This document shows positions 1 through 64,000 of a DNA stretch of 64,000 bases, in pieces. Made by a program: the position numbers and the translations under genes. The DNA is from Ensifer sesbaniae (lineage in GTDB: Bacteria > Pseudomonadota > Alphaproteobacteria > Rhizobiales > Rhizobiaceae). Under the pieces are notes generated by a model, which was not told where the DNA came from, made no database searches, and worked only from the letters and a program-made list of their open reading frames with translations. Within the stretch, counting starts at the first letter, position 1. The number at the start of each line of letters is the position of its first letter. The DNA lies in NCBI RefSeq assembly GCF_013283665.1, contig NZ_JABEKU010000002.1, forward strand, positions 1,486,863 through 1,550,862. Reading direction: 5' to 3'.

Positions 1-1
1 G

Positions 2-361
2 GCAAAGGCGGAAGCGCTCATGGCTGATGACGACGTTCCTGTCTGGGACTATTCCGTCCCCAACGCCAAGACCGCGCCGCGCGACAGCTCGGCCGGCGCA
101 ATCATGGCCGCCGGGGTCTTCATTCTCGCAGGTCTCTGCGAACCGGAGGAGGCGTCACGCTGGCACGGCTTCGGCGATCGCCTGATCGGCGGCCTGCTCG
201 ACAGTTGCGACCTGACGGGCGATCCCAAGGCCGAGGGCTTGCTCGCCCATGGGGCCGCCCATGCCAGCGCCGGCTACTCCGACGCCATGCTGCCTTACGG
301 CGACTACTATTTCATGGAGGCATTGATGCGCTCGCTTGGGCATACGCGCTTCTTCTGGTAG
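2..361 (+). CDS. Glycoside hydrolase family 88 (unsaturated glucuronyl hydrolase type), C-terminal part
   Basis: The gene is cut by the left edge of the window: the open frame runs in from base 2, so the ATG at 20 is internal and not a credible start. The visible 120 residues contain an 'SAGAIMAAGVFILA' alanine-rich helix, a 'LLAHGAAHASAGYSDAMLPYGDYYFMEAL' stretch and a 'RFFW' end. These are typical of the closing helices of the alpha6/alpha6 barrel of GH88 unsaturated uronyl hydrolases, which hydrolyse unsaturated uronic-acid oligosaccharides released by polysaccharide lyases. The catalytic aspartates lie upstream and cannot be seen. The LacI-type regulator follows after 67 bases on the same strand, which fits a sugar-catabolic locus. 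The family call is from motif recall and is fairly firm; the exact substrate is unknown. Confidence 0.8.
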   Translation, partial: AKAEALMADDDVPVWDYSVPNAKTAPRDSSAGAIMAAGVFILAGLCEPEEASRWHGFGDRLIGGLLDSCDLTGDPKAEGLLAHGAAHASAGYSDAMLPYGDYYFMEALMRSLGHTRFFW

Positions 362-428
362 TGGACGATCATGACCATGCAGCCGCGATCACTCTCGCCC
401 ACTTCGGCACGATAGGACACTCGTCGAT

Positions 429-1493
429 ATGGATGACGAATCGAATGCCCCGACCCTCAAGGACATCGCCGACGCCGCCGGCGTTTCGGTCGCATCCGTA
501 TCGAAGGTGCTCAACAATCGCGGCGGCGTCGGTGACGAAAGCCGGCGCAAGATTCTCGACCATGCGGAGCGGCTGGGCTATCAGGTCCGCGCCGCCCGCT
601 CCCTGATCCGCGCCGGTGTCGAAAGCACGGTGTTGGTGATGCCGGCGCAGTTTTATGCGAGTTCAGCTTTCTATGAAGACGTCATCCAAGGCGTCCTTTC
701 GGAGGCAGGCACAAATTCGCTGCGGATTGACGTCAGGCTCGTTTCTCTCGACGCAGAGATCGCAATTGGCGAGATTGCCGACATCCTGCGTGACCTCCGC
801 CCGGGCGCCCTGATCATGCTTGGCATGGATCATCCGGTCATGATCGACAGGATCGTCGAAAGCGGTATTCCCGCCGTCATCATCAACGGCATGGACCGGA
901 CGATGCGGCTCTCTTGCGTGCTGCCCGACAACTGGTCTGCCGGCTGGCTCGCCGCACAAAGGCTGCTATCGGCCGGCCACCGCGAGATCGTGCACGTGAC
1001 GATCCCGCATCGGCTGTCGCTGCGCCGCCGCCTCGAAGGTTTCCGCGTCGCGCTGGAAGAAGCCGGCATCGCCTTCGACGAAGATAAGCACCTCTTCGAT
1101 CTCGGCCGCCTTGGCCTGCAGGAGCCCGACACGACCCCGGCCGTACGGCAAGCGCTGCAGCAGGGACGCTTCAGCGACACGACCGCTTTCTTCTGCAGCA
1201 CGGACCTGATCGCGATCAACGTCATGCAGGCGCTCGAGGCAAGCAGCCATTCGGTTCCGGGAGACTTCTCGATTATTGGTGTCGATGACATCGCGATCGC
1301 CCGGCACAGCCGCCCCCCGCTGACAACAATGCGAATTGACCGTGCCGAGCTTGGTCGGGCCGGCATCCAGCTCCTACTGGAGCGGATCAACGATCCCGAA
1401 ATCAACGTACGCCGGGTCAATCTGGGTGTTCGCCTGGTGGAACGCGCTACACTCGCTGGACCAAGGAACAGCCTTCACGCGAAAAGAGCGTGA
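429..1493 (+). CDS. LacI-family transcriptional regulator
   Basis: This 354-residue protein has the standard LacI/PurR architecture and length. An N-terminal helix-turn-helix (about residues 9-30, 'TLKDIADAAGVSVASVSKVLN') is followed by the hinge region and a periplasmic-binding-protein-like sensor domain to about residue 345. That domain carries the family-typical 'FFCSTDLIAINVMQAL' and 'DFSIIGVDDIAIARHSRPPLTTMRID' segments. Proteins of this type repress or activate sugar-utilisation operons in response to a sugar ligand. It sits directly downstream of the GH88 glycosidase on the same strand, so control of that glycan-degradation locus is the natural inference. The ligand cannot be read from the sequence. 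Confidence 0.93.
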   Translation: MDDESNAPTLKDIADAAGVSVASVSKVLNNRGGVGDESRRKILDHAERLGYQVRAARSLIRAGVESTVLVMPAQFYASSAFYEDVIQGVLSEAGTNSLRIDVRLVSLDAEIAIGEIADILRDLRPGALIMLGMDHPVMIDRIVESGIPAVIINGMDRTMRLSCVLPDNWSAGWLAAQRLLSAGHREIVHVTIPHRLSLRRRLEGFRVALEEAGIAFDEDKHLFDLGRLGLQEPDTTPAVRQALQQGRFSDTTAFFCSTDLIAINVMQALEASSHSVPGDFSIIGVDDIAIARHSRPPLTTMRIDRAELGRAGIQLLLERINDPEINVRRVNLGVRLVERATLAGPRNSLHAKRA

Positions 1494-2164
1494 GTCGCAC
1501 CAGGGATCGAGAGCAGCGGCCTTGCAGTCCGCTTCGATGAAGGCGAGCGTAACCCGCTCCCACCGCGGGCGCGTGACCGGTTAAAAAAGGCCACCGCAAG
1601 TTCAGCAAGACCGGCTCCGGCCTGTATGAAATCATACGCAAGGGAGAGTCAGGCGAGCCTTTCAGTCGGCGCGTTCCTAGCTTCGACACAGTTCCGGTCG
1701 ATACATTATGCGATCATTTTGGCCCAGAAGGTGAACAACCTAGCAACACGCCGTGCAGCGGCGCCGTAAATCACCGCCGCGCGAGTAGCATTGGGATTCG
1801 AGTTCGGCCTCGTGGGAGATCTAATGCCTTTGGGTGACTTTTCGCGGGTCGTCCACGCGTTCTACTATCTAGGCGGGAGATGTGGAGAGGGGCATGCACT
1901 ATCGGCAAAGGTCGGTGTTGTTCGCAGCACCACCTCCCTTCAGCGATTATATCATTCGGCATGAAACGGGGGGGTTCACCCCTCGAAACCGAAGGGGGCA
2001 ATTTTTGAACCAAAAGTCGAAAACATCTTTGCTGCCTCAAGGCTATACAGTGAGGCGTTTCTCGCAACCATTGCCGTCGTCAGTATCCGATTTCAAAAAA
2101 GCAATCTCCCCCACACCGCGATTCGCGGGTGCGATCCTTCAACACCCGCATTGAGACCTAGACT
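1494..2164 (+). other. Gene-poor junction between the LacI gene and the defence region
   Basis: About 670 bases hold no open frame with a convincing start, codon use or family resemblance. Base composition falls from the GC-rich level of the LacI gene toward the AT-richer level of the following genes across this stretch, so the left boundary of the accessory region probably lies here. No tRNA, integrase or direct repeat matching the tRNA-Pro fragment at 32209 was found in it. A promoter for the gene at 2165 would be expected near its right end but no clear -35/-10 pair was identified. Confidence 0.5.
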
Positions 2165-3451
2165 ATGATTTTCGCGAGGCGAGCCTTGCAGCGACGGTTA
2201 GACGAGCTCCGCGAAACCATACCAGATGGCGCAGTTGACCAATTATGCGCGCGCCTTAATCGACCCGGTAAGGATCGGCTTGCAGCAATGTGGGAGGTCG
2301 TTGTCCTTCATGCGCTTACCAAGTGTGGTAAGCTTTTGAACGAAGATCAACTCCCCTCCGGGCGTCGTCCGGACATAACTTTCGAGAGCCTGATCGTTCG
2401 GTTTACCGCTGACATAACGACGGTGTCGGATGAGGGGCTCGACGCCGAAAATCCGTACTCTGAGCTGAGCGAATTGCTCGAAAAAACGCAGAACAAGCTA
2501 GGGCTGCCGCTTGGTGGCTTGGATGTACAAGTGAAGTCAAAGCGCAATCGAAGTGCGCGAGGCGTCCGGACCGTCCTCCGGCTGCCGCCACGCAAGCAGC
2601 TTGAGGTCTTTGTTCAAGAACGGCTATTGCCACAACTGCGCGATCAAATATCCGCAGGCAAAAAAGTGCTGCGGATCGCGATTGACGATGAAGAAGTCGG
2701 ACTTGATATTACAATCGATACCGCAGGATCTCAGTACAACTCCGGCGGCTTTGCCACCTATAACATCCCAACAATTAAGGACCGAAATCCCCTTTACAAT
2801 GCGTTGAGGGCCAAAGCGGCGCAGCTTCGAGGCGCCGCTGGTGTCACCGGCGTGATCGTCGGCGACGGCGACTGCGCTGCGCTTGTCGACCGCCAGCACA
2901 ACTGGGAGGCTGTCTCGGCAGCGGCGATCGCTCGAGAGTTTCTTCGCCAATATTCGTCAGTCGACTTCGTTTTGATGTTAACGGTTCGCGAAAGGAGGCT
3001 TCACGGATGGGCGGCAGACCGGCGGACGTTCCCGATTCTTGTAGTTCGCTCAGGATGCGCAGTCGAACCTCAGATCCAAGCAATTTTCACTGCGATGCTC
3101 TCAGAATTGCCTAAACCGGTCGCAATGCCAGTCAACGGGGCACTACGCGCCCGAGAAGCACAATATCCCCTTGGTCATCATGGAGGAGGCAAGATGAGTC
3201 AAAGAAGGATCCGCATCAGCTCCAGGGAACTAACAGAAGTTCTCGCCGGCCTTCGCACACTGGGCGACGGCGCCACTCAATTCGGCGAGGCAGCTCAGTC
3301 TGACTCACCGCAAAGCGCCTTCCTCCGGAACCTAACCGAGGGCCGGCTTCCCGTCGCCGTGACTGTGATAAAGACTGATGAGAACCACAGCGATGACTGG
3401 ATTGAGTTCGAGTTTGGCGATCCCGACCCGGCGATATCCCCGCTACGTTGA
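2165..3451 (+). CDS. Unknown 428-residue protein, possible restriction-like nuclease
   Basis: I do not recognise this protein. The first 30 residues form an arginine-rich helix. Residues 40-90 read like a nuclease-type core: a helix with E44, a 'PD' pair at 69-70 in a predicted strand, and 'ADIT' at 82-85. This pattern recalls the E...PD...(D/E)xK order, but the usual lysine is replaced by threonine, so catalysis is doubtful. The middle (residues 170-300) looks globular, alternating strand and helix. The last 80 residues are polar and end in an acidic tail. It is the first gene of the low-GC region and stands 87 bases upstream of the EVE/nuclease gene on the same strand, so a defence role is plausible by neighbourhood only. 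No signal peptide or membrane segment is seen. Confidence 0.6.
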   Translation: MIFARRALQRRLDELRETIPDGAVDQLCARLNRPGKDRLAAMWEVVVLHALTKCGKLLNEDQLPSGRRPDITFESLIVRFTADITTVSDEGLDAENPYSELSELLEKTQNKLGLPLGGLDVQVKSKRNRSARGVRTVLRLPPRKQLEVFVQERLLPQLRDQISAGKKVLRIAIDDEEVGLDITIDTAGSQYNSGGFATYNIPTIKDRNPLYNALRAKAAQLRGAAGVTGVIVGDGDCAALVDRQHNWEAVSAAAIAREFLRQYSSVDFVLMLTVRERRLHGWAADRRTFPILVVRSGCAVEPQIQAIFTAMLSELPKPVAMPVNGALRAREAQYPLGHHGGGKMSQRRIRISSRELTEVLAGLRTLGDGATQFGEAAQSDSPQSAFLRNLTEGRLPVAVTVIKTDENHSDDWIEFEFGDPDPAISPLR

Positions 3452-3538
3452 CCTCGGCGGGAGAACGCCACATGTAGCCAGAAAAGCTTCTTTAGTAATC
3501 TGCTGTCACTGTTCCCGCTGTCAAACGGTGGATCTTCT

Positions 3539-4495
3539 ATGCCCAATGTTTATGCCTACCGCCTCGCACCAAGTGGAATCGACCGGGTTTCTCAGCTTCT
3601 TAAAGACAACCAAATAGCGATCGGTTGGAGCGACCTTGATGAACAAACGGCATTGAGTCCCTCAGTATCGAAAGAGGAAATCCGACAGAAGCTGACCGCT
3701 CTTTATCCCCAGCTAACCGCAAAAAACCGGATCACTTACGGGACGAACCAGGTGTGGCGGTTTACTCAAGAAGTAAAAGTCGGGGATATCGTTATCGTCC
3801 CACACTTTGGCGACGCTCATTTCCTACGTGTGACCGGAGAGCCGACTTATCTGGCCCACAAGGTAAAAGACGATACCGCCATCAGGCGCGAAATCCGCAA
3901 ACTGAAGACCGTCAAGAGATTGGACCTCCCTAGCCAGATACGCCAAGGCCTCGTTTTCCGAGGCCATGCGTCGGTCTCGCTCGACCATATCAAGCACGAG
4001 GTACTGAATTTCCTTGGCATTGATCCGGAGATTCTAGCGGAGGAGGAGGAGGCCGTTAGAGCTGAGAAGCTGATGCATGAAGCTATGGGAGCGTATGCGA
4101 TCCCTGCGAAAGATGAAATCACCGTTACACGAAGGCATGCTGATGTCTTCGCGGCTTTGGTCGAGCACCTTCAGGCAAAAGGGTTGAAGGTAGTAAACAC
4201 CCGAACGGCGGGCCTGGCACCTGACCTGTGCACTGTATGCACCACAGACCCCATGCTGTTTGAAATCAAAACTGGGCAGGGGTCCGGTGACTACCTGAAA
4301 GCACTCGGACAGTTGCTGTTCTATGAAAAGGTCCGCGGCCGCTCGTATCGTAAATTCCTGGTCGCTCCTGCGGGTATGGGACAACTCGCCATATCCATTC
4401 TTGCGGGCTTTTACATTGGCGTCATCGAATACGCCACTCAGGACGGCAGCTTGAGTTTCAACTGGCCATGCGTTGCCTCACTGAAACATCGCTAG
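3539..4495 (+). CDS. EVE/PUA-like domain fused to a PD-(D/E)XK nuclease (type IV-restriction-like)
   Basis: The N-terminal 155 residues open with 'MPNVYAYRLAPSG' and contain 'IAIGWSDL' (27-33), 'VWRFTQEVKVGDIVIVP' (72-88) and 'FLRVTGEP' (95-102). This order of elements is seen in EVE/PUA-like modules, which in other proteins bind modified bases in DNA or RNA. After an acidic linker (165-185) the C-terminal part has a nuclease signature: D229 in 'APDLCTV', E242-I-K244 in 'MLFEIKTGQ', and the helix 'ALGQLLFYEKV' (255-265) common in PD-(D/E)XK enzymes. The protein would therefore recognise a modified nucleotide and cleave DNA, as type IV restriction enzymes do. The function is inferred from the two domains; the substrate is unknown. 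It is co-directional with the HNH gene 157 bases downstream. Confidence 0.7.
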   Translation: MPNVYAYRLAPSGIDRVSQLLKDNQIAIGWSDLDEQTALSPSVSKEEIRQKLTALYPQLTAKNRITYGTNQVWRFTQEVKVGDIVIVPHFGDAHFLRVTGEPTYLAHKVKDDTAIRREIRKLKTVKRLDLPSQIRQGLVFRGHASVSLDHIKHEVLNFLGIDPEILAEEEEAVRAEKLMHEAMGAYAIPAKDEITVTRRHADVFAALVEHLQAKGLKVVNTRTAGLAPDLCTVCTTDPMLFEIKTGQGSGDYLKALGQLLFYEKVRGRSYRKFLVAPAGMGQLAISILAGFYIGVIEYATQDGSLSFNWPCVASLKHR

Positions 4496-4652
4496 CGTTG
4501 AGAAAGGGTTAGTCTCGGCTTGAAGGGAACCGAACGGCCGATATTCGTTCCGTCCACCAGACAAGTGTGTGTTTAGCTGTAGTCCTTCTGGAGACCATTG
4601 CAGACTCCCTTGAAGATGGTCGCGATTGTCAACTTAACTGACGAGAAAAGAG

Positions 4653-5396
4653 ATGACGAAGCTCGGTAAGCAGGGTACGGCAGTCTTGCGCCTACTTGTA
4701 GATCTTCTCCCAAACGTTCGGCCTGGTGATCCCAGAACGTACATAAGCTATGGCAAGGCCCATGCGCTCCTTGGGTTTCCGGGCACTCCTCAGGATCTCG
4801 AGTACCAGGGATTAGGCGATGTAGCCGTCTTCGCGAAGGATGAAGACTTACCCGCAATTACTGGCCTCGTAATACGTCAAGACACCCTTGGACCTGGCAA
4901 GGGCTACTTCGAAGTCTACGGCAAAGACGAAATGGACTTTACCTGGTGGGAAAACCAAGTTGCCCTATCCAAAAGGTTCAACTGGCGACCATATCTTGAT
5001 GCGGAGCTGTCTGCGCCTCGGGCGACACCCCCAGCGAATGATATTTCGCAACCAACTCGCGTTGACACCAAGGTCTCTCGAATTCTCCGCGATACGCAAC
5101 TCGCTCGGTTGATCAAGGAGAAGCACAACTTCGCCTGCCAGCTTTGCGGAAAGACGATCCTTTTGGCGAATGGCGAGCGATATGCGGAGGCTCACCACAT
5201 TCAGCCCCTAGGCTCGCCTCATGATGGTCCGGACATAGAGGGAAACATCATCTGCGTGTGCCCCAACCATCATGTAGAGCTCGACTACTTCGCGCGACCG
5301 CTCGATCCTGATCAAATAAGAATAGTCGCTGGCCACGAACTCGATCCACGTTTTCTAGATTACCACAATCGGCACCATACAAGCTTAAGACGATAG
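4653..5396 (+). CDS. HNH endonuclease with an N-terminal accessory domain
   Basis: The C-terminal 100 residues carry a complete HNH nuclease: zinc-type cysteines C162/C165 ('CQLC'), the catalytic 'EAHHIQP' (H181-H182), N198, C201/C203 ('CVCPNHH') and H206/H207. HNH enzymes cut DNA using one divalent metal held by the beta-beta-alpha fold. The first 110 residues form a separate domain whose segment 'RPGDPRTYISYGKAHALLG' is found in front of HNH domains in other genomes; its role is not known to me. The start codon at 4653 is preceded by a short purine-rich 'GAGAAAAGAG' stretch. With the EVE/nuclease gene just upstream it suggests a cluster of modification-dependent or stand-alone restriction nucleases. 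Confidence 0.82.
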   Translation: MTKLGKQGTAVLRLLVDLLPNVRPGDPRTYISYGKAHALLGFPGTPQDLEYQGLGDVAVFAKDEDLPAITGLVIRQDTLGPGKGYFEVYGKDEMDFTWWENQVALSKRFNWRPYLDAELSAPRATPPANDISQPTRVDTKVSRILRDTQLARLIKEKHNFACQLCGKTILLANGERYAEAHHIQPLGSPHDGPDIEGNIICVCPNHHVELDYFARPLDPDQIRIVAGHELDPRFLDYHNRHHTSLRR

Positions 5397-5410
5397 CCGG
5401 AGGCTGCATG

Positions 5411-6556
5411 CTACCTCCGACGCCACGCAGAAAACACTGTCGCCGCAGTCAGAGTCATCCCGAAGGCGTAACCCACCTGAGACCAATTGGAGCTAATCCA
5501 TGGTTGCTGCACTGCAAGTTCGGGAGGCAGAGCAATCGCAGCAATCGTAAATATCGCTGTTGCACCACTCATGCCCGCTGCCGCATAATTCGCCGCTTTG
5601 TCATCGCTGTTCCTCGCAGCCCTCATCCACAGGGCTGCGGACAAGATTGCCGTCGCGCCGGCGGTAATTGCACTCGTGAGGCCAAACGGCATGGTCAGTA
5701 GAGACTGCCCACCAAGGGACCAGGCCGTTGGCAGCATTAGCAACCCAACTGCGACAAGGCCTGCAACTATATACGCATTTGATGGCGCAGACTCCGTCTG
5801 TTGGTAGCGTCCGCTCGGATGCTGCTTACCAGGATAACGAAGCAAGAGATCAAGACGAGCGTTCAGGTACTCGATCTCCTCATCAATTTTTTCATCCAAC
5901 TCCCGCGGGTAGACGTAAGTGCTGAAGCGGGGAGGAGTGTTGTCCAACTGATCATTGTACGCCATCTCGAGCATCGTGAAATGCGTCGCAGCTTCGGCTA
6001 ACCTGGGCATCAGTGGCCCATAAACATGGCCGGACTTTTCCTGAATAAGGCCCCTTAACGTGACACCATTATCAATCATTTTCTTAAGAAGATTTTGATC
6101 CGCATTGGAAAGGCTTGTCTTCCATTGAGGATCCAAAAGAGCAATCAACGTTCTGAAGTCAGAACCGCCTTGCTTCTGGCGAAATTCATTGGCAATTAAC
6201 TTGTTCTCTACGGATCTAATTTTGAACGGGCCATAGAACGAATTTAAGCGCTCTTGAATTTCCTTCATTTCCGCCTCGTTCGACTTCTGTCTCAAGGTGG
6301 AGCGACCGGTGAGATGCGCAATGAGTACGCCGGCGCCGGCTGCTAGCGCGCCGGCAATTCCGCCTCCAAATGGACCAGTTAGAATGGCGACCAGGGCAGG
6401 TTTGTCTTCTTTCTCGGTCCTAAACGGTTCGGCCTGCTCCACCCGGACATTCAGCGTTTGGGGGATAACTTGCTCCCCTTGATTGCCTGACGACGACTGC
6501 GCCCAAACCGGGCCAGAGAGAAACGCCCAAACAAAGGCAAGTACAAATTTTTTCAA
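5411..6556 (-). CDS. Exported multi-pass membrane protein of unknown function
   Basis: Residues 1-20 are a clear Sec signal peptide ('MKKFVLAFVWAFLSGPVWAQ', cleavage after 'VWA'). A glycine/alanine-rich hydrophobic segment at about 54-81 is followed by a roughly 170-residue soluble region rich in charged helices. Four more hydrophobic segments follow at about 263-283, 290-313, 325-345 and 352-373, and the chain ends in 'WRRR'. I recognise no family. It is convergent with the HNH gene and lies 10 bases downstream of the methyltransferase gene on the same strand, so those two probably share a transcript. Membrane proteins of unknown function are common effectors in defence regions, but nothing in the sequence proves that role here. 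Confidence 0.72.
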   Translation of the reverse strand: MKKFVLAFVWAFLSGPVWAQSSSGNQGEQVIPQTLNVRVEQAEPFRTEKEDKPALVAILTGPFGGGIAGALAAGAGVLIAHLTGRSTLRQKSNEAEMKEIQERLNSFYGPFKIRSVENKLIANEFRQKQGGSDFRTLIALLDPQWKTSLSNADQNLLKKMIDNGVTLRGLIQEKSGHVYGPLMPRLAEAATHFTMLEMAYNDQLDNTPPRFSTYVYPRELDEKIDEEIEYLNARLDLLLRYPGKQHPSGRYQQTESAPSNAYIVAGLVAVGLLMLPTAWSLGGQSLLTMPFGLTSAITAGATAILSAALWMRAARNSDDKAANYAAAGMSGATAIFTIAAIALPPELAVQQPWISSNWSQVGYAFGMTLTAATVFSAWRRR

Positions 6557-6566
6557 GGCGACGGTC

Positions 6567-7163
6567 CTACTTAATAGATCGCGCTATCGTGTTCATCCAG
6601 CGATCGTCCGTGTTCAACGAAACAATCGGGTCGTACTGGCTCTCGATCAGCTCGAAACCAGCGCGTGCCAAGCGCTCCTCCCATTCAGATGGCATAAAAT
6701 AGGTAAAGAATCGGCTGTCATCGGTTCGATTTTCGCCATCACCCATCTTCATCGAGCTAAAGAACAAACCACCACCGACTAATGTATTTCTTATCGCCGC
6801 CAACGCGCTGTCTATATCTTTCCGCCGTAAATGTAGAAGTGATGCCGAGGCCCAAACCGCATCGAATGAATTTTCTTTAAACGGCAAGTCGAGTATATCA
6901 CCGACTGTGACGGGGCATCCGGAAGTCATGCGGGCAATTTTTGCTAGCTCGAATGCAGCATCCAAACCCACAGCGTCGAAGGCGCGCCGCGAGAAAGCCG
7001 TAAGATCACGTCCGCCGCCGCACCCCAAATCTAGGATCAACGCACCGCCTGGCAGCAAAGCGGTAAAGCGACCAATCGGCTCATTCATCGAATGTTTGGC
7101 GGTCGCCGCAGCGTACCGAGAGGCCTCTCGGTCGTAATATTGGATGGTCTTTTGATCAACCAT
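6567..7163 (-). CDS. Class I SAM-dependent methyltransferase
   Basis: Residues 41-55 ('ALILDLGCGGGRDLT') are the glycine-rich motif I that binds S-adenosylmethionine. 'VGLDAAF' follows as motif II with the acidic residue that holds the ribose, and 'FDAVWASASLLHL' matches the post-I acidic/hydrophobic motifs. At 198 residues this is a compact UbiE/Tam-like small-molecule or protein methyltransferase fold, with no DNA-recognition domain and no DPPY or PCQ motif of DNA methylases. The ATG at 7163 is chosen because the preceding codon is GTG without better spacing. It is upstream of and co-directional with the exported membrane protein. The substrate is unknown. Confidence 0.88.
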   Translation of the reverse strand: MVDQKTIQYYDREASRYAAATAKHSMNEPIGRFTALLPGGALILDLGCGGGRDLTAFSRRAFDAVGLDAAFELAKIARMTSGCPVTVGDILDLPFKENSFDAVWASASLLHLRRKDIDSALAAIRNTLVGGGLFFSSMKMGDGENRTDDSRFFTYFMPSEWEERLARAGFELIESQYDPIVSLNTDDRWMNTIARSIK

Positions 7164-7337
7164 CACGGCAGTCTTTGATAGGCATTCGTGGGGCTCCCTT
7201 AGAGGTTCGAACCACTATATAGACGAGAAGCAAGCACATTGCTCTTGGGAGCGGGCTATCTTTTGAGGCCACGGGTGCCTTGTCATTGCATATCTCATTC
7301 CGCAGTTTACGGACAACGTCTGAGCGATGGAGGAAAC

Positions 7338-7943
7338 ATGACCGCGACCTTTGACCAAAAGCTCTCGGCGGTTACCGGCACTAGTCGGCGAATAGCTATC
7401 GATGATCCGCATGGCCGTTATAGTGGTGGGCTTCTTTATTACCTCGCTAAGTCAAAGAGTATGCGCGGGTCGGCGCTTGCACTTGGAGGAGAACCCTTTG
7501 GAGAGCATTTCGATGCTTTCGCATTGCTTGCCGGCTTTTCCCTTGAGGTTTTGATAAAGGGCACATTACTCGGCCTTGGGGAAAAGGTACCGCTTACGCA
7601 TAACCTGCTGAAACTCGTTGACCAAGCTGGGTTGACGATTTCGAGCGACGATCGTGCAGTACTTCGGGCCCTCACAATCTACACGATATGGCGCTCGCGC
7701 TACCCTGCGGCGAAAGGGAAAAATGAAATGATCGAGGATACTGAAGTCTTGGATTCCCAGTATCTTCACTCGGGCAGCCTAGAAAGCATTGTCTCTTCAG
7801 CCTGCACATCGCCACGAGCTGTGAACACCGCAAGCTACGAACGACTGTACGATTTTTTCGTTCAGCGGTTCTTCGACGTGCAAAGCCGCGTATTTGAAAG
7901 CGCGGAATTTTCATTCAATATTGCCCCAGCAGCACCTACTTAG
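7338..7943 (+). CDS. HEPN-like hypothetical protein
   Basis: This is a 201-residue all-helical protein. The ATG at 7338 follows a good 'GGAGG' ribosome-binding site at 7329-7333; the frame remains open upstream to 7239 but that extension lacks one. Residues 58-95 ('HFDAFALLAGFSLEVLIKGTLLGLGEKVPLTHNLLKLVDQAG') resemble HEPN-type domains, with a long amphipathic helix followed by a 'THNLLKL' turn. HEPN proteins are often RNases in toxin or abortive-infection systems. The classical R-x4-6-H catalytic motif is not visible, so it may be a binding rather than a cutting member. It converges on the hydrolase-like gene, with the stop codons overlapping by 4 bases. Confidence 0.68.
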   Translation: MTATFDQKLSAVTGTSRRIAIDDPHGRYSGGLLYYLAKSKSMRGSALALGGEPFGEHFDAFALLAGFSLEVLIKGTLLGLGEKVPLTHNLLKLVDQAGLTISSDDRAVLRALTIYTIWRSRYPAAKGKNEMIEDTEVLDSQYLHSGSLESIVSSACTSPRAVNTASYERLYDFFVQRFFDVQSRVFESAEFSFNIAPAAPT

Positions 7944-8545
7944 TCTGCGCGCACCCGGTAGGAGGCGATGGCGGCTCTCAAGCAACGCACAAATGCTTGT
8001 TCGCGTGTGGGAGCAGTCCGGAATTCCTCGCGAAGGGACAACGGGATCTCAAGCTGGACACCAGCCTTTGTGACGCCCCGGTTGCAAATATTATCGCGGT
8101 GAATGCCCCTGAACTTTGGTGGATCGAAGAGAACAGGAAATCCCGCTTCATGAAGTGCACCACCGATATGCTCTGATAGTTTACGATCCAGCCCGCCCAT
8201 CCAAGTCCTCTCAGGGTCATCATCATCTCGCCGGCCATGGAGCGCGACCACGACCTCAGCGGATTGTAACGCGGTCAAGGCCTCTGGCACGTCGTAGTGC
8301 TCAGACGCGATATGCATTTCTACTCTGTTGTTCGCGGCAAGGTTGGCCTCGAATAGGTAACAAGAGTAGTCTTGTGCCGCCGTAGCCCGAGCGATTTCTG
8401 CGGTGCGAACCTCGATCTTGCCGCCGTGCGGAGCCATGATCAGCACGGATGGGTTCGACCCCATTCTGGTTTCCACGTTAAAGTGCTTGCCACGAACATA
8501 AACCGCTGCAAGGTCGTGGTACGAGTGAAATCGATCCTTCGCCAT
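7940..8545 (-). CDS. Poly-gamma-glutamate hydrolase family protein (YjqB/PghP type)
   Basis: The 201-residue protein has the hallmarks of the zinc-dependent poly-gamma-glutamate hydrolase family: 'LIMAPHGGKIEVRTAEIA' (35-52) with H40 and E45, a central 'NNRVEMHIAS' with a further histidine, 'EVVVALHGRRDD' (third metal-ligand region), and a late 'VQLEIPLSLREEF' active-site stretch. Family members cleave gamma-linked polyglutamate; some are carried by phages to breach capsules. Its length matches the family. It is transcribed away from the ssp operon, and its start lies about 150 bases from the XRE regulator start, so the two share a divergent control region with inverted repeats. What it does in a defence neighbourhood is unclear. 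Confidence 0.82.
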   Translation of the reverse strand: MAKDRFHSYHDLAAVYVRGKHFNVETRMGSNPSVLIMAPHGGKIEVRTAEIARATAAQDYSCYLFEANLAANNRVEMHIASEHYDVPEALTALQSAEVVVALHGRRDDDDPERTWMGGLDRKLSEHIGGALHEAGFPVLFDPPKFRGIHRDNICNRGVTKAGVQLEIPLSLREEFRTAPTREQAFVRCLRAAIASYRVRAD

Positions 8546-8593
8546 TCATCCCCCTATTCAACTCTCAATTGTTTAGTTACCACCCCGAGGTGA

Positions 8594-8611
8594 CTCACAA
8601 ATAGTTGTGAG
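8594..8611. promoter_or_regulatory. Inverted repeat CTCACAA-N4-TTGTGAG in the divergent control region
   Basis: A perfect 7-bp inverted repeat with a 4-base spacer (18 bp overall) lies between the divergent hydrolase-like gene and the XRE gene. Its size and position fit a repressor operator. It differs in sequence from the 18-bp palindrome 38 bases to its right. Confidence 0.45.
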
Positions 8612-8648
8612 CTGCATTGCCACACGACCGAACTCAGCTTGCGGTTCC

Positions 8649-8666
8649 TATGGAAAATTTTCCATA
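8649..8666. promoter_or_regulatory. Perfect 18-bp palindrome TATGGAAAATTTTCCATA ahead of the ssp operon
   Basis: A perfect palindrome is centred about 42 bases upstream of the ATG of the XRE regulator that opens the ssp operon. HigA/XRE-type proteins normally bind such palindromes as dimers and repress their own operon, so autoregulation of the phosphorothioation genes by the first gene product is the simplest reading. The palindrome is inside a longer alternative TTG-initiated frame (8639), which argues that the true start is 8699. Confidence 0.6.
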
Positions 8667-8698
8667 ATCAAAATAAGCGAATCAACCTAGGGCCGAGC

Positions 8699-9004
8699 AT
8701 GAGGAATTCTGCCACAAATGCCGTTCTTCTCTCTACGCCAGATGTGGCACCGGTCGTCCGCACAGACCTTCGAGGCATCCTAGCCCGTGTTATGGCGGAT
8801 ACTGGCCTAAGCCAAACTCGAACCGCCAAGCTTTGCTCAACCGATCAACCGACACTTTCAAAGGTTTTGTCTGGGCGTAGCGATATCGCAAGCACTGACC
8901 AGCTTTTGCGCTGGCTGGTGCAGCTAGGTTGCGACGTTGAAATTAAGGTCCGAACCCCGTCCGATGCGGGTCCTGGCTCAATTAGGGCCACCTTCGATGA
9001 ATGA
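8699..9004 (+). CDS. XRE/HigA-like helix-turn-helix regulator of the ssp operon
   Basis: A small DNA-binding protein of 101 residues. The helix-turn-helix lies at about 33-62 ('MADTGLSQTRTAKLCSTDQPTLSKVLSGR'), followed by 'DQLLRWLVQLGCDVEIKVR', as in the HTH_37/HigA-type regulators that accompany many modification and toxin operons. The ATG at 8699 is preferred over the upstream TTG at 8639 because the extension would run through an 18-bp palindrome that looks like its operator. Its last 8 bases (ATGAATGA) overlap the start of sspA, so it is translationally coupled to the operon. Role inferred: autorepressor that keeps the modification and restriction genes balanced. Confidence 0.83.
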   Translation: MRNSATNAVLLSTPDVAPVVRTDLRGILARVMADTGLSQTRTAKLCSTDQPTLSKVLSGRSDIASTDQLLRWLVQLGCDVEIKVRTPSDAGPGSIRATFDE

Positions 9005-10190
9005 ACACGCTTTAGTGCAAAATTTGCCACTGCGACCCAAGGGTACCGGGCTTTACTTTGATCACCATGCAACTACCCCTGTTGATCCTCGGGTGGCTGA
9101 GGTCGCGGTTCGCATGATGGTCGAAGAGTTCGGGAATGCGAACGGCGTTGAAAACATCCATGGTGAGCGTGCAGCGTCCGCCGTCGCGCAGTCGAAAGAC
9201 AGGGTCGCGCAGCTGTTGCGAGCGGAGCCCGACGACGTTTCCTTCACCTCCGGTTCCACTGAGGCGATCCAGCTCGCGATTGCCCATTCAATCTCGAACC
9301 ATCGTGGGCCACTCCGAATTGCGATAAGCCGTGCGGAGCACAAGGCTGTCATCGATACTGCCTTGCGTGCCGAGCGCTTAGGATTGGCTCATACATCGTG
9401 GATCGAGATCGATGCCAAAGCTCAACTCGACTTGGAGAGCTATCGGCGCATCCTGAAGGAAGGTGTCGACCTCGTTTGCGTTATGTCCGCCAACAACGAG
9501 GTAGGGACTGTTTATCCCATCGACACAATCGTTCGCAAAGCGAACGTACACGGTGCAGATACGCTGGTTGACGCCACCCAAGCAATCGGGCGTCTGCCTT
9601 TGAACCTAGGAGAACTTGGCGCGTCCTATGTCATATTGAGCGGTCATAAGATCTACGGCCCCAAGGGAACAGGCGCGCTCATCTCTCCGATTTTTGATCA
9701 TTCGTCGGTATTTGGCCTCCAAGGAGCGCATCATCCCACGCCCAACGTTAGCGGTATCGCCGCGTTAGGTTTCGCATGCGAGCTCATGGAGCTTGAAGGA
9801 GAGGCAGAAACTGTCCGACTCTCGAAGCTGAGGGATTCGTTGCAAGATCGCTTATGTGAACTGGTTCCCGGCCTGATAGTGAATGGGGACGAAGTGAACC
9901 GCCTGCCTCATAACCTTCACGTTTCAGCACCTGGGGCGCCCAACGATGTGGTTTTGAGCCGTCTTCGGGGCAAGGTGTCAATTTCGACTGGCTCAGCTTG
10001 CAATACTGGAGCGCAGGAGCCATCGCACGTGCTCAGGGCGATGGGATTGCCCAATTCTCAAATCGAAAGCTGCCTGCGGATCGGATTGGGCCGCACAACG
10101 ACAGCTGACGACGTTGAGCGTGCTGCCATCGAAATAGCAAGCGCCATCAACGATGTTCGTAATTCATTATCCGGGGTCATCGATGTTTGA
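8997..10190 (+). CDS. sspA: SspA/DndA-like cysteine desulfurase
   Basis: A 397-residue PLP enzyme of the IscS/NifS class. The N-terminal 'YFDHHATTPVDPRV' (20-33), the aspartate/histidine pair of the PLP site, the PLP lysine K218 in 'SGHKIYGPKG', and the active-site cysteine C335 in 'STGSACNTGAQEPSHVL' are all intact. It would take sulfur from L-cysteine as a persulfide and pass it to the SspD sulfurtransfer machinery. The ATG at 8997 overlaps the regulator's stop as ATGAATGA, and its own stop overlaps sspB as ATGTTTGA. The placement directly before sspB-sspC-sspD is what separates it from a housekeeping IscS. Note that in many genomes the ssp locus borrows a chromosomal desulfurase, while here it is dedicated. 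Confidence 0.93.
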   Translation: MNEHALVQNLPLRPKGTGLYFDHHATTPVDPRVAEVAVRMMVEEFGNANGVENIHGERAASAVAQSKDRVAQLLRAEPDDVSFTSGSTEAIQLAIAHSISNHRGPLRIAISRAEHKAVIDTALRAERLGLAHTSWIEIDAKAQLDLESYRRILKEGVDLVCVMSANNEVGTVYPIDTIVRKANVHGADTLVDATQAIGRLPLNLGELGASYVILSGHKIYGPKGTGALISPIFDHSSVFGLQGAHHPTPNVSGIAALGFACELMELEGEAETVRLSKLRDSLQDRLCELVPGLIVNGDEVNRLPHNLHVSAPGAPNDVVLSRLRGKVSISTGSACNTGAQEPSHVLRAMGLPNSQIESCLRIGLGRTTTADDVERAAIEIASAINDVRNSLSGVIDV

Positions 10191-11133
10191 CATATCCGCC
10201 ACCGAGGGTCAGCCAGGCTATCGGTTTTCGGGGCACGAAACCTTTGCATGCCGCTACGCGTGGCTGCCGAAGGCGTACCGAGCAATCGTTGGAGACTCCA
10301 GCATCTTCTACAACGAAGATGCTGCGATGGTTGAGCTTGGCATCGGCAAGAACATGGTTCGTGCGCTGCGTTTCTGGGTTGACGCGATGGGTATCGCCCA
10401 TCCCACCACTGACCGCACGCACGAGATTTCGGGGCTCGGACACGTTATATTTGGAGAGAACGGCTTCGACCCGTATCTGGAAGACAGCAGAACACTATGG
10501 CTTCTACACTGGAACCTCTCCTCGTCTGCGACCCCAGCTATTTTCGCGTGGTACTACTTGCTGGGCGCGTGGCCGTACGCTGAGTTTTCTCGGTCTGAGG
10601 CGCTCACAGCATTCGCCCGGCAATCTCAGCGCCTAGGGCATTCCCATTCCGAAATTACCCTGAGCCAGCACCTGGACGTCTTCTTGCACACCTATCTCCC
10701 AGCACGCGGCTCGAGAGCGGGGATAGAGGACTCTCTGGATGGCCCACTTGTCGAGTTGCGCCTCTTGCAACAGACCGGTGAACGCCGTGGCGAAGGTGGA
10801 CGTTGGGAGGCTGTGTACGCCTTCCGGAAGGAGCCCAAGGCGGATATCACCAATGATCTCTTTGCTTACGCTGTTCTTGATTATTGGGAACGAACAGCGC
10901 CCGGTGAAAAGACAATCCCTGTTCGACACCTTCTCTCTGCGGCAGGTGCGCCCGGGCAGTCATTCAAACTCCCAGAAGAAGACGTTCGTGCTCGGCTTGA
11001 GAGCCTTTCTCTCGACGGCCGACACGGCTTCACCTATCGCCCATCAGCCATTCAGGGGCTGTTGACGCGCGAAGCCCCGATCAAGGCCGACGCGCGGACA
11101 ATTTATGCGAACGAGGCAAACATCGATGGCTGA
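10183..11133 (+). CDS. sspB: SspB, DUF4007 DNA-nicking component of single-strand phosphorothioation
   Basis: A 316-residue protein that opens with the DUF4007 signature 'FSGHETFACRYAWLPKAYRAI' (about 14-34) and continues with 'AAMVELGIGKNMVRALRFWVDAMGI' and 'DPYLEDSRTLWLLHWNL'. DUF4007 defines SspB, reported to nick DNA as the first step of sulfur insertion. The second half holds winged-helix-like and helical segments ending near 'RPSAIQGLLTREAP'. It overlaps sspA by 8 bases upstream and sspC by 8 bases (ATGGCTGA) downstream. The family assignment is firm from the N-terminal motif and the neighbours; nicking itself is known for the family, not shown here. Confidence 0.92.
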   Translation: MFDISATEGQPGYRFSGHETFACRYAWLPKAYRAIVGDSSIFYNEDAAMVELGIGKNMVRALRFWVDAMGIAHPTTDRTHEISGLGHVIFGENGFDPYLEDSRTLWLLHWNLSSSATPAIFAWYYLLGAWPYAEFSRSEALTAFARQSQRLGHSHSEITLSQHLDVFLHTYLPARGSRAGIEDSLDGPLVELRLLQQTGERRGEGGRWEAVYAFRKEPKADITNDLFAYAVLDYWERTAPGEKTIPVRHLLSAAGAPGQSFKLPEEDVRARLESLSLDGRHGFTYRPSAIQGLLTREAPIKADARTIYANEANIDG

Positions 11134-14100
11134 GCCGGGCGCTGCGACAATCACCGAAATTTTCTCGATCCCTGGTCGATTCCTTCGATCAGTCCAACTG
11201 GAAAAAGACTTCTTGGACGCATCTGCGCTCGAGAATTACATTGTCACGCCGCCCATGGCCGACGCGCTGCACCAGATCCTCTCGAGCGTCCGCCGGGGCT
11301 CGAAGCGTCGGGCTTGGCGTATCACAGGCGACTATGGCGTCGGAAAGTCGTCCATGGCGCTGGTGTTGGCTCGACTCTTGGCCGATCCGTCGGGGAAAGA
11401 CTCCAAACGCGTCGCCGAGGCAATAGGTTGGCGCGCGGATAACGATGATCGACGCTTCCTGCCGATCCTGGTTACAGGAAGCCGAGAAAGTATCCCAAGT
11501 GCCGTCGCTCGCGCGATTCGAGAGGCCGTCATTCACTCAGCCTGCGCCGACTTGCTTGATGCGCAGGTTGAAGCGGCGTTGGAAGCTTGTGAAACAACCG
11601 GCTGCGTCCGCTCGCTGGAACAGCTTATATCTCTGATGACCAAGCGAACCGCCAACCGAGACGTCGGATTGCTGCTGATCATCGATGAGTTGGGAAAACT
11701 CCTCGAGCATGCGGCATTGAATCCCGATCAGGAAGATGTCTTCGCGCTGCAGCGACTGGCCGAGATGGCGGCTCGTAGCAACGCCAGCCCCTTCTTGCTT
11801 GTCGGTATTCTGCATCAGGGCTTCCAGGCTTATGCCGAACGCCTCCCGCTCGCGCTTCGCCATGAGTGGGACAAAGTCGCTGGACGTTTTGAGGAGATCG
11901 TGTTCGATCAGCCGCTGGTTCATTCCGCGGCTCTGGTCGCCGGGGCGCTTGGTGTGGATGAAGGCGCCCTCCCGGCTCTCGTAAGAAATCAAGCGAACTC
12001 AGCTCTTGAGAAGGCGGGTCAGGTTGGCTGGCTCGGCGGACGCGGATTCGCTATTGACCCGGCCCGGTTCTATCCATTGCATCCTGCTCTTCTTCCGATG
12101 ATGGTCAGGTTCTTTTCGCATTTCGGCCAGAGTGAACGATCTTTGTTCGGCTTTCTCCTTTCGAGCGAGCCAATGGCGCTGCAGGCATTCTCAGCCTCGA
12201 CGGAGGTTGGTGAAGGCTGGTTCGATGCCGCGCGCTTCTACGACTACGTCCGCGCGTCATTTGGACATCGCGTGTCGGCGGGAAACTTTCAGAACCAGTG
12301 GCTTCGCATCGTGGCGACGATCGACAACTGTGTTGGAATCGACCCTGTTGAACTGAAGGTCCTGAAGACGGTAGGGCTGCTCAACTTGCTCGACTCCGAC
12401 GACTTGCTTCCGACAATCAAGACAATCGACGCTTGTTTGTCAGAATCCGGCGCTGTGGGCGCAGCTATCGACAATCTTGTTCGGGACGGCCTCTTGTTCG
12501 AGCGCGGTGGTTCAGGGGCGTTCCGCCTTTGGCCGAGCTCAAGTATCAATTTAACGGCATCCGTGAATGCCGCCAGGCGAGCGGTTGGCGAGGTCGAAGC
12601 CGTTGCGCCGGCTCTCTCTGTGATCTTGGATGGCGAGATGGTACTTGCGCGTCGCCATTATCTCGAAACCGGAACAATGCGGTATTTTGAGCTGAGATAC
12701 GCCACCACTGAAGACGTCGGCAAGGCAACCAGCAAGCCAACAAACGCAGATGGTCTCATCGTTGTGGCGCTTGCTGACCGAAAAGATCAGCAGCAGGTTG
12801 CACGGGATATCGCCGGCATCCCCGTTGTGGCTGAAAATCCTGCTATATTGGTCGCCGTGCCGCCCCCTGTCTGGCAACTCGCCTCCTACCTCCGCGACGT
12901 GCTGGTTTGGCGTTGGGTCGAGGCGAACACACCTGACTTATCAAGCGACGATTTCGCATCCGCTGAGGTCAAACGTCAGGTCGCGCGGTCGCGCCAGGCA
13001 CTGGTTGCGCAGTTCACCGAGTTGACCAGGATTGATGCCAAGAGGGGCATGGAATGGATCTATGGAGGTAAAAATTTTGACGCGACCGGCAACCTACCAA
13101 GGATCGTTTCTCAGCTCTGCACTGATCTCTATCCGCTGAGCCCGAAGGTCACGAACGAGCTTGTAAATCGCAATGTCCTCAGCAGTGCCGCGGCCTCTGC
13201 GCGGATGCGTTTGATCGAGGGCCTGTTCAAGGCACCGGAGCTGCCATTCCTTGGGATGGACGAGCGCAAGTCCCCGCCTGAAAAATCGATGTACCTTTCA
13301 GTACTTCAGAAGGGTGCACTGCATGTGGCGGATGGCGAGACCTTCACGTTGCGGATTCCCCAAGCCTCGAATGATCCGCTACATCTTGAACCAAGCTTGG
13401 CCGAAATCGTCAGAATGGTGAGGGCTGGCAAAGGTTGCAGGATTGCTATCACCGACATCTTTAGCCGACTATCAAATCGGCCATATGGTGTGCGTGATGG
13501 ATTGGCTCCAATTCTGTTGGCAGTAGTGGTCAAAGTGCATGGCCATGAGCTCGCTCTCTACGAAAACGGCACCTTCCTTCCGAGATTCGGCGCTATGGAA
13601 TTCCTGCGCCTGATCAAGGCGCCACAAACCTTCGATATTCAGCATTGCAGTGTCGAAGGTGTGCGCTCGCACGTATTTACCCGCCTCGCAAACCTCTTTG
13701 CATCGGGCATCGAGGGCCGCCAACCGGTTCTGCTAGACGTCGTGACTGAGCTCTGCCAGTTTGCGGCAAAACTCCCTGAATACACCCGAAAGTCAAAAGG
13801 CTTGTCGCCGACGACACTCGCCGTGCGCGACGTACTCCTATCTGCGCGCGAACCGGCGACGCTTTTGTTTGCGGACCTGCCCAACGCCTGCGGCCTTCCG
13901 ATCTTTCGCATTGATGAAGCCGATGAGAGTTCCGTTGAAGAGTTCATCAGCCGCTTTACAGATGCGGTTCAAGAACTTCAGAACACCTATGCAGAACTCA
14001 TAGCCCGCATCGTGAAAAGAACGTGCGAAGCGGCCGGTCAGGACCCAGAAAAATTCGATCGTGTCGCGTTGGCGTCTCGAGGTGCTCGCGTGTCACTCGC

Positions 14101-14575
14101 CGCCCGCGAACCGCGTCTCCGCGCGTTTGCGCTTCGACTACGGGATCCCGCCCTGCATGACGAAGCTTGGGCGGAGTCGCTGGCAAGTTTTGTGGTGGCG
14201 AAGCCTCCTGCCCGCTGGATGCCTGGGGACGAAGCCAGGTTCATCGAAGAGATTGCTGCATTGGCTGAGCTTTTTGCGAAGGTCGAGAGTACAGCATTCT
14301 CCACGTCGGAGGACCGCCCAAATACGGAAGCGATACGTCTGAATCTAACGCGCGGTGACGGAAGAGACCTCGTTCGTGTCCTTCATCCGGTCGATCTTGA
14401 CGCTGCGGACCAGAAAAAAATGGAAACCTTCACGGAATGGTTGCCACAGGGTGACGCGCAACGAATTCAAGTTCTTGCCAGCCTCCTCTGGCAAGAGCTA
14501 GCCCGCACCAGGGAAACTTTCACAGAGGAAAAAGGCTCTGGCGCAGCAGGTGTGAGGACGCAGAATGACAACTGA
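11126..14575 (+). CDS. sspC: SspC, large ATPase of the phosphorothioation complex
   Basis: A 1149-residue AAA-type P-loop protein. Walker A is at 68-76 ('GDYGVGKSS') and Walker B at 182-189 ('GLLLIIDELG'), with a downstream sensor-like region 'PFLLVGILHQGFQ'. The remaining 800 residues are helical and contain no other nucleotide-binding motif. In the SspBCD system SspC is the ATPase that works with the SspB nickase and SspD. Size, position between sspB and sspD, and the intact P-loop all agree. The start at 11126 was chosen because it gives the same 8-base ATG-N-N-TGA overlap as the other joints; an ATG at 11105 is the alternative. It overlaps sspD by 11 bases. Confidence 0.9.
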   Translation: MAEPGAATITEIFSIPGRFLRSVQLEKDFLDASALENYIVTPPMADALHQILSSVRRGSKRRAWRITGDYGVGKSSMALVLARLLADPSGKDSKRVAEAIGWRADNDDRRFLPILVTGSRESIPSAVARAIREAVIHSACADLLDAQVEAALEACETTGCVRSLEQLISLMTKRTANRDVGLLLIIDELGKLLEHAALNPDQEDVFALQRLAEMAARSNASPFLLVGILHQGFQAYAERLPLALRHEWDKVAGRFEEIVFDQPLVHSAALVAGALGVDEGALPALVRNQANSALEKAGQVGWLGGRGFAIDPARFYPLHPALLPMMVRFFSHFGQSERSLFGFLLSSEPMALQAFSASTEVGEGWFDAARFYDYVRASFGHRVSAGNFQNQWLRIVATIDNCVGIDPVELKVLKTVGLLNLLDSDDLLPTIKTIDACLSESGAVGAAIDNLVRDGLLFERGGSGAFRLWPSSSINLTASVNAARRAVGEVEAVAPALSVILDGEMVLARRHYLETGTMRYFELRYATTEDVGKATSKPTNADGLIVVALADRKDQQQVARDIAGIPVVAENPAILVAVPPPVWQLASYLRDVLVWRWVEANTPDLSSDDFASAEVKRQVARSRQALVAQFTELTRIDAKRGMEWIYGGKNFDATGNLPRIVSQLCTDLYPLSPKVTNELVNRNVLSSAAASARMRLIEGLFKAPELPFLGMDERKSPPEKSMYLSVLQKGALHVADGETFTLRIPQASNDPLHLEPSLAEIVRMVRAGKGCRIAITDIFSRLSNRPYGVRDGLAPILLAVVVKVHGHELALYENGTFLPRFGAMEFLRLIKAPQTFDIQHCSVEGVRSHVFTRLANLFASGIEGRQPVLLDVVTELCQFAAKLPEYTRKSKGLSPTTLAVRDVLLSAREPATLLFADLPNACGLPIFRIDEADESSVEEFISRFTDAVQELQNTYAELIARIVKRTCEAAGQDPEKFDRVALASRGARVSLAAREPRLRAFALRLRDPALHDEAWAESLASFVVAKPPARWMPGDEARFIEEIAALAELFAKVESTAFSTSEDRPNTEAIRLNLTRGDGRDLVRVLHPVDLDAADQKKMETFTEWLPQGDAQRIQVLASLLWQELARTRETFTEEKGSGAAGVRTQNDN

Positions 14576-15419
14576 CTATGCATCTCAGATTTTTTCATCG
14601 TTCGGGTCGGAGCAGCCGCGACATATCTTGAGCCTTTCCGGAGGCAAAGATAGCGCGGCGCTCGCTATATACCTTCGCGACCGCGTTCCGGAAATTGAAT
14701 ACATTTTCCACGATACGGACAAAGAGCTTCCGGAAACGTACGACTATATCGGGCGTCTGGAAGCAATTCTGGGCAAGCCGATCGTTCGCACCACCCCGAC
14801 AGACAGCTTTGATCACTGGCTGACCGTTTATCGCGGGATGCTCCCGTCGAACCACCGCAGGTGGTGCACCAAGATGCTAAAGCTTAAGCCGTTCGAAGCT
14901 TATGTCGGTGACGGGCCAGTCATCAACTACGTTGGCCTTCGTGCGGACGAAAACAGAACCGGTTACATCAGCACCAAACCTAACATCTTAGCCGTTTACC
15001 CATTTCAAGACGACGGCTTGGTACGGGCAGACATAATAGCGATCTTGGAAGACTCCGGGCTGGGTCTGCCACCATATATGGATTGGGGCCGGTCCCGGTC
15101 AGGATGCTATTTCTGCTTCTATCAGCAGAAGATCGAATGGGTGCGTCTGTTGGAAACCCATCCGACGTATTTCGACCTCGCAATGGAATATGAGGAGCGT
15201 GCAGTTCAGTTTGGTGAGCAGTTTTTCTGGTGCCAGAATGAACCCTTGCGTGACCTCGCAAAGCCGGAGCGCGTCGCAAAGATCAAATCAGATTGGGAAA
15301 AGGCTCAAGCGAAGAAGAGGGCCAATAGGAAATCGTTGTCACTCGTCGAAACCCTCGGTGGTTTGGAGGTTGAAGACGATAGCCATTTGCGCGACGGTTG
15401 CCTTGTATGCTCAATATAA
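14565..15419 (+). CDS. sspD: SspD/DndC-like ATP pyrophosphatase (PAPS-reductase family), sulfur insertion
   Basis: A 284-residue PP-loop enzyme. 'SLSGGKDSAAL' at 24-33 is the ATP-pyrophosphatase loop, followed by 'YIFHDTDKELPETYDYI' as in PAPS reductase and DndC. Cysteines C101 ('RRWCTKML'), C181 and C184 ('SGCYFCFYQ') resemble iron-sulfur ligands of DndC. A final pair C279/C282 ('DGCLVC') sits at the very C-terminus. The enzyme would adenylate the DNA phosphate and let sulfur from SspA replace a non-bridging oxygen. Its start overlaps sspC; a gap of 75 bases then separates it from the restriction genes, the only sizeable break in the operon, where an extra promoter could lie. Confidence 0.93.
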   Translation: MTTDYASQIFSSFGSEQPRHILSLSGGKDSAALAIYLRDRVPEIEYIFHDTDKELPETYDYIGRLEAILGKPIVRTTPTDSFDHWLTVYRGMLPSNHRRWCTKMLKLKPFEAYVGDGPVINYVGLRADENRTGYISTKPNILAVYPFQDDGLVRADIIAILEDSGLGLPPYMDWGRSRSGCYFCFYQQKIEWVRLLETHPTYFDLAMEYEERAVQFGEQFFWCQNEPLRDLAKPERVAKIKSDWEKAQAKKRANRKSLSLVETLGGLEVEDDSHLRDGCLVCSI

Positions 15420-15494
15420 AGATGTAGTTGTAGATTAGCGATCGAAAGGGGTCGGTCGGATATCGAACAGCGAAGGGGTTTCGAGGGCGAGAGG

Positions 15495-17339
15495 ATGAGT
15501 GGGCTGGGGGGCCGATGGGTTCGCTTCTTACGACAGTACGGACCGATCTCAAGAAATGACAATATGTACGACGAGCAGATCCGCCGCTCTGCCCGGCGAT
15601 ACGATGTCGAGGCTTTAGATTTCGCGCATCCGCTTGAGGTGGATCTTTTTGCGGCTGTCTCGAAATCGGCGGAACGAGCTCGCTCCATTATTTTGACTGG
15701 AACGGCGGGCGACGGAAAGAGCCGGCTCTGTGGCCGCCTGTGGACCGAACTGGGCGGAAGCTCTGACGAGTGGACTGCCAACGAGATCTATCAGGAGATC
15801 TCTTCGGAAATAGCCGGTCGCGTTCGAACTGTCGGCATCATTCGTGACCTGACGGCCCTCCCTGCCCAGGGAACTTATGGGATCTGGGAGGGTAAGAATG
15901 CTCTGCTCGCGGAGGTCAACCGAAGCTTCTTTTCGCCTGACCCAGATTGGATATTCGTCGTTGCAGCAAACGACGGGCAACTTCTCGACACATGGCGGAG
16001 GGCCGCAGAGGTTCCGCTTTCGAAGGAAAGCTACGATCTCCTCGAGACATGCCTGGTCGAAGGGAAGCCGGCCAGCCAGGGTGGCGTCGCTTTTTTCAAC
16101 CTGAGCGCTGTCTCTTGCGCGAACATCATCGATTTGACGCTGGAGGCCATCGTCGCCCATCCGGGTTGGGCGGCGGCCTATGATGAGGCAGAGACGGAGG
16201 GTTTCTTTTCTGAGGCGTGCCCAATCCGGCGTAACTATGAAGTTCTATCGTCCCCACAATTCAAGTCGCGCTTGCGGCAGTTGTTTGAATTGATGGATTT
16301 GAATGAGCTTCACACGCCGATCCGGCGAGTGCTCTTATTGATCGCAAATATGTTGCTTGGTCATCCAGCAGCAAAAGATCGGCTGATGTCGCCGACCGAT
16401 ATCCGGCCGTTCATCCGCGCCGGACGGGCTCATCTGGCGGACATCCATCAAAATCTTTTCGGCGCGAACCTGACACCCGCTCGGCGCGAAAGCTTGGAGA
16501 TTTTCGAGTTCCTGAACCGCTTTGGCATCGGGGATGAGACAACGAACAGGATCGACAATATTCTTGTATTTGGTGCGTCGGATGAAACGCTGCGCCCCTA
16601 CTATGAAAGCTTGGTAGAGGGGGCGTTTTCTTCCCAAGCCCTAGATGAACTTTCTGCGCTGCGTAATGACTATCTTGAGCGTCCTGACGCTACGCAGGAA
16701 GGCGAACATCCATTCTTGACCAGCCTTCAGGCGCAACGGCGCGCCATTTTCTTTCAGATCCGCGATGACCAATCGGACGATTTGAGGCTGTGGGATCTCA
16801 CAGTGTTTCGCCACGCGGGCGAATTTCTGCGAGACGTGGTTGCGCCTCTGCAAGATACTGGAAAAGCAAGCCGAGCCATAACCGCACGTCTGGTGAATGG
16901 TCTGAACAGGATCTTCACGGGGATGCTGGTGACAACCGACCGAGAGCTTTTGATCGCGGCCGGACTATCAGGTTCGGCCGCAGGCCTCAGCCAAATCCTA
17001 ATCGAACGCATAAGCGTTGTCCCTCGGCGCTACGAACGCATCGAGCTCCGGAATGGGACGTTACCGACTCTAGTCGTCCAAATTGACGATGGGATCGAAG
17101 CAAGCTTGAAACTAAACCTCGTTCGCTATGAGTTCCTCATGCGAGTTGCCGGCGGCGCACTGCCGGGCAGCTTCTCCAAGGAATGTCACGAGGACATCCT
17201 CGCGTTCAAAAGCGCCATTCTGGCTGCATTCTCCCGGTCTCGCCCCCCGGCGGAAACGACTGACCTCAGCTTCAGAATCCTTGGCCTCAATGGCGAAGGC
17301 GAACCTGTGGATGATGTGATCGAGGTGAATTGTGCTTGA
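15495..17339 (+). CDS. sspF: SspF (DptF/DndF-like) P-loop ATPase, restriction component
   Basis: A 614-residue protein with one clear Walker A motif at 68-77 ('TGTAGDGKSR') after an N-terminal helix, then 'DWIFVVAANDGQLLDTWRR', and a long helical C-terminal part. The architecture and the place as first gene after sspD match DptF/SspF, the ATPase of the DndFGH and SspFGH restriction modules, which attack DNA lacking phosphorothioate. The start at 15495 has a purine-rich 'GAGGGCGAGAGG' stretch just before it; an ATG at 15564 would also keep all motifs. Its stop overlaps sspG as GTGCTTGA. The assignment rests on position, the P-loop and size, so the symbol is an inference. Confidence 0.75.
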   Translation: MSGLGGRWVRFLRQYGPISRNDNMYDEQIRRSARRYDVEALDFAHPLEVDLFAAVSKSAERARSIILTGTAGDGKSRLCGRLWTELGGSSDEWTANEIYQEISSEIAGRVRTVGIIRDLTALPAQGTYGIWEGKNALLAEVNRSFFSPDPDWIFVVAANDGQLLDTWRRAAEVPLSKESYDLLETCLVEGKPASQGGVAFFNLSAVSCANIIDLTLEAIVAHPGWAAAYDEAETEGFFSEACPIRRNYEVLSSPQFKSRLRQLFELMDLNELHTPIRRVLLLIANMLLGHPAAKDRLMSPTDIRPFIRAGRAHLADIHQNLFGANLTPARRESLEIFEFLNRFGIGDETTNRIDNILVFGASDETLRPYYESLVEGAFSSQALDELSALRNDYLERPDATQEGEHPFLTSLQAQRRAIFFQIRDDQSDDLRLWDLTVFRHAGEFLRDVVAPLQDTGKASRAITARLVNGLNRIFTGMLVTTDRELLIAAGLSGSAAGLSQILIERISVVPRRYERIELRNGTLPTLVVQIDDGIEASLKLNLVRYEFLMRVAGGALPGSFSKECHEDILAFKSAILAAFSRSRPPAETTDLSFRILGLNGEGEPVDDVIEVNCA

Positions 17340-18852
17340 GACCCTACCGCCGCCTCCGCGAAACGATCATCCGCAAAATGATATGTGGATCGATGAACAG
17401 ATCTGGGGCCATCGCCTATGGGACGCGACAACGCCTTGGTTGATTTTCCTAGAGTTCCTAGGTGTCGCTGAGGCAAAGGATAGGGACCGGTCCCTTCTTG
17501 ACGACCAAGGAAAGCTGTATCCGCTCCGTTTTAAGCCGGCGCAGCGAATGTATATCCGAAACATCCTCTATAACAATGAGCCGATGCTACGGATCGCCGA
17601 TGAGAACCTTGCCGACAGCGCTTCCTGGGACAAATGGTTGGCGGCGATGGCCACCCGCGCACAAGGCGTTCCACTTCGAGATTTCTCCTACTTGCGCAAG
17701 CGGTTCAACTCGTTCTCGGATTTCGTGGCGCTGGTGTCCATGTTGCGCGGCACCACTATCGAGAATGGGCCGAACAAACGTTGGTCGTCACGCTTCGTGT
17801 TCCCGTTTGGGCGACATGCGCTATACGAAGATCTGAGCCTGACGGCGTCTCGCGAGTACATTAACTTTGGCCTTCCAGGGGAGCTCGTTTATCAGATGCT
17901 CTGCCGCTCGTCGCGTGCGGCTGAACTGGCGCCAGAGATCGCAAAAATGCTGGATGGAGATCCTTGCGATCGTCTCCTACAACTGATGGAACCCGACTAC
18001 GACGAAGACCGGTCAACGCGTGGCAACAGCTACCTGCCCTATGCTCGACACGAGACGTTTGATGATCTGGCGCAGGATTGGCTGTCCCTTCTACGTGGCC
18101 CCCTTCCCCGTTTTGACACCTACCCCCACTTAGCGGCGCTCACGGCGTTGCACCTGCTGCGTTACCAGCTGGTCGTCGCAGCGGTCCATTGCTTCTCTCC
18201 GAAACCTCACTTTATTTGTGAGATTATCGCACCCAAACGGACCCCGATCCGCGAACTGTCCATTTCGAATTTCCAGCTCAACGACACGCTACCTTCGCGA
18301 GCGGTCGATGCCTATATCGACGCGATTGGCAGGAGCGAAGAGTGGGAACGCCGACGTCTTGGCGAAACGCCGTTCCCAGATTGCAGACGTTTGCTTGTCG
18401 ACCGCGTCCGATGGCCGGAGGAAGACGATTACAGCGGACAGCCTGACGAAGCCGAGCTCTTAGCCGATCTCAAAAGAGCCGCCCAGGCGCGGCATCGTAA
18501 GCATGTGGCCGCTGTTCATCGCTCATACGGCGCCGGCGCCGGACTGGTATCTCGGCGAGGGACAAGTCAGCTGCGCTATGCACCGACGGACGCACTGCTG
18601 AAGTCGCTAATACTAGCGAATGTCGAAACTCGCATGGATTACAGCGAGTTCCTGGACCTCCTTTATCGCAGGTACGGTCTCGTTATCGGTGAACGCGAGG
18701 CGGTGCAGGTGCTGTCTGACGATGAGTTTGATCGAAAATCCTTCCAAATGAACTCAGCCCGCCTCGAGCGACGGCTGAGAACGCTTGGTATGTTGCGACG
18801 TCTTTCTGACGCATGCGCTTACGTCGAAAACCCGCTTTCGGTCAGGATGTGA
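17332..18852 (+). CDS. sspG: SspG (DptG-like) restriction component
   Basis: A 506-residue protein without recognisable catalytic motifs. It begins with GTG overlapping the sspF stop. The N-terminus is proline-rich and then mostly mixed alpha/beta, with 'DEQIWGHRLWDATTPWLIFLEFLG' near residue 20 and tryptophan- and arginine-rich stretches. The C-terminal 100 residues ('LILANVETRMDYSEFLDLLYRRYGLVIGEREAVQVL') look like a winged-helix or DNA-binding fold. By position between the sspF ATPase and the large FtsK-like sspH it corresponds to the middle, least conserved gene of the SspFGH/DptFGH cassettes. That correspondence is positional; sequence similarity to SspG was not tested. It ends 7 bases before the sspH start. 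Confidence 0.65.
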   Translation: MLETLPPPPRNDHPQNDMWIDEQIWGHRLWDATTPWLIFLEFLGVAEAKDRDRSLLDDQGKLYPLRFKPAQRMYIRNILYNNEPMLRIADENLADSASWDKWLAAMATRAQGVPLRDFSYLRKRFNSFSDFVALVSMLRGTTIENGPNKRWSSRFVFPFGRHALYEDLSLTASREYINFGLPGELVYQMLCRSSRAAELAPEIAKMLDGDPCDRLLQLMEPDYDEDRSTRGNSYLPYARHETFDDLAQDWLSLLRGPLPRFDTYPHLAALTALHLLRYQLVVAAVHCFSPKPHFICEIIAPKRTPIRELSISNFQLNDTLPSRAVDAYIDAIGRSEEWERRRLGETPFPDCRRLLVDRVRWPEEDDYSGQPDEAELLADLKRAAQARHRKHVAAVHRSYGAGAGLVSRRGTSQLRYAPTDALLKSLILANVETRMDYSEFLDLLYRRYGLVIGEREAVQVLSDDEFDRKSFQMNSARLERRLRTLGMLRRLSDACAYVENPLSVRM

Positions 18853-18859
18853 CGACAGA

Positions 18860-21800
18860 ATGGATATCCACGAACTGATTGGAAAAGTCGCGTGCTCGAT
18901 CCTCAAGGAGGAGTTGGGAGATGTAGGTGGAGAGGCCGCCGGCACTGCCAGATTCCTGTTAGACGGTCTGAGCATTCCGCAGACACTTGCCGTCACACGC
19001 GCTGTGCTGGCCGACGTTTTCTTAGGCGAGCGCGTCGACATCAAGCTACCCCGTACTCTTTTCGACGGGCACGCATTACCTGAGGATATCTTAACTGACC
19101 GCAATGCGACGTTCTATCGGAGCGCGGATTGTGAGAAAGCGGCCTTTCTCATTACAAACGCGAGTGCGGATGAGGGACAGGCCGAAGATATGTCCCTTCA
19201 TGAGGTCACGCCTATTGGAGCCGCTCAGCTGATCGAGCGGTTGCCCGCATGGGTATCTGCTGCAAGTGCGGGGCTGGCTCTAACTGATGATGCGAAGGCT
19301 TGGTGGGAGCGGTCTCTTGCGGGACTGAGCCAAGTGGGCTCTGTGGCGCTTGAGCGTTTCGCCCGCTACATTGTGGCGACCCGAGAGTCAGTGATTGACG
19401 AAGGTTACCCGATCATCGAAGCACTTGGTTACGCGCTCCCAGCGCTTCAGCTTCCCCGTGATCCGGCGGCCTTTGCCGGGATCAAGGACAAGTCCCGCCG
19501 TCATGCATCGGTTTGGAAACGCGAATACATCGGGTTGCGCCGTAAGCGCCACCCCTATCTGCTCAAGCAAAACCCGAACCAAATCGTCATCTCGGAGTCC
19601 GAACTGCGCGATGCCTTCGAAAAGGCACGAGATGTAATTCCTGAAATCGTTCACCCCGTGGTCGAGCTTTTCATCGAAAGCCGACCTGCTTGGAATTCCG
19701 GCTCTGAGGCCTTGGCGAACTGCCTTTGGGAGCACGTGAAGCCGCTCTTTGAAGGTTTGGCTAGAGAAAAGACCAACCTTGGCCAAGATACTCAACGCTT
19801 CTATTCGGAGGGGCCCGAGGACCTGCTATCAAAGGACGACGAGGAGCATCTGGAGCTTCTGGCACGAAGAAAGACGACTGCCAGCCCAGAACCTGAAGAT
19901 ATTGATTTCTACGAACGCCACCGTGACGAAATTAGAGAAGACCGCAAGCTTAAGTCTTCCTGGGACAAGTTCATCTATGGGCGGCCGCTGGAAACCGAGG
20001 ATTTCCTATCAGGATTAGCGATGGTGATGGACACGCTGAACGCCCGTGCAGCGGTTGGTGTGGAGCGAAGGTTAACCATCCGGTGTGACTCTCTGACTAA
20101 GCGGGATCTCCGCAGCTTGAATACGGAGGCCGGCCTTTTCTTCTCGCTCAGATATGCTGGTCTGCAGAAGCTGCTGGGCACGAACGTGGCAATCGAGTTT
20201 GGCTCGTTGATGGACTATCCCACCGTGTTACGGGGGTGGCAGGATGCCAAGGACAAGTCCGCGATCAATCGATCAACTGCTAAGGCAGCGCTGCAGTTAC
20301 GGTTCCAATTGGAACTCGAAACCACCGATTTCGAAGGCGGGACCTCCGTCGCCTCCGCGCAGCTCATTTGGAAGTATCGACCCGATGTTATCTCGTCGCA
20401 ATTGACAGACGATTGGGACCGCTTATGCGACAACGCCTTTGTGGCGCTTCGATGTGGCCGAGAACCCGGAATGGCCGGCCGTCGGCCCGGTGCGATTGAC
20501 CTTTCAGACGTAAGGACACTGGTCCCTGCTTATGACCGGGATCGGGGATCGCTCGTCCCAACCTATAGACGCGACCGTGACTTGCGTCTGATCTGGCAAG
20601 CCAATCTCAAGGCTGCGATCGAGCAGGATCTTATCGACGCGGCCGTTTCGACGACGCTCTCTGCAAGTTTCGAGTCATTCTGCGAGCGATATCAGACCGC
20701 GATCAGGTCATTTCGGATCGAGGGCGCATCTAATCCCGCGTGTCGCGATCAGGCTGCGAGCTATGCAGAGCTACTTGATCTTGTCCGGATCCTAGCCCCT
20801 GGCGATCGCAACAAGGACATGCTGTTGCGCCCCCTCCTGGAGCTGGGTCAGGCCCCAGTTGGCGACGGAGCCGCTGCCGCGATTGTTGCGCCGTGGCACC
20901 CTCTACGACTCGCGGCTATCTGGCGGAAAGCTCATCTCGTTCGAGAGGTGGTGCGCAAAATTGTCGACCGGCCCGCGGGCCTCGATGGCGATACGAAGCT
21001 ATTCTTCAGAGATCTTGCTGAAGATATGCGGCACGTCTTCTATCCGGAGGTGGTTGTCTCATGGAGCGGCCGCAAACCGGAGCTCCTCTCGCTGGCGGAT
21101 TATCAAGGCGACTATTCGCTTCACGAACGACCTGTGCTCGATGGAGCGGAAGGAGGAGAAACAAACGACGACGCAAAGGCCGGGACGAACTGCCTCCTTG
21201 ATCTGACGCAGCGCTACTTAAACCTGCATCCTCATGAACGGGCGAATATGTCGCTTGTTCTCTATAATTGCGATTCAGCTCGTCTTCCTCAGCAGTTGGT
21301 CGACGGGCTAGGCGAACTGAACGACGACGAGGACATCAGGTGTCAGGTGATGTTGCGTCACACGGACGGGACTCGGCTTCGCGATATCTATCGATCAATT
21401 CTGACAAGTACCAGCGGCTCCGCTGAGGTACTGGCGGCTTCCGAAATCACGCAAGATTTCATGGCCAGACTACGCATAAGTGTCATCGCGGATCAGGCTC
21501 CGCCGCCAGATCCGCGTGACGGGCGGCCGTACGATATCGTTTTCAGTCAGGACGTTATTTCTCGACATGCGTCGGTCGAATGGTATCGGGAATCTGCTGA
21601 TCCGGCTGATCTCGCGACGCTGTTGCCGGCGCGATGGTCGCGCCGACGCCCCGGCGCGATGGATGACTTGAAATCGAGCGTTTACTTGTGCTCACCCGTG
21701 CAAAGTCACGAAGGCTGGGCATTCCTGTCTGCAACCACAGCGTTCCTGAAAAATGACGAGGATGTACAAGACGGAAAACGACTGCTTCCTGTCCGACAGC

Positions 21801-24145
21801 TCGATTTCAGAGACGACCGCACAGCCCGCATTTTCGAAGAAACGCATGATTTGGGCGCATGGGTCGTCAACTTCGACGAATTGCTTGATCGTCGCCAATT
21901 GCAGAACCAGAGCGTGCGCGTCATTCGGTATAAGCAGTCCGCTACACAGGGCCGGAACGTCGTGATTTCGTCTCGTGCCCCACTCACCCTCCTTCGCGCG
22001 ATGGTACGCCGGCGGCTCGAGGAACTACAGCTCGATCTTTCGCCTGAGGACATCGATGCACTCGCGGACCGCTTTATCGGTGACGCGAATGATATTTCGG
22101 GCGACATTGTGTTGCGAGCTGCAAAACGCGGTGAAGCAGCCGGTGAACTCATTGGCGTCGTCTTGAGCCGGTTCCTCGCCCGGCAGTCTCTCGGGACCGA
22201 CCGCCTTGTCGGGTGGTATTTCCTTGACGACTACGCAAGTTGGCTTGGGGCCCGCGAGGAGACACAGGCCGACATTCTTGCATTGTCTCCCTCGATCGAT
22301 ACCAGTGGGCAATTGACTTTGCGGATCATCGTGACAGAAGCGAAGTATGTCGATGCTGTCTCCTTCCCATCGAAGCGCAAGGAATCGGAAAAGCAGCTCC
22401 GCGACACAATGCGCCGCATCATTGATGCCATGTCTGAGCCCGATCGCCTCGATCGCGAGTCATGGCTGTCTCGTTTGGGTGATCTTCTGCTAGACGGCAT
22501 TCAAATCCCGGCCGCCAGCAATGTCCCTCTAGTGGACTGGCGCCGCCGGATAAGAGATGGCCTCGCCCAGATCGAGGTGGTCGGTCTAAGTCATGTCTTC
22601 GTTCCGACCGCTCTAGATGGTTCCACGGTTACAGATTTCAGCGAAGTAAGCGGCGCGCCCGCTAGTCGACAGATGATCTTCGGTCGATCAGAGCTCAAGG
22701 CTCTGATCATGGCCTACATAGCGAATGAAACCGTTGATACGCTTCTAACCTCGATCGACCCTATTTACGGCAAGGTGCCCGCGCCGCATACGCCCGGCCA
22801 GACCATCAATCCAAGATCGGATGCGCCGGGCACCCTAAGAAGAGCAACGTCCGAACGTGTCGCTGCAAGCGATGACCGCCAGCCCGCCCCTCCACCACCC
22901 GCTGAAAAGCCCGGTGAAGAGAATCCGCTTGAACCAGAAGTGACCAATATTATCTCTCCGGTGAGCAGTGTGGCAGAAATCGTCGACCGGCACCTTGACA
23001 CCGGCCCGAAACAAACGGCGGCCGATGAAGAGTGGTTGGCAAACACCGCTATGATGGCTCGTAGCGCCCTTCAACAGCTTGGTCTACAAGCGAAACTGAT
23101 TGACCAGAAGCTGACACCGAATTCTGCGATCCTGCGTTTCAGCGGAAGCGCAAATTTGACCGTCGAACAGGTTCTCAAGCGTCGGTCCGAGCTTCTGACG
23201 ACACATCGCCTCGACGTCATCTCCGTGAGGCCAGAGCCAGGTGCTATCGCAATCTATGTCGCACGCACCCAACGGCAGGTGGTGGATATCCAAAGTCTTT
23301 GGAGCCGATGGAAGCCGACAGTTTCATCGACTGGGAACCAGAACCTAGTGATCGGAGTGCGGGAGGATGACAACGAACTTTTCGTGCTTTCCCCTAGCCA
23401 ACGGCACGCGCCCCATACGTTGATCGCCGGCAGCACAGGCTCTGGAAAATCAGTGCTAATGCAATCGATCATATTGGGGATTGCAGCAACAAATGATCCA
23501 CTTCACGCGAAGATCGTGCTGATCGATCCGAAACAGGGCGTCGACTATTTCGCCTTTGAAGCGCTCCCACATCTGGAGGGCGGGATTATCGACCAGCAAG
23601 AGACTGCCGTCGACCAGTTGGAACGTATGGTTTTGGAGATGGACCGGCGCTACCGGCTCTTCAAAGAAGCGCGGGTCGCTAACATCACTGCCTATAACTC
23701 CAAAGCTGCGCCCGCTGAGGTGCTGCCCACCTACTGGGTCATTCATGACGAGTTTGCGGAATGGATGCTGACGGATGACTACCGCGCAGCCGTCGCCTCG
23801 ACTGTTGGGCGGCTCGGGGTTAAAGCCCGTGCGGCAGGCATCCATCTAATCTTCGCGGCTCAGCGACCTGAGGCGAATGTGATGCCTATGCAACTGCGTT
23901 CTCAGCTTGGAAACCGATTGATACTGCGCGTCGACTCCGAGGGCACCTCCGAGATTGCACTCGGAGAGCGTGGAGCCGAAAGACTGTTGGGTAAGGGCCA
24001 TATGATTGTCCGAGCGGAAGGTGAGCAAGGGTTGATTTACGCGCAAGTTCCGTTCGCATCTGAGAAGTTTGTCTCTGAGGTCGTCGAAGCCATCGAGCTA
24101 TCTCAGGGACAAGACATCGGAAGAGTTCGGAATGACGGACTTTAA
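18860..24145 (+). CDS. sspH: SspH (DptH-like) very large protein with C-terminal FtsK/HerA ATPase
   Basis: A 1761-residue protein. The C-terminal 300 residues form an FtsK/SpoIIIE-type DNA translocase domain: Walker A at about 1524-1531 ('GSTGSGKS'), 'IVLIDPKQGVDYFAFE', Walker B near 1628-1632 ('WVIHDEFAEWM'), and 'AAGIHLIFAAQRPEANVMP' with 'NRLILRVDSEGTSEIALGERGAERLLGKGHM'. A proline-rich linker lies before it at about 1310-1370. The first 1300 residues are of unknown fold. Size and C-terminal ATPase match DptH/SspH. It probably translocates on DNA for the restriction complex. The upstream frame from 18785 is rejected because the ATG at 18860 follows sspG directly. It ends 90 bases before the kinase-like gene. 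Confidence 0.83.
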   Translation: MDIHELIGKVACSILKEELGDVGGEAAGTARFLLDGLSIPQTLAVTRAVLADVFLGERVDIKLPRTLFDGHALPEDILTDRNATFYRSADCEKAAFLITNASADEGQAEDMSLHEVTPIGAAQLIERLPAWVSAASAGLALTDDAKAWWERSLAGLSQVGSVALERFARYIVATRESVIDEGYPIIEALGYALPALQLPRDPAAFAGIKDKSRRHASVWKREYIGLRRKRHPYLLKQNPNQIVISESELRDAFEKARDVIPEIVHPVVELFIESRPAWNSGSEALANCLWEHVKPLFEGLAREKTNLGQDTQRFYSEGPEDLLSKDDEEHLELLARRKTTASPEPEDIDFYERHRDEIREDRKLKSSWDKFIYGRPLETEDFLSGLAMVMDTLNARAAVGVERRLTIRCDSLTKRDLRSLNTEAGLFFSLRYAGLQKLLGTNVAIEFGSLMDYPTVLRGWQDAKDKSAINRSTAKAALQLRFQLELETTDFEGGTSVASAQLIWKYRPDVISSQLTDDWDRLCDNAFVALRCGREPGMAGRRPGAIDLSDVRTLVPAYDRDRGSLVPTYRRDRDLRLIWQANLKAAIEQDLIDAAVSTTLSASFESFCERYQTAIRSFRIEGASNPACRDQAASYAELLDLVRILAPGDRNKDMLLRPLLELGQAPVGDGAAAAIVAPWHPLRLAAIWRKAHLVREVVRKIVDRPAGLDGDTKLFFRDLAEDMRHVFYPEVVVSWSGRKPELLSLADYQGDYSLHERPVLDGAEGGETNDDAKAGTNCLLDLTQRYLNLHPHERANMSLVLYNCDSARLPQQLVDGLGELNDDEDIRCQVMLRHTDGTRLRDIYRSILTSTSGSAEVLAASEITQDFMARLRISVIADQAPPPDPRDGRPYDIVFSQDVISRHASVEWYRESADPADLATLLPARWSRRRPGAMDDLKSSVYLCSPVQSHEGWAFLSATTAFLKNDEDVQDGKRLLPVRQLDFRDDRTARIFEETHDLGAWVVNFDELLDRRQLQNQSVRVIRYKQSATQGRNVVISSRAPLTLLRAMVRRRLEELQLDLSPEDIDALADRFIGDANDISGDIVLRAAKRGEAAGELIGVVLSRFLARQSLGTDRLVGWYFLDDYASWLGAREETQADILALSPSIDTSGQLTLRIIVTEAKYVDAVSFPSKRKESEKQLRDTMRRIIDAMSEPDRLDRESWLSRLGDLLLDGIQIPAASNVPLVDWRRRIRDGLAQIEVVGLSHVFVPTALDGSTVTDFSEVSGAPASRQMIFGRSELKALIMAYIANETVDTLLTSIDPIYGKVPAPHTPGQTINPRSDAPGTLRRATSERVAASDDRQPAPPPPAEKPGEENPLEPEVTNIISPVSSVAEIVDRHLDTGPKQTAADEEWLANTAMMARSALQQLGLQAKLIDQKLTPNSAILRFSGSANLTVEQVLKRRSELLTTHRLDVISVRPEPGAIAIYVARTQRQVVDIQSLWSRWKPTVSSTGNQNLVIGVREDDNELFVLSPSQRHAPHTLIAGSTGSGKSVLMQSIILGIAATNDPLHAKIVLIDPKQGVDYFAFEALPHLEGGIIDQQETAVDQLERMVLEMDRRYRLFKEARVANITAYNSKAAPAEVLPTYWVIHDEFAEWMLTDDYRAAVASTVGRLGVKARAAGIHLIFAAQRPEANVMPMQLRSQLGNRLILRVDSEGTSEIALGERGAERLLGKGHMIVRAEGEQGLIYAQVPFASEKFVSEVVEAIELSQGQDIGRVRNDGL

Positions 24146-24235
24146 CCACGGGTTATGCTCCATAGACTACGATCCAGAAGCTTCCGCAGCGGCGGAAGGG
24201 CGACTTGTTACGCAAAATTGAGAGAAGTTGGTTCG

Positions 24236-26587
24236 GTGAGTTTTACATTTGAGGCGAGAACGCTCCTAGAGTTAGGCAAGGAGCTGATAAGTTCCGACGA
24301 GGTTGCCATCTATGAGCTGATCAAGAACTCAGTAGATGCCCTGTCTCCACGCGTCGAGATCCTCATCAACGTTCAGCTGACCTACTCTGATTTCAAGGAA
24401 GCGATCGCCCGCATCACAGAAGAAGGAAAATCGATCGAGGAGACTCTTGCTTTCGTGCAAAGTTGTGTCCTCGATATTGAGAACGATGGCGCGAAGGCGA
24501 TGATTGAATCGCTCCGTGAAGCGCGTACAGCGGATGAATTCTGCCACTCCCTTCGTTCCAGCTATCAAGAACTGAACACTATTGAAGTTCGAGATACCGG
24601 AAGTGGCATGTCCTTGCATGATCTGAAGAATATATTTCTTCGAGTAGGAACTCGGTCGCGAAGAACTGAGAATTTGGCAGGGGCGCGAAATCTGGGAGAT
24701 AAAGGTATTGGCCGTCTATCTGCAATGAGGCTTGGTGATCGGCTCCGCGTCAAAACATCAAAATCTGGCGAAGTCCATTGGAATTTTCTTGATATTGACT
24801 GGTCGTTATTTTCTCACGATAGCAAAAAAACGATCGAAGAGATCAACGTTGACCCAATTGTCTGGGAACGTAAAGAAGCTCCATCCGAGAGCGGTACGAC
24901 GATCTTGATCTCAGCGCTGCAGAGTGATTGGACACTAGTTCGCTTCACTGACATTCTGCAGGGCCGCATCGCTCGCATGGTCGATCCGTTCGAGCCTGGC
25001 GCAGCAAACAAACTATTAACCGCCCGTTTCAATGGCCAACGGATTAGCATTCCGTCTATTCCCCGTGAGCTACTCGATTCCGCGCACGCCTACTGCCACG
25101 TAGAATTCGATATGATCGATGGTGAGCCGGTCGTAACCGGCTTTGTCGACTACAGATTTAGGCACAGGAGCATTCGCATTGACGAGAGAGGAGCTGGCGT
25201 TTACTCGCTCGCTCAGGAAGCCGTAAAGCGGCGCGCTAAGCGGGGACATGCAGCCTTTCGATTAGTCCCTGTTCGCCGGTCGGCCTTCGAAGCACTCGGC
25301 CGATTCACATGCGATATCTATTGGTTCAATCGCCGGGTAGTTCAGGCGGTGGCCGGTCTCACCGAGAAAATGCAAGATACACGGAGAGAAATATCGCATT
25401 GGAGCGGCGGGCCTATGCTTTACCGCTACGGCTTTCGCATTCTGCCGTACGGGGACCCGTCGAATGATTGGCTGGATTTGGATGAAAATGCCTTCGGATC
25501 TTCAGGCTTCAAGCTGAATCGGCAGCAAGTGATTGGCCGCGTCCTGCTTGAAACTTCCCACACTGCTTTGAGTGAGCAGACCAACCGGGAGGGTCTAATC
25601 CAATCCGACGCAGCAGATGCATTGCGAAAAATCCTTCTGTGGGTCGTGCATTCTGAGATGCGTGGGCTCATCAACGAAGCCGATGAAATCGAACTGATCG
25701 AACGGCGGGCTGCGGACGAAGATACGAAACTCGTGTCAGCCAGTCGGGAACGCGTCAACAATGCTCTTGAGCGAATTCGGAGAATTGTCGGAGAAAATGG
25801 AAAGGCTGAGATTGCAGATCTGAGCAAGAGTGTTTCGCAGCTCACGACGCAGTCGGCCACGCTAGTTGAGCGGATTGAGAAGGTGATCGCTGAGGCTGAA
25901 GAGGAACGTGAGAAATTTGTCTACCTAGCCGGTATCGGATTGATGACTGAGTTCATCTTCCATGAACTTGAGCGAGCGGTCGGCCATACGATGGATCTGC
26001 TGTCGGCCGGAAGTTTGCGGCAATCAACAATCGACTCGCTCCGAGAACAGCTTAAGACCCTTCATAAAAGAATTGCAGCGTTTGACGAGCTAACCGGCGA
26101 AAAGCGGCAGTCAAAAAGCAAATTCAATCTTGCGGATCTGGTTGACGACGTGTTGTCCAATCACGCGAAGGAATTTGACCGACACGGCATCACGGTACGG
26201 TTCAGCCGTCCAGAACGTCCATTCATGGTAAATGCGGTCAGAGGAATGGTCATTCAAATCCTCGAGAATATGATTGTAAACTCAGCCTATTGGCTGAAAC
26301 AGCAAAAAAAGTACCAAGACCGCTTCGCTCCCCAAATAACCGTCGTTCTCGATGAGAACGAGAAAAGTCTAACGATAGAGGACAATGGTCCCGGTGTGAC
26401 CGAAGATCGACGGGAGCGAATATTTCAGCCCTTCGTTACTTCCAAACCCACAGGACAGGGTCGTGGACTGGGCTTGTACATTTCGCGCGAGCTCGCAGAA
26501 TATCACAAATGGAAGTTGTATATGGATTCGACAGTTGGACGCATCCGAAGTGGGCGCGTGAACATGTTTGTCCTGGACATGGGCTAG
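24236..26587 (+). CDS. Dual-GHKL histidine-kinase-like sensor protein
   Basis: Two separate GHKL ATP-binding domains occur in one 783-residue chain. The N-terminal one resembles Hsp90/MutL/MORC: N31 in 'IYELIKNSVDA', 'DTGSGMS' near 120 and 'LGDKGIGRLS' near 153. The C-terminal one resembles histidine kinases: N-box 'ILENMIVNSAYWL' near 678, 'EDNGPGV' near 716 and 'GRGLGLYISREL' near 745. A coiled-coil (about 480-560) leads to a dimerisation-like helix 'LMTEFIFHELERAVGH' whose histidine near 576 could be the phospho-acceptor. There is no transmembrane segment, so it is cytosolic. The GTG at 24236 is preferred since the conserved region starts there; ATG at 24155 is possible. It belongs to the ssp transcript and is followed after 9 bases by a receiver-domain gene. 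Function inferred: infection or DNA-state sensor. Confidence 0.82.
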   Translation: MSFTFEARTLLELGKELISSDEVAIYELIKNSVDALSPRVEILINVQLTYSDFKEAIARITEEGKSIEETLAFVQSCVLDIENDGAKAMIESLREARTADEFCHSLRSSYQELNTIEVRDTGSGMSLHDLKNIFLRVGTRSRRTENLAGARNLGDKGIGRLSAMRLGDRLRVKTSKSGEVHWNFLDIDWSLFSHDSKKTIEEINVDPIVWERKEAPSESGTTILISALQSDWTLVRFTDILQGRIARMVDPFEPGAANKLLTARFNGQRISIPSIPRELLDSAHAYCHVEFDMIDGEPVVTGFVDYRFRHRSIRIDERGAGVYSLAQEAVKRRAKRGHAAFRLVPVRRSAFEALGRFTCDIYWFNRRVVQAVAGLTEKMQDTRREISHWSGGPMLYRYGFRILPYGDPSNDWLDLDENAFGSSGFKLNRQQVIGRVLLETSHTALSEQTNREGLIQSDAADALRKILLWVVHSEMRGLINEADEIELIERRAADEDTKLVSASRERVNNALERIRRIVGENGKAEIADLSKSVSQLTTQSATLVERIEKVIAEAEEEREKFVYLAGIGLMTEFIFHELERAVGHTMDLLSAGSLRQSTIDSLREQLKTLHKRIAAFDELTGEKRQSKSKFNLADLVDDVLSNHAKEFDRHGITVRFSRPERPFMVNAVRGMVIQILENMIVNSAYWLKQQKKYQDRFAPQITVVLDENEKSLTIEDNGPGVTEDRRERIFQPFVTSKPTGQGRGLGLYISRELAEYHKWKLYMDSTVGRIRSGRVNMFVLDMG

Positions 26588-26596
26588 GGAAATATC

Positions 26597-28582
26597 ATGG
26601 GACATGAAAAGCGAATTGTAGAAGCGTTCTCTGAGAATCAGATTCAGAGGGTCCTACTGATCGACGATGTCTACGACATGCCGGAGTTCGATGAGATTTC
26701 GGGCGAGCTGCTGGAATTTATGGGCAGTATCGACGGCCAGGAGGCCTGTAAGGATGCGGGCGTCAATGACGCAGATCTTGCCGACACCACTGACGCGATT
26801 GACCGAAACGATGTGGGGTCGGAAGCGGTGGCCAGCACAATGCGTGCGCTTTACGCAAAGTTTGTCGAAACTAGAGATCCGCGCTTTGATCCTGGCAAGC
26901 GCTTCGAGACACGCAAAGGTCTAACTCTGGCGTTGTTGGATCCACTTATCGCGTTGCTTCGCAAGTGCGGGGAGAATGTTGCGATCGAATTATCCGGCCT
27001 CGAAGACGGCGAAGAACGCTTCGTTCAGTTTAAACCGCAGATCGTCTTCCTTGACTACTATTTAAGTCCCGACGCGACTGGTGAGGCCCTTAAGCCGGCA
27101 GTCAAAACAAAGGCGCGGAAGGCGTCGATTCAGTTGCTCAATCGACTCTTGAAAACAAAGCCGGAAGAAGACCCTGCGGTCGTTCTGATGTCTTCCGAGG
27201 AAGTTAAGGATAAAGCTCAGAGCTTTCGGCAGGACGTTGAATCATTGGGCGAGAACGTTATCGCGCTTCGCTTCCGGTTCTTACGGAAAGGCTGGGTAGG
27301 TTTCAACGGGAACGATCTGACGATCAACAACGAGGCAGCAGACACGCTTCTCGACACTAGCCAAGGCTACGTATTCGGCCAGGTGGTCCACCGAGCTCTA
27401 AAGGAATGGAGATCCGGAGCAGAGAGTGCTTTGAGGGAAGTGCTCAAGCAGATAGGCAGTTTGGAACCGAAGGATTTTGCATACCTGTTCCGGTTCAGGC
27501 TAGCGACCGAGGGCGAGAAAATGGGCGAATATCTTGAGTGGTTATTCGGCGAAAATCTTCGCGGGGTTGTAGCTGAGACTGTGAACTGGTCGAGCGAGTC
27601 TTTCACCAGGATTGATGACTCGAAGCTGAGCAAAGGGATCGAGGGGGCCTTTGACGGCCCCTCCGTTCCAATCGCTCGGTTGTTCCATCGAGTGCGAGTT
27701 GATGAACGGCCTCAAGTCGATGGTGCCCGGCGTCGGCTTGGTGACATGTTCATCAAGCCGAGCGAGAAAAAAGTAATGGTCGTAATAACGCCGGATTGCG
27801 ATTTGGTTCCCCGCGGCACTGGGCCAAAGGTGAAGCGCCTGCTTACCATGGACGGCGAGCTTCGTCCTTTTGACCAAGAGAACGCGTCCGCGGATCAGTT
27901 CATTTTTTACAAGAAGAAACCGTACAGCCTAAAATGGAATCCGAAGGCGCTTCACACGTTTCCAGTATCCGGGTCGGGGTCTCTAGGCGTCCTTAAGGGA
28001 GTTGAATATCTTGGAACACTTCGTCCGCTTTACGCTCAGGAGGTACAGCGTTTAGCTTTGACTGACCTTGCTCGCCTAGGGCTCAGTGTCGCGCCGACTA
28101 TGGGCGTTGACGCTGAAATCACGGTGCACCTTCGTGTCAAGAATGGCAATGGAACTGCGACACAGATCCTAGATATGCCTGGGAGCTCAATCGCCACAGT
28201 CTTGCCTGAGCGCGGAGACTTGCAAAAAGGACATCGTGTACTTCTCCGCCGCTCTTTCATACATACTCTTGTTGAGAAGCTAAGAGAAGTTGATCCCGCT
28301 ACTCTTACACCTGAAGATGCGGCCAAGCTTTCGGATTTCTTGCGAGAAAAAAATGAAGATCAAATGATCAATGGGTTCCTCATCAAAGGCGCGGCGACCA
28401 AGGAAAAAGGTCCCCTCTCGACCACCATCAAAATCGCCTCAAAACCCGATCGGGATAAAGATGCAGCTTGGCTTCAATTCACGCTTAAGCTGTCTGAAGA
28501 GGCAATGGAAGAACTGCTGAGCGTAGACCCATCAATGATGATCTCAGAGGAACTCAATGAGCCGGCGGCCGAACCCGAATAG
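26597..28582 (+). CDS. Response-regulator-like protein with interrupted receiver domain
   Basis: The 661-residue protein starts like a receiver: 'QRVLLIDDVYD' with acidic pair D23-D24. The phospho-acceptor strand 'PQIVFLDYYLSPDATG' with D153 comes 130 residues later, where about 40 is usual. The conserved Ser ('VVLMSSEE', 199-200) and Lys (K231 in 'RFLRKGW') follow at normal distances. So the receiver fold appears complete but carries a helical insertion of about 90 residues. Residues 300-640 form an output region unlike any DNA-binding domain I know, including 'VMVVITPDCDLVPRG'. The lack of a helix-turn-helix suggests a protein-level, not transcriptional, output. It is paired with the dual-GHKL kinase and is the last gene of the ssp operon. 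Confidence 0.78.
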   Translation: MGHEKRIVEAFSENQIQRVLLIDDVYDMPEFDEISGELLEFMGSIDGQEACKDAGVNDADLADTTDAIDRNDVGSEAVASTMRALYAKFVETRDPRFDPGKRFETRKGLTLALLDPLIALLRKCGENVAIELSGLEDGEERFVQFKPQIVFLDYYLSPDATGEALKPAVKTKARKASIQLLNRLLKTKPEEDPAVVLMSSEEVKDKAQSFRQDVESLGENVIALRFRFLRKGWVGFNGNDLTINNEAADTLLDTSQGYVFGQVVHRALKEWRSGAESALREVLKQIGSLEPKDFAYLFRFRLATEGEKMGEYLEWLFGENLRGVVAETVNWSSESFTRIDDSKLSKGIEGAFDGPSVPIARLFHRVRVDERPQVDGARRRLGDMFIKPSEKKVMVVITPDCDLVPRGTGPKVKRLLTMDGELRPFDQENASADQFIFYKKKPYSLKWNPKALHTFPVSGSGSLGVLKGVEYLGTLRPLYAQEVQRLALTDLARLGLSVAPTMGVDAEITVHLRVKNGNGTATQILDMPGSSIATVLPERGDLQKGHRVLLRRSFIHTLVEKLREVDPATLTPEDAAKLSDFLREKNEDQMINGFLIKGAATKEKGPLSTTIKIASKPDRDKDAAWLQFTLKLSEEAMEELLSVDPSMMISEELNEPAAEPE

Positions 28583-28762
28583 CCCGCCGGAGAACTTTGT
28601 AGCGAAAGCCTTGCGTGTCGGAGATCAACTCTACCGTTCGAGCAGCGATGTTGCTTGTTCCCCTCGTCCTTAATAACTCGCTCAAGTAGCAACGCAAGCC
28701 CACTGCGCCCTTGATTGGTAGCCGAGAACAGCTTTTGTAAGGACGCAGCTGCGCGCTCACGC

Positions 28763-29677
28763 TTAGCGGCTTTTGAGGACGACCTCCCGAAGCTCGTCGA
28801 GCGTGAGCCACGGCCGCTTTGTGTGAATCATCCGGTGACAGTCGGCGCAGACGAGCGCTAGGTCTTCGAGTTGGGTCTTAGTCTCTACGGCCAGAGTATG
28901 AAGCGGCTTAGTGTGGTGCACTTCGATATAGCCTTGACCTCTTTCTCCATACTTCTCACCATAGTCAAAGTCACAGACTTCACATCGAATTCCGTGACCA
29001 TCTCTCATTGCTTGCGCTTTCCGTTGTTCCACAAGCTTGCGACTCCGCTCGCGAACGCGATGAAGACGGGTTAGAACGCGGCCTTCTTCGGCCTCAGTGA
29101 TCTCCGCATCATTATCGTGATCAAGGTCAGCGTCCAAAGGAAGCCTCACCGCAGCCTTGATCGCCTCGGCAACAACCGACAGACGCTCACGATCGTTGCC
29201 ATATAGCTTCCAAACGACCTCCTCCAGATGGTTCCCTCGGGACAGGCCGACCTTTCCCTCAGCGGCAAATTGAGGGTCGAAACGGCGAAAGTTCATCATT
29301 TTCATATACACACCGTTCGGGTTTCTGAACGTCGCCGCTCGCTCCGTACCCAACCAAGCCGCAAGCTGGTTCAGAATCGCCGAGAGTCCAACTACCTCTG
29401 CGCTTCCTTTGCTAGGCGGTGAGGCAGGGTTGGTAAAATAGAGTTCGAGCGCAAGAGTAAGCTCATCAACACTCCAAGGCGGGTTTCGGGTGACCACACC
29501 GAGCACGTCGTCCACCGTGGTTTCGAAGAAAGTGGCAAGCCGAATAAGGGCTGCAATAGGAGGATCGACTTTTCCTGCTTCCCATCTCGCAACCGTTTGC
29601 TGAGTGGTGCCTAGCTCGTCGGCCACTTGCTGTTGCGACACGCCGCGATCTTCTCTCAATTTTTTAATGTTGGTCAT
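28763..29677 (-). CDS. XRE helix-turn-helix fused to an HNH endonuclease
   Basis: A 304-residue three-part protein. Residues 3-60 are a Cro/XRE helix-turn-helix ('LREDRGVSQQQVADELGTTQQTVARWEAG'). Residues 67-180 form the domain that often precedes HNH nucleases ('WSVDELTLALELYF', 'FRNPNGVYMKMMNFRRFDPQF', 'HLEEVVWKLYG'). Residues 230-290 are an HNH nuclease with C232/C235, 'IEVHHTKPL' (H254-H255), C277/C280 and H281/H285. All key residues are present. The ATG at 29677 begins exactly at the HTH. It is convergent with the ssp operon and has GTGT/ACAC inverted repeats upstream, so it may repress itself. Fusing a regulator to a nuclease suggests that the toxic activity is tied to operator binding. 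A phosphorothioate- or modification-dependent role is only a guess from context. Confidence 0.88.
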   Translation of the reverse strand: MTNIKKLREDRGVSQQQVADELGTTQQTVARWEAGKVDPPIAALIRLATFFETTVDDVLGVVTRNPPWSVDELTLALELYFTNPASPPSKGSAEVVGLSAILNQLAAWLGTERAATFRNPNGVYMKMMNFRRFDPQFAAEGKVGLSRGNHLEEVVWKLYGNDRERLSVVAEAIKAAVRLPLDADLDHDNDAEITEAEEGRVLTRLHRVRERSRKLVEQRKAQAMRDGHGIRCEVCDFDYGEKYGERGQGYIEVHHTKPLHTLAVETKTQLEDLALVCADCHRMIHTKRPWLTLDELREVVLKSR

Positions 29678-30032
29678 TGTTGCCCCGGCCATCAACTTCA
29701 CAACGTGTGTATCTCACACACTTTGCGCCGTCAAGCGGTTGTGTGTTAATAACGCATGACACGTGTATTCTAGCCATTTTTGCGGAGTGACCACAAAGGG
29801 TAGCTATTGAAATCCTCCAATTGTTGACATTTCTGGACGTTGGTCCTCAACAGTGGTCCACTCGAAACCAGTCGGCCGGGGCCAAAAGCACTTGTTTCCG
29901 GGCTCCTCTGGTTGGAATCTGGTGGCTCTCTTCTGGAGACGGCGCTCCTTGGCTACTATGGCTTCAATGGCTGACAGAGGACAGGCTGCGGTACAATTCC
30001 TTGACCCGCTGCGTTGATAATTAGGGTGGCCC
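29678..30032. promoter_or_regulatory. Divergent control region between XRE-HNH and AbiJ-like genes
   Basis: No gene is seen in these 355 bases. Just upstream of the XRE-HNH start lies the inverted repeat GTGTGT-N5-ACACAC (29705-29721). A second looser GTGTGT...GACAC pair lies near 29740-29763. Together they are good candidate operators for the XRE domain of the HNH fusion. The remainder up to the AbiJ-like gene shows no further structure I can name. Confidence 0.4.
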
Positions 30033-30926
30033 ATGACGTATTTCAGCGAAAAGGAAGAAGGTGATCTGCCTCGGGACAAGGAGGAAGTAGGTGAAGGGGT
30101 GTGGGGCGGCATTAAGGCGCTTATCACTGCCCGAATAGATGATGGCTCGTTTGGCGCGACCTACGCTCTTTCGTGTGAAGATAGGCGGGGGCCCATAGGC
30201 ACTGACGCGGATGCCCTTTGGCAAGCGATGCGGGCAGAAATTCCAGACCTTCAAGTACGTGTATTGCCGCCGTGGTACCACGGAGAAGACATGCCACGAA
30301 CGCTGGATGCCCTTGATATGATCCAGTTTTGCTGGCGGTGCGTCGGAAAGCCGATCCACCAAAGTTATCATCCATACTTTCAACACTATCATCTGCGGTT
30401 CGAAGTCGAGGAGGGCCGCGAAGACTTCCGAACAGATATTAATCGGATTTTCCGACGCAATGGCCTTGCCTACGAACTCAAGGAGGATGGCAGCATTGAA
30501 CGTCTTGTCCCTCCAGTGCTGCGTGAGGCGCTTGCGTCAGCATATTTTCACACCCGCGATTCTGAGCTTAATCGCATGCTGGAGACAGCGCGTTCCAAGA
30601 TTGGCGATCCAGGCGAGGAAATACGAAGAGAAGCACTGGAGAAGCTTTGGGACGCATGGGAGCGACTAAAGACGCTGGGCACCGGTTCCGACAAAAAGTC
30701 ACAGGCTATCGCCCTCCTCGATGCCACTGCGGGTGCATCCTCCCCAATACTCCGGGAAGCATTGGAGAGAGAGGCCCGTGAACTCAGCTGGATCGGGAAT
30801 CACATGCAAATACGCCACTCGGAGAAGGGAAAGGAACAGGTCGCGAAGGGTGAACACATCGACTACCTTTTCCATCGGCTCTTCAGCCTCATTCAGGTAA
30901 TTCTCCGCTTGAACAAGGAGATTTGA
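30033..30926 (+). CDS. AbiJ-like abortive-infection protein (AbiJ NTD4 plus HEPN-like C-terminus)
   Basis: The N-terminus 'FSEKEEGDLPRDKEEVGEGVWGGIKALITARIDDGSFG' (4-41) matches the pattern of AbiJ N-terminal domain 4, found in front of varied effector domains in abortive-infection proteins. A middle part (50-130) is mixed. The C-terminal 150 residues are helical, with 'ARELSWIGNHMQIRHSEKGKEQ' and 'IDYLFHRLFSLIQVILRLNKEI', as in the HEPN-like tails of AbiJ proteins; a candidate catalytic 'RH' lies in 'IRHSEK'. Such proteins stop cell growth on phage attack, probably through RNA cleavage. The gene stands alone and converges on the TIR-like operon. The N-terminal assignment is fairly secure; the activity is inferred. 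Confidence 0.75.
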   Translation: MTYFSEKEEGDLPRDKEEVGEGVWGGIKALITARIDDGSFGATYALSCEDRRGPIGTDADALWQAMRAEIPDLQVRVLPPWYHGEDMPRTLDALDMIQFCWRCVGKPIHQSYHPYFQHYHLRFEVEEGREDFRTDINRIFRRNGLAYELKEDGSIERLVPPVLREALASAYFHTRDSELNRMLETARSKIGDPGEEIRREALEKLWDAWERLKTLGTGSDKKSQAIALLDATAGASSPILREALEREARELSWIGNHMQIRHSEKGKEQVAKGEHIDYLFHRLFSLIQVILRLNKEI

Positions 30927-30981
30927 TTAGGGGATGCGCTTTTTGGCAGAGACGAAGTGTCCTCCCGTGTCACCCATGGCG

Positions 30982-31731
30982 TCATCCGCCTGCGGCTGCG
31001 GCCACAGCTTCAACGTTTGCCCCGCCATGGGCGCTTCGAGCCTGCCGAATGAACGTCTTAATCTCTGATCTGAGCCGTTCCAGGTCCCCAATCGCTAGGT
31101 CGTCGCCGATCCCGTTTACCTTCTCTAACACGGCTTCCGCACCCGCTATGAATTCGTCGTCGCCGGTGAGCAGAAATCCTTTATTGCACCGTTCCAGCGC
31201 AATGGCACAATCCGTCGAACGAGCCTCAAGTGCTACCTGCAAAAGGTGCTTCTCGAACTGATGGAACGTCGCCAACTCGTCCAAGGCCCTCGAAAAACTA
31301 ATGTTAAAGGCTGGGACATTTTCTGGGTCGTATTCAATCCAGTCAGTTCTCTTGAGATCAGACGGCGCGGTGCCTTCCTTAGACTTCACGATGATAAGCG
31401 GCTTTCCGCACATGGCAGCAAAGCCTAATTCCAAAGCGATATTTGCCATCGCCGTAATGCGCGTTTGCTCTGAAAAAATCGCAACGGTGAAACCGGTAGC
31501 GCGAATGAGGCCGAGTATGCGTTCTAGGTAATCTTTTCCGCCGGTTGTGGTGGTTGCATCAGTTCCCACATAGCCGCGCTGCTGGAGTCCGTCGATGACC
31601 GCCGCGTTGATAGCTATATCGATTTCCGGAGGGGTACCGAGCTGCCTCATAATAAATGCATGCTTCGGTAGGAGTTTTTTCGGTGGCTGGTCAAGCACTG
31701 CTTCAGACAGTGGAGAGAAGACCAGCGGCAT
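30982..31731 (-). CDS. TIR-like/nucleotide-deoxyribosyltransferase-like protein
   Basis: A 249-residue protein whose first 125 residues form a Rossmann-like alpha/beta domain: 'HAFIMRQLG' (24-32), 'DYLERILGLIRATGFTVAIFSEQTRITAMANIALELGFAAMCGKPLIIVKS' (67-117) and 'RTDWIEYDPENV'. The 'NIALELGFA' helix with E101 is the spot of the catalytic glutamate in TIR and nucleoside-deoxyribosyltransferase domains, many of which hydrolyse NAD or make signal nucleotides in defence. The last 120 residues are helical and unassigned. Its ATG overlaps by one base the stop of a 58-residue protein (TAATG), so both are co-translated. The TIR call is a fold-level inference from motif order. Confidence 0.66.
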   Translation of the reverse strand: MPLVFSPLSEAVLDQPPKKLLPKHAFIMRQLGTPPEIDIAINAAVIDGLQQRGYVGTDATTTTGGKDYLERILGLIRATGFTVAIFSEQTRITAMANIALELGFAAMCGKPLIIVKSKEGTAPSDLKRTDWIEYDPENVPAFNISFSRALDELATFHQFEKHLLQVALEARSTDCAIALERCNKGFLLTGDDEFIAGAEAVLEKVNGIGDDLAIGDLERLRSEIKTFIRQARSAHGGANVEAVAAAAGG

Positions 31732-31907
31732 TACTTTTTCCTTGTAGCGTCGACGACCCCTTTATAGGGGCCGGGCGTCTTCTTTTGTTCGATGATGCGA
31801 CCTGTAGAAGTGTCGACTTTTACCCAACGACCCGTCACGGGATTTTGGATTTGAACACGCTCTTTAACAGCGCCTTTTCTATATGAATCTCCAGTGTTCT
31901 TAGCCAT
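31731..31907 (-). CDS. Small 58-residue partner protein of the TIR-like gene
   Basis: A basic protein of 58 residues ('MAKNTGDSYRKGAVKERVQIQN...') with a central 'NPVTGRWVKVDTSTGRIIEQKK' that reads like a short beta-hairpin. The in-frame ORF extends upstream to 32042, but that part has unlikely composition, and the ATG at 31907 gives the protein-like sequence. Its TAA overlaps the ATG of the TIR-like gene by one base, tight coupling typical of toxin-antitoxin or sensor-effector pairs. I recognise no family with certainty. A role as antitoxin or trigger for the TIR-like effector is speculation from the coupling and size. Confidence 0.6.
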   Translation of the reverse strand: MAKNTGDSYRKGAVKERVQIQNPVTGRWVKVDTSTGRIIEQKKTPGPYKGVVDATRKK

Positions 31908-32208
31908 GTCCGGGTCCTTGGAAGTACCATCCCCATATAAGTGGCATGGCCATTTCTGACTTTCAAACCAAAAGTTGCCTTGGTCGGCTTGCTCCCAAAA
32001 ACATAGACGGGCTTGAAAAACGCGATGGGCTCCCCTGGCCATATCCTTTCGCCTTTACCTCTTGCCGCTGACGTCAGCCGATGCATGCGGGCAAGACGAC
32101 GAACCCAGACGACTAGGACAACGTATCGTTAGGTATTTCGTTAGGCGCAAGAACTTTCCATGAGAGAAAAGCGCGTTGATGCCGACTATGAAACAAGGCT
32201 TTACCGGC
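31908..32208. other. Intergenic stretch ending at the tRNA fragment
   Basis: No credible gene is seen. The stretch should contain the promoter of the small protein and TIR-like pair on the minus strand. It marks the right end of the AT-richer accessory region. Confidence 0.4.
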
Positions 32209-32260
32209 TGGTCGGAGTGGCGCGATTCGAACGCGCGACCCCCACGTCCCGAACGTGGTG
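32209..32260 (-). pseudogene. 3' half of tRNA-Pro(CGG), probable attachment-site remnant
   Basis: Read on the minus strand the segment folds as an anticodon arm (CCACG, loop TTCGGGA with anticodon CGG, CGTGG), a variable GGGTC, a T arm (GCGCG-TTCGAAT-CGCGC), the 3' acceptor strand CACTCCG, and an encoded ACCA end. The D arm and the 5' acceptor strand are absent from the bases beyond 32260, so it cannot make a functional tRNA. tRNA 3' halves with CCA are the usual duplicated core left by integrases that insert at tRNA genes. It stands exactly where the low-GC defence region meets GC-rich sequence. The complete tRNA copy was not found in the window. Confidence 0.8.
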
Positions 32261-32384
32261 GTGCGGTCATATCACGCCTCATACCCGAAACCTCCCCTCC
32301 CCGACATCCCCTGCAGCCGAGTTCGCCAACAGTCCGCCGCGCCGCCTGCGCCGTCACGTCGAGGGTGCCCCGGCAGCCTGCTCC

Positions 32385-33224
32385 TCAAATGAAGTGTGTG
32401 GGAGCCGTATAGCCCGAAAGCGTCGGATCGGCGATCCAGCCCTCGTTGGGATCGCCATCGGAGGGCGCGCCAAAACCGTCAAAACGACGCCGCCAGGACC
32501 AAGCGGCTTGCACCGCGCACAACAGGGCGTCCAGCCTGTCGGCGCCTGGATCCTCGCATAGGCTGTCCGGCGCGTCCACGAAGATGCCGTGGGTTGATGA
32601 CAGGATTCCGTCGCGCAAGGCGACAAGGATGTCGCGACGGGCTTGAGCGTGCTCCGCCGTCTGCTTGCTGCGCGTGTCCTGCTTATAGCTTCGTCGACCA
32701 ATAATCTGGCGTGCCAAGACACCCGGGTAGGCTTCGACGACAACACGATGCGGATCACCCGTCAACAGAGAGGGCACTGTTGCACCCGACCGCAAGACTC
32801 GGGCCGCGCCTTCATAGAACATCAGGCCGACCGGCACTCCGAACAGCTTCTGCGGACTGATCGAGCCGGCAGCAATGTCGGTGCGGCGACGATGCTCCTT
32901 GTCACCCTTCAGTCGCGTTGTACGATACCCATCGAGCGCCGCGCGGAAATTAGCCCGTCCAAGACCGTGTGCGTATGCGACATAGTCGGCCCAGCGCTTC
33001 GGCCAACCGATGGTTTCGATGAATCGGCTTGCTTGCCCGAACGGGAAGTCGATGCCGGCAATCCAGGGACCTGGTTCCTGCAGAGCGCCCTCAAACCCCT
33101 CAAAGTCCGCCCACTCGATCAGGCTCCGGACGATCAACAGGTCATCCTCGAGTTCACAGTCAACGCAGGTGATCGGCTTGCGTCGCCGCGGCGCACTGGT
33201 GAAATCAATGCCGAATACGCGCAT
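32385..33224 (-). CDS. DUF429 domain protein
   Basis: A 279-residue protein beginning 'MRVFGIDFTSAPRRRKPITC', with a second 'GPWIAGIDFPFGQ' near residue 55. These paired 'GIDF' strands are the signature of DUF429, an RNase H/actin-like fold of unknown biochemical role. Later blocks 'VVVEAYPGVLARQIIGRRSYK' and 'DSLCEDPGADRLDALLCAVQAAW' also fit the family. The ATG at 33224 was chosen because the family sequence starts there; the frame remains open 45 bases further. The gene stands alone between the tRNA fragment and the toxin-antitoxin pair and has the high GC of the replicon backbone. No function can be stated. Confidence 0.85.
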   Translation of the reverse strand: MRVFGIDFTSAPRRRKPITCVDCELEDDLLIVRSLIEWADFEGFEGALQEPGPWIAGIDFPFGQASRFIETIGWPKRWADYVAYAHGLGRANFRAALDGYRTTRLKGDKEHRRRTDIAAGSISPQKLFGVPVGLMFYEGAARVLRSGATVPSLLTGDPHRVVVEAYPGVLARQIIGRRSYKQDTRSKQTAEHAQARRDILVALRDGILSSTHGIFVDAPDSLCEDPGADRLDALLCAVQAAWSWRRRFDGFGAPSDGDPNEGWIADPTLSGYTAPTHFI

Positions 33225-33615
33225 GATGGCCCCTATCCCCGCTCGTTCCCGAAGCACCCAAACTCGCATCGGGTTTCTACAATGTACAGCGGCAGACGAA
33301 GATGCGCGCGGGGCAGCACCTCATGCCCGCCGCTGAGCCCACAATGCCTCCAAGGCTTCCCATACAGATTTCATAAACAATTAACCATATGAATTATCGT
33401 CGAAATTCTTGCAAACAGAAATCAAATCACAATTTACTTCCGTCATCCAGACGCCGTTTCGCAAATGATATTACTATCGATAGTTTTCAAGTATCGATAT
33501 TGATGAGTATGGAAGCAGTCGCGCTGATAAGCAGGCCCAATCCCTCGCATTGCCCGCGGCCCGCGACTATGTTACAAAGGTATAATCTAGACAATTAGGA
33601 ACCTTGGACGACAGT
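33225..33615. promoter_or_regulatory. Control region of the VapBC-like pair with two TATCGATA palindromes
   Basis: These 391 AT-rich bases separate DUF429 from the antitoxin gene and hold no gene. ACTATCGATAGT (33473-33484) is a perfect 12-bp palindrome, and AGTATCGATATT (33490-33501) is a near-copy 17 bases on, so they would lie on nearly the same DNA face. A -10-like TATAAT occurs at 33581-33586, 30 bases before the antitoxin ATG. The repeats are candidate operators of the VapB-VapC complex, though they lie rather far upstream of the -10. Confidence 0.35.
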
Positions 33616-33870
33616 ATGGCGCTGAGCATCAAAGACCACGACACCGAACAGCTGGCCCGCACTCTTGCCGAACGGACCGGCGAAAGCATTACACTGGCAA
33701 CTAAGCGCGCGCTCGAAGAGCGCCTGCGACGCCTTGGCTCTGACATGCGCAAAGCCGCTCTTCTCGAGGATCTCGAAGCGATTCAGCGACGCTGGAACGA
33801 CCGACCTGTACTCGACGGCCGAACCGCCGACGAGATTCTCGGCTACGACGAGAACGGACTGCCATCCTGA
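33616..33870 (+). CDS. vapB: VapB-like type II antitoxin (PSK/Rv0623 family)
   Basis: An 84-residue protein with an N-terminal ribbon-helix-helix-like part, 'MALSIKDHDTEQLARTLAERTGESITLATKRALEERLRR', and a C-terminal 'DRPVLDGRTADEILGYDENGLPS' tail of the kind that wraps round a PIN-domain toxin. Such proteins bind DNA as dimers and block their toxin. The ATG at 33616 starts the family pattern; the frame extends 12 bases upstream with a weaker start. The last base of its TGA is the first base of the toxin ATG, giving strict coupling. Confidence 0.9.
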   Translation: MALSIKDHDTEQLARTLAERTGESITLATKRALEERLRRLGSDMRKAALLEDLEAIQRRWNDRPVLDGRTADEILGYDENGLPS

Positions 33871-34256
33871 TGGTCATCGATACATCCGTTCTTGCCGCCA
33901 TCGCCTTCAATGAGCCGGAAGCGGCCACTTTCCGCGAGCGCATCGCAGACGACCCCGTAAGGCTCATCTCCGCAGCGACCGTTCTTGAGGCAGCCTTGGT
34001 GATCGAAACTCGACTTGGGGAAGCCGCAGGCGCCGACCTCGACCTCTGGCTTTACAAGGCAGAAGTCGAAATCGTGCCGGTTACAGCCGAACATGCCGAT
34101 CGTGCGCGGCGCGCTTGGCGGCGCTATGGCAAGGGCCGTCATCCGGCCAGCCTCAACTACGGCGATTGTTTTTCCTATGCTCTTGCCGCGCTGTCCGGAG
34201 AACCGCTCCTCTACAAGGGTAACGATTTTTCGCAAACCGACATCGATGCGGCGTGA
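33870..34256 (+). CDS. vapC: VapC-like PIN-domain ribonuclease toxin
   Basis: A 128-residue PIN-domain protein. The first acidic residue is D4 in 'MVIDTSVLAAI', then E40-region 'AATVLEAALVIE', and the C-terminal 'SLNYGDCFSYALAALSGEPLLYKGNDFSQTDI' supplies the remaining metal-binding aspartates. VapC enzymes cleave tRNA or rRNA until VapB neutralises them. Length and motif order are normal, so it is likely functional. It shares one base with the antitoxin gene. A decayed integrase begins 10 bases downstream; toxin-antitoxin pairs often help stabilise mobile or plasmid segments. Confidence 0.92.
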   Translation: MVIDTSVLAAIAFNEPEAATFRERIADDPVRLISAATVLEAALVIETRLGEAAGADLDLWLYKAEVEIVPVTAEHADRARRAWRRYGKGRHPASLNYGDCFSYALAALSGEPLLYKGNDFSQTDIDAA

Positions 34257-34266
34257 GGAATTGTTC

Positions 34267-35353
34267 ATGGCAGCTCGAACCGACCCAGCAAAAGCGCCCG
34301 CGGATGTTTCGGCGCTGAAGAACTCGGCGCTCTGGACGCCATCCTGCCCTTCGATCGGCGCGACCAGCTTCAGCCCTTCTCACCGATGAAGACGTCGCTA
34401 CGCTTAAGCATCTCGCCGGCGAGGGCATGGGAGGCAATACGCTGCGGGCGCTTGCGTCAGACCTTGGCTATCTCGAAGGCTGGTGCAACCTCGCTACTGG
34501 GTTTCCCCTCCCCTGGCCGGCCCCGGAAAGTCTACTGCTGAAGTTCGTCGCCCATCATCTCTGGGACCCGGTCAAGCGCGCGAGGATCCGGACCACAGCA
34601 TGCCGCGGACGTGGAGGCCGGGTTGCGCGATCGTCGCCTGCTGGGAGCAAAAAGCCCCCATGCTCCCAACACGATGCGCCGACGGCTGACGAGCTGGTCG
34701 AACCTGACCCGTTGGCGGGGCTTACAAGGGTGCTTCGACGGCCCCTCGCTCAAATCCGCGTTGCGGCTCGCAGTGCGCGCGAGCGCGCGACCACGACAAC
34801 GAGAAAGCAAGAAGGCGGTCACGGTGCGACATCCTGGCCAAAGCTGCTGCAGGCTTGCGGTGGCGAGCGGCTGGTCGATCTGCGCGACCGGGCCCTGCTT
34901 CTGGCCGCTTTCGCGTCTGGCGGGCGGCGGCGATCCGAAGTCGCGGCATTGCGGGTCGAGGATCTCGTCGACGAAGATCCCGTTCGTGCCGATCCGAACG
35001 ATATGGCCTTCCCGCCCCTTCCCTGCCTTTCGAGCCGCCTCGGCCGCACAAAGACGACGACAAGCGACGAGGACGGGCGTGTGATCCTGATCGGCCGGCC
35101 GGTATCGGCACTGAGATACTGGCTCGACGAGGCTCAGATCAAGGAAGGTCCCGGGTTCCCGCGCAACTGGACCAGATGGGAGAACGACCCGTGCGCGGCG
35201 GCAAGAAATGGCAGCCCTCCTCCGTCCGGGACCTTGTGGACGAAGCCCACCCATGCAGGAACGGCGGGGCAGTTGCGACCGCACGCGGCTCCACCAGGCC
35301 TACGAGCTCAGCGATGGCATCAAACCAAAGGTGCTCATTCGCTGGTGCGCTGA
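34267..35353 (+). pseudogene. Decayed tyrosine recombinase (integrase), copy 1
   Basis: Pieces of one integrase occur in successive frames. The N-terminal 'MAARTDPAKAPADVSALK' switches frame to reach 'VATLKHLAGEGMGGNTLRALASDLGYLEGWCNLATG' and 'LLKFVAHHLWDPVKRA'. It switches again for 'LKSALRLAVRASARPRQR' and returns for the catalytic-domain start 'LVDLRDRALLLAAFASGGRRRSEVAALRVEDLVDEDP' and 'SALRYWLDEAQIKEGP'. The HxxR and tyrosine nucleophile region is not intact. At least three frame changes show that it is dead. A second decayed copy in the same orientation lies beyond serA. Confidence 0.83.
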
Positions 35354-35367
35354 GCTCCGGTCAGCTG

Positions 35368-36606
35368 TCAGTAGAGTAATCGCGTTCGTATCGTTCCAGG
35401 AATTTCGCGTAGGGACTGAAGAATCTCCTCGGCATTTGCGGAAATTCCTTCGGCCTCGACCACCACATAGCCCGTGTCGCCATGCGTCTGAAGGAACTCA
35501 GCCATGATGTTTAGCCCGCGCGACGAGAAGATCTCGTTGAGTTGGATGAGCATGCCGGGGCGGTTTTCATGCACGTGAATGAAACGCGTGCCGTTCGGTC
35601 GTTCGGGCAGCTGTACCTGCGGAAAGTTGACGGCGCCCATCGTTGAGCCGATGTCGGAATACTCGACCAGCTTCCTTGAAACCTCCCCGCCGATGCGCTC
35701 TTGGGCTTCCTCAGTGGAGCCGCCGATATGCGGCGTCAGAATGACATTGTTCAAGCCTTGCAACGGCGTCTCAAAACGCTCGTTGTTCGATGCTGGCTCC
35801 TTGGGGAAGACGTCGACGGCCGCACCCGCTAGATGCCCGTCTTTCAGGACTTTCGCAAGCGCATCGAGATCGACCACCGTGCCGCGAGAATTATTGATGA
35901 AGATGGCGCCCTTTTTCATGCGGCGCAATTCGGTCTCGGTGATCATGTTATGAGTCGAAGGTGTTTCGGGAACGTGCATTGTCACATAGTCAGAAATTTC
36001 GAGAAGGTCGCCGAGCGAAGCCATCGACTCCGAATTGCCCCGGCGCAGCCGCTCGGAAAGATCGAAGTAACGCACGATCATGCCCATGCTTTCGGCAAGC
36101 GCGCTGAGCTGTGATCCGATATTGCCGTAGCCGACAATGCCGAGCGTTTTGCCGCGGACCTCCCGGCTGCCGACAGCGGACTTCTCCCACCCACCTTGAT
36201 GCGCGGAAGCCGAGCGCGGAAAGATCTGCCTTGTCAGCATGATAATCTCGCCGATCACAAGCTCGGCCACCGATCGCGTGTTTGAATAAGGTGCATTGAA
36301 CACTGGAATGCCGCGCCGCCGCGCTGCATCCAGATCGACTTGGTTCGTACCGACGGAAAAACAGCCAACGGCGATCAGTTTCTTGGCGGATTCGAAGATC
36401 TCGTCCGTCAGCTGCGTGCGGGAACGAATGCCGATGATATGCGCGTCGGCGATGTGGCGCCTAAGATCCTTGTCGTCGAGCGCCTTCGGCAAATGAATGA
36501 GGTTGGTGTAGCCGGACGACGAAAAGTAGTCCACCGCGGTCTGGCTAATGCCTTCCAGCAGAAGCACGGAAATTCGGTCGCGTGGGAGAGAAAGTTGGCG
36601 GCTCAT
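35368..36606 (-). CDS. serA: D-3-phosphoglycerate dehydrogenase with ACT domain
   Basis: A 412-residue 2-hydroxyacid dehydrogenase. The substrate domain opens with 'LLLEGISQTAVDYFSSSGY'. The NAD-binding Rossmann motif is 'GKTLGIVGYGNIGSQLSALAESMGM' (about 150-174). Catalytic Arg/Glu/His lie in 'INNSRGTVVDLDALAKVL', 'FPKEPASN' and 'LTPHIGGSTEEAQ'. The last 75 residues are an ACT domain ('IHVHENRPGMLIQLNEIFSSRGLNIMAEFLQ') that senses serine. This is the E. coli-like SerA layout; it oxidises 3-phosphoglycerate in serine synthesis. It is intact while both neighbours are dead integrase copies, so it was probably carried in as cargo or trapped between two insertions. An anabolic gene on a replicon of this type may be an extra copy. 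Confidence 0.93.
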   Translation of the reverse strand: MSRQLSLPRDRISVLLLEGISQTAVDYFSSSGYTNLIHLPKALDDKDLRRHIADAHIIGIRSRTQLTDEIFESAKKLIAVGCFSVGTNQVDLDAARRRGIPVFNAPYSNTRSVAELVIGEIIMLTRQIFPRSASAHQGGWEKSAVGSREVRGKTLGIVGYGNIGSQLSALAESMGMIVRYFDLSERLRRGNSESMASLGDLLEISDYVTMHVPETPSTHNMITETELRRMKKGAIFINNSRGTVVDLDALAKVLKDGHLAGAAVDVFPKEPASNNERFETPLQGLNNVILTPHIGGSTEEAQERIGGEVSRKLVEYSDIGSTMGAVNFPQVQLPERPNGTRFIHVHENRPGMLIQLNEIFSSRGLNIMAEFLQTHGDTGYVVVEAEGISANAEEILQSLREIPGTIRTRLLY

Positions 36607-36728
36607 AAATATTGCTCCGATCTCCGAAAGGCCGATGTGGCTTCGTCGCCTATGAAGGTTTAAGCGGCCGGACAGGCTAACATCAACACCTTGATACCGC
36701 GAACGGTCTCAACGTACCGCGGCTTTCC

Positions 36729-37520
36729 ATGCTCCCTACCCAAACGTTGGCAAGAAAGGATGACCTAGGCTTCGCCAACTCGCCACTGGCACTCCCCTCT
36801 CTTGGCCCGCGCCCGATCCTGCTGCTCAAATTCGTCGCCTACCAACTCTGGGATCCGGTGAAGCGCGCCGAGGATCCGACCCACGGCATGCCGGCGGAGG
36901 TAGAAAAGGGCCTGCGCGCTCGTCGGTTGCTTCGGGCTGCTCAAGTCCGCCCTGCGCCTTGCCGTTCGCGCCAGCGCGCGACCACGACAGCGCAAGAGCA
37001 AAGTCGGTTACAGCCGATGTTCTGGCTCAATTGTTGCTGGCCTGACTGGCGAGCGCCTGGTGGACGTGCGCGATCGGGCTCTGCTTCTGGTCGCAGTCGC
37101 CTCCGGCGGCGTCGACAGTCCGAACTGGCAGCACTGCGCATCGAGGACCTCACCGACGAAGAGCCCGTCCGTCCCGCCGATCAAGACTCCCCTCTCCTCC
37201 CCAGCCTCTCCATCCGCCTGGGCCGAACGAAGACGACCGCCAGCGACGACGACGAACATGCGCTCCTGGGACAACATCGACCGGCGGGCGCTGACGCCGC
37301 GATCGGTCAATCTGATCCTGAAACGCCGCCGCAAACAGGCAGTCTCGATCCGGCATTGTTTTCGGCGCATGGATTGCGGCGGGCTATCTGACTGAGGCCG
37401 GCATCCGCGGCATTCCCATTCCCCTCCCGAGGCCATGCAGTGGTCACGGCATAAGCGTGTCGCGCAGGCGGCACGCTATTACAAGGACGTAGAACCCAGC
37501 GGGGTAGAGCGTCACGGTTG
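36729..37520 (+). pseudogene. Decayed tyrosine recombinase (integrase), copy 2
   Basis: The segment contains 'LGFANSPLALPSLGPRPILLLKFVAYQLWDPVKRAEDPTHGMPAEVEKGLRARRLLRAAQ', which parallels copy 1 from its core-binding domain. 'VDVRDRALLLVAVASGG' comes next in another frame, and near 37435 'MQWSRHKRVAQAARYYKDVE' in a third. The last stretch carries the H-x-x-R-like end and tyrosine typical of this integrase family. Frameshifts and missing blocks show it is inactive. The same gene family, in the same orientation and with the same decay, lies on the other side of serA. Confidence 0.8.
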
Positions 37521-37703
37521 CACACCTAGATCGCCTCAAGCCCAGCATTTGGAAGAAGACCGTCAGTCTGGCAGCTTCCGAACTGGGCATGGGCGGCATT
37601 GGTGAACACCCTATCGCAAAGTTGTGGGGGCCCAACATCGAAAGCTTACGACTCCGAACTAGATATCAAACGAGAACCACTTGCTTTTTCACGGAGGTTC
37701 CTA

Positions 37704-37910
37704 ATGCCTTCCAATCTCATCAGGCGGGCCGACTACGATCCGCAGACGCGAAAACTTTCAATCTGGCTAGTAACGACACAGAACCGATACGACTATGAAA
37801 ACGTCCCGCCAGAGACATACGAGGCTTTCCGACGCGTCTTCTCTAAAGGCCGGTTCTTCCACCGTCATATTCGCGATCGTTTTCGCTATCACGTGACGCC
37901 GCTCGGATAA
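37704..37910 (+). CDS. KTSC-domain small protein
   Basis: A 68-residue protein beginning after a good 'GGAGG' site at 37693-37697. The sequence 'IRRADYDPQTRKLSIWLVTTQNRYDYENVPPETYEAFRRVFSKGRFFHRHIRDRFRYH' follows the KTSC domain pattern: a beta-hairpin 'LSIWF...YxYxxVP', then 'Y..F..A.SKG.FFN..I+..F'. The KTSC domain is small, sometimes fused to nucleases or lysyl-tRNA synthetase; its role is not established. It sits alone after integrase copy 2 with no operon partner. Confidence 0.82.
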   Translation: MPSNLIRRADYDPQTRKLSIWLVTTQNRYDYENVPPETYEAFRRVFSKGRFFHRHIRDRFRYHVTPLG

Positions 37911-38146
37911 GCAGTCCAGTCGGCTCAGTCCGCGCAAGAGCAAAACCGACAACAAAAGAACGTACGAGCAGCCCGGATAATCGGCTAACAACGCCGTTTC
38001 CAATGAGAGGGCATAGTGCTGGCCTCCCACCGCGATGCACCTCAAATGACGAAGAACTCCATGGCCCGGCAATCGCGCCGGCAGTATGCGAGGCTGTCGC
38101 ACCATTGCGGACACGAAGCGCTGACTTGCGCAAGCGAGGCGAAGAG

Positions 38147-39056
38147 TTAGGTCGTGGCCGCTGCTCGAGCCAGTTCGGTCAGCCGCTCCGCACAAATCGT
38201 CTCCACAAGTCGGTGGAGATGCTCTGTCCGTTCGAGAAGCCAGGCAAGCGCTTCTTCGGTGATCTCGAAGTGCTTCGAATAGCGTGCCTTCACATAGGCT
38301 TCGTTGAGAATGTTGTACCAGGCGCTGAAGCGATGCTGATCCCGCGGCCAGGCCTCGATGAGCCGCTGATCACGGTCCTCGGCGAGACCGCGGAGAAATT
38401 TGAGGTTGTGCGAAGGTGGGCTGTAGTTGGTAAGGGTGAGGAGCATGCAGGAATAGGCAGTTTCTATTGATTGATGCAACTCAAAGGCCGAATGCCTCAA
38501 CTGATTCTTCCCAACGAGATATTGGGCTGTGTCCAGAAAGCTAAGCGCTGACGGAAACTTGTCGTCGAAATGCTCCTTCGCCACCCTGAGCGCGTCGGCC
38601 GGCGAGAGCCGTTTCGGCTCGGCCAGAGGTCGGTCGTCGAGTTCGTAGAGCACGATGCCCTCGCGCAGAATATCGACGAAGAAATATTGGCCGTCGGCCA
38701 GGAAGTTGTTCACCTCGCGGGCGCCATGGACAATCAGCCCAACCGGCGTCGAGACGCCCTTGTCCCAAATCAGACGGTCGGTCGCCTTGTCAGTATTGCG
38801 GTTCTGCGAGCTTCTTCGAATTGACGATGACGAGGATATCGTAATCCGAGCGATAGCCCTTCATCGTATGCGGTTCGTCAACAAAGGTGCCGCGGGCGTA
38901 GGAGCCGAACAGGATGATCTTCAGGATCCGCCCGCGCTTCTTGAAGTCGGCCGAGCCACCCTCGAGCGCATCGGCAAACTCCTCGTGGACGATCTCCACG
39001 ACGCGGGCAAGCTCGCGCTGCTTCTTCTCGGGAAGATGTTCGAGGCTCGTTCTCAT
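38147..39056 (-). pseudogene. Frameshifted nucleotidyltransferase-HEPN (MNT-HEPN) gene
   Basis: Two ORFs on the minus strand are halves of one protein. The first, from ATG 39056, is a minimal nucleotidyltransferase with the 'ILFGSYARGTFVDEPHTMKGYRSDYDILVIV' active site (GS...DxD). It ends at a stop at 38790, just after 'NSKKLAEPQY'. The continuation in another frame reads through 'RLIWDKGVSTPVGLIVHGAREVNNFLADGQYFFV' into a helical HEPN domain, with 'HQSIETAYSCMLL', ending at 38147. One base gained or lost near 38795 would reunite them. MNT-HEPN modules are toxin-antitoxin-like. The HEPN half alone could still be made from the ATG-like start at 38713, but the pair is best called broken unless recoding occurs. 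Confidence 0.72.
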
Positions 39057-39761
39057 ACTCAACCGATAGGATAAAGACGACTCGTCGTCTACTACAGGAA
39101 TTATGAGTAAGACACGCTTCTGACCTTGCGCACTTCCCATGAATCCTGCGCCGATCGCGTCGGCAAGGTCGGCGATCTGACCCAAGTCCCTTCATGTCCG
39201 AGCATCTGGAGTGGCAGCTCGCAACCGACCGTGAGCCACTTTTCCGCTCATGAGCAGATGACGTCCGTCCGTCGGCTGGCTCATTGCGCCTCCCTCCCCG
39301 AACATCCCACGGCTTCCGGTCTGTCGTGGGTGCTGGCGATTACAACACGCACTCAACCGCGCGTTTGATTGCACGCAGTAACCAGCTTGAAGCGCAATTC
39401 AGGTTGGCTGAGTTTTGTCGCGGCGGCAGGTCGTCGATCTCCGGATCGTCGGGTGGCTGCGGCAGTTTGGAGAAGACGTAGCGCAACCAGCAAAGGTTCG
39501 ACATGGCAGGTGAAGCTGTCAAAACTCGACACAGGATCTCTGCTTGAAATTGCAATGGGCCTGTAATGGGTGGAAATCCACCCATGCGATCGGCCACATG
39601 TTTCCAAATCCACCCAAATCAAAGCCTGGGCCCGACAAATACGTGCCGTCGCCCCGCTAAGCCGTTGTCTATGCTATGATTGCGTTTGCAAATTGGGGTA
39701 CCCAGATCCGGCGCGGGAGGAAACCTTGCCGGCTGGCCGATATTTCATCCGGGAGGAAGAG
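39057..39761. other. Gene-free spacer before the TTT transporter, possible IS remnant
   Basis: These 705 bases have no convincing intact gene. A minus-strand frame from 39504 begins 'MSNLCWL', reminiscent of the first residues of IS5-type transposases, but its remainder does not keep the resemblance, so it is at most a decayed remnant. A short purine-rich ribosome-binding site, GGGAGGA, precedes tctC at the right end. No operator-like palindrome was noticed. Confidence 0.35.
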
Positions 39762-40739
39762 ATGAAGACCCTGAATGCCCTGCTCGGCGCTGTCGCCGCC
39801 CTTTCGCTTTTCGCCGTTTCCGCCAAAGCGCAGACCTACCCCGAACGTTCGATCACCATGGTCGTGCCCTTCTCCGCCGGCGGCCCGACGGATACCGTCG
39901 CGCGTCTCGTGGCCGAATCCATGTCCAAGGATCTCGGCCAGCAGATCATCGTCGAGAACGTCGGCGGCGCCGGCGGCACGCTCGGCGCCGGGCGTGTCGC
40001 CCAGGCCGATCCCGATGGCTACACGGTGCTGCTGCACCATATCGGCATGGCGACCAGCGCCACGCTTTACCGCAAGCTTGCCTACGACACGCTGAATTCC
40101 TTTGAGTATGTCGGCCTCGTGACCGAAGTGCCGATGACCATCGTCGCGCGCAAGGATCTCGAGCCGACCGACCTCAAGGGTCTCGTCGACTACGTCAAGG
40201 CGAACAAGGATACGGTGACGGTCGCCAATGCCGGTATCGGCGCTGCCTCGCATCTTTGCGGCATGATGTTCATGAGCGCCATCGAGACACAGCTGACCAC
40301 CGTGCCTTACAAGGGAACGGGCCCGGCGATGACCGATCTTCTCGGCGGTCAGGTCGACATCATGTGCGACCAGACGACCAACACCACGAAGCAGATTCAG
40401 GGCGGCACGATCAAGGCCTATGCGGTCACCTCACCGCAGCGCCTCAAGGTCTTCCCCGATCTGCCGACGACGACGGAAGCCGGCCTGCCGAACCTTCAGG
40501 TCGGCATCTGGCACGGCATCTACGCCCCGAAGGGCACGCCAGCGGAAGTGACCGAACGCCTGTCGAAGTCGCTGCAGGTCGCGCTCAAGGATCCGAACGT
40601 TGTCGCCCGCTTCGGCGAGCTCGGCACAGAACCCTCATCGGACGCTGATGCGACCCCAGCCGCGCTGAAGGCGAAGCTCGAGAGCGAGATCGCCCGCTGG
40701 AAGCCGGTGATCGAAGCTGCCGGCCAATACGCCGACTGA
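39762..40739 (+). CDS. tctC: TTT-system substrate-binding protein (TctC family)
   Basis: A 325-residue periplasmic binding protein. A clear signal peptide is present ('MKTLNALLGAVAALSLFAVSAKAQ'). The Bug/TctC signatures follow: 'YPERSITMVVPFSAGGPTDTVARLVAE' (26-52), 'VENVGGAGGTLGAGRVAQADPDGYT' (66-90) and 'LPTTTEAGLPNLQVGIWHGIYAPKGTP' near 230-256. The ATG at 39762 stands behind GGGAGGA; the frame is open back to 39570, but that extension would place the signal peptide inside the protein. It delivers tricarboxylates or related acids to the TctA/TctB membrane unit. The genes follow in the order tctC-tctB-tctA with a 224-base gap holding a parS site. Confidence 0.93.
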   Translation: MKTLNALLGAVAALSLFAVSAKAQTYPERSITMVVPFSAGGPTDTVARLVAESMSKDLGQQIIVENVGGAGGTLGAGRVAQADPDGYTVLLHHIGMATSATLYRKLAYDTLNSFEYVGLVTEVPMTIVARKDLEPTDLKGLVDYVKANKDTVTVANAGIGAASHLCGMMFMSAIETQLTTVPYKGTGPAMTDLLGGQVDIMCDQTTNTTKQIQGGTIKAYAVTSPQRLKVFPDLPTTTEAGLPNLQVGIWHGIYAPKGTPAEVTERLSKSLQVALKDPNVVARFGELGTEPSSDADATPAALKAKLESEIARWKPVIEAAGQYAD

Positions 40740-40841
40740 CCGCCGCTCGTCGCGCCGCGCGCCGGTTCGCCCGGAAGCGCGGTGCTTCTGACATTGGGAT
40801 GCCGCGACGGTGCCCGGAGGGGTCAAACACCGTCAACTGCC

Positions 40842-40857
40842 GTTGACAGCTGTCAAC
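40842..40857. promoter_or_regulatory. parS-like palindrome 1 (GTTGACAGCTGTCAAC)
   Basis: A perfect 16-bp palindrome that fits the RepB-binding parS consensus of repABC replicons (GTT-N2-C-N-GC-N-G-N2-AAC). It lies between tctC and tctB, about 7 kb from repC. The identical sequence recurs at 43531, 46001, 46813 and 51426. This is the copy most distant from the rep operon and is located inside a transport operon. Confidence 0.8.
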
Positions 40858-40963
40858 CTTCCGCCGCCCAATGCGCGAACCCGGCATTACGCCGGCAATG
40901 CCAATGCGGGAGGCCGTAAGAAAAGCCTCGGCCGGCTGCCCTGCTAGAACAAATGGGGATACG

Positions 40964-41425
40964 ATGAAATCACTCTCCTTCGATACCACCAATGCGCTCT
41001 GCGGCGGGATATTGACGGCGGTCGGGCTGTTTTTCACCTGGCAGGCCTTCAACCTCGAGCTTGGCACCGCCTTTCGCATGGGTCCCGGCTATTTCCCGCT
41101 CATGCTCGCGGTTATTCTGACGCTGCTCGGCATCGTGATTCTCGTGCAGTCGGCTCGCGTCCAAGGCGAGCCCATGGGCCCGATCGCGCTGCGCGGCATG
41201 GCCTTCATCCTGCCCGCCCCCATCTTCTTCGGCCTGACGGTCCGGGGCCTCGGGTTCGTGCCGTCGCTATTCTTCACGGCGTTGATCGCCTGCTTCGCTT
41301 CGGGCCGGATGAAGCCGCTCATGGCAGTGGCGCTTTCTCTGGCGCTGACGGCCTTCTCCGTGGCGGTGTTCAGCTATGGCCTCGGCCTGCCCTTCCAGCG
41401 CTTCGGCCCCTGGGTTCAATTCTAG
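40964..41425 (+). CDS. tctB: TTT-system small membrane protein (TctB family)
   Basis: A 153-residue protein with four hydrophobic segments at about 8-28, 40-60, 76-96 and 115-140, and the TctB-like 'FRMGPGYFPLMLAVILTLLGIVIL' in the second. TctB is the small, poorly conserved integral membrane subunit of tripartite tricarboxylate transporters. The ATG at 40964 follows the parS-bearing gap; the longer frame from 40871 has atypical composition. It ends 10 bases before tctA. Confidence 0.9.
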   Translation: MKSLSFDTTNALCGGILTAVGLFFTWQAFNLELGTAFRMGPGYFPLMLAVILTLLGIVILVQSARVQGEPMGPIALRGMAFILPAPIFFGLTVRGLGFVPSLFFTALIACFASGRMKPLMAVALSLALTAFSVAVFSYGLGLPFQRFGPWVQF

Positions 41426-41435
41426 GAGACGCGCG

Positions 41436-42941
41436 ATGGAACTCTTCAGTAATCTTGCGCTCGGCTTCGCAACCGCCGCCTCCCCTGCCAATCTGCTCTT
41501 CTGCCTGATCGGCGTTTTGCTCGGCACCTTGATCGGTGTGCTTCCAGGTATCGGCGCCACGGCGACCATTGCCATGCTGCTGCCAATCACCTTCCAGCTT
41601 GAGCCAGTCTCGTCGCTGATCATGCTCGCCGGCATCTACTACGGCGCCCAATATGGCGGCTCGACCACGGCGATCCTGATCAACATGCCCGGCGAATCCT
41701 CCTCGGCAGTCACTGCAATCGACGGCTACCAGATGGCCCGCAAGGGGCGCGCCGGCGCAGCGCTTGCAATTGCCGCTCTCGGCTCGTTCTTCGCCGGCAC
41801 CGTTTCGACCTTCCTCGTTGCGGTCTTCGCGCCGCCGCTAACCGAGATCGCGCTGCAATTCGGCGCTGCCGAGTATTTCTCGCTGATGATCGTCGGCCTC
41901 GTTTCCTCGGTCGCGCTTGCCCACGGGTCGATCGTCAAGGCCTTGGCGATGGTGGCGCTCGGCCTGCTGCTCGGGCTGGTCGGCACCGATATCTATTCCG
42001 GCACGCCGCGCTTCACCCTCGGCATCCGCGAATACGCCGATGGCCTGAATTTCGTGGCGCTTGCCGTTGGTGTCTTCGGCATTGCCGAGATCCTGCGCAA
42101 CCTGGAGAATGAACGCACCCGTGAAGTGCTGATGGCCAAGGTCACCGACCTGATGCCGACGCGGGATGATTTCAAGCGCATGTTTGCACCGGTCGTGCGT
42201 GGCACGATCATTGGCTCGGCGCTTGGCATTCTGCCGGGCGGCGGCGCGATCCTTGCCGCCTTCGCCTCCTATACGGTGGAAAAGCGCGTCTCGGACCGAC
42301 CCGAGGAATTCGGGCATGGGGCCATCGCCGGTGTCGCCGGTCCGGAAAGCGCCAACAATGCCGGCGCACAGACCTCGTTCATCCCGCTCCTGACCCTCGG
42401 TATTCCCGCCAACCCGGTCATGGCGCTGATGATCGGCGCGATGATCATCCAGGGCATCGTGCCCGGCCCGAACGTCGCCACCGAGCAGCCCGCACTGTTC
42501 TGGGGCATCATCGCCTCGATGTGGATCGGCAATCTGATGCTGGTGGTCCTCAACCTGCCGCTGATCGGGCTTTGGGTGAAGCTGCTCAAGATCCCCTATT
42601 ACGTCCTGTTCCCGATCATCATGGCGTTCTGCTCGATCGGGGTCTACAGCGTCAACTCCAACGTCTACGACCTCTATGCCGTCGCCTTCTTCGGCCTGGT
42701 CGGCTACCTGCTGTTGAAGCTGCGCTGCGAGCCGGCACCGCTGTTGCTTGGCTTCGTGCTCGGACCGCTGCTCGAGGAGAACCTTCGCCGCGCCATGATC
42801 CTGTCGCGTGGTGATCCCACGACCTTCGTGACCCGCCCGATCAGCGCCATCCTGCTCCTGATCGCAGCGCTCGTGCTTGTCGTCGTGTTCCTTCCGAGCG
42901 TAAAGGCCAAGCGCCAGGAGGTTTTTGTCGAGGAGGATTGA
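41436..42941 (+). CDS. tctA: TTT-system large membrane permease (TctA family)
   Basis: A 501-residue polytopic protein with about 11-12 membrane segments. The TctA hallmarks 'GVLLGTLIGVLPGIGATATIAMLLP' near 22-46, 'GIYYGAQYGGSTTAILINMPGESSSAVTAIDGY' near 67-99, and the repeat-like 'GSALGILPGGGAILAAFASY' and 'GVAGPESANNAGAQTSFIPLLTLGIP' in the second half are all intact. It forms the sodium- or proton-coupled pathway of the tricarboxylate transporter. A hairpin terminator follows 47 bases after the stop. The start is at the ATG behind 'AGGAGA'. Confidence 0.95.
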   Translation: MELFSNLALGFATAASPANLLFCLIGVLLGTLIGVLPGIGATATIAMLLPITFQLEPVSSLIMLAGIYYGAQYGGSTTAILINMPGESSSAVTAIDGYQMARKGRAGAALAIAALGSFFAGTVSTFLVAVFAPPLTEIALQFGAAEYFSLMIVGLVSSVALAHGSIVKALAMVALGLLLGLVGTDIYSGTPRFTLGIREYADGLNFVALAVGVFGIAEILRNLENERTREVLMAKVTDLMPTRDDFKRMFAPVVRGTIIGSALGILPGGGAILAAFASYTVEKRVSDRPEEFGHGAIAGVAGPESANNAGAQTSFIPLLTLGIPANPVMALMIGAMIIQGIVPGPNVATEQPALFWGIIASMWIGNLMLVVLNLPLIGLWVKLLKIPYYVLFPIIMAFCSIGVYSVNSNVYDLYAVAFFGLVGYLLLKLRCEPAPLLLGFVLGPLLEENLRRAMILSRGDPTTFVTRPISAILLLIAALVLVVVFLPSVKAKRQEVFVEED

Positions 42942-42987
42942 TCTCTGCCAGCCGTTTTTACGGCATTATCAATACTAATCAATAACT

Positions 42988-43025
42988 TAAAATGCCGCCC
43001 CTCCACACGGTGGCGCGGCATTTTA
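42988..43025. terminator. Hairpin terminator after tctA
   Basis: An 11-bp perfect stem TAAAATGCCGC/GCGGCATTTTA with a 16-base loop follows the tctA stop. A-tract and T-tract flanks on both sides let it work in both directions. It separates the TTT operon from the gene at 43129. Confidence 0.72.
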
Positions 43026-43128
43026 CTGCCATGCGGCATTCTGCCCCTGCGCGGTTTGCCACATTGAGCTTTGTCAATCCTCTCGCCTATTTCTGACTCA
43101 TCGAGAGACGCGAGGACGAGCCTGAGCG

Positions 43129-43524
43129 ATGACATGTCGCACGAAATCAAGATGGGACAGAGCCTTGCGCATTCTGTGCGCCATGGCCCTTTGCCTGCTC
43201 GGTTTCGCTCATCTCGGCCCGGCCCTCGCCGCTCCGCTGCCCGCGGTCGAATATGCGCGCTACACCCTTCCTGACGGCTCATCGCCGGACTTCTGCCAAA
43301 CCGGCATTGACGAGAATGGGAAGGAAAAGCCGGCCCCCAAACATGTCTGCAGCGCCTGCCGGTTCTTTTGGGCCTTGTTGGCGCAGCCAGGCGACACTGT
43401 CGGGGAGCGCCTGCAAGGAAGCCTCTCGCCCGCCGTTACGGTGACCGCCGCGCCGCCTGCGACCTGCGTTCATTTTCCGAACTCCAGCCCACGTGGACCA
43501 CCCGAAGCCGCTACCCGGCTTTGA
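43129..43524 (+). CDS. Secreted hypothetical protein (DUF2946-like)
   Basis: A 131-residue protein with a Sec-type leader ('MTCRTKSRWDRALRILCAMALCLLGFAHLGPALAAP', hydrophobic core at about 15-33). The mature part is short, with 'DFCQTGIDENGKEKPAPKHVCSACRFFWALLAQPG', a CxxC pair as in DUF2946-type heme- or metal-associated proteins. The resemblance is by pattern only. The C-terminus is proline-rich. It lies between the terminator and the parS site at 43531, just ahead of the Crp/Fnr gene; whether it is expressed with that gene is not clear. Confidence 0.55.
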   Translation: MTCRTKSRWDRALRILCAMALCLLGFAHLGPALAAPLPAVEYARYTLPDGSSPDFCQTGIDENGKEKPAPKHVCSACRFFWALLAQPGDTVGERLQGSLSPAVTVTAAPPATCVHFPNSSPRGPPEAATRL

Positions 43525-43530
43525 AACTGC

Positions 43531-43546
43531 GTTGACAGCTGTCAAC
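43531..43546. promoter_or_regulatory. parS-like palindrome 2 (GTTGACAGCTGTCAAC)
   Basis: Identical to the copies at 40842, 46001, 46813 and 51426. It lies 12 bases before the preferred ATG of the Crp/Fnr regulator gene, so partition protein bound here could affect that gene's expression. Confidence 0.8.
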
Positions 43547-43558
43547 CCTCCTCCTTCG

Positions 43559-44323
43559 ATGTCGGATGGCAACAAGGCGCCATGCCTCCTTGCATCCGCA
43601 ATGCGGACATCATCTCCCATGCCCGAAACCCAATTCGCTGTCGCCTCTGCTGCGGCTCCTCCCCTCGCGTCCCTGACGAGGCCGGCGCGTTTGCCCGCCC
43701 GCAGCCGTGTGGTCGGTGAAAACTTCACGCTGCTTTTTGAAGGTGGCCGCAACCGCTCGCTCTTTCGCGTGCTCGACGGTTGCATCGTTCTCTCCCAGCT
43801 GCTCGACGACGGTCGCAGACAGATCACCGATGTGCTCGGCCCAGGTCGGCTCTTCGGCTTCACCATAGATGGACGCAACATTGCCACGGCCGAAACGCTG
43901 AGCATCGCGCGCATCGAGGCTCTGGGAGATGCCGAACTTCTCGCGAACAATTCGGCGATCGCCGGCGAGTTGAAAACGACACTGCATCGACTGCAGGCAC
44001 ACGCCACCCTGCTTGGTCGCAAGACCGCGAGCGAAAAGGTGGCAAGTGCATTGGTCGAACTGTCGCGCATCTTCAGTCACAGCGGTCGCAATGGCAATCC
44101 GGCCCGACTGAGCTTTCACCTGCACCTCACGCGGGCGGACCTTGCCGACTGGCTCGGCCTTACGGTCGAGACTGTCAGTCGCTGTCTCAATCGCTTCAAG
44201 CGGGAAGGGCTGATTGATTTCAGCCATCCAAAAACCATGCGTTTGCTCGACCCGGAACGGCTCGAAGCCGCCGCCGGCTTTACGCGCCAGCGGTTGGCAG
44301 GAAGCGGACGTCCCCCGAGCTGA
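43559..44323 (+). CDS. Crp/Fnr-family transcriptional regulator (FixK-like)
   Basis: A 254-residue regulator. The cyclic-nucleotide-binding-like domain spans about 45-150 ('FTLLFEGGRNRSLFRVLDGCIVLSQLLDDGRRQITDVLGPGRLFGF'), with a dimerisation helix 150-185. The C-terminal winged helix is 'FHLHLTRADLADWLGLTVETVSRCLNRFKREGLIDF' (about 190-230), which carries the ExxSR DNA-recognition motif. There is no Fnr-type cysteine cluster, so FixK/NnrR-like sensing without an iron-sulfur centre is likely. The ATG at 43559 begins after a parS palindrome; earlier in-frame starts would run through that site. Target genes cannot be determined. Confidence 0.88.
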   Translation: MSDGNKAPCLLASAMRTSSPMPETQFAVASAAAPPLASLTRPARLPARSRVVGENFTLLFEGGRNRSLFRVLDGCIVLSQLLDDGRRQITDVLGPGRLFGFTIDGRNIATAETLSIARIEALGDAELLANNSAIAGELKTTLHRLQAHATLLGRKTASEKVASALVELSRIFSHSGRNGNPARLSFHLHLTRADLADWLGLTVETVSRCLNRFKREGLIDFSHPKTMRLLDPERLEAAAGFTRQRLAGSGRPPS

Positions 44324-44376
44324 ACGTCTCTCAACAGGCCACCCCCACCCGGACTGCCTCCAGGAAAGGAAGAAGA

Positions 44377-44592
44377 ATGATTGCAAGGCTAGTTTACAAC
44401 GTGCCGATATTTGGCTGGATGCTGAAGGAAGCGGTGCAGGGATCGCAGACGGCAAAAGTGCTGTTTCTGATCAACTGCGCACTGATCTGGTTGCTCGCGA
44501 TCGCCACCTTCGGCTACCCGGCGATTATCATTCCGGCGCTGGTTCTCGTGCCCGCGGTCTTTGTGGTGTTGATCCTGATCACCATGGGCTGA
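44377..44592 (+). CDS. Small membrane protein
   Basis: A 71-residue protein with two hydrophobic helices at about 26-45 and 47-69, preceded by 'MIARLVYNVPIFGWMLKEAVQG'. A strong purine-rich ribosome-binding region (AGGAAAGGAAGAAG) stands directly before the ATG, supporting real translation. No family is recognised. It follows the Crp/Fnr gene after 53 bases on the same strand, and could be its co-transcribed target or partner. Confidence 0.72.
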   Translation: MIARLVYNVPIFGWMLKEAVQGSQTAKVLFLINCALIWLLAIATFGYPAIIIPALVLVPAVFVVLILITMG

Positions 44593-44648
44593 CATCAAGG
44601 CACCTCACCTTAGCGATGCCCCTTGGCGACGTGAGCGCCACCCTGAAG

Positions 44649-45803
44649 CTAAAGCACCCCCCAGCCGCGGTAGCGTCCGCGGCCGGTCATTTCGCGGATG
44701 CCGAGTTCACGTATAAGGTTCAACGCACCGCGAGGCGTCACCCCGGCATGCTGGGCGACGAGCGCAGCAGAAACGATCGGACGGGACAGGACAAGCTCGA
44801 TCAACGCGGGCAGGCTGCTGTTGGAACGGCGATCGCGGATACGCATCTCCATCTGGGTCTTGGCGAGCGACAATCGGTCGAGCTCTTTCAGGCCCAGATC
44901 CGCGGTTGCCGTCATCGCTTCGAGGAATGCACTCCACCGTGTCACCGGATCCTGTGCGCGGCGCCGCTCATGACGAACCGCTTTCTGCCCAGTATTGAAG
45001 GTGAGAAGATGCGAGGTAACCTTGCCGCGCGATCTCAGATAGGCGCTAACGAGCAGCGAGCCCAACCAGTGTTGCCGACGCAGCGGCTCGATCCGGTCCC
45101 AGGCGTCGAAGAGAAGCGCAGCGCCGAGACTGGCCGGTAGCTGATCCGCGCTCGCGACGGCATGGCGCCATTCGTCAATACGTGCATCCTCGTCCCATTC
45201 CTCGTCAAAGAGCAGGCCCAACTGCCCGACAGGCTCCTGTGTGGTCACACGGGCCGCCCGTTCGGCGATTTCAAGCGCGTCCATGTCGTGCGCTTCGAGC
45301 AGTTGCTGCGAACGGGCGATTGCCGCATCGATGGCCGCAAATTCGGCGGCCATCGGATTTGCCTCCTCTTCCTCCTCAAGCTGAGCGCTGTCCTCTAAGG
45401 TCGATGGCGGCTCGGATGGCGCAGCTGCGAGCAGATCGCCTGCGTTGCGGACGTTCCCCTGTTCCCCTCGAAGGGTAGCCAGGCCCGGCAGCGAAAGAGC
45501 CCAGGCCGGATCGGCCAGCCAGATACGCCGCCGCGCCCGAAGAACCGAATGCGCTATCGTCAGTTCATGCGTGGGAGCGCGCGCATCCATATGGGCATCG
45601 TGCAACACCAGGTCTTCGACATGGACGAGTTCGCCAGCCACCCAAAGGGCGGCCGCTGCGTCGAAGAAGTGACCACGCTCACGAAATCCGTCTTCGACCA
45701 CATGGCGGTTTGCACGTTCGTCCAGTCGCGCCAAGGCGTCTTCCGCCGAAATCAGGAGTGGAAGCAGCGCTGGATGATATGGATCGGGAACCTGGTATCG
45801 CAT
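44649..45803 (-). CDS. RHE_PE00001-family protein (DUF1612 plus helix-turn-helix)
   Basis: The 384-residue protein has the character of the RHE_PE00001 family found on rhizobial plasmids. An N-terminal block is 'ALARLDERANRHVVEDGFRERGHFFDAAAALWVAGELVHVEDLVLHD', then 'APTHELTIAHSVLRARRRIWLADPAWAL'. An acidic linker at about 140-155 leads to the DUF1612 region ('ASLGAALLFDAWDRIEPLRRQHWLGSLLVSAYLRSRGKV'). The C-terminal helix-turn-helix is 'RPIVSAALVAQHAGVTPRGALNLIRELGIREMTGRGRYRGWGVL'. Members often sit near rep or transfer genes and are presumed DNA-binding; the function is unknown. It is convergent with the small membrane protein gene. Confidence 0.85.
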   Translation of the reverse strand: MRYQVPDPYHPALLPLLISAEDALARLDERANRHVVEDGFRERGHFFDAAAALWVAGELVHVEDLVLHDAHMDARAPTHELTIAHSVLRARRRIWLADPAWALSLPGLATLRGEQGNVRNAGDLLAAAPSEPPSTLEDSAQLEEEEEANPMAAEFAAIDAAIARSQQLLEAHDMDALEIAERAARVTTQEPVGQLGLLFDEEWDEDARIDEWRHAVASADQLPASLGAALLFDAWDRIEPLRRQHWLGSLLVSAYLRSRGKVTSHLLTFNTGQKAVRHERRRAQDPVTRWSAFLEAMTATADLGLKELDRLSLAKTQMEMRIRDRRSNSSLPALIELVLSRPIVSAALVAQHAGVTPRGALNLIRELGIREMTGRGRYRGWGVL

Positions 45804-46000
45804 TTCAAACTAAGGATGTTGCCGAAGAAACGGAACGTAACACGATAATCATTTCCGTCACAGACGCGATGCCTTCGGTGTCAGGTCGTCCAAACGCGGC
45901 ATTGCCAAAGGTGCCGGTGAAGGGAATGGTATCCGACAAACTCGCAGGGCAAATCTTCGGGACTGAGTTCATCAGCCTGAGAATTCGATGCGTGTCGATT

Positions 46001-46016
46001 GTTGACAGCTGTCAAC
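46001..46016. promoter_or_regulatory. parS-like palindrome 3 (GTTGACAGCTGTCAAC)
   Basis: Identical 16-bp palindrome in the 295-base gap between the DUF1612-type gene and the P-loop protein gene; these two are transcribed in the same direction, away from the site on one side only. Confidence 0.8.
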
Positions 46017-46098
46017 GCATGTCATCACGAGCCAGGTTGCCACTTGGAGACGCGCCGCGAAGGCATCAGGGGGCCGGTCTGATAGACCATCAGACAAG

Positions 46099-46629
46099 TT
46101 AGTTTCCCCGGGCCGGACGCAGCCAGATATATGCAGGATTGGCAATTGCTTCGCTGATCGTCTGAGCGGTCAACTCCGGCGTCTCTGTATTTGGAACGAC
46201 CTGCCCAAGCAGATGCAGGTTGCGTTCGATCGCCTGGCATATCCGCAACACCATATCCCCCAATCGCTCGCGCTCAATGCGGTTTGCTTCCCGATCAATG
46301 ACGCGATCGATCGGCGCCCAAAGCGTGAAAACAGAGACGGGTGCCTTATCGGGTAGTCCGCTGCAGAACAGATCAAGCTTTTCGGCATCGTCGAAAACGT
46401 ATTCGAAGGGAACCTTGGAAGCTCCCATTGTCAGATAGGCAGTGGCGAGTGCAGCGCTGGCCCGGTAGGTAGAACCAGGTCTCAAGGAATGTCGAACGTT
46501 TTCAGGGGCAAAATGGCGCAAAGCGTCACCGGCGATGTTGATCGCACCGGGATGGCGCCTTGCAAGAACCCGGCTCACCGTTGTCTCCCCGACCCCGGCC
46601 GGTCCGTTGATAACAATGACATGTGACAT
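46099..46629 (-). CDS. P-loop kinase-like protein with altered Walker A lysine
   Basis: A 176-residue AAA_33/shikimate-kinase-like fold. The P-loop reads 'VIVINGPAGVGETTVSRVLARRHPG' (4-28): the lysine expected before the two threonines is a glutamate (E15, GAG). Such a change normally abolishes phosphate binding. Downstream elements look ordinary: 'INIAGDALRHFAPENVRHSL' as substrate region and 'VFTLWAPIDRVIDREANRIERER' as lid. The ATG at 46629 starts immediately before the P-loop. The protein may be a dead kinase, use another residue, or carry a real mutation or sequencing error. It lies between two parS sites. Confidence 0.78.
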   Translation of the reverse strand: MSHVIVINGPAGVGETTVSRVLARRHPGAINIAGDALRHFAPENVRHSLRPGSTYRASAALATAYLTMGASKVPFEYVFDDAEKLDLFCSGLPDKAPVSVFTLWAPIDRVIDREANRIERERLGDMVLRICQAIERNLHLLGQVVPNTETPELTAQTISEAIANPAYIWLRPARGN

Positions 46630-47227
46630 CGACTGAAGGTCCTCGGTTGCTTGATGCTTCAACACGATAGCCGGAAGCTCTCGGTGTTGCCGGCATGCAC
46701 GTTTCGCCAAGAGGGAAGGGCAGGGCTTAAAGTTGGTTTCGGACAAGTACATTTCTTGGCCGGACTTGGGTCTTATCCTTCTAGCTCAGAATAAAACCTA
46801 TCGCCTCATGCGGTTGACAGCTGTCAACATAAGAGCCGCCTTCAGCCCGAAGACTGAGTATCTTCTTCGTTCTCGGGCCCACGAGCGTGCAAAACCTGGG
46901 CAATAGACCTGATCTTGCGCTCCGCTATCCCGCGTCGCTGAGAGGCAGCCGTTCTCACATTCGCAGGCGCACAACATGAGGCTCCAATGGCCGTCCGCGC
47001 GACGGAAGAAATCAGTCGTTTTCCTTCCGTAACGGATGAAAACATCAATCTTTTCTTGGAGATGGCGGAAGGCTGATTTGAATCCCGAGCGTTAGATTAT
47101 CCCAAAGATATCAACGAATCCCTTCAAGCAAGTTTCCTGCATTTGCTCGCCTTATACAAGATCTCGCTGCCGACTATCGAAGGAGCACCGGCTCCCGGAC
47201 GATCGCCTTCCATTCTGAGCGGGGCGA
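46630..47227. other. Non-coding stretch between P-loop gene and repC, holding parS 4
   Basis: About 600 bases with no gene I can support. A 68-codon minus-strand frame at 46842-47048 shows no family likeness. The parS palindrome at 46813-46828 is the nearest to repC. The origin of repABC replicons is normally inside repC, so this spacer need not carry it. Confidence 0.45.
46813..46828. promoter_or_regulatory. parS-like palindrome 4 (GTTGACAGCTGTCAAC)
   Basis: Identical to the other four copies. It lies about 400 bases beyond the repC stop codon, a classical position for a repABC centromere site. Confidence 0.83.
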
Positions 47228-48523
47228 TTATCCATCCATTGCAGCAACCGACGTCTGGGCGCGTAGGCGCGCCGCCAACATTGCGGAGACAGCAAACGAC
47301 TGGGTCTTCGCCCGGCGCGTCAGATCCCGCAGATAGGCACCCACTGAGCGAATGTGCTCCGCGCGTTCAAGAAGGCAGGCAAGCACGGTGGCCGTCGTTT
47401 CTGGACCGAGTGTAGCGCAGGCTTCGTCGTAGGCATCAGGGCTGATCGCAAGCATGTTTTTGACCACAGTTGCGGCCGTCAGAAGATCGCGCCAATTGTC
47501 GATACGACCGGATGGGCCGTAGTCGCGGATCTGCGGGCAGGCTCTCAAAACGAGAGGCAGGGGTACTGAGCGGTTCAGGGAAGAGGTTTCCCCGCGATGC
47601 TGATGGGACTTTTGCACCGCAGATGTTTCGACCTTTGCGAGTTTACCCATATCGTGGCTGAGTTCCGGCACATCTGCTGAAGGCTTGCACGACAATTTCA
47701 CCCCAAGTCTTTCATCAGCCGGTTCAGATTCAGAAAGATAATCGGATTCTGAATTCTGTATGTGCCGCTCATTTTGGCGTTCATTGGCAGCCGTATTTTG
47801 TGTTTTTAGTAGGTTTTCCAGACGATTAGTCAGCTCGTCCTGCAGTTGGGCGAGAACGGGAAGGACGCGTTCGATTTCAGCGATGGAGGGCTTGCGCGAG
47901 AGAGACATATAGATGGCCTGGCAGTGGATCTCCGCCTGCTCTGCATAGGCGAGGTCAGAGGAGCGCAGTAGATCGACCAGCTTCGCAACGTCGCGGCGGC
48001 TGAGGCTCACGCGTTCACGCATCACCTGAAGATACCGCCGATCGGCTTCGAGACGCGCAGCCTCCGCTTCGAACTCGGCCATACGGGCGAGCAACGGAGC
48101 AAGGTCGAACCCGAATGCCTGGCCGATTGCGCCTTGACGGTCGCGTCGAGCGTAGCGTTTGCCGTTGGGGCTGTCGCGCCGGAGAATAAGGCCGGCCTCG
48201 ATCAGGGTGGCGAGATGCCGCCTGAGCGTCGTCTCGGCCATGCCGTGCGTTCTCAGCGAAAGCTGAGCGTTGGACGGAAACACGACGAGGCCGTCGGCCG
48301 CCGCAAGTTCCGTCTTCGGGTAGAACGACAGCAAGGCGTTCAAGACGGCAAGAGAACGATCGGAAACCCCAAGGCTCGACTTGGCGGCGCAGACCGTTCG
48401 AAACAATTTCCATTTGTCGACCTTGCCTTCGTTAACGGCCGAAGCGCTGGAAAGCTGGCGTGCCAACATTCCAAGCGACATCGCCCGCCGCCCGAAGGGC
48501 GTCGTGACAATCCCACAATCCAT
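47228..48523 (-). CDS. repC: Replication initiator RepC of a repABC replicon
   Basis: A 431-residue RepC. The N-terminal winged-helix region ('GRRAMSLGMLARQLSSASAVNEGKVDKWKLFRTVCAAKSSLGVSDRSLAVLNALLSFYPKTEL') and 'FPSNAQLSLRTHGMAETTLRRHLATLIEAGLILRRDSPNGKRYARR' are highly typical. A variable AT-richer linker (about 240-300, DNA around 47700-47830) is where repABC origins are mapped. The C-terminal domain closes with 'AYLRDLTRRAKTQSFAVSAMLAARLRA'. RepC initiates replication at the origin within its own gene; its level limits copy number. Its translation should be restrained by the ctRNA encoded opposite the repB-repC gap. This gene, together with repA and repB, shows that the window is part of an independent replicon or an integrated copy of one. 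Confidence 0.96.
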   Translation of the reverse strand: MDCGIVTTPFGRRAMSLGMLARQLSSASAVNEGKVDKWKLFRTVCAAKSSLGVSDRSLAVLNALLSFYPKTELAAADGLVVFPSNAQLSLRTHGMAETTLRRHLATLIEAGLILRRDSPNGKRYARRDRQGAIGQAFGFDLAPLLARMAEFEAEAARLEADRRYLQVMRERVSLSRRDVAKLVDLLRSSDLAYAEQAEIHCQAIYMSLSRKPSIAEIERVLPVLAQLQDELTNRLENLLKTQNTAANERQNERHIQNSESDYLSESEPADERLGVKLSCKPSADVPELSHDMGKLAKVETSAVQKSHQHRGETSSLNRSVPLPLVLRACPQIRDYGPSGRIDNWRDLLTAATVVKNMLAISPDAYDEACATLGPETTATVLACLLERAEHIRSVGAYLRDLTRRAKTQSFAVSAMLAARLRAQTSVAAMDG

Positions 48524-48582
48524 TCGTCTTCACCTTTTTCAAGGCAAAAGAAATCCGTTCGCCGAAACGACGTTGAAAACTC

Positions 48583-48611
48583 TTGACACCGATTCGCGGA
48601 AATGGGATTCT
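48583..48611 (+). promoter_or_regulatory. Candidate promoter of the antisense ctRNA
   Basis: TTGACA at 48583-48588 with GATTCT at 48606-48611 (17-base spacing) reads toward higher coordinates, opposite to repABC. The -35 is a perfect match and the -10 is fair. It precedes the hairpin at 48633-48662, which fits a short RNA of about 50 bases. Confidence 0.6.
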
Positions 48612-48617
48612 CTAGTT

Positions 48618-48670
48618 GCTACACGAGAGAAGGGTTTCCGCAGCGCTAGTCGTTCGGAAGCCTTTTTCTT
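48618..48670 (+). ncRNA. ctRNA (incA-type antisense RNA) in the repB-repC gap
   Basis: All repABC operons studied carry a small counter-transcribed RNA in the repB-repC spacer that prevents repC expression. Here the 156-base spacer (48524-48679) holds, on the strand opposite to repABC, a promoter at 48583-48611, a short body, and a hairpin with 8-bp stem GGTTTCCG/CGGAAGCC (48633-48640 with 48655-48662, 14-base loop) followed by a T-rich tract from 48663. The ends are estimated from promoter and terminator geometry. The RNA would pair with the repC leader and set copy number and incompatibility. Confidence 0.72.
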
Positions 48671-48672
48671 TT
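48633..48672 (+). terminator. Intrinsic terminator of the ctRNA
   Basis: An 8-bp stem (one G-T pair) with a 14-base loop, followed by TTTTTCTTTT. In known ctRNAs the same hairpin serves as terminator and as the kissing loop that contacts the repC leader. Confidence 0.68.
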
Positions 48673-48679
48673 GCTCTGT

Positions 48680-49693
48680 TTAGTCTCCTGTTTCCTCTTG
48701 GTATTCGAGGTACAGAGATTTGAGCCTCTGCCTCACGAAATCAGCAAAGCCCGGCGCCTGTCTCCTGTTGAAAGACAGCGTGGTTTCGCCGTCTGTTTCA
48801 CGGATCCGGACCGGGGTTGTATCGTCGGGCGCCACCCACGAGATGGCTCTGGCGCGCGCCTTGGAGGTGTTCAGGAAGGCACAAAGCGCATCAAAACGCT
48901 GATCACTTCCTGCCGCCTGGAATTGTTTGTCCTTCACGAAGACGTTCGCAGCCTCGCTCTTCCCATCTTGGGCCAGCAGCTCGGCGAGATCGAACCAACG
49001 ACGTCGGCCGATCGCCGGTGCCGGCCCGACAGCCTCGATCAGCGAGATCGGTAGCCGACGAATGATGGAAATCATCTTCGACAGTGCCGCCTTGTCGACA
49101 CCAAGCGAAGACATGATGATCTCGCGGGAGAAACCGCGATCCTCAAGCCGCGTGGCAAACAGCGCCCGTTCGATGAAGGACAGATCCGTGCGAGTGTTGT
49201 TCTCCTGCCCTTGAGAGACGACCAGCTGTTCGTCGCTGAGATCGCGGACAACCGCGCGAACCTTTTTACCGAGCTCGCGAGCCGCTGCCAGCCGGCGATG
49301 GCCATAGGCAACCTGGTATCGCCCATCGGCGTCAGGGTGCGGCCGCACGAGGATCGGAACCTGTTGTCCGTGTTCGCGGATTTGCTCCGCGAGCGCGGAT
49401 TGTGCATCCGCAGTGATCTCAAGGCGGTCAACGATGAAAGAGGCGTCGATGAGCGCGGGGTCCAGATCGACGACGACAAGTCCTTCGGCAAGTTGGCGCT
49501 CCAACTCCTGGGCGCGCTCAACTTTCTGAGTGATGTTCGACAGCGACCGGGTGATGCCGCCGACAGCGCTTGTAGGCCGGACGCCGACGCTCAGGCCGGC
49601 GATAGGTCGCGCTGCGACCAGGCGTTCCAGAGCCGCGTCGGCATCGTTTTCGGCTTGGTCAGCGGTAATTCCGATCAGATTTTTGCGGGCCAT
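48680..49693 (-). CDS. repB: Partition protein RepB (ParB family)
   Basis: A 337-residue ParB-type protein. The N-terminal region carries 'AVGGITRSLSNITQKVERAQELERQLAEGLVVVDLDP', then the ParB box 'IREHGQQVPILVRPHPDADGRYQVAYGHRRLAAARELGKKVRAVVRDLSDEQLVVSQGQENNTRTDLSFIERALFA' (about 110-185). A helix-turn-helix follows near 195-220 ('FSREIIMSSLGVDKAALSKMISIIRRLP'). The 'GHRR' motif is the CTP-binding/ParB clamp site in this family. RepB binds parS palindromes, of which GTTGACAGCTGTCAAC is the obvious candidate here. It starts 3 bases after repA ends and is separated from repC by the ctRNA region. Confidence 0.96.
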   Translation of the reverse strand: MARKNLIGITADQAENDADAALERLVAARPIAGLSVGVRPTSAVGGITRSLSNITQKVERAQELERQLAEGLVVVDLDPALIDASFIVDRLEITADAQSALAEQIREHGQQVPILVRPHPDADGRYQVAYGHRRLAAARELGKKVRAVVRDLSDEQLVVSQGQENNTRTDLSFIERALFATRLEDRGFSREIIMSSLGVDKAALSKMISIIRRLPISLIEAVGPAPAIGRRRWFDLAELLAQDGKSEAANVFVKDKQFQAAGSDQRFDALCAFLNTSKARARAISWVAPDDTTPVRIRETDGETTLSFNRRQAPGFADFVRQRLKSLYLEYQEETGD

Positions 49694-49696
49694 CGA

Positions 49697-50896
49697 TTAC
49701 TTCCTCCCCCAAACCTGGCGGATCAGCTCTTCGATCTCGCCATTGACTTGGTTCAGCGAATCCATGGCGCGATCGTAGGTGCCACGGACGAATTGCGAGC
49801 GCTCGACTTCGTAAAGTGTCTGCTTCGTCACGCCGGCATCGGAAATGGCCGTCGATTTCACCATAGCGTTCTGCAGCATGCGATTGCCGAAAATGGCGCG
49901 CATGAAACCGGTCATCTGGCTTTGTGGACCGTCATTCGGCTCGAAACGTGTGCCGAGATAGCGCATCCAGTCGTAACTGGTGCGACCACCGGCCTTCTCG
50001 ACGACGCTCATCAACTCGCTCGTCATCGACAGGAACTGCGACATGGACATGACGTCGAGCATCTGTGGATGCACCGTTATCAGTACGGATGTCGCGGCGC
50101 AGAGAGCCGACATGGTCAAAAAGCCGAGCTGCGGCGGGCAATCGATGACGACGATATCGTAGAAACTCTCGATTTCCGACAATACGTCGCCGATGCGCGC
50201 GAAGAAAAGAGTCTCGGCAGCACCCCCCATCATCATTGCCTTCGGGGTCTCGTGCTCGAATTCCATGAGCTCGAGATTGCCGGGAATGAGGTGAAGGTTG
50301 GTGGTGTAGGTCGAGCGCACGATGTCGGCAATCGGCCGCGGCTCGTCGTAGCGGATCGCGCCGTAAAGCGTTTCTCCTTCGCCAACGTCCAGTTCCGGCT
50401 GGTGGCCGAAGAGGGCGGAGAGCGAGGCCTGTGGATCGAGGTCGATCGCAAGCGTCCGATAGCCGCGCAGCGCCAGATATTGGGCAAGGTGGGCAGATGT
50501 CGTCGTCTTCGCCGACCCACCCTTGAAATTCATGACCGAAAGCACCTGCAGCTTCTCGTCGCCGCGGCGGTGTGGGATATATTTCCCGGATTTTCCGCCT
50601 TCGTCGAGAACGCGGCGGATGCGTTCGATGTCCTCAACGGCGTACATGCGCCGACCGTTTGACAAGGGAGCAGGCCCGTGGCCCTCTGAGGCGACCTGCC
50701 TTAGATAGCCTTCACCGATTCCAATGAAGGCGGCTGCTTCGGCAGGACTAAAGAGGCGCATGGCCTTTTGAGCTTGCGGAGGGAAGATCTTCTTTTGATG
50801 CTGCTGCAGCTGATGCGCCAGTTCCAAAGCGTCGGCAGCCAGAAGCGTCGGCAGATGCTCCTGTACGTCGTGACCTTGAATTTTCTGTTGCAACAT
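49697..50896 (-). CDS. repA: Partition ATPase RepA (ParA family)
   Basis: A 399-residue ParA-type protein with an N-terminal helix-turn-helix/MerR-like part ('MRLFSPAEAAAFIGIGEGYLRQVASEGHGPAPLSNGRRMYAVEDIERIRRVL', 46-97). The deviant Walker A is 'KGGSAKTTTS' (125-134), the 'LAIDLDPQASLSALFG' motif follows, and Walker B is 'YDIVVIDCPPQLGFLT'. RepA positions the replicon with RepB and autorepresses the operon. The ATG at 50896 is preferred over 50929 because a GGGG stretch lies 7-10 bases before it. A TTGCCG-N18-TATAAT promoter lies about 100 bases upstream. Direct repeats CTGCGCA (50912-50918 and 50941-50947) flank the upstream alternative start and may be its operator. Confidence 0.95.
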   Translation of the reverse strand: MLQQKIQGHDVQEHLPTLLAADALELAHQLQQHQKKIFPPQAQKAMRLFSPAEAAAFIGIGEGYLRQVASEGHGPAPLSNGRRMYAVEDIERIRRVLDEGGKSGKYIPHRRGDEKLQVLSVMNFKGGSAKTTTSAHLAQYLALRGYRTLAIDLDPQASLSALFGHQPELDVGEGETLYGAIRYDEPRPIADIVRSTYTTNLHLIPGNLELMEFEHETPKAMMMGGAAETLFFARIGDVLSEIESFYDIVVIDCPPQLGFLTMSALCAATSVLITVHPQMLDVMSMSQFLSMTSELMSVVEKAGGRTSYDWMRYLGTRFEPNDGPQSQMTGFMRAIFGNRMLQNAMVKSTAISDAGVTKQTLYEVERSQFVRGTYDRAMDSLNQVNGEIEELIRQVWGRK

Positions 50897-50993
50897 TGAG
50901 TTCCCCAAAAACTGCGCAAAAACCGTCATATCGCAACAATCTGCGCAGCTGCACTATGCTCCGATTCGGTTCGGTTTTACAAATGCATAGCGA

Positions 50994-51023
50994 ATTATAC
51001 CCAACGCCCTATTTTGCCGGCAA
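50994..51023 (-). promoter_or_regulatory. repA promoter (TTGCCG-N18-TATAAT, minus strand)
   Basis: On the minus strand TTGCCG (51023-51018) and a perfect TATAAT (50999-50994) with 18-base spacing drive toward repA, giving a leader of about 90 bases. The palindrome GTTGTCCGCGGACAAC lies 23 bases upstream of the -35, so a bound protein could influence it. Confidence 0.65.
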
Positions 51024-51045
51024 ATGAACGCCCGTTTCTGGGTCA

Positions 51046-51061
51046 GTTGTCCGCGGACAAC
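51046..51061. promoter_or_regulatory. Second palindrome family, copy 1 (GTTGTCCGCGGACAAC)
   Basis: A perfect 16-bp palindrome (18 bp counting the flanking A and T) just upstream of the repA promoter. It obeys the same GTT-N2-C-N-GC-N-G-N2-AAC formula as the five GTTGACAGCTGTCAAC copies but differs at four positions of the core. The other copy is at 52352, so the two bracket the HutC-type gene. Confidence 0.7.
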
Positions 51062-51425
51062 TGGCGTTTTCATGTTGCGAGGTGTCAGGGCTGGCGGCGC
51101 CATTTCTCGGCCGGCGCGAGAAGATCTAAAAGAGTATAGAATTTATAGACTATTGACAGATGAGCTGATTGTGTCACCATTGCTTTCATCGGAGACGAGA
51201 CGCGAGAAGGTTCGCTATGTTCTATCTTGGTGGAATGACCCTTGGTTATCTGGCACCGCCGCCACCGAAGGCGACCCGGCAGTCGACAGTCGAAGTTGGG
51301 CCGGCACCGGTCGAGAAGGCTGACTGCGAAGAGTCTGATCGCAATCAGGAATGGGCGCGTGCATTTTTGACCCCCTGGCATCTCCTCTATTGACCATCCG
51401 GTGTTGGCGCTTGCCTCCTCGGGAT

Positions 51426-51441
51426 GTTGACAGCTGTCAAC
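51426..51441. promoter_or_regulatory. parS-like palindrome 5 (GTTGACAGCTGTCAAC)
   Basis: The fifth identical copy, about 100 bases upstream of the HutC-type start and 530 bases from repA. Its place ahead of a regulator gene mirrors that of copy 2 ahead of the Crp/Fnr gene. Confidence 0.8.
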
Positions 51442-51534
51442 AGTGCGCCGGGGATATCCGTCGCTATGGTGAAAAAGCACGAAACAGCGAGAGAAGGGCT
51501 GTTTCGCCGCCTGGAAATGATTAAGTTCGGTCTC

Positions 51535-52314
51535 ATGGACACCAAGCAAGACCGAACCGTTTCGAACGATCAGCCCGACGATGCCGTCGACACTCAAGGG
51601 CAACCCTTGTCTTTGCATCAGCGTATCCTCGGGGACGTGGAAGGACGCATCCTCTCCGGCGAATGGCCGCCGGGCCATCGCATCCCATTCGAACACGAGC
51701 TGACGGAACAATATGATTGCTCGCGGATGACTGTGAATAAGGCGCTGACCGAACTGGTCAAGCGCGGCTTGATCGAGCGGCGTCGCAAGTCGGGCAGTTA
51801 CGTCACCTTTCCCCAGGTGCAGTCGGCGGTCATGGAAATCCACGACGTCAAGCTCGAGGTCCAATCGCTGGGTCTCGATTACAGTTTTCGACTGGACGAG
51901 CGAAAGATCCGCAAGGTGGAAGGCCGGGACGTCGAACGCCTGGATCTTCCGGCATCGGCGCGACTGCTGGAGGTAACGTGCCGGCACTTTGCTGGCGGTC
52001 GTCCTTTTTGTTTCGAAGAACGCCTGATCAGCCTTGCGGCGGTGCCGGAGGCGGAGGCGGAGTTGTTTCAGGCCGCAGCCCCCGGTTCATGGCTGCTTGG
52101 CAAGGTGCCGTGGAGCACGGCCGAACACCGCATTCGCGCCGTCGCGGCGAACAAAATGGCAGCGCAAGCGCTCGACATTTCGACCGGCACTGCCTGCCTG
52201 GTCATCGAGCGCCGCACCTGGAGCGGACGTGCGCCGGTCACGCATGTGCGGTTGACTTATCCTGGCGACCGCCACGAACTCGTTGCCCAGTTCGCGCCGA
52301 GCCAAATCGGATAG
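51535..52314 (+). CDS. GntR-family regulator of the HutC subfamily
   Basis: A 259-residue GntR/HutC protein. The winged helix is 'LSLHQRILGDVEGRILSGEWPPGHRIPFEHELTEQYDCSRMTVNKALTELVKRGLIERRRKSGSYV' (about 24-90). The UTRA effector domain covers the rest, with 'ACLVIERRTWSGRAPVTHVRLTYPGDRHELVAQF' near the end. This is the classical histidine-utilisation repressor sequence style, yet no hut genes are in the window. The ATG at 51535 is one of several possible starts (51517 and 51424 are upstream). Palindromes GTTGTCCGCGGACAAC on both sides and GTTGACAGCTGTCAAC in front invite the idea that one type is its operator, but that is not shown. Confidence 0.85.
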   Translation: MDTKQDRTVSNDQPDDAVDTQGQPLSLHQRILGDVEGRILSGEWPPGHRIPFEHELTEQYDCSRMTVNKALTELVKRGLIERRRKSGSYVTFPQVQSAVMEIHDVKLEVQSLGLDYSFRLDERKIRKVEGRDVERLDLPASARLLEVTCRHFAGGRPFCFEERLISLAAVPEAEAELFQAAAPGSWLLGKVPWSTAEHRIRAVAANKMAAQALDISTGTACLVIERRTWSGRAPVTHVRLTYPGDRHELVAQFAPSQIG

Positions 52315-52351
52315 CCGGCTAACGCTCTTCTATCCGGCTGGCGTCCCGCCA

Positions 52352-52367
52352 GTTGTCCGCGGACAAC
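52352..52367. promoter_or_regulatory. Second palindrome family, copy 2 (GTTGTCCGCGGACAAC)
   Basis: Same 16 bases as at 51046, located between the convergent HutC-type and cyclase genes. No promoter is expected in a convergent gap, which favours a structural or partition role over an operator role for this sequence. Confidence 0.7.
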
Positions 52368-52369
52368 CA

Positions 52370-53629
52370 CTATTCTCCGACCGCGCGCAGAACCGGTGCC
52401 GGGCCATTGCCGGAAAAGGCGAAGACCTCGATCGGTTCGCCAATCCCTCTGACCGGATAGGAACCCAGATGCTCCATGCTGGACGCGCAGCCTGCCAGTT
52501 CCACGAACGCCCGCGACAGAAGCACCGGCCGCTTTGTTTCCTTGGTCAGGCTCTCCAGCCGCGAGGCGATGTTGACGGCGGGGCCGATCACCGTGAAGTC
52601 CAGCCTGTGGCGCGAACCGATATTGCCGTACATGACATCCCCGACATGGACGCCGATCCCGTAGCCAAGGGGTTCACGGCCCTTTTCGAGGTTGTCCTTG
52701 TTGAGAAGGGCGATTGCTGCTTCCGCCTCACGGATTGCCTGCAGCAGATTTTCGGCGGCATTGGCATTGCTGAGCGGAAAGATTGCCAACAGGCCATCGC
52801 CCATGAATTTGAGGATCTCGCCCCCGTGCCGCTCGATCGGTTCCGACATCGCATCGAAATAGGCATTGAGCAGATCGATCACGTCGTCACGCGGCCACAG
52901 ATCGGAGAGTTTCGTGAAATTGCGCAAGTCGCAAATCAGGATCGCGGCGCCGACCGTGACACCGCTACCGCGCGTCGTGGCGCCGGCGAGAATCTGCTCG
53001 CTGGCATGCGGGCCGACATAGGTTTCGAGCAGCGTGCGCACGAACCGGTTCTTCAGCCGGATTTCGCTGACCAGCGCCAAGGCGGGCAGAAGATCCGAGA
53101 GAAAAGCGACGTGCTCATCCTCGAAGCCGCCCTTTCGGTCGGTGGTGAAGGTCACAACGTGGCGTTTGCCGAGCGTGTGTTCGAGCGGCCAGGCAATATA
53201 TTCCGTCAGCCCTTCGGCCTTCAGGTCGACATAAAGCGAGTTCTGAGCGTGCTCTTCCGGCAGGGCTTGAAGGTTCGTGCGAACCTCGGCGCCGCCGTTG
53301 TTGATCACATAGAGCGGACTGTTGAGATAGAGCGCGGTGTTTTGGGTCCCATAGTCGTAGAGGTCGATCTCAGCCTCCGCCAGGCCCTTGCGCCAAAGAA
53401 TGCGGGCACCGAGCCACTGCGGATGATTGATCCGGAAATGCAGGGTCGCTCGCGCAACCGGGACACCTGCCGCCTGGAGCCGCTCGCACATTTCAACGAG
53501 GATGTTGTCGATAAACCGTTCGTTGCGCGTTTCGATGATCAGCCAGTCGAGCACGCTTCGGCGTCGAGTCGGCCAGTTTCCGTCCTCAAGCGAAGGGGAG
53601 GGAACCCGCGAAGACATCTGCATTGGCAA
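52370..53629 (-). CDS. Adenylate/guanylate cyclase domain protein
   Basis: A 419-residue soluble protein. The first 210 residues form an unassigned sensor-like part ('SVLDWLIIETRNERFIDNILVEMCERLQAAGVPVARATLHFRINHPQW', 'YIAWPLEHTLGKRHVVTFTTDRKGGF'). Residues 230-415 are a class III nucleotide cyclase: 'AAILICDLRNFTKLSDLW' with a metal aspartate, 'HGGEILKFMGDGLLAIF' with the second aspartate, and 'YGIGVHVGDVMYGNIGSRHRLDFTVIGPAVNIASRLE' with the substrate and transition-state residues. The 'DFTVIG' variant points to adenylate cyclase. It would make cAMP; rhizobia carry many such genes. It is convergent with the HutC-type gene, with a palindrome between. Confidence 0.9.
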   Translation of the reverse strand: MPMQMSSRVPSPSLEDGNWPTRRRSVLDWLIIETRNERFIDNILVEMCERLQAAGVPVARATLHFRINHPQWLGARILWRKGLAEAEIDLYDYGTQNTALYLNSPLYVINNGGAEVRTNLQALPEEHAQNSLYVDLKAEGLTEYIAWPLEHTLGKRHVVTFTTDRKGGFEDEHVAFLSDLLPALALVSEIRLKNRFVRTLLETYVGPHASEQILAGATTRGSGVTVGAAILICDLRNFTKLSDLWPRDDVIDLLNAYFDAMSEPIERHGGEILKFMGDGLLAIFPLSNANAAENLLQAIREAEAAIALLNKDNLEKGREPLGYGIGVHVGDVMYGNIGSRHRLDFTVIGPAVNIASRLESLTKETKRPVLLSRAFVELAGCASSMEHLGSYPVRGIGEPIEVFAFSGNGPAPVLRAVGE

Positions 53630-53868
53630 TTCTCCATTCTGGTCGAACGCTCAGCCGCTCTTCCGGCGAACGTTTGCGATGTATCGCTGCAAATGTGGAG
53701 CATCAGTGGCGCCTTGATAAGGGGGAGGCGGAAAGCTTTTGAGGAGAGGCGATTGCTACCGCATGCTTCCTTTGAGCGTCGCTGATTAAAGAAGAAAGGC
53801 ATGCTGCAATTCAAAGCTCTACGGCGACCTTTGTGCGTGTGATGGACGCGCGGCGCGTAGGGCCGTCA

Positions 53869-55338
53869 TCACACGGATGCCGGTGCCGATTGCTGCACCG
53901 GGCGGCCTCCGTCGAGAAGCGGCAGTTGCAGCCGTACGCGGGCGCCCCGCCACGGGCCGGCAAGAATATCGATGCGGCCACCATGCAGGCGGGCGATCTC
54001 CCGTGCCAGATTGAGCCCCAGGCCGGCACCGGTGGACCGTGGACGCAAGCGATAGAAAGGTTCGAAAACGCGTTCGCGCTCCTCGACAGGAATCCCAGGC
54101 CCCTCGTCCTGGATTTCAAGGCCGCCCTCGGCATTGACCAGCACGGTGATCGTACCGGTGCCGCCGCCATGTTCGATGGCGTTGCGCAGGAGATTGGTGA
54201 CAGCCTGTTCGATCTGGCGTGGCCGGGCGCTGACCCGCGCCGTCGGCACCTCGGTTTCGAACGCCAGTTCATAGCCGGCTTCGAACGCTAGAGGCGCGAA
54301 GTCTGCAGCGATGGTTCTTGCGAGTGCAACGAGGTCCACCACCTCGAGCGCGCCACCGGCATGCTCGAGCACCTGTCGGTCGAGGAGCTGTTGGGCGAGG
54401 TGGGACAGACGTTCGATATCCAGCCGCAGACGGGTGCTTTCCGGAGCCTCCTGGAGAAGTTCGGCTCGGGTCCTGAGAATCGCAATCGGGGTGCGCAATT
54501 CGTGTGCCGCATCGGTGAGGAAACGGTTGCGCTGCTCGTATCCCTCGCCCAGCCGTGCCAGTGCCTTGTTGAAGGCGTGCACCAAAGGTGCGATCTCGGT
54601 CGGTACCTGTTCGGTCTCAAGCTGGACCGCTCGATTGTCGATGTCGATGCGGCCGGCCTGATCAGCCGTCAGTATGAGGCTCGCCAAGGAACGCCGAACG
54701 ACCGCCGGCGCCGTGACCAGCGTGGTCACGCCCATGACCAGAACGATCGGCAGCAGAAAGCACAGAATAAGCAGTGCGATCATCGGAACGACCTCGGTCC
54801 AGGTCGTCGTGCCGTCGAGGTCGCGCGCCATGTCGACATCGATGCTGATCTGCACGTCCAGCGGTCCATTGTCGCGTCGCGAGGAAACGGTCGAGGCGAT
54901 GATCTGGACGCGGCCGGCGTCGGTGTCGGCGTTGTGGAGGACCGCGTCCGGCAGCGTTCCGCCCTCATCGAAAAGCAGCTTCGCGCCCTCCACGCGTCGC
55001 AGCAGGTCGCCACCGCTTTCGTCATAGGGAGGAGGAACGTTTCCCTGTCGCAGAACCTGACCGGCATCGTCGCGGATGATGAACCATAGATTGGGGTGGG
55101 ACTGCCGCAGCTGACGAAGGTCTTCGGTCTCACGGACGATCAAGGCGCCGCTCGCATCGCGCCCGACCGCGCGCTCGAGAACATCCACCGCCGCTTCGTT
55201 GTCGACGAGAAGGCGCGGCTGGGCGATGAACATGGCCAGAAAAAGCAGTCCGATAAAGACAAACAAAGTCGCGGCCTGCAGCAGGATGAGGCGGCGCACG
55301 AGCACCCATTGCAGCGAGCGGGGCCGAGCCTTGGTCAT
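53869..55338 (-). CDS. Membrane sensor histidine kinase
   Basis: A 489-residue two-component sensor. Transmembrane segments at about 18-39 and 185-208 flank a periplasmic sensor of about 145 residues. A HAMP-like linker follows. The DHp domain has H279 in 'RFLTDAAHELRTPIAILRTRAELL'. The ATPase domain has N-box 'QAVTNLLRNAIEHGG', G1 'DEGPGIPVEERERVFEPFYR' and G2 'GAGLGLNLAREIA'. All catalytic motifs are intact. Its ATG overlaps the end of the response-regulator gene by 4 bases, so regulator and sensor are co-expressed. The signal is unknown. Confidence 0.93.
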   Translation of the reverse strand: MTKARPRSLQWVLVRRLILLQAATLFVFIGLLFLAMFIAQPRLLVDNEAAVDVLERAVGRDASGALIVRETEDLRQLRQSHPNLWFIIRDDAGQVLRQGNVPPPYDESGGDLLRRVEGAKLLFDEGGTLPDAVLHNADTDAGRVQIIASTVSSRRDNGPLDVQISIDVDMARDLDGTTTWTEVVPMIALLILCFLLPIVLVMGVTTLVTAPAVVRRSLASLILTADQAGRIDIDNRAVQLETEQVPTEIAPLVHAFNKALARLGEGYEQRNRFLTDAAHELRTPIAILRTRAELLQEAPESTRLRLDIERLSHLAQQLLDRQVLEHAGGALEVVDLVALARTIAADFAPLAFEAGYELAFETEVPTARVSARPRQIEQAVTNLLRNAIEHGGGTGTITVLVNAEGGLEIQDEGPGIPVEERERVFEPFYRLRPRSTGAGLGLNLAREIARLHGGRIDILAGPWRGARVRLQLPLLDGGRPVQQSAPASV

Positions 55339-56009
55339 GTCGTTGCGCGCAAGAGATAGCCGAGGTTGCGGATGGCTCTGATCTCGACCCCGGCACCGAC
55401 ATCATCGAGCTTTCGGCGCAGGCGCGACAGATGCGAATCGAGCGCATTGGATCCGATCTCGTCTTCCATGGCGTAGACCGATTCTTCGAGCGTCGCCCTG
55501 AGCACCGTGCGACCCGGCCGACGCATCAAGGCCTCGAGCGCAAGGCGCTCTCTGCGCAAGAGATCGAGCGGCTTGTCGTCGACGGCCGCTTCGCGGTGGT
55601 GGAAGTCGTAGATCAGGCGTCCAACCTTGGTTTGCTCAGCATTCAGTGAGACCGGGCGGCGGGCGAGCGCCCGCAAGCGCGCCATGAGTTCTTCAACGGC
55701 AAATGGCTTGGAAAGATAGTCGTCGGCGCCGGCATCGAGCCCGGCGACCCGATCGTTGATCGACCCCAATGCGGTCAGCATCAATATGGGCGCCGCTACC
55801 CCGAGGCTGCGCAGTTTCGGAATGAGGTCAAGCCCCTCGCCATCCGGCAACCGGCGATCGAGCACGACAACGTCATAAGGCCAGAGCTCGGCGACGGCTT
55901 CGGCATCGGCCAGCGTCGAGACGTGATCGACGATCACCTGACGCCGCTCCAGCGCCGCCTTCAGGGCCGAGGCCATTTCCGGCTCGTCTTCCAGCAGCAG
56001 GATGCGCAT
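55335..56009 (-). CDS. OmpR/PhoB-family response regulator
   Basis: A 224-residue response regulator of normal length. The receiver (1-115) has acidic residues E7-D8, phospho-acceptor D51 in 'YDVVVLDRRLPDGEGL', the Thr/Ala 'PILMLTALG' and Lys 'DYLSKPFAVEEL'. The winged-helix output (about 130-222) has 'LDLLRRERLALEALMRRPGRTVLRATLEESVYAMEDEIGSNALDSHLSRLRRKLDDVGAGVEIRAIRNLGYLL'. It is the first gene of the pair with the sensor kinase; they overlap by 4 bases. Targets are unknown. Confidence 0.95.
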   Translation of the reverse strand: MRILLLEDEPEMASALKAALERRQVIVDHVSTLADAEAVAELWPYDVVVLDRRLPDGEGLDLIPKLRSLGVAAPILMLTALGSINDRVAGLDAGADDYLSKPFAVEELMARLRALARRPVSLNAEQTKVGRLIYDFHHREAAVDDKPLDLLRRERLALEALMRRPGRTVLRATLEESVYAMEDEIGSNALDSHLSRLRRKLDDVGAGVEIRAIRNLGYLLRATT

Positions 56010-56120
56010 GCAATTTCTCCCGATTACAGGTATTCCTGAGCAGACAAATCAATAAAAACATGCATAAATTCAAATAGTTACAGCTAGTCCCGTGCAGCTT
56101 GCCGAAAGGGGCCGAAGCCG

Positions 56121-56498
56121 TCACTCGCATTCCAGCTTCGGCTGGCGGAAATTGGTAATGTACCAACGGCCCTGCTGCATCCGGGCATAGAACGTGTAGA
56201 AGCATTCCTGTTCCTCGACATAGCCCGGCGTCGTGTACTCCTCGTAGCGCATTCCACGCCGGGTGTCTCTGATTTCACCGCTCGACGTGCCGGAGACGAC
56301 ATTCGTCGAGATCTTGCGCCACTGATAGGCTCGCTCGTTCCAGCCGAGATTGAGAATGTTCGTCGGCGGGCCGTAGTCGATGATGACGGATTCGACCGGC
56401 TGGCCGATGTAGGTTTTCATCGTGTCGGAAGCGCAACCGGCCAGGAAAATGGCGGCGGCGAGGCATGCGAGGGCGCGACGCCCATTGGCGAAGAACAT
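56121..56498 (-). CDS. Small lipoprotein of unknown function
   Basis: A 125-residue protein with a lipoprotein signal: 'MFFANGRRALACLAAAIFLAGCAS', lipobox 'LAGC' with the acylated cysteine near residue 22. The mature part begins 'SDTMKTYIGQPVESVIIDYGPPTNILNLGWNERAYQWRK', a pattern seen in small SmpA-like or unknown outer-membrane lipoproteins of rhizobia. The ATG at 56498 gives a proper signal; the earlier start at 56546 would place 16 residues in front. It stands alone between the regulator gene and a 293-base gap. Confidence 0.82.
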   Translation of the reverse strand: MFFANGRRALACLAAAIFLAGCASDTMKTYIGQPVESVIIDYGPPTNILNLGWNERAYQWRKISTNVVSGTSSGEIRDTRRGMRYEEYTTPGYVEEQECFYTFYARMQQGRWYITNFRQPKLECE

Positions 56499-56791
56499 GA
56501 CGGATCCCGGTTTACCCGTGGCATCAGGCGCCACCCGGACGCACAAGGCCTGCGGTCGTTCATTGACTTGCCGCTGCCTCTGATCGGTCGCGAGTCCGCA
56601 GTGGTGCAGCGAGAGACCGGGTGCTAAGGCCGCAAGATTACAGGGACATTGCGTGGCTTGGCGGGGCCATCGAAGTTCGCCGCCAGGAGAGCGGTGCCAT
56701 ATTCGGCTCTGCGAGACGAAAATCGCTGAGACATTGAGCTAATCGACGCCTTGGATCGTGCGGCTATGGACCGTAAGCCGGTAGGCCGCTG

Positions 56792-57103
56792 TCAGGCGGC
56801 GCGGTCCGCTTCGTTCGGCGTGGCACTCTCTTTCGCATCCGTCGCGTAGACGAGACCGGGCAACACGATCCATTCGCCGGAGCGAAGGGCCAGCACGTCG
56901 AAACCGCCGCCAGGCAGACGCGGCGCAACGCCGACGAAACGGTAGCGTAGGCCGTCGCGATCGCTCACGGCTTCGCGGATGGGGCGGCCGGCGAGGTAAC
57001 CGATGACGGCGCCTTCGAACGCGACATCTGCCAGGACGAAGTATTCCGTCGGCAAGCGTCGGTTCGCCTTGGAGGTGAGTTTGAACCCATCCCTGAATTT
57101 CAT
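56792..57103 (-). CDS. Hypothetical protein, second gene of an ATGA-coupled pair
   Basis: A 103-residue protein with predicted strands ('TEYFVLADVAFEGAVIGYLAGRPI', 'LRYRFVGVAP', 'GGFDVLALRSGEWIVLPGLVYA') and no signal or membrane segment. I recognise no family. The ATG at 57103 overlaps the TGA of the upstream frame as ATGA, a classic coupling that supports this start over the longer proline-rich frame from 57214. The 293 bases between it and the lipoprotein gene hold nothing I can name. Confidence 0.6.
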   Translation of the reverse strand: MKFRDGFKLTSKANRRLPTEYFVLADVAFEGAVIGYLAGRPIREAVSDRDGLRYRFVGVAPRLPGGGFDVLALRSGEWIVLPGLVYATDAKESATPNEADRAA

Positions 57104-57546
57104 TGTCTTGCTCGTTGTGAGGCGCCTCGCGAGACCGGGGGGAGAGGCCGGTGGTGGCGGAGGCTGCGCTCTCTTCTGCTTTCGCGGCCCGGCGCTACGA
57201 CGGATACCCGCCAACCAAAACCAGGCCGATTTCTGTAAAGGTGGAACGTGGCGAGGGCTCCGATGGTTCCGGGCGGCACGGCGCGTCTGAAGCCATCGAA
57301 AAGCGGCGCCATGAAGGCGAAGCCATCCATGACACTATGCGGCATTTGCTCGCGATCTCCTGTTAGCGCGAACGCAGGTAGGAAATCGTTTGGGGAGATC
57401 GGCCAGGCGAATAAGGGAAACATAAGGGCTGGTGCACCGGACGACGCTTGGGGCTGCAAGATCGCTGGCATTGCTGAGGGCGCGCCTTGGGCCAACCGCG
57501 TCAGAAAAAATTCTGTTCCCACCGTTGGATCGTTTCCCTCGGCCAT
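57100..57546 (-). CDS. Hypothetical protein, first gene of an ATGA-coupled pair
   Basis: A frame of 148 residues starting 'MAEGNDPTVGTEFFLTRLAQGAPSAMPAILQPQ'. The middle 'PLFAWPISPNDFLPAFALTGDREQMPHSVMDGFAFMAPLFDGF' has balanced composition; the last 40 residues are arginine-rich and less protein-like. The overlap of its TGA with the ATG of the next gene supports translation, but no good ribosome-binding site is seen and no family is recognised. A strong hairpin lies 60 bases upstream of its start. Confidence 0.42.
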   Translation of the reverse strand: MAEGNDPTVGTEFFLTRLAQGAPSAMPAILQPQASSGAPALMFPLFAWPISPNDFLPAFALTGDREQMPHSVMDGFAFMAPLFDGFRRAVPPGTIGALATFHLYRNRPGFGWRVSVVAPGRESRRERSLRHHRPLPPVSRGASQRARQ

Positions 57547-57607
57547 ATTCTCGACACCGAGATTGTTGACCTCTCCGGCAGGCTGGGGCCACCCGGCGTT
57601 CACCGAG

Positions 57608-57651
57608 CGCCCGCTCCCGCTTCCTATCGGGGAAGCGGGAGCGGGCGTTTT
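57608..57651 (+). terminator. Strong 17-bp hairpin with TTTT tail in a divergent gap
   Basis: A perfect 17-bp GC-rich stem (57608-57624 with 57631-57647, loop TATCGG) is followed by TTTT reading rightward. It lies between the start of a minus-strand gene and the start of the plus-strand hydrolase-like gene 23 bases on, where no terminator is expected. It may be a leader attenuator for the hydrolase-like gene or a relic of a lost upstream gene. Confidence 0.6.
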
Positions 57652-57674
57652 GCGCCTATTGAAAGATCATCCAC

Positions 57675-58823
57675 TTGTCATTCGACAGACCCTCCGGGCA
57701 CGTCACGAAACGAATTGTGCTGCACTTTCCAGGCTTTGAGCCCTTGGACGCCGTCAAACATCAAGCGCGCTACAAGCGATCGGCGGTGAAGACTGCCACC
57801 CTTCACGATTTCGAGGTCCAGGTGGGACCGGTGCAGATCGAAGGGCCGAGCCGCTACTTCGACGTGGACAGTCAAGGCGCCGATTGGCGAACGATGAGCC
57901 GCGTCTACGTCTTCGATCACGACGAAATCGTCAAAAGCCTGAACGGCCGGCCGACGCTGCACAGAATGGTTTCGGGGTATTTGAGTGCTGCGCGGATCGT
58001 CTGGGAAGGTGGCGCCTTGTCCTACTTCAAACATGCGTGGCGCTTCGGTCTGTTCTTCCTCTTTCCATTCCTGCTGGTGGCAATCGGCCTCGCTCTGAGC
58101 GTGCTGATCGGCACCGCGCCCTACTGGCTCGGACTTGACACATCGCATCTGATCTTAAGCGCAATCGTCGCATATGTGGTCTTCTCCCGGCTCCTTCTTC
58201 CCTGGTCGGACAGATGGCACACGCTGCACCTTTTTTCCGATTGGGAACTGGCGGTCGCTGTCGCCAGTCTGGAGAAACCCTATTTCAAGCAATGGGTTGA
58301 AGATAGCTTGGCGTCCGTACGGGCTGCTCTTGCCGAGCCCGCCGACGAATATGTCATCAGCTCCCACAGCATGGGCTCCAGCATCGCCACCCAGGTGATC
58401 GGCATTTTGGTGGAACGAGAGCCCAGCCTGTTTGCGGGAAAACGCATCACCTTCGTCACCCTAGGCGGCGCGATTCTGCAATGTGCGCTGCTTCGCTCGG
58501 CCGAGGTCTTGCGGGCACGCGTCGGCGCCATCGCCCGTATGAAGGAGATCTTCTGGTTCGACGTTCAATGCCTGACCGATGCGATCAATTTTTACAGATG
58601 CCAGGTCGTGGCACTCGCCGGCCACCATGATGCACCCCAGCCGCCGATCGTCTTCATCCGGTTAAAGCACATGCTTTCACCGGAGCGCTATCGCAGGATC
58701 AAGCGCGATTTCCTTCGGGTTCACCGGCAATATGTGCTCGATGCCGACGTCCGAGCGCCCTTCGATTTCACGCTGATGACGGCCGGACCGCGCCCGGCCG
58801 CCTCGTTCGTCAATCCGAGCTGA
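57675..58823 (+). CDS. Membrane-anchored alpha/beta-hydrolase-like protein
   Basis: A 382-residue protein beginning at TTG (57675). Residues 12-20 ('KRIVLHFPGFEP') form a first strand and oxyanion-like region. Two hydrophobic segments (about 114-140 and 152-173) suggest membrane insertion. Residues 231-245 read 'YVISSHSMGSSIATQ', a nucleophile-elbow-like S-H-S-M-G placing the serine near 235. Later 'ITFVTLGGAILQCALL' and 'GHHDAPQPP' can supply the remaining triad. Lipase or esterase activity is plausible. No partner gene is adjacent in the same direction; the ABC operon is convergent. Confidence 0.72.
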   Translation: MSFDRPSGHVTKRIVLHFPGFEPLDAVKHQARYKRSAVKTATLHDFEVQVGPVQIEGPSRYFDVDSQGADWRTMSRVYVFDHDEIVKSLNGRPTLHRMVSGYLSAARIVWEGGALSYFKHAWRFGLFFLFPFLLVAIGLALSVLIGTAPYWLGLDTSHLILSAIVAYVVFSRLLLPWSDRWHTLHLFSDWELAVAVASLEKPYFKQWVEDSLASVRAALAEPADEYVISSHSMGSSIATQVIGILVEREPSLFAGKRITFVTLGGAILQCALLRSAEVLRARVGAIARMKEIFWFDVQCLTDAINFYRCQVVALAGHHDAPQPPIVFIRLKHMLSPERYRRIKRDFLRVHRQYVLDADVRAPFDFTLMTAGPRPAASFVNPS

Positions 58824-58833
58824 TAGAGACATC

Positions 58834-59916
58834 TCAGGATTTCAGCAGGGTGATGCCGCTTTCCCTGTCAAAGAGATGCAGCCCTTCGGGTTCGACCGCG
58901 AAAGCGACGGCGTCACCTGGCTTTGGGCAGGTGCTGGCCCTGACCAGCGCGCCGATTTCCTTGCCGGCAAAGAGGAAGGTCACCAGCGCGTCGTTGCCGT
59001 GAAATTCGACGAGATCGGCGATGCCCGAGATGAGATTGGGCCCTGTCTGCGCGATCGTCAGATCGGCCGGCCGGATGCCGAGCACCAGCGACTGGCCATG
59101 GCGCAGGCCGAATTTTCCATCCGAAATCGAGAAGCTGCCACCGGCGCTGCGCAGCAACCACCCGCCTTCGGTCCTCTCGGCGGTGACGTCGATGAAGTTC
59201 ATGTTCGGCGTACCGATGAAGCCGGCGACGAAAAGGGTGCGAGGCCGCTCGTAGATTTCGGCGGGCGTCCCGACCTGTTCGATCGCGCCGCCTTTCATCA
59301 GCACGATCCGGTCGGCAAGCGTCATCGCTTCCAGTTGGTCGTGCGTCACGTAGATCGTCGTGGTCTTCAGCTTCTGGTGCAGCCGCGCGATCTCGACGCG
59401 CATATGGTTGCGGAGCTTGGCATCGAGATTGGAAAGCGGCTCGTCGAAGAGGAAGACCCGCGGCGTCTTGATCATGGCACGAGCGATCGCCACCCGTTGC
59501 TGTTGACCGCCCGACAACTCGGTCGGCTTGCGCGCAAGATAGGGCTCGAGCCCCAGCGTTGCGGATACGGCGCGAATGCGCGTGTCGATCTCCGCCTTCG
59601 GCACCTTCATGCGTTTCAGCCCGAAGGCGATATTGTCGTAGATCGTCATATGCGGATAGAGCGCATAGTTCTGGAAGACCATGGCGACCCCGCGGTCGCG
59701 CGGCGGCAGGTCGTTGACCGTCCGACCGCCGATCGACACGGTGCCGCCGGAGATGTCCTCAAGGCCGGCGATCATGCGCAGCAACGTGGATTTGCCACAG
59801 CCGGAAGGCCCGAGGAACACGATGAATTCGTGATCGGCCACATCGAGGTTGAAGCCCTTGATGACGTCGACGGCACCGTATTGCTTGTCGACATTGGAGC
59901 AGACGATATGCGCCAT
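58834..59916 (-). CDS. Carbohydrate ABC transporter ATP-binding protein (UgpC/MalK family)
   Basis: A 360-residue ATPase. Walker A is 'GPSGCGKST' (36-44), the Q-loop is 'MVFQNYALYPHM', the signature is 'LSGGQQQRVAIARAM', and Walker B with catalytic glutamate is 'RVFLFDEPLSNLD', followed by the H-loop 'YVTHDQLEAMT'. The C-terminal TOBE regulatory domain (about 235-355) is typical for sugar importers. It is the last gene of an operon running right to left: binding protein, two permeases, dehydrogenase, ATPase. It starts 3 bases after the dehydrogenase ends. Substrate is probably a polyol or sugar. Confidence 0.96.
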   Translation of the reverse strand: MAHIVCSNVDKQYGAVDVIKGFNLDVADHEFIVFLGPSGCGKSTLLRMIAGLEDISGGTVSIGGRTVNDLPPRDRGVAMVFQNYALYPHMTIYDNIAFGLKRMKVPKAEIDTRIRAVSATLGLEPYLARKPTELSGGQQQRVAIARAMIKTPRVFLFDEPLSNLDAKLRNHMRVEIARLHQKLKTTTIYVTHDQLEAMTLADRIVLMKGGAIEQVGTPAEIYERPRTLFVAGFIGTPNMNFIDVTAERTEGGWLLRSAGGSFSISDGKFGLRHGQSLVLGIRPADLTIAQTGPNLISGIADLVEFHGNDALVTFLFAGKEIGALVRASTCPKPGDAVAFAVEPEGLHLFDRESGITLLKS

Positions 59917-59919
59917 GGC

Positions 59920-60966
59920 TCAATCCTTCCCGCTGTCCATGAGGATCTGCAGCTTGATATCGGTCGGCCGCGCCGAGGCGGCGCGTTCGAAGGCCTTGAT
60001 GCTGTCTTCGAACCGGAATGTGTCTGTGATCAGCGGTTTCAGGTCGACCTTGCCGGAGGCGATCAGTTGCAGAGCCCGATCGAAGATGTTGGCGTAGCGA
60101 AACACCGTCTCGATGCGGACTTCCTTCGAGATCGCCCCCGGCACGTCGAATTGCACGGCTTCCACCGGCAAGCCGACCAGTACGATGGCGCCGCCCGGTC
60201 GGACCAGATCGAAGATCCCTGAGAACGCCTTCGCGCTGCCGCTCGCTTCGAAGACGACATCGGCCCCCCAGCCGCCGGTCTCGGCGGCAATCACATCGGC
60301 AAAGGAGCCCCCGGCGATGTTGACCGGCGTGATGCCAGGATATTGCGCGGCAATCGCCAGTTTCTCGGCGCTGAAATCGGAGATGAAGACGCGGCTGCAG
60401 CCACCGGCAAGGGCAGCGAGCGCCACCATGATGCCGATCGGACCGCAACCGATGACGGCGGCGACGTCGCCGGGCGCAATGCGCGCGCGGGCGGCTGCCT
60501 GCATGCCGATCGCGAAGGGTTCGACCATGGCGCCCTCGGCAAAGGAGACGTTGTCAGGGAGCTTGTAGGTGAAGGCGGCGGGGTGCACGGCGAAAGGGGC
60601 GAGTACGCCATGGACCGGCGGTGTCGCCCAGAAGCGCACCTTTGGGTCGACGTTGTAGATGCCGAGCTTGGCGGCGCGCGACGCCAGATCGGGAATGCCC
60701 GGTTCCATGCAGACCCGATCGCCGACTTCGAGCGTTTCGACATTACTGCCGACGGCGACGACGGTGCCGGCCGCCTCATGGCCGAGCACCATCGGCTCGC
60801 GCACCACATAAGGGCCGATGGCACCATGGGTGTAATAATGCACGTCGCTGCCGCAGACGCCGACCGTGTGGATGGCGATCTTGACGTCATCGGGGCCGAG
60901 CTCCAGAGGGAGATCGATCTCCCTGATCGCGAGCTTGCCTTTTTGCTCGAGGACCAATGCTTGCAT
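59920..60966 (-). CDS. Zinc-dependent polyol/alcohol dehydrogenase (xylitol/sorbitol dehydrogenase-like)
   Basis: A 348-residue medium-chain dehydrogenase. The catalytic zinc ligands are '[14 protein letters not shown]' (C near 36) and '[13 protein letters not shown]' (H near 64). The NAD-binding motif is '[22 protein letters not shown]' near 165-186. The GHE and 'YTHGAIGP' pattern is characteristic of xylitol and L-iditol/sorbitol dehydrogenases. It lacks the four-cysteine structural-zinc lobe, as rhizobial xylitol dehydrogenases do. Placed inside the ABC operon, it would oxidise the imported polyol to the ketose. The exact substrate is inferred. The ATG at 60966 starts '[12 protein letters not shown]'. 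Confidence 0.88.
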
Positions 60967-61000
60967 GTGGGATTTCCTTGTTTTCACCGTGTCTCGGTTT

Positions 61001-61822
61001 TCATTGGGTCTTGCGCTTGAAGGCGCTGTTGAGCATGCCGCTTAAGACCCCGATGAAGAGCAGGGGCGGGATGGAGAGCAGCACGACGGAAGCATTGAGG
61101 ATGCCCCAGGGCACGTCGCGACCGAGCTGCGTCAGTTCCGAGGCGACGATCGGCAGCGTCTTGGCGTCGGACGTCGTCAGCATCAGTGCGATCAGGAACT
61201 CGTTCCAGACGAGCACGAAGGCAAAGGCGACGGCACCGATCAGCGAGCGGAGCGCGATCGGCAGCGCGACCCGGAAGAAGACCGCATAGGGGCCATAGCC
61301 ATCGACACGCGCGGCCTCCTCGACCTCCTTCGGCACGCGGGCAAAGGCCGGAACGCTCAGCCAGATGATGGTCGCGAGCGTCAGCAGCGAATAGGTGACG
61401 ATCATCGACAGACGCGTGTCGTAAAGCCCGAAGTCGAGCCAGATCACCATCAGGGGAATGGCGATCGCCACCGGCGGCAGGAAGCGCAGCGACAGAACGA
61501 AGAACTGGATGTCGCGCGACCAGCGGTTCGGATAGCGCGCGATCGCATAGGCCGCCGGAAGCCCGAGGATCGCGCCGATCAGCACCGAAGTGCCCGATAT
61601 CAGCAGCGAATTGACGAGACCGGCAAAGACGCTTTCGCGCCCGAGAACGTAGGCGAAATTGTCGAGTGTCGGCTCGAAGATGAAAAGCGGCGTCGGTGTG
61701 ACGATGTCGACGCGGTTCTTGAAGGCGTTGAGCGTCGTCCAGAACATTGGAAACACGGCAGAGAAGGCTGCGAGGCCGAGGATCAGCCGGCCAATGACGC
61801 GGCCAAGGGTGCGGGCGGTCAT
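61001..61822 (-). CDS. Carbohydrate ABC transporter permease (MalG type)
   Basis: A 273-residue permease with six membrane segments and the EAA-loop motif '[31 protein letters not shown]' near 184-214, the contact point for the ATPase. Its first segment '[24 protein letters not shown]' is MalG-like. The ATG at 61822 overlaps the stop of the other permease as ATGA, so the longer frame reaching 62404 is an artefact of the overlapping gene. It forms the membrane pore together with the MalF-type partner. Confidence 0.95.
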
Positions 61823-62682
61823 CACTGAACCCTCTTCCAAATGAAGGTGAACGCGATCGTGGTAGCGATCATCATCAGAACAGCCATGCTGGAGGCATAG
61901 GAGATGCGGCCGGACTCGATGAAACCTTGCGAGAAGGCGTACATGTCGAGCGTCTCGGTCGCGATGCCGGGTCCGCCGCGAGTCATCACATAGATCAGAT
62001 CGAAGGCGCGCAACGACTCGATCATCTTGACGAAGGCGAGCGAGATCAGCGGCGCCTTCAGCATCGGCAGCGCGATGAAGGCGTAGATTTCGAAGGTGCG
62101 GGCATGGTCGAGCCGCGCTGCCTCGAAAGGCTGCGGCGGCAGGGTTTCCAGGAGCTTCAGTACGATGACGGCGAAGAACAGGCCCCATTGCCACACGTCC
62201 ACCAGCGCCACAGTGGCAAGCGCCGTCGCCGGATTGGAGAGCAGGTCGAGCGGCTCGCCGGTTATCGCCTTGTAGGGATAGGTGGCGATGCCGTAGAGCG
62301 GATGGAAGGCAAACTTCCAGACGAAGGCGGCGGAAACGCGCGGCAGGATCACCGGCACCAGAAACAACAGCGCCAGCAGGTTGCGCATGCGCGGCGAGAC
62401 GCATTCGAACAGCAGGATGCCGAGGCCGACGGCGATGAGCAGGGTCATGCCGACTGTTACCGCCTCCCAGGTCAGCGAGACGCCAATCGCGTTGATGAAG
62501 CGCCGATCCGAGAAGAGGTCGGCGTAGTTGGCGAAGCCGACGAAGCTGCCGTCGGGACGGCTGAGCTCCCGGTTCTGGAAGGATATGTAGATCGCATAGG
62601 CCGTCGGCACGAGAGCCAGAACGGCAAGGATCCCGATCGCCGGGGTGAGGAATACCGCCGGCAGGCTGTTTTTCTGCTTCAT
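61822..62682 (-). CDS. Carbohydrate ABC transporter permease (MalF type)
   Basis: A 286-residue permease with six hydrophobic segments and the EAA loop 'PFEAARLDHARTFEIYAFIALPMLKAPLISLAF' near 190-222. The N-terminus 'MKQKNSLPAVFLTPAIGILAVLALVPTAYAIYISFQNREL' gives the first membrane helix typical of MalF/UgpA-class proteins. The ATG at 62682 is chosen since the frame upstream to 62733 lacks a good site. Its stop overlaps the MalG-type start. It lies 96 bases downstream of the binding-protein gene. Confidence 0.95.
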   Translation of the reverse strand: MKQKNSLPAVFLTPAIGILAVLALVPTAYAIYISFQNRELSRPDGSFVGFANYADLFSDRRFINAIGVSLTWEAVTVGMTLLIAVGLGILLFECVSPRMRNLLALLFLVPVILPRVSAAFVWKFAFHPLYGIATYPYKAITGEPLDLLSNPATALATVALVDVWQWGLFFAVIVLKLLETLPPQPFEAARLDHARTFEIYAFIALPMLKAPLISLAFVKMIESLRAFDLIYVMTRGGPGIATETLDMYAFSQGFIESGRISYASSMAVLMMIATTIAFTFIWKRVQ

Positions 62683-62778
62683 GTGATCTGTCCTACGGCT
62701 AAGCGCGACGCGCTCCCGATGGTGCGGGGCCACCGGCGCGACTTGCGCCAGCCGGTGGCTCCCTTGGGAGGAAGCGGC

Positions 62779-64000
62779 TTATTGGCTGCGGGCGACCAGG
62801 TCCTTGGCAAAGCCGTCGAGTTCGTCGAGACCTTCCTTGATGTCGGTGCGCGTGCCGGTGATCAGCTCTTCGAGGATGATGCCCCAGCGGTCGCCGAGAT
62901 CAGGCCATTGCGGGCTCTGCCAGAAGTTGACGGCAGTGACCTTGCCGGTGTCGGCAAGCGCCTGGCCGAGATCGGGACCATAGAGCTCGGCGAATTTTGG
63001 GGCGGTCATGATGCTGGTGCGGTTGAGTTCGCTGAACTGGTTGGCTTCGAGCCGGCGCGTCTCGTTTTCCTTGGAGGTCGCCCAGGCGATGAAGAGACCG
63101 GCGCAAGCCTTGGAGGCCTCATCCTTGTTGGCCTTGGTACCGATTGCCAGGCCATGGCCATAGCCGCCGCCCGTCAGCGGTGCCGGGGGCGGCAGGTAGC
63201 CGACCTTGCCGGCGACCTTCGAGGACTTCGGGTCGATCGCCATGCCGACGAGCGGGGTGGATTCGATCAGCATCGCCACCTGTCCCGAAGTGAAGGCGCC
63301 GACCGCCTCATCCCAGCCGCCGGTCTGGCTGCCCGGTGCCGAATACTTGAACAGTTCGAGATAGGTTTCGGTCGCCTTGACCGCCTGCTCGCCATCGAAG
63401 ACGGGCGTCTTGCCGTCGAACCAGTTGCCGCCAAACCCTTTGAAGAGCGGCATCCAGCGCCAGACATTGGCGCCCGAGCCACGCTGACCGCGAAGTGCGG
63501 TGCCATAGATGCCCTGGTCGGGCTGGTTGAGCTTCTTTACGGCCGCGATATATTCGTCGAGCGTCTTCGGCGGCGCGATGCCGGCTGCTTCGAGCAGGTC
63601 CTTGCGATAGACCATGAGGTCGCCGCCGCCGGTGATTGGCGCAAACCAGACCTTGCCGTCATAGGTCGCGACCTTCTGGCGGCCGGGATCAAAATCGGCG
63701 TAGTCGTACTCTGCAGGATAGTAGTCCATCAGCGGCGCGACCCAGCCGGCGGACGCAAAGAGCGCCACATTGGCTTCGTCGATGTAATAGACGTTATATT
63801 TGCCGATGGTCGAGGCGTCGGCTTTGGTCTTGGCGCGCCGGTCATTTTCGTTGAGATAATCGATCTCGAAGGAAGCGCCGCCGGAGAGCTTCTCGAATTC
63901 GGACTTGTAGTCTTCGAGCAGCGTCAGGCCGTCACGCGGCTGGGCGAGCACCTTGATCGTGCCGGAGCATTCGGCAGCGACCGCCAGCGTCGTGAGCCCG
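62779..64000 (-). CDS. Sugar ABC extracellular solute-binding protein, 5' end cut by window edge
   Basis: The open frame continues to the right edge: before the ATG at 63951 the codons read 'GLTTLAVAAECSGTIKV', the end of a signal peptide, so the start lies outside the window. The visible 407 residues follow the family 1 solute-binding layout: 'LTLLEDYKSEFEKLSGGASFEIDYL', 'VWFAPITGGGDLMVYRKDLLEAAGIAPPKTLDEYIAAVKKLN', 'GQVAMLIESTPLVGMAIDPKSSKVAGKVGYLPPP' and 'GHGLAIGTKANKDEASKACAGLFIAWATSKENETRR'. It captures the substrate in the periplasm for the two permeases that follow in the operon. Confidence 0.94.
   Translation of the reverse strand, partial: GLTTLAVAAECSGTIKVLAQPRDGLTLLEDYKSEFEKLSGGASFEIDYLNENDRRAKTKADASTIGKYNVYYIDEANVALFASAGWVAPLMDYYPAEYDYADFDPGRQKVATYDGKVWFAPITGGGDLMVYRKDLLEAAGIAPPKTLDEYIAAVKKLNQPDQGIYGTALRGQRGSGANVWRWMPLFKGFGGNWFDGKTPVFDGEQAVKATETYLELFKYSAPGSQTGGWDEAVGAFTSGQVAMLIESTPLVGMAIDPKSSKVAGKVGYLPPPAPLTGGGYGHGLAIGTKANKDEASKACAGLFIAWATSKENETRRLEANQFSELNRTSIMTAPKFAELYGPDLGQALADTGKVTAVNFWQSPQWPDLGDRWGIILEELITGTRTDIKEGLDELDGFAKDLVARSQ

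What the first reader, a model, noticed from the sequence alone, without database searches (positions are those of the whole stretch)
8699..28582. Ten-gene phosphorothioation-restriction-signalling operon with a kinase/receiver pair added to sspABCD-sspFGH
The sequence shows an XRE regulator, sspA, sspB, sspC, sspD, three genes in sspFGH position, and then a dual-GHKL kinase-like gene and a receiver-like gene, all on one strand with small gaps or overlaps. SspABCD and SspABCD-SspFGH are established defence systems; I know of no description of a two-component-like pair as part of that cassette. The pair directly follows sspH and shares its base composition, so it may control when the restriction complex attacks. 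This is the strongest candidate for an undescribed system in the window.
Basis: partly seen in the sequence, partly recalled or inferred. Interest (0 to 1): 0.87.

Follow-up and report, generated by a model that had tools for sequence, protein, structure and literature searches.

The report
Two-component partner of DNA-phosphorothioation defence
Next to genes that mark a bacterium's own DNA with sulphur as a defence against viruses sits a matched sensor-kinase and receiver pair that recurs with this marking system in very different bacteria and may act as its alarm and response arm.

Summary
The ten-gene operon is real: HTH regulator, sspABCD, sspFGH, then a soluble histidine kinase with two GHKL ATPase domains and a receiver protein. 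The pair is not an add-on to SspFGH but a recurrent partner of sspABCD. Of 80 kinase relatives from GTDB genomes (the best of 198), 77 have the receiver gene, 76 an ssp gene in the stretch held, and 77 genomes carry sspB or part of it. Of 17 plasmid records 16 have sspBCD near. sspG or sspH lies in 23 of 80 stretches; 23 of 24 genomes checked because their locus lacks it show no sspG anywhere. In 10 loci the pair sits between sspC and sspD. Phosphorelay residues are nearly invariant; the receiver's C-terminal domain is predicted to have a MazF/CcdB-like fold. The pair is exchanged between Ssp backbones. It marks a minority subtype: 0 of 31 other DUF4007 genomes sampled have it. Two papers note a histidine kinase near ssp genes in Acinetobacter. 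Best reading: a dedicated phosphorelay arm of one Ssp subtype, possibly its effector. Nothing functional was tested.

The parts
8699..9004 (+). HTH_37/XRE-type regulator, first gene of the operon
   Evidence: Pfam HTH_37 1.3e-10; ATG at 8699
8997..10190 (+). sspA, cysteine desulfurase
   Evidence: PADLOC SspA 7e-96, DndA 2.5e-94; probable start ATG 8997
10153..11133 (+). sspB, DUF4007
   Evidence: PADLOC SspB 6.8e-114; Pfam DUF4007 2.2e-66
11105..14575 (+). sspC, BrxC-like ATPase
   Evidence: PADLOC SspC, E = 0, 1523.7 bits
14565..15419 (+). sspD, PAPS-reductase-like
   Evidence: PADLOC SspD 1.7e-115
15495..17339 (+). sspF, restriction module
   Evidence: PADLOC SspF 1.9e-208
17332..18852 (+). 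sspG, restriction module
   Evidence: PADLOC SspG 6.8e-196
18860..24145 (+). sspH, FtsK/SpoIIIE-type C-terminus, restriction module
   Evidence: PADLOC SspH, E = 0; FtsK_SpoIIIE 2.1e-34; probable start M26 of the ORF
24236..26587 (+). soluble histidine kinase: N-terminal HATPase_c_3 (paraMORC-like GHKL), H-box His603, C-terminal HATPase_c (numbering of P0009, ORF from 24155)
   Evidence: Pfam; H603 and E604 in 88 of 88 alignment rows and in 6 of 6 further kinases; start from relatives; highest 19-residue hydropathy 1.34
26597..28582 (+). response-regulator-like protein: receiver domain with a helical insert (about residues 8-263), helical linker, MazF/CcdB-like barrel (about 374-496), C-terminal tail

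Best explanation
The last two genes are a cognate, cytoplasmic two-component phosphorelay that forms a dedicated signalling (and perhaps effector) arm of one subtype of SspABCD phosphorothioation systems, with or without SspFGH. Proposed mechanism: the N-terminal MORC/Hsp90-like GHKL domain of the kinase senses the state of DNA or of the SspBCD machinery (inferred). ATP-driven closure brings the C-terminal catalytic domain onto His603, which is phosphorylated and passes phosphate to Asp153 of the receiver (residues shown to be conserved; transfer inferred). The phosphorylated receiver then frees or re-orients its MazF/CcdB-fold barrel (fold predicted; action inferred), which either acts on nucleic acid or host machinery to stop infection or switches SspBCD or SspFGH. 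Where no SspFGH exists, the pair is the only recurrent partner that I saw which could answer an infection.
Confidence: 0.5

Rival explanations
1. Safety or timing control of the restriction complex: the phosphorelay licenses or restrains SspFGH so that it attacks only during infection or when host DNA is fully modified.
For: In the window the pair directly follows sspH, and a consensus scan shows no + strand promoter- or terminator-like site in the gap. SspFGH without modification harms E. coli (PMC8092258, passages), so control would pay.
Against: sspG/sspH in only 23 of 80 stretches; no sspG found in 23 of 24 genomes; SspFGH 95-98% identical in S. terangae sits with a pair only 41% and 26% identical.
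Confidence: 0.15
2. Controller of the modification step: the pair senses DNA damage, replication or sulphur supply and adjusts SspBCD activity or assembly, and is not an effector.
For: Pair between sspC and sspD in 10 of 80 loci; it goes with sspBCD regardless of the restriction arm; a related pair sits beside a cytosine methyltransferase (see also PMC8011034).
Against: 0 of 31 other sampled DUF4007 genomes have it; a toxin-like output fold is not the obvious tool for tuning an enzyme.
Confidence: 0.17
3. Transcriptional two-component system for the ssp operon.
For: Published guess for the Acinetobacter kinase: to regulate expression of SspE (PMC7464106, passage).
Against: No DNA-binding domain recognised in the receiver protein by Pfam; the C-domain model matches MazF/CcdB types in the rows listed; an HTH gene already heads the operon.
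Confidence: 0.06
4. An independent anti-phage system that merely shares islands with ssp genes.
For: The pair moves as a cassette: kinase-SspC identity correlation only 0.61 against 0.96 within the pair, with swaps both ways.
Against: It stays with sspBCD in distant phyla and inside the operon; 77 of 80 genomes carry sspB or part of it, against 11 of 398 in the phylum sample, the window genome being one of the 11.
Confidence: 0.08

Closest known systems
SspABCD-SspFGH phosphorothioation defence system (Vibrio anguillarum FF-93; PMC8092258, passages read)
   Same: The window carries all seven genes by PADLOC models.
   Different: The words kinase and response regulator do not occur in that paper's main text.
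HEF_HK (PF19191) / Response_reg_2 (PF19192) two-component-like pairs beside type II R-M genes (PMC8011034; abstract, introduction and passages read)
   Same: Adjacent kinase and receiver genes, HATPase_c_3 + H box + HATPase_c architecture, receiver residues; the C-terminal domains of the receivers are homologous (hhalign 98%, E 1.2e-12; four Response_reg_2 proteins used).
   Different: Neither Pfam model hits the window pair at E up to 10; HEF_HK touches 3 of 8 kinases, best 1.3e-4, Response_reg_2 none of 9 receivers. The partner is phosphorothioation, not cytosine methylation. The paper's main text holds neither MazF nor PemK.
Histidine kinase beside or near ssp genes in Acinetobacter (PMC7464106 and PMC12421847, passages read)
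   Same: The A. baumannii pair seen here belongs to this family: kinase 3.3e-184, receiver 5.4e-21, DD-D-T-K receiver residues kept, though W447 and G495 of the C-domain are not.
Detocs defensive two-component system (glossary entry in PMC11249213; the rest recalled)
   Same: Two-component logic used for phage defence, with an effector domain as output.
   Different: Three genes and a PNP effector that degrades ATP; here two genes, a paraMORC-like kinase, a MazF/CcdB-like output and the company of sspBCD.
MazF/PemK/CcdB toxins
   Same: Predicted fold of receiver residues about 374-496.
   Different: No sequence relationship found; own conserved set (G382, C401-D402, W447, R493, G495).

Membership tests
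SspABCD-SspFGH system | sspABCD and sspFGH genes in one cluster | tested here: met
   PADLOC models hit all seven; one strand, small gaps
SspABCD-SspFGH system | single-stranded phosphorothioation and restriction of unmodified DNA | not testable with these tools
   needs experiment
Two-component system | kinase with H box and N, G1, F, G2 boxes | tested here: met
   H603, E604, N705, N709 in 88 of 88 rows; G1, F and G2 residues near invariant; HATPase_c 1.4e-23
Two-component system | receiver fold with the DD, D, S/T, K site | tested here: met
Two-component system | phosphotransfer from His to Asp | not testable with these tools
   biochemistry needed
HEF_HK / Response_reg_2 family as defined by Pfam | kinase matches PF19191 | tested here: not met
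   P0009 has no hit at E up to 10; 3 of 8 alignment members hit, best 1.3e-4
HEF_HK / Response_reg_2 family as defined by Pfam | receiver matches PF19192 | tested here: not met
   0 of 9 at E up to 10; but the C-terminal domains are homologous
HEF_HK / Response_reg_2 family as defined by Pfam | neighbourhood rich in methylation R-M genes | tested here: not met
   immediate neighbourhood is sspABCD/FGH; the more distant relative L106 is beside a cytosine methyltransferase
MazF/PemK toxin family | barrel fold | tested here: met
MazF/PemK toxin family | sequence profile PF02452 | tested here: not met
   no Pfam hit at E up to 10; hhalign against 15 PemK proteins negative
MazF/PemK toxin family | RNase activity | not testable with these tools
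   assay needed
Detocs | three genes including a PNP-type effector | tested here: not met
   two genes in the pair; no PNP domain in either by Pfam
SspABCD-SspE system | sspE beside sspBCD | tested here: inconclusive
   no SspE hit among the ten window proteins; no SspE model matched more than one of 101 neighbour proteins of loci without sspG/H; whole genomes not searched for it

The most novel reading that the evidence does not exclude
SspABCD plus the pair is a self-sufficient third class of phosphorothioation defence, beside SspE and SspFGH: a MORC-like histidine kinase reads DNA or the SspBCD machine and, through a phosphorelay, unleashes a response regulator whose output is a MazF/CcdB-fold toxin-like domain, giving abortive infection. 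The pair is a plug-in cassette that is swapped between Ssp backbones, and a sister pair does the same for methylation R-M systems.
Probability: 0.28. Interest if true: 0.88.

Novelty: new variant of a known kind. Interest (0 to 1): 0.72.

Why it matters
In the published survey most sspBCD clusters had no recognised restriction partner: of 2,678, sspFGH was found with 196, sspE with 199 and both with 36 (PMC8092258, passages; single BLAST queries). This pair is a candidate partner for a share of the rest; by record titles, many of them of metagenome bins, it occurs in Pseudomonadota, Bacteroidota, Planctomycetes, Verrucomicrobia, Acidobacteria and Chloroflexi. It would link phosphorothioation to phosphorelay signalling, give a soluble MORC-like ATPase a readable output, and suggest that related pairs beside methylation R-M systems carry the same toxin-like output domain.

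Tried and rejected
Sequence search of the PDB with the receiver protein found nothing at E up to 1. Pfam at E 10 for the receiver and eight relatives found nothing shared by two or more. Foldseek on the whole receiver gave no E below 0.001 (best a response regulator, E 0.013); the C-domain alone was more telling. BFVD gave an endoribonuclease and two PemK/MazF phage proteins at probability 0.94-0.99 among unrelated rows of similar E. PemK search in the own genome found none, so genomes of the same family were used.

Idea that the pair belongs to SspFGH: rejected. Idea that an unnoticed common effector sits beside loci without sspG/H: a scan of 101 neighbour proteins found no family in more than 4 of them. 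These were 101 of 145 frames of at least 200 residues within 4 kb of 27 loci; I left out 44 to stay below the residue limit. Strict co-evolution with sspBCD: rejected; the pair is exchanged. A paper search on MADS gave 687 papers, the 15 listed being unrelated. The one paper holding both sspBCD and two-component is unrelated; DefensePredictor names HATPase and REC domains in one figure legend only, by the terms searched.

Rows dropped: of 80 genome loci, L035, L043, L048, L057, L064, L065, L083, L088 (truncated, split or without a receiver frame) and L087 (1159-residue frame, left out by me) are not in alignment A3. Only 80 of 198 relatives were returned. The SspF model cross-hits SspH, so SspF was not used for counts. 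SspE was not searched for in whole genomes.

Full report
WHAT IS THERE. The operon of the finding exists as described. Searches give ten open frames on the + strand between 8639 and 28582 (first start ATG 8699). PADLOC models name SspA, B, C, D, F, G and H with E-values from 7e-96 to 0, SspA being nearly tied with DndA; the first gene is an HTH_37 protein. The ninth protein (P0009) has two GHKL ATPase domains, HATPase_c_3 in the N-terminal part and HATPase_c at the C-terminus. The tenth (P0010) has no hit in Pfam, PADLOC or NCBIfam. Three details need correction: the kinase probably begins at GTG 24236; the pair is poorer in G+C (51.1 and 52.5%) than sspFGH (56.0-56.8%); and the pair is not specific to sspH. 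The window lies on a 2.35-Mb contig of a genome of the family of a record titled Rhizobiaceae (G062 = L036), close to Sinorhizobium (93% identity to S. chiapasense over parts of 35.3-48 kb).

LINKAGE TO SSP. A GTDB-wide scan with the kinase alignment gave 198 relatives, of which the best 80 were returned. With profiles built from the window genes, the receiver gene was found in 77 of 80 (not in L043, L057, L088), at least one ssp gene in 76, sspB or a fragment in 66, all of sspBCD in 64, and sspG or sspH in 23. The four without any ssp gene are three contigs under 6 kb (L031, L033, L035) and L060, which holds 10 kb before the kinase and about 2.3 kb beyond the receiver gene. Of the 14 genomes without sspB in the stretch, 11 have DUF4007 elsewhere; L031, L033 and L060 do not (12 of 15 searched, the fifteenth being L088 with a fragment). 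On plasmids 17 records hold a kinase relative at E 1e-30. I fetched 16; 15 of these have sspBCD within about 15 kb, and the record not fetched (H78) has both hits at the coordinates of a fetched one. Of the 15, seven show sspFGH in the stretch (L010, L012, L013, L014, L103, L104, L105) and eight do not. The exception, L106, is the most distant kinase (25% identity) and sits beside a cytosine methyltransferase and restriction genes, the setting described for the HEF_HK family (PMC8011034). The sample is biased: the query came from the window pair and seven plasmid pairs, all near ssp genes, and only the best 80 of 198 were seen.

NOT AN ADD-ON TO SSPFGH. The ssp gene before the kinase is sspD in the same direction in 39 of 80 loci (adjacent in most of them, 2.5-4.5 kb away in L067, L077, L081, L082); the pair lies between sspC and sspD in 10 of 80 (Planctomycetes, Bacteroidota, Chloroflexi, Thermodesulfovibrio by record title); elsewhere its place and direction vary. 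In 24 genomes whose locus has sspBCD and the pair, at least 3 kb of flank on both sides and no sspG/H in the stretch, no SspG relative (tblastn, E 1e-5) is found in the whole genome in 23 (many are drafts). Neighbours of 27 such loci (three on plasmids) show no recurrent effector; no SspE model matched more than one of 101 proteins scanned. So in these genomes the pair is the only recurrent partner of sspABCD that I could see.

A MINORITY SUBTYPE. The reverse count is low. Samples of 398, 385 and 397 genomes of the phylum, class and order (overlapping draws) gave 31 genomes with DUF4007 besides the window's; none has the kinase at E 1e-25 (in which only 32 candidates were scored in many genomes) or the receiver protein at E 1e-5 (all candidates scored). 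On plasmids 96 records have an SspB relative and 16 the pair. Most Ssp-like loci in these samples therefore do without it.

A SWAPPED CASSETTE. Window 7959-24064 is 91.5% identical in DNA to S. terangae plasmid pCB3126_2, and the similarity ends inside the last 90 bases of sspH. Beyond it that plasmid has another pair in the opposite direction, 41% (kinase) and 26% (receiver) identical. The reverse also occurs: in L018 the pair is 68% and 54% identical to the window's, while SspA, B and C are only 29-33% (SspD 61%). Over 66 systems (65 loci and the window), identities correlate at 0.96 between kinase and receiver and 0.97 between SspB and SspC, but only 0.61 between kinase and SspC (Mantel 0.001 for each of five pairs tested; relatedness of hosts not removed). 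The kinase and receiver are thus a cognate unit, kept with sspBCD but changed for another version now and then, as one would expect of a sensor under pressure from phage evasion (inference).

WHAT IS KNOWN. In the SspFGH paper and the Dnd reappraisal PMC10853773 the terms for such a pair do not occur; the 2026 BREX survey PMC12839542 names a histidine kinase only in a Schlafen fusion in the passages seen. Two papers do touch the subject: PMC7464106 (2020) notes histidine kinase genes beside SspE in 211 Acinetobacter strains and guesses at control of SspE expression; [quoted passage not shown] The A. baumannii genes seen here belong to the present family (kinase 3.3e-184, receiver 5.4e-21). Related HEF_HK/Response_reg_2 pairs beside R-M systems were described in 2021 (PMC8011034); their receivers share the C-terminal domain (hhalign 98%, E 1.2e-12), so the MazF-like output may extend to them. 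I found no description of the receiver's output domain or of the spread across phyla; searches run: (open-licence PMC papers only).

VERDICT. A real and little-described component of a subtype of Ssp systems. Shown: gene content, linkage in the loci seen, conserved catalytic residues, predicted receiver fold, occurrence without FGH, cassette exchange. Inferred: phosphotransfer, the signal, and whether the output is an effector or a switch.

Noticed in passing
window 7239-7943 (+) and 7940-8545 (-): A weak HEPN match (PF05168, 4.6e-4, below its cut-off) convergent with a poly-gamma-glutamate hydrolase gene (PF05908, 3.2e-46); a hydrolase of that name also flanks the ssp genes in S. terangae (L010) and Agrobacterium sp. 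T29 (L013).
   Followed up: partly
window 28763-29701 (-): Protein with an N-terminal HTH_3 and a C-terminal HNH endonuclease domain, convergent with the receiver gene.
   Followed up: no
window 30033-30926 (+) and about 8-35 kb: Weak AbiJ_NTD4 match, just under its cut-off. Megablast matches to the nearest megaplasmid (S. chiapasense) begin only at 35.3 kb, which suggests an island.
   Followed up: no
L101, L109 (Acinetobacter baumannii records): The pair with sspBCD, no sspA or sspFGH seen in the stretch, lies near endonuclease and transposase genes (and an excisionase in L101) that look like a Tn7-type element.
   Followed up: no
window 17332-24145: SspG C-terminus matches MAD7 (NCBIfam 4.1e-13, far below its cut-off) and SspH C-terminus MAD8 (PADLOC 4.8e-23), a possible link between SspFGH and the methylation-associated MADS system.
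   Followed up: no
window 14565-15419; L018, L008, L011: SspD is better conserved than SspA, B and C between loci (for example 61% against 29-33% in L018).
   Followed up: no
L087:12459-15935: Receiver frame of 1159 residues instead of about 660, a possible C-terminal fusion.
   Followed up: no
L097-L100: Response_reg_2 receivers share the C-terminal CD-motif domain, so a MazF-like output may be general in these R-M linked pairs.
   Followed up: partly
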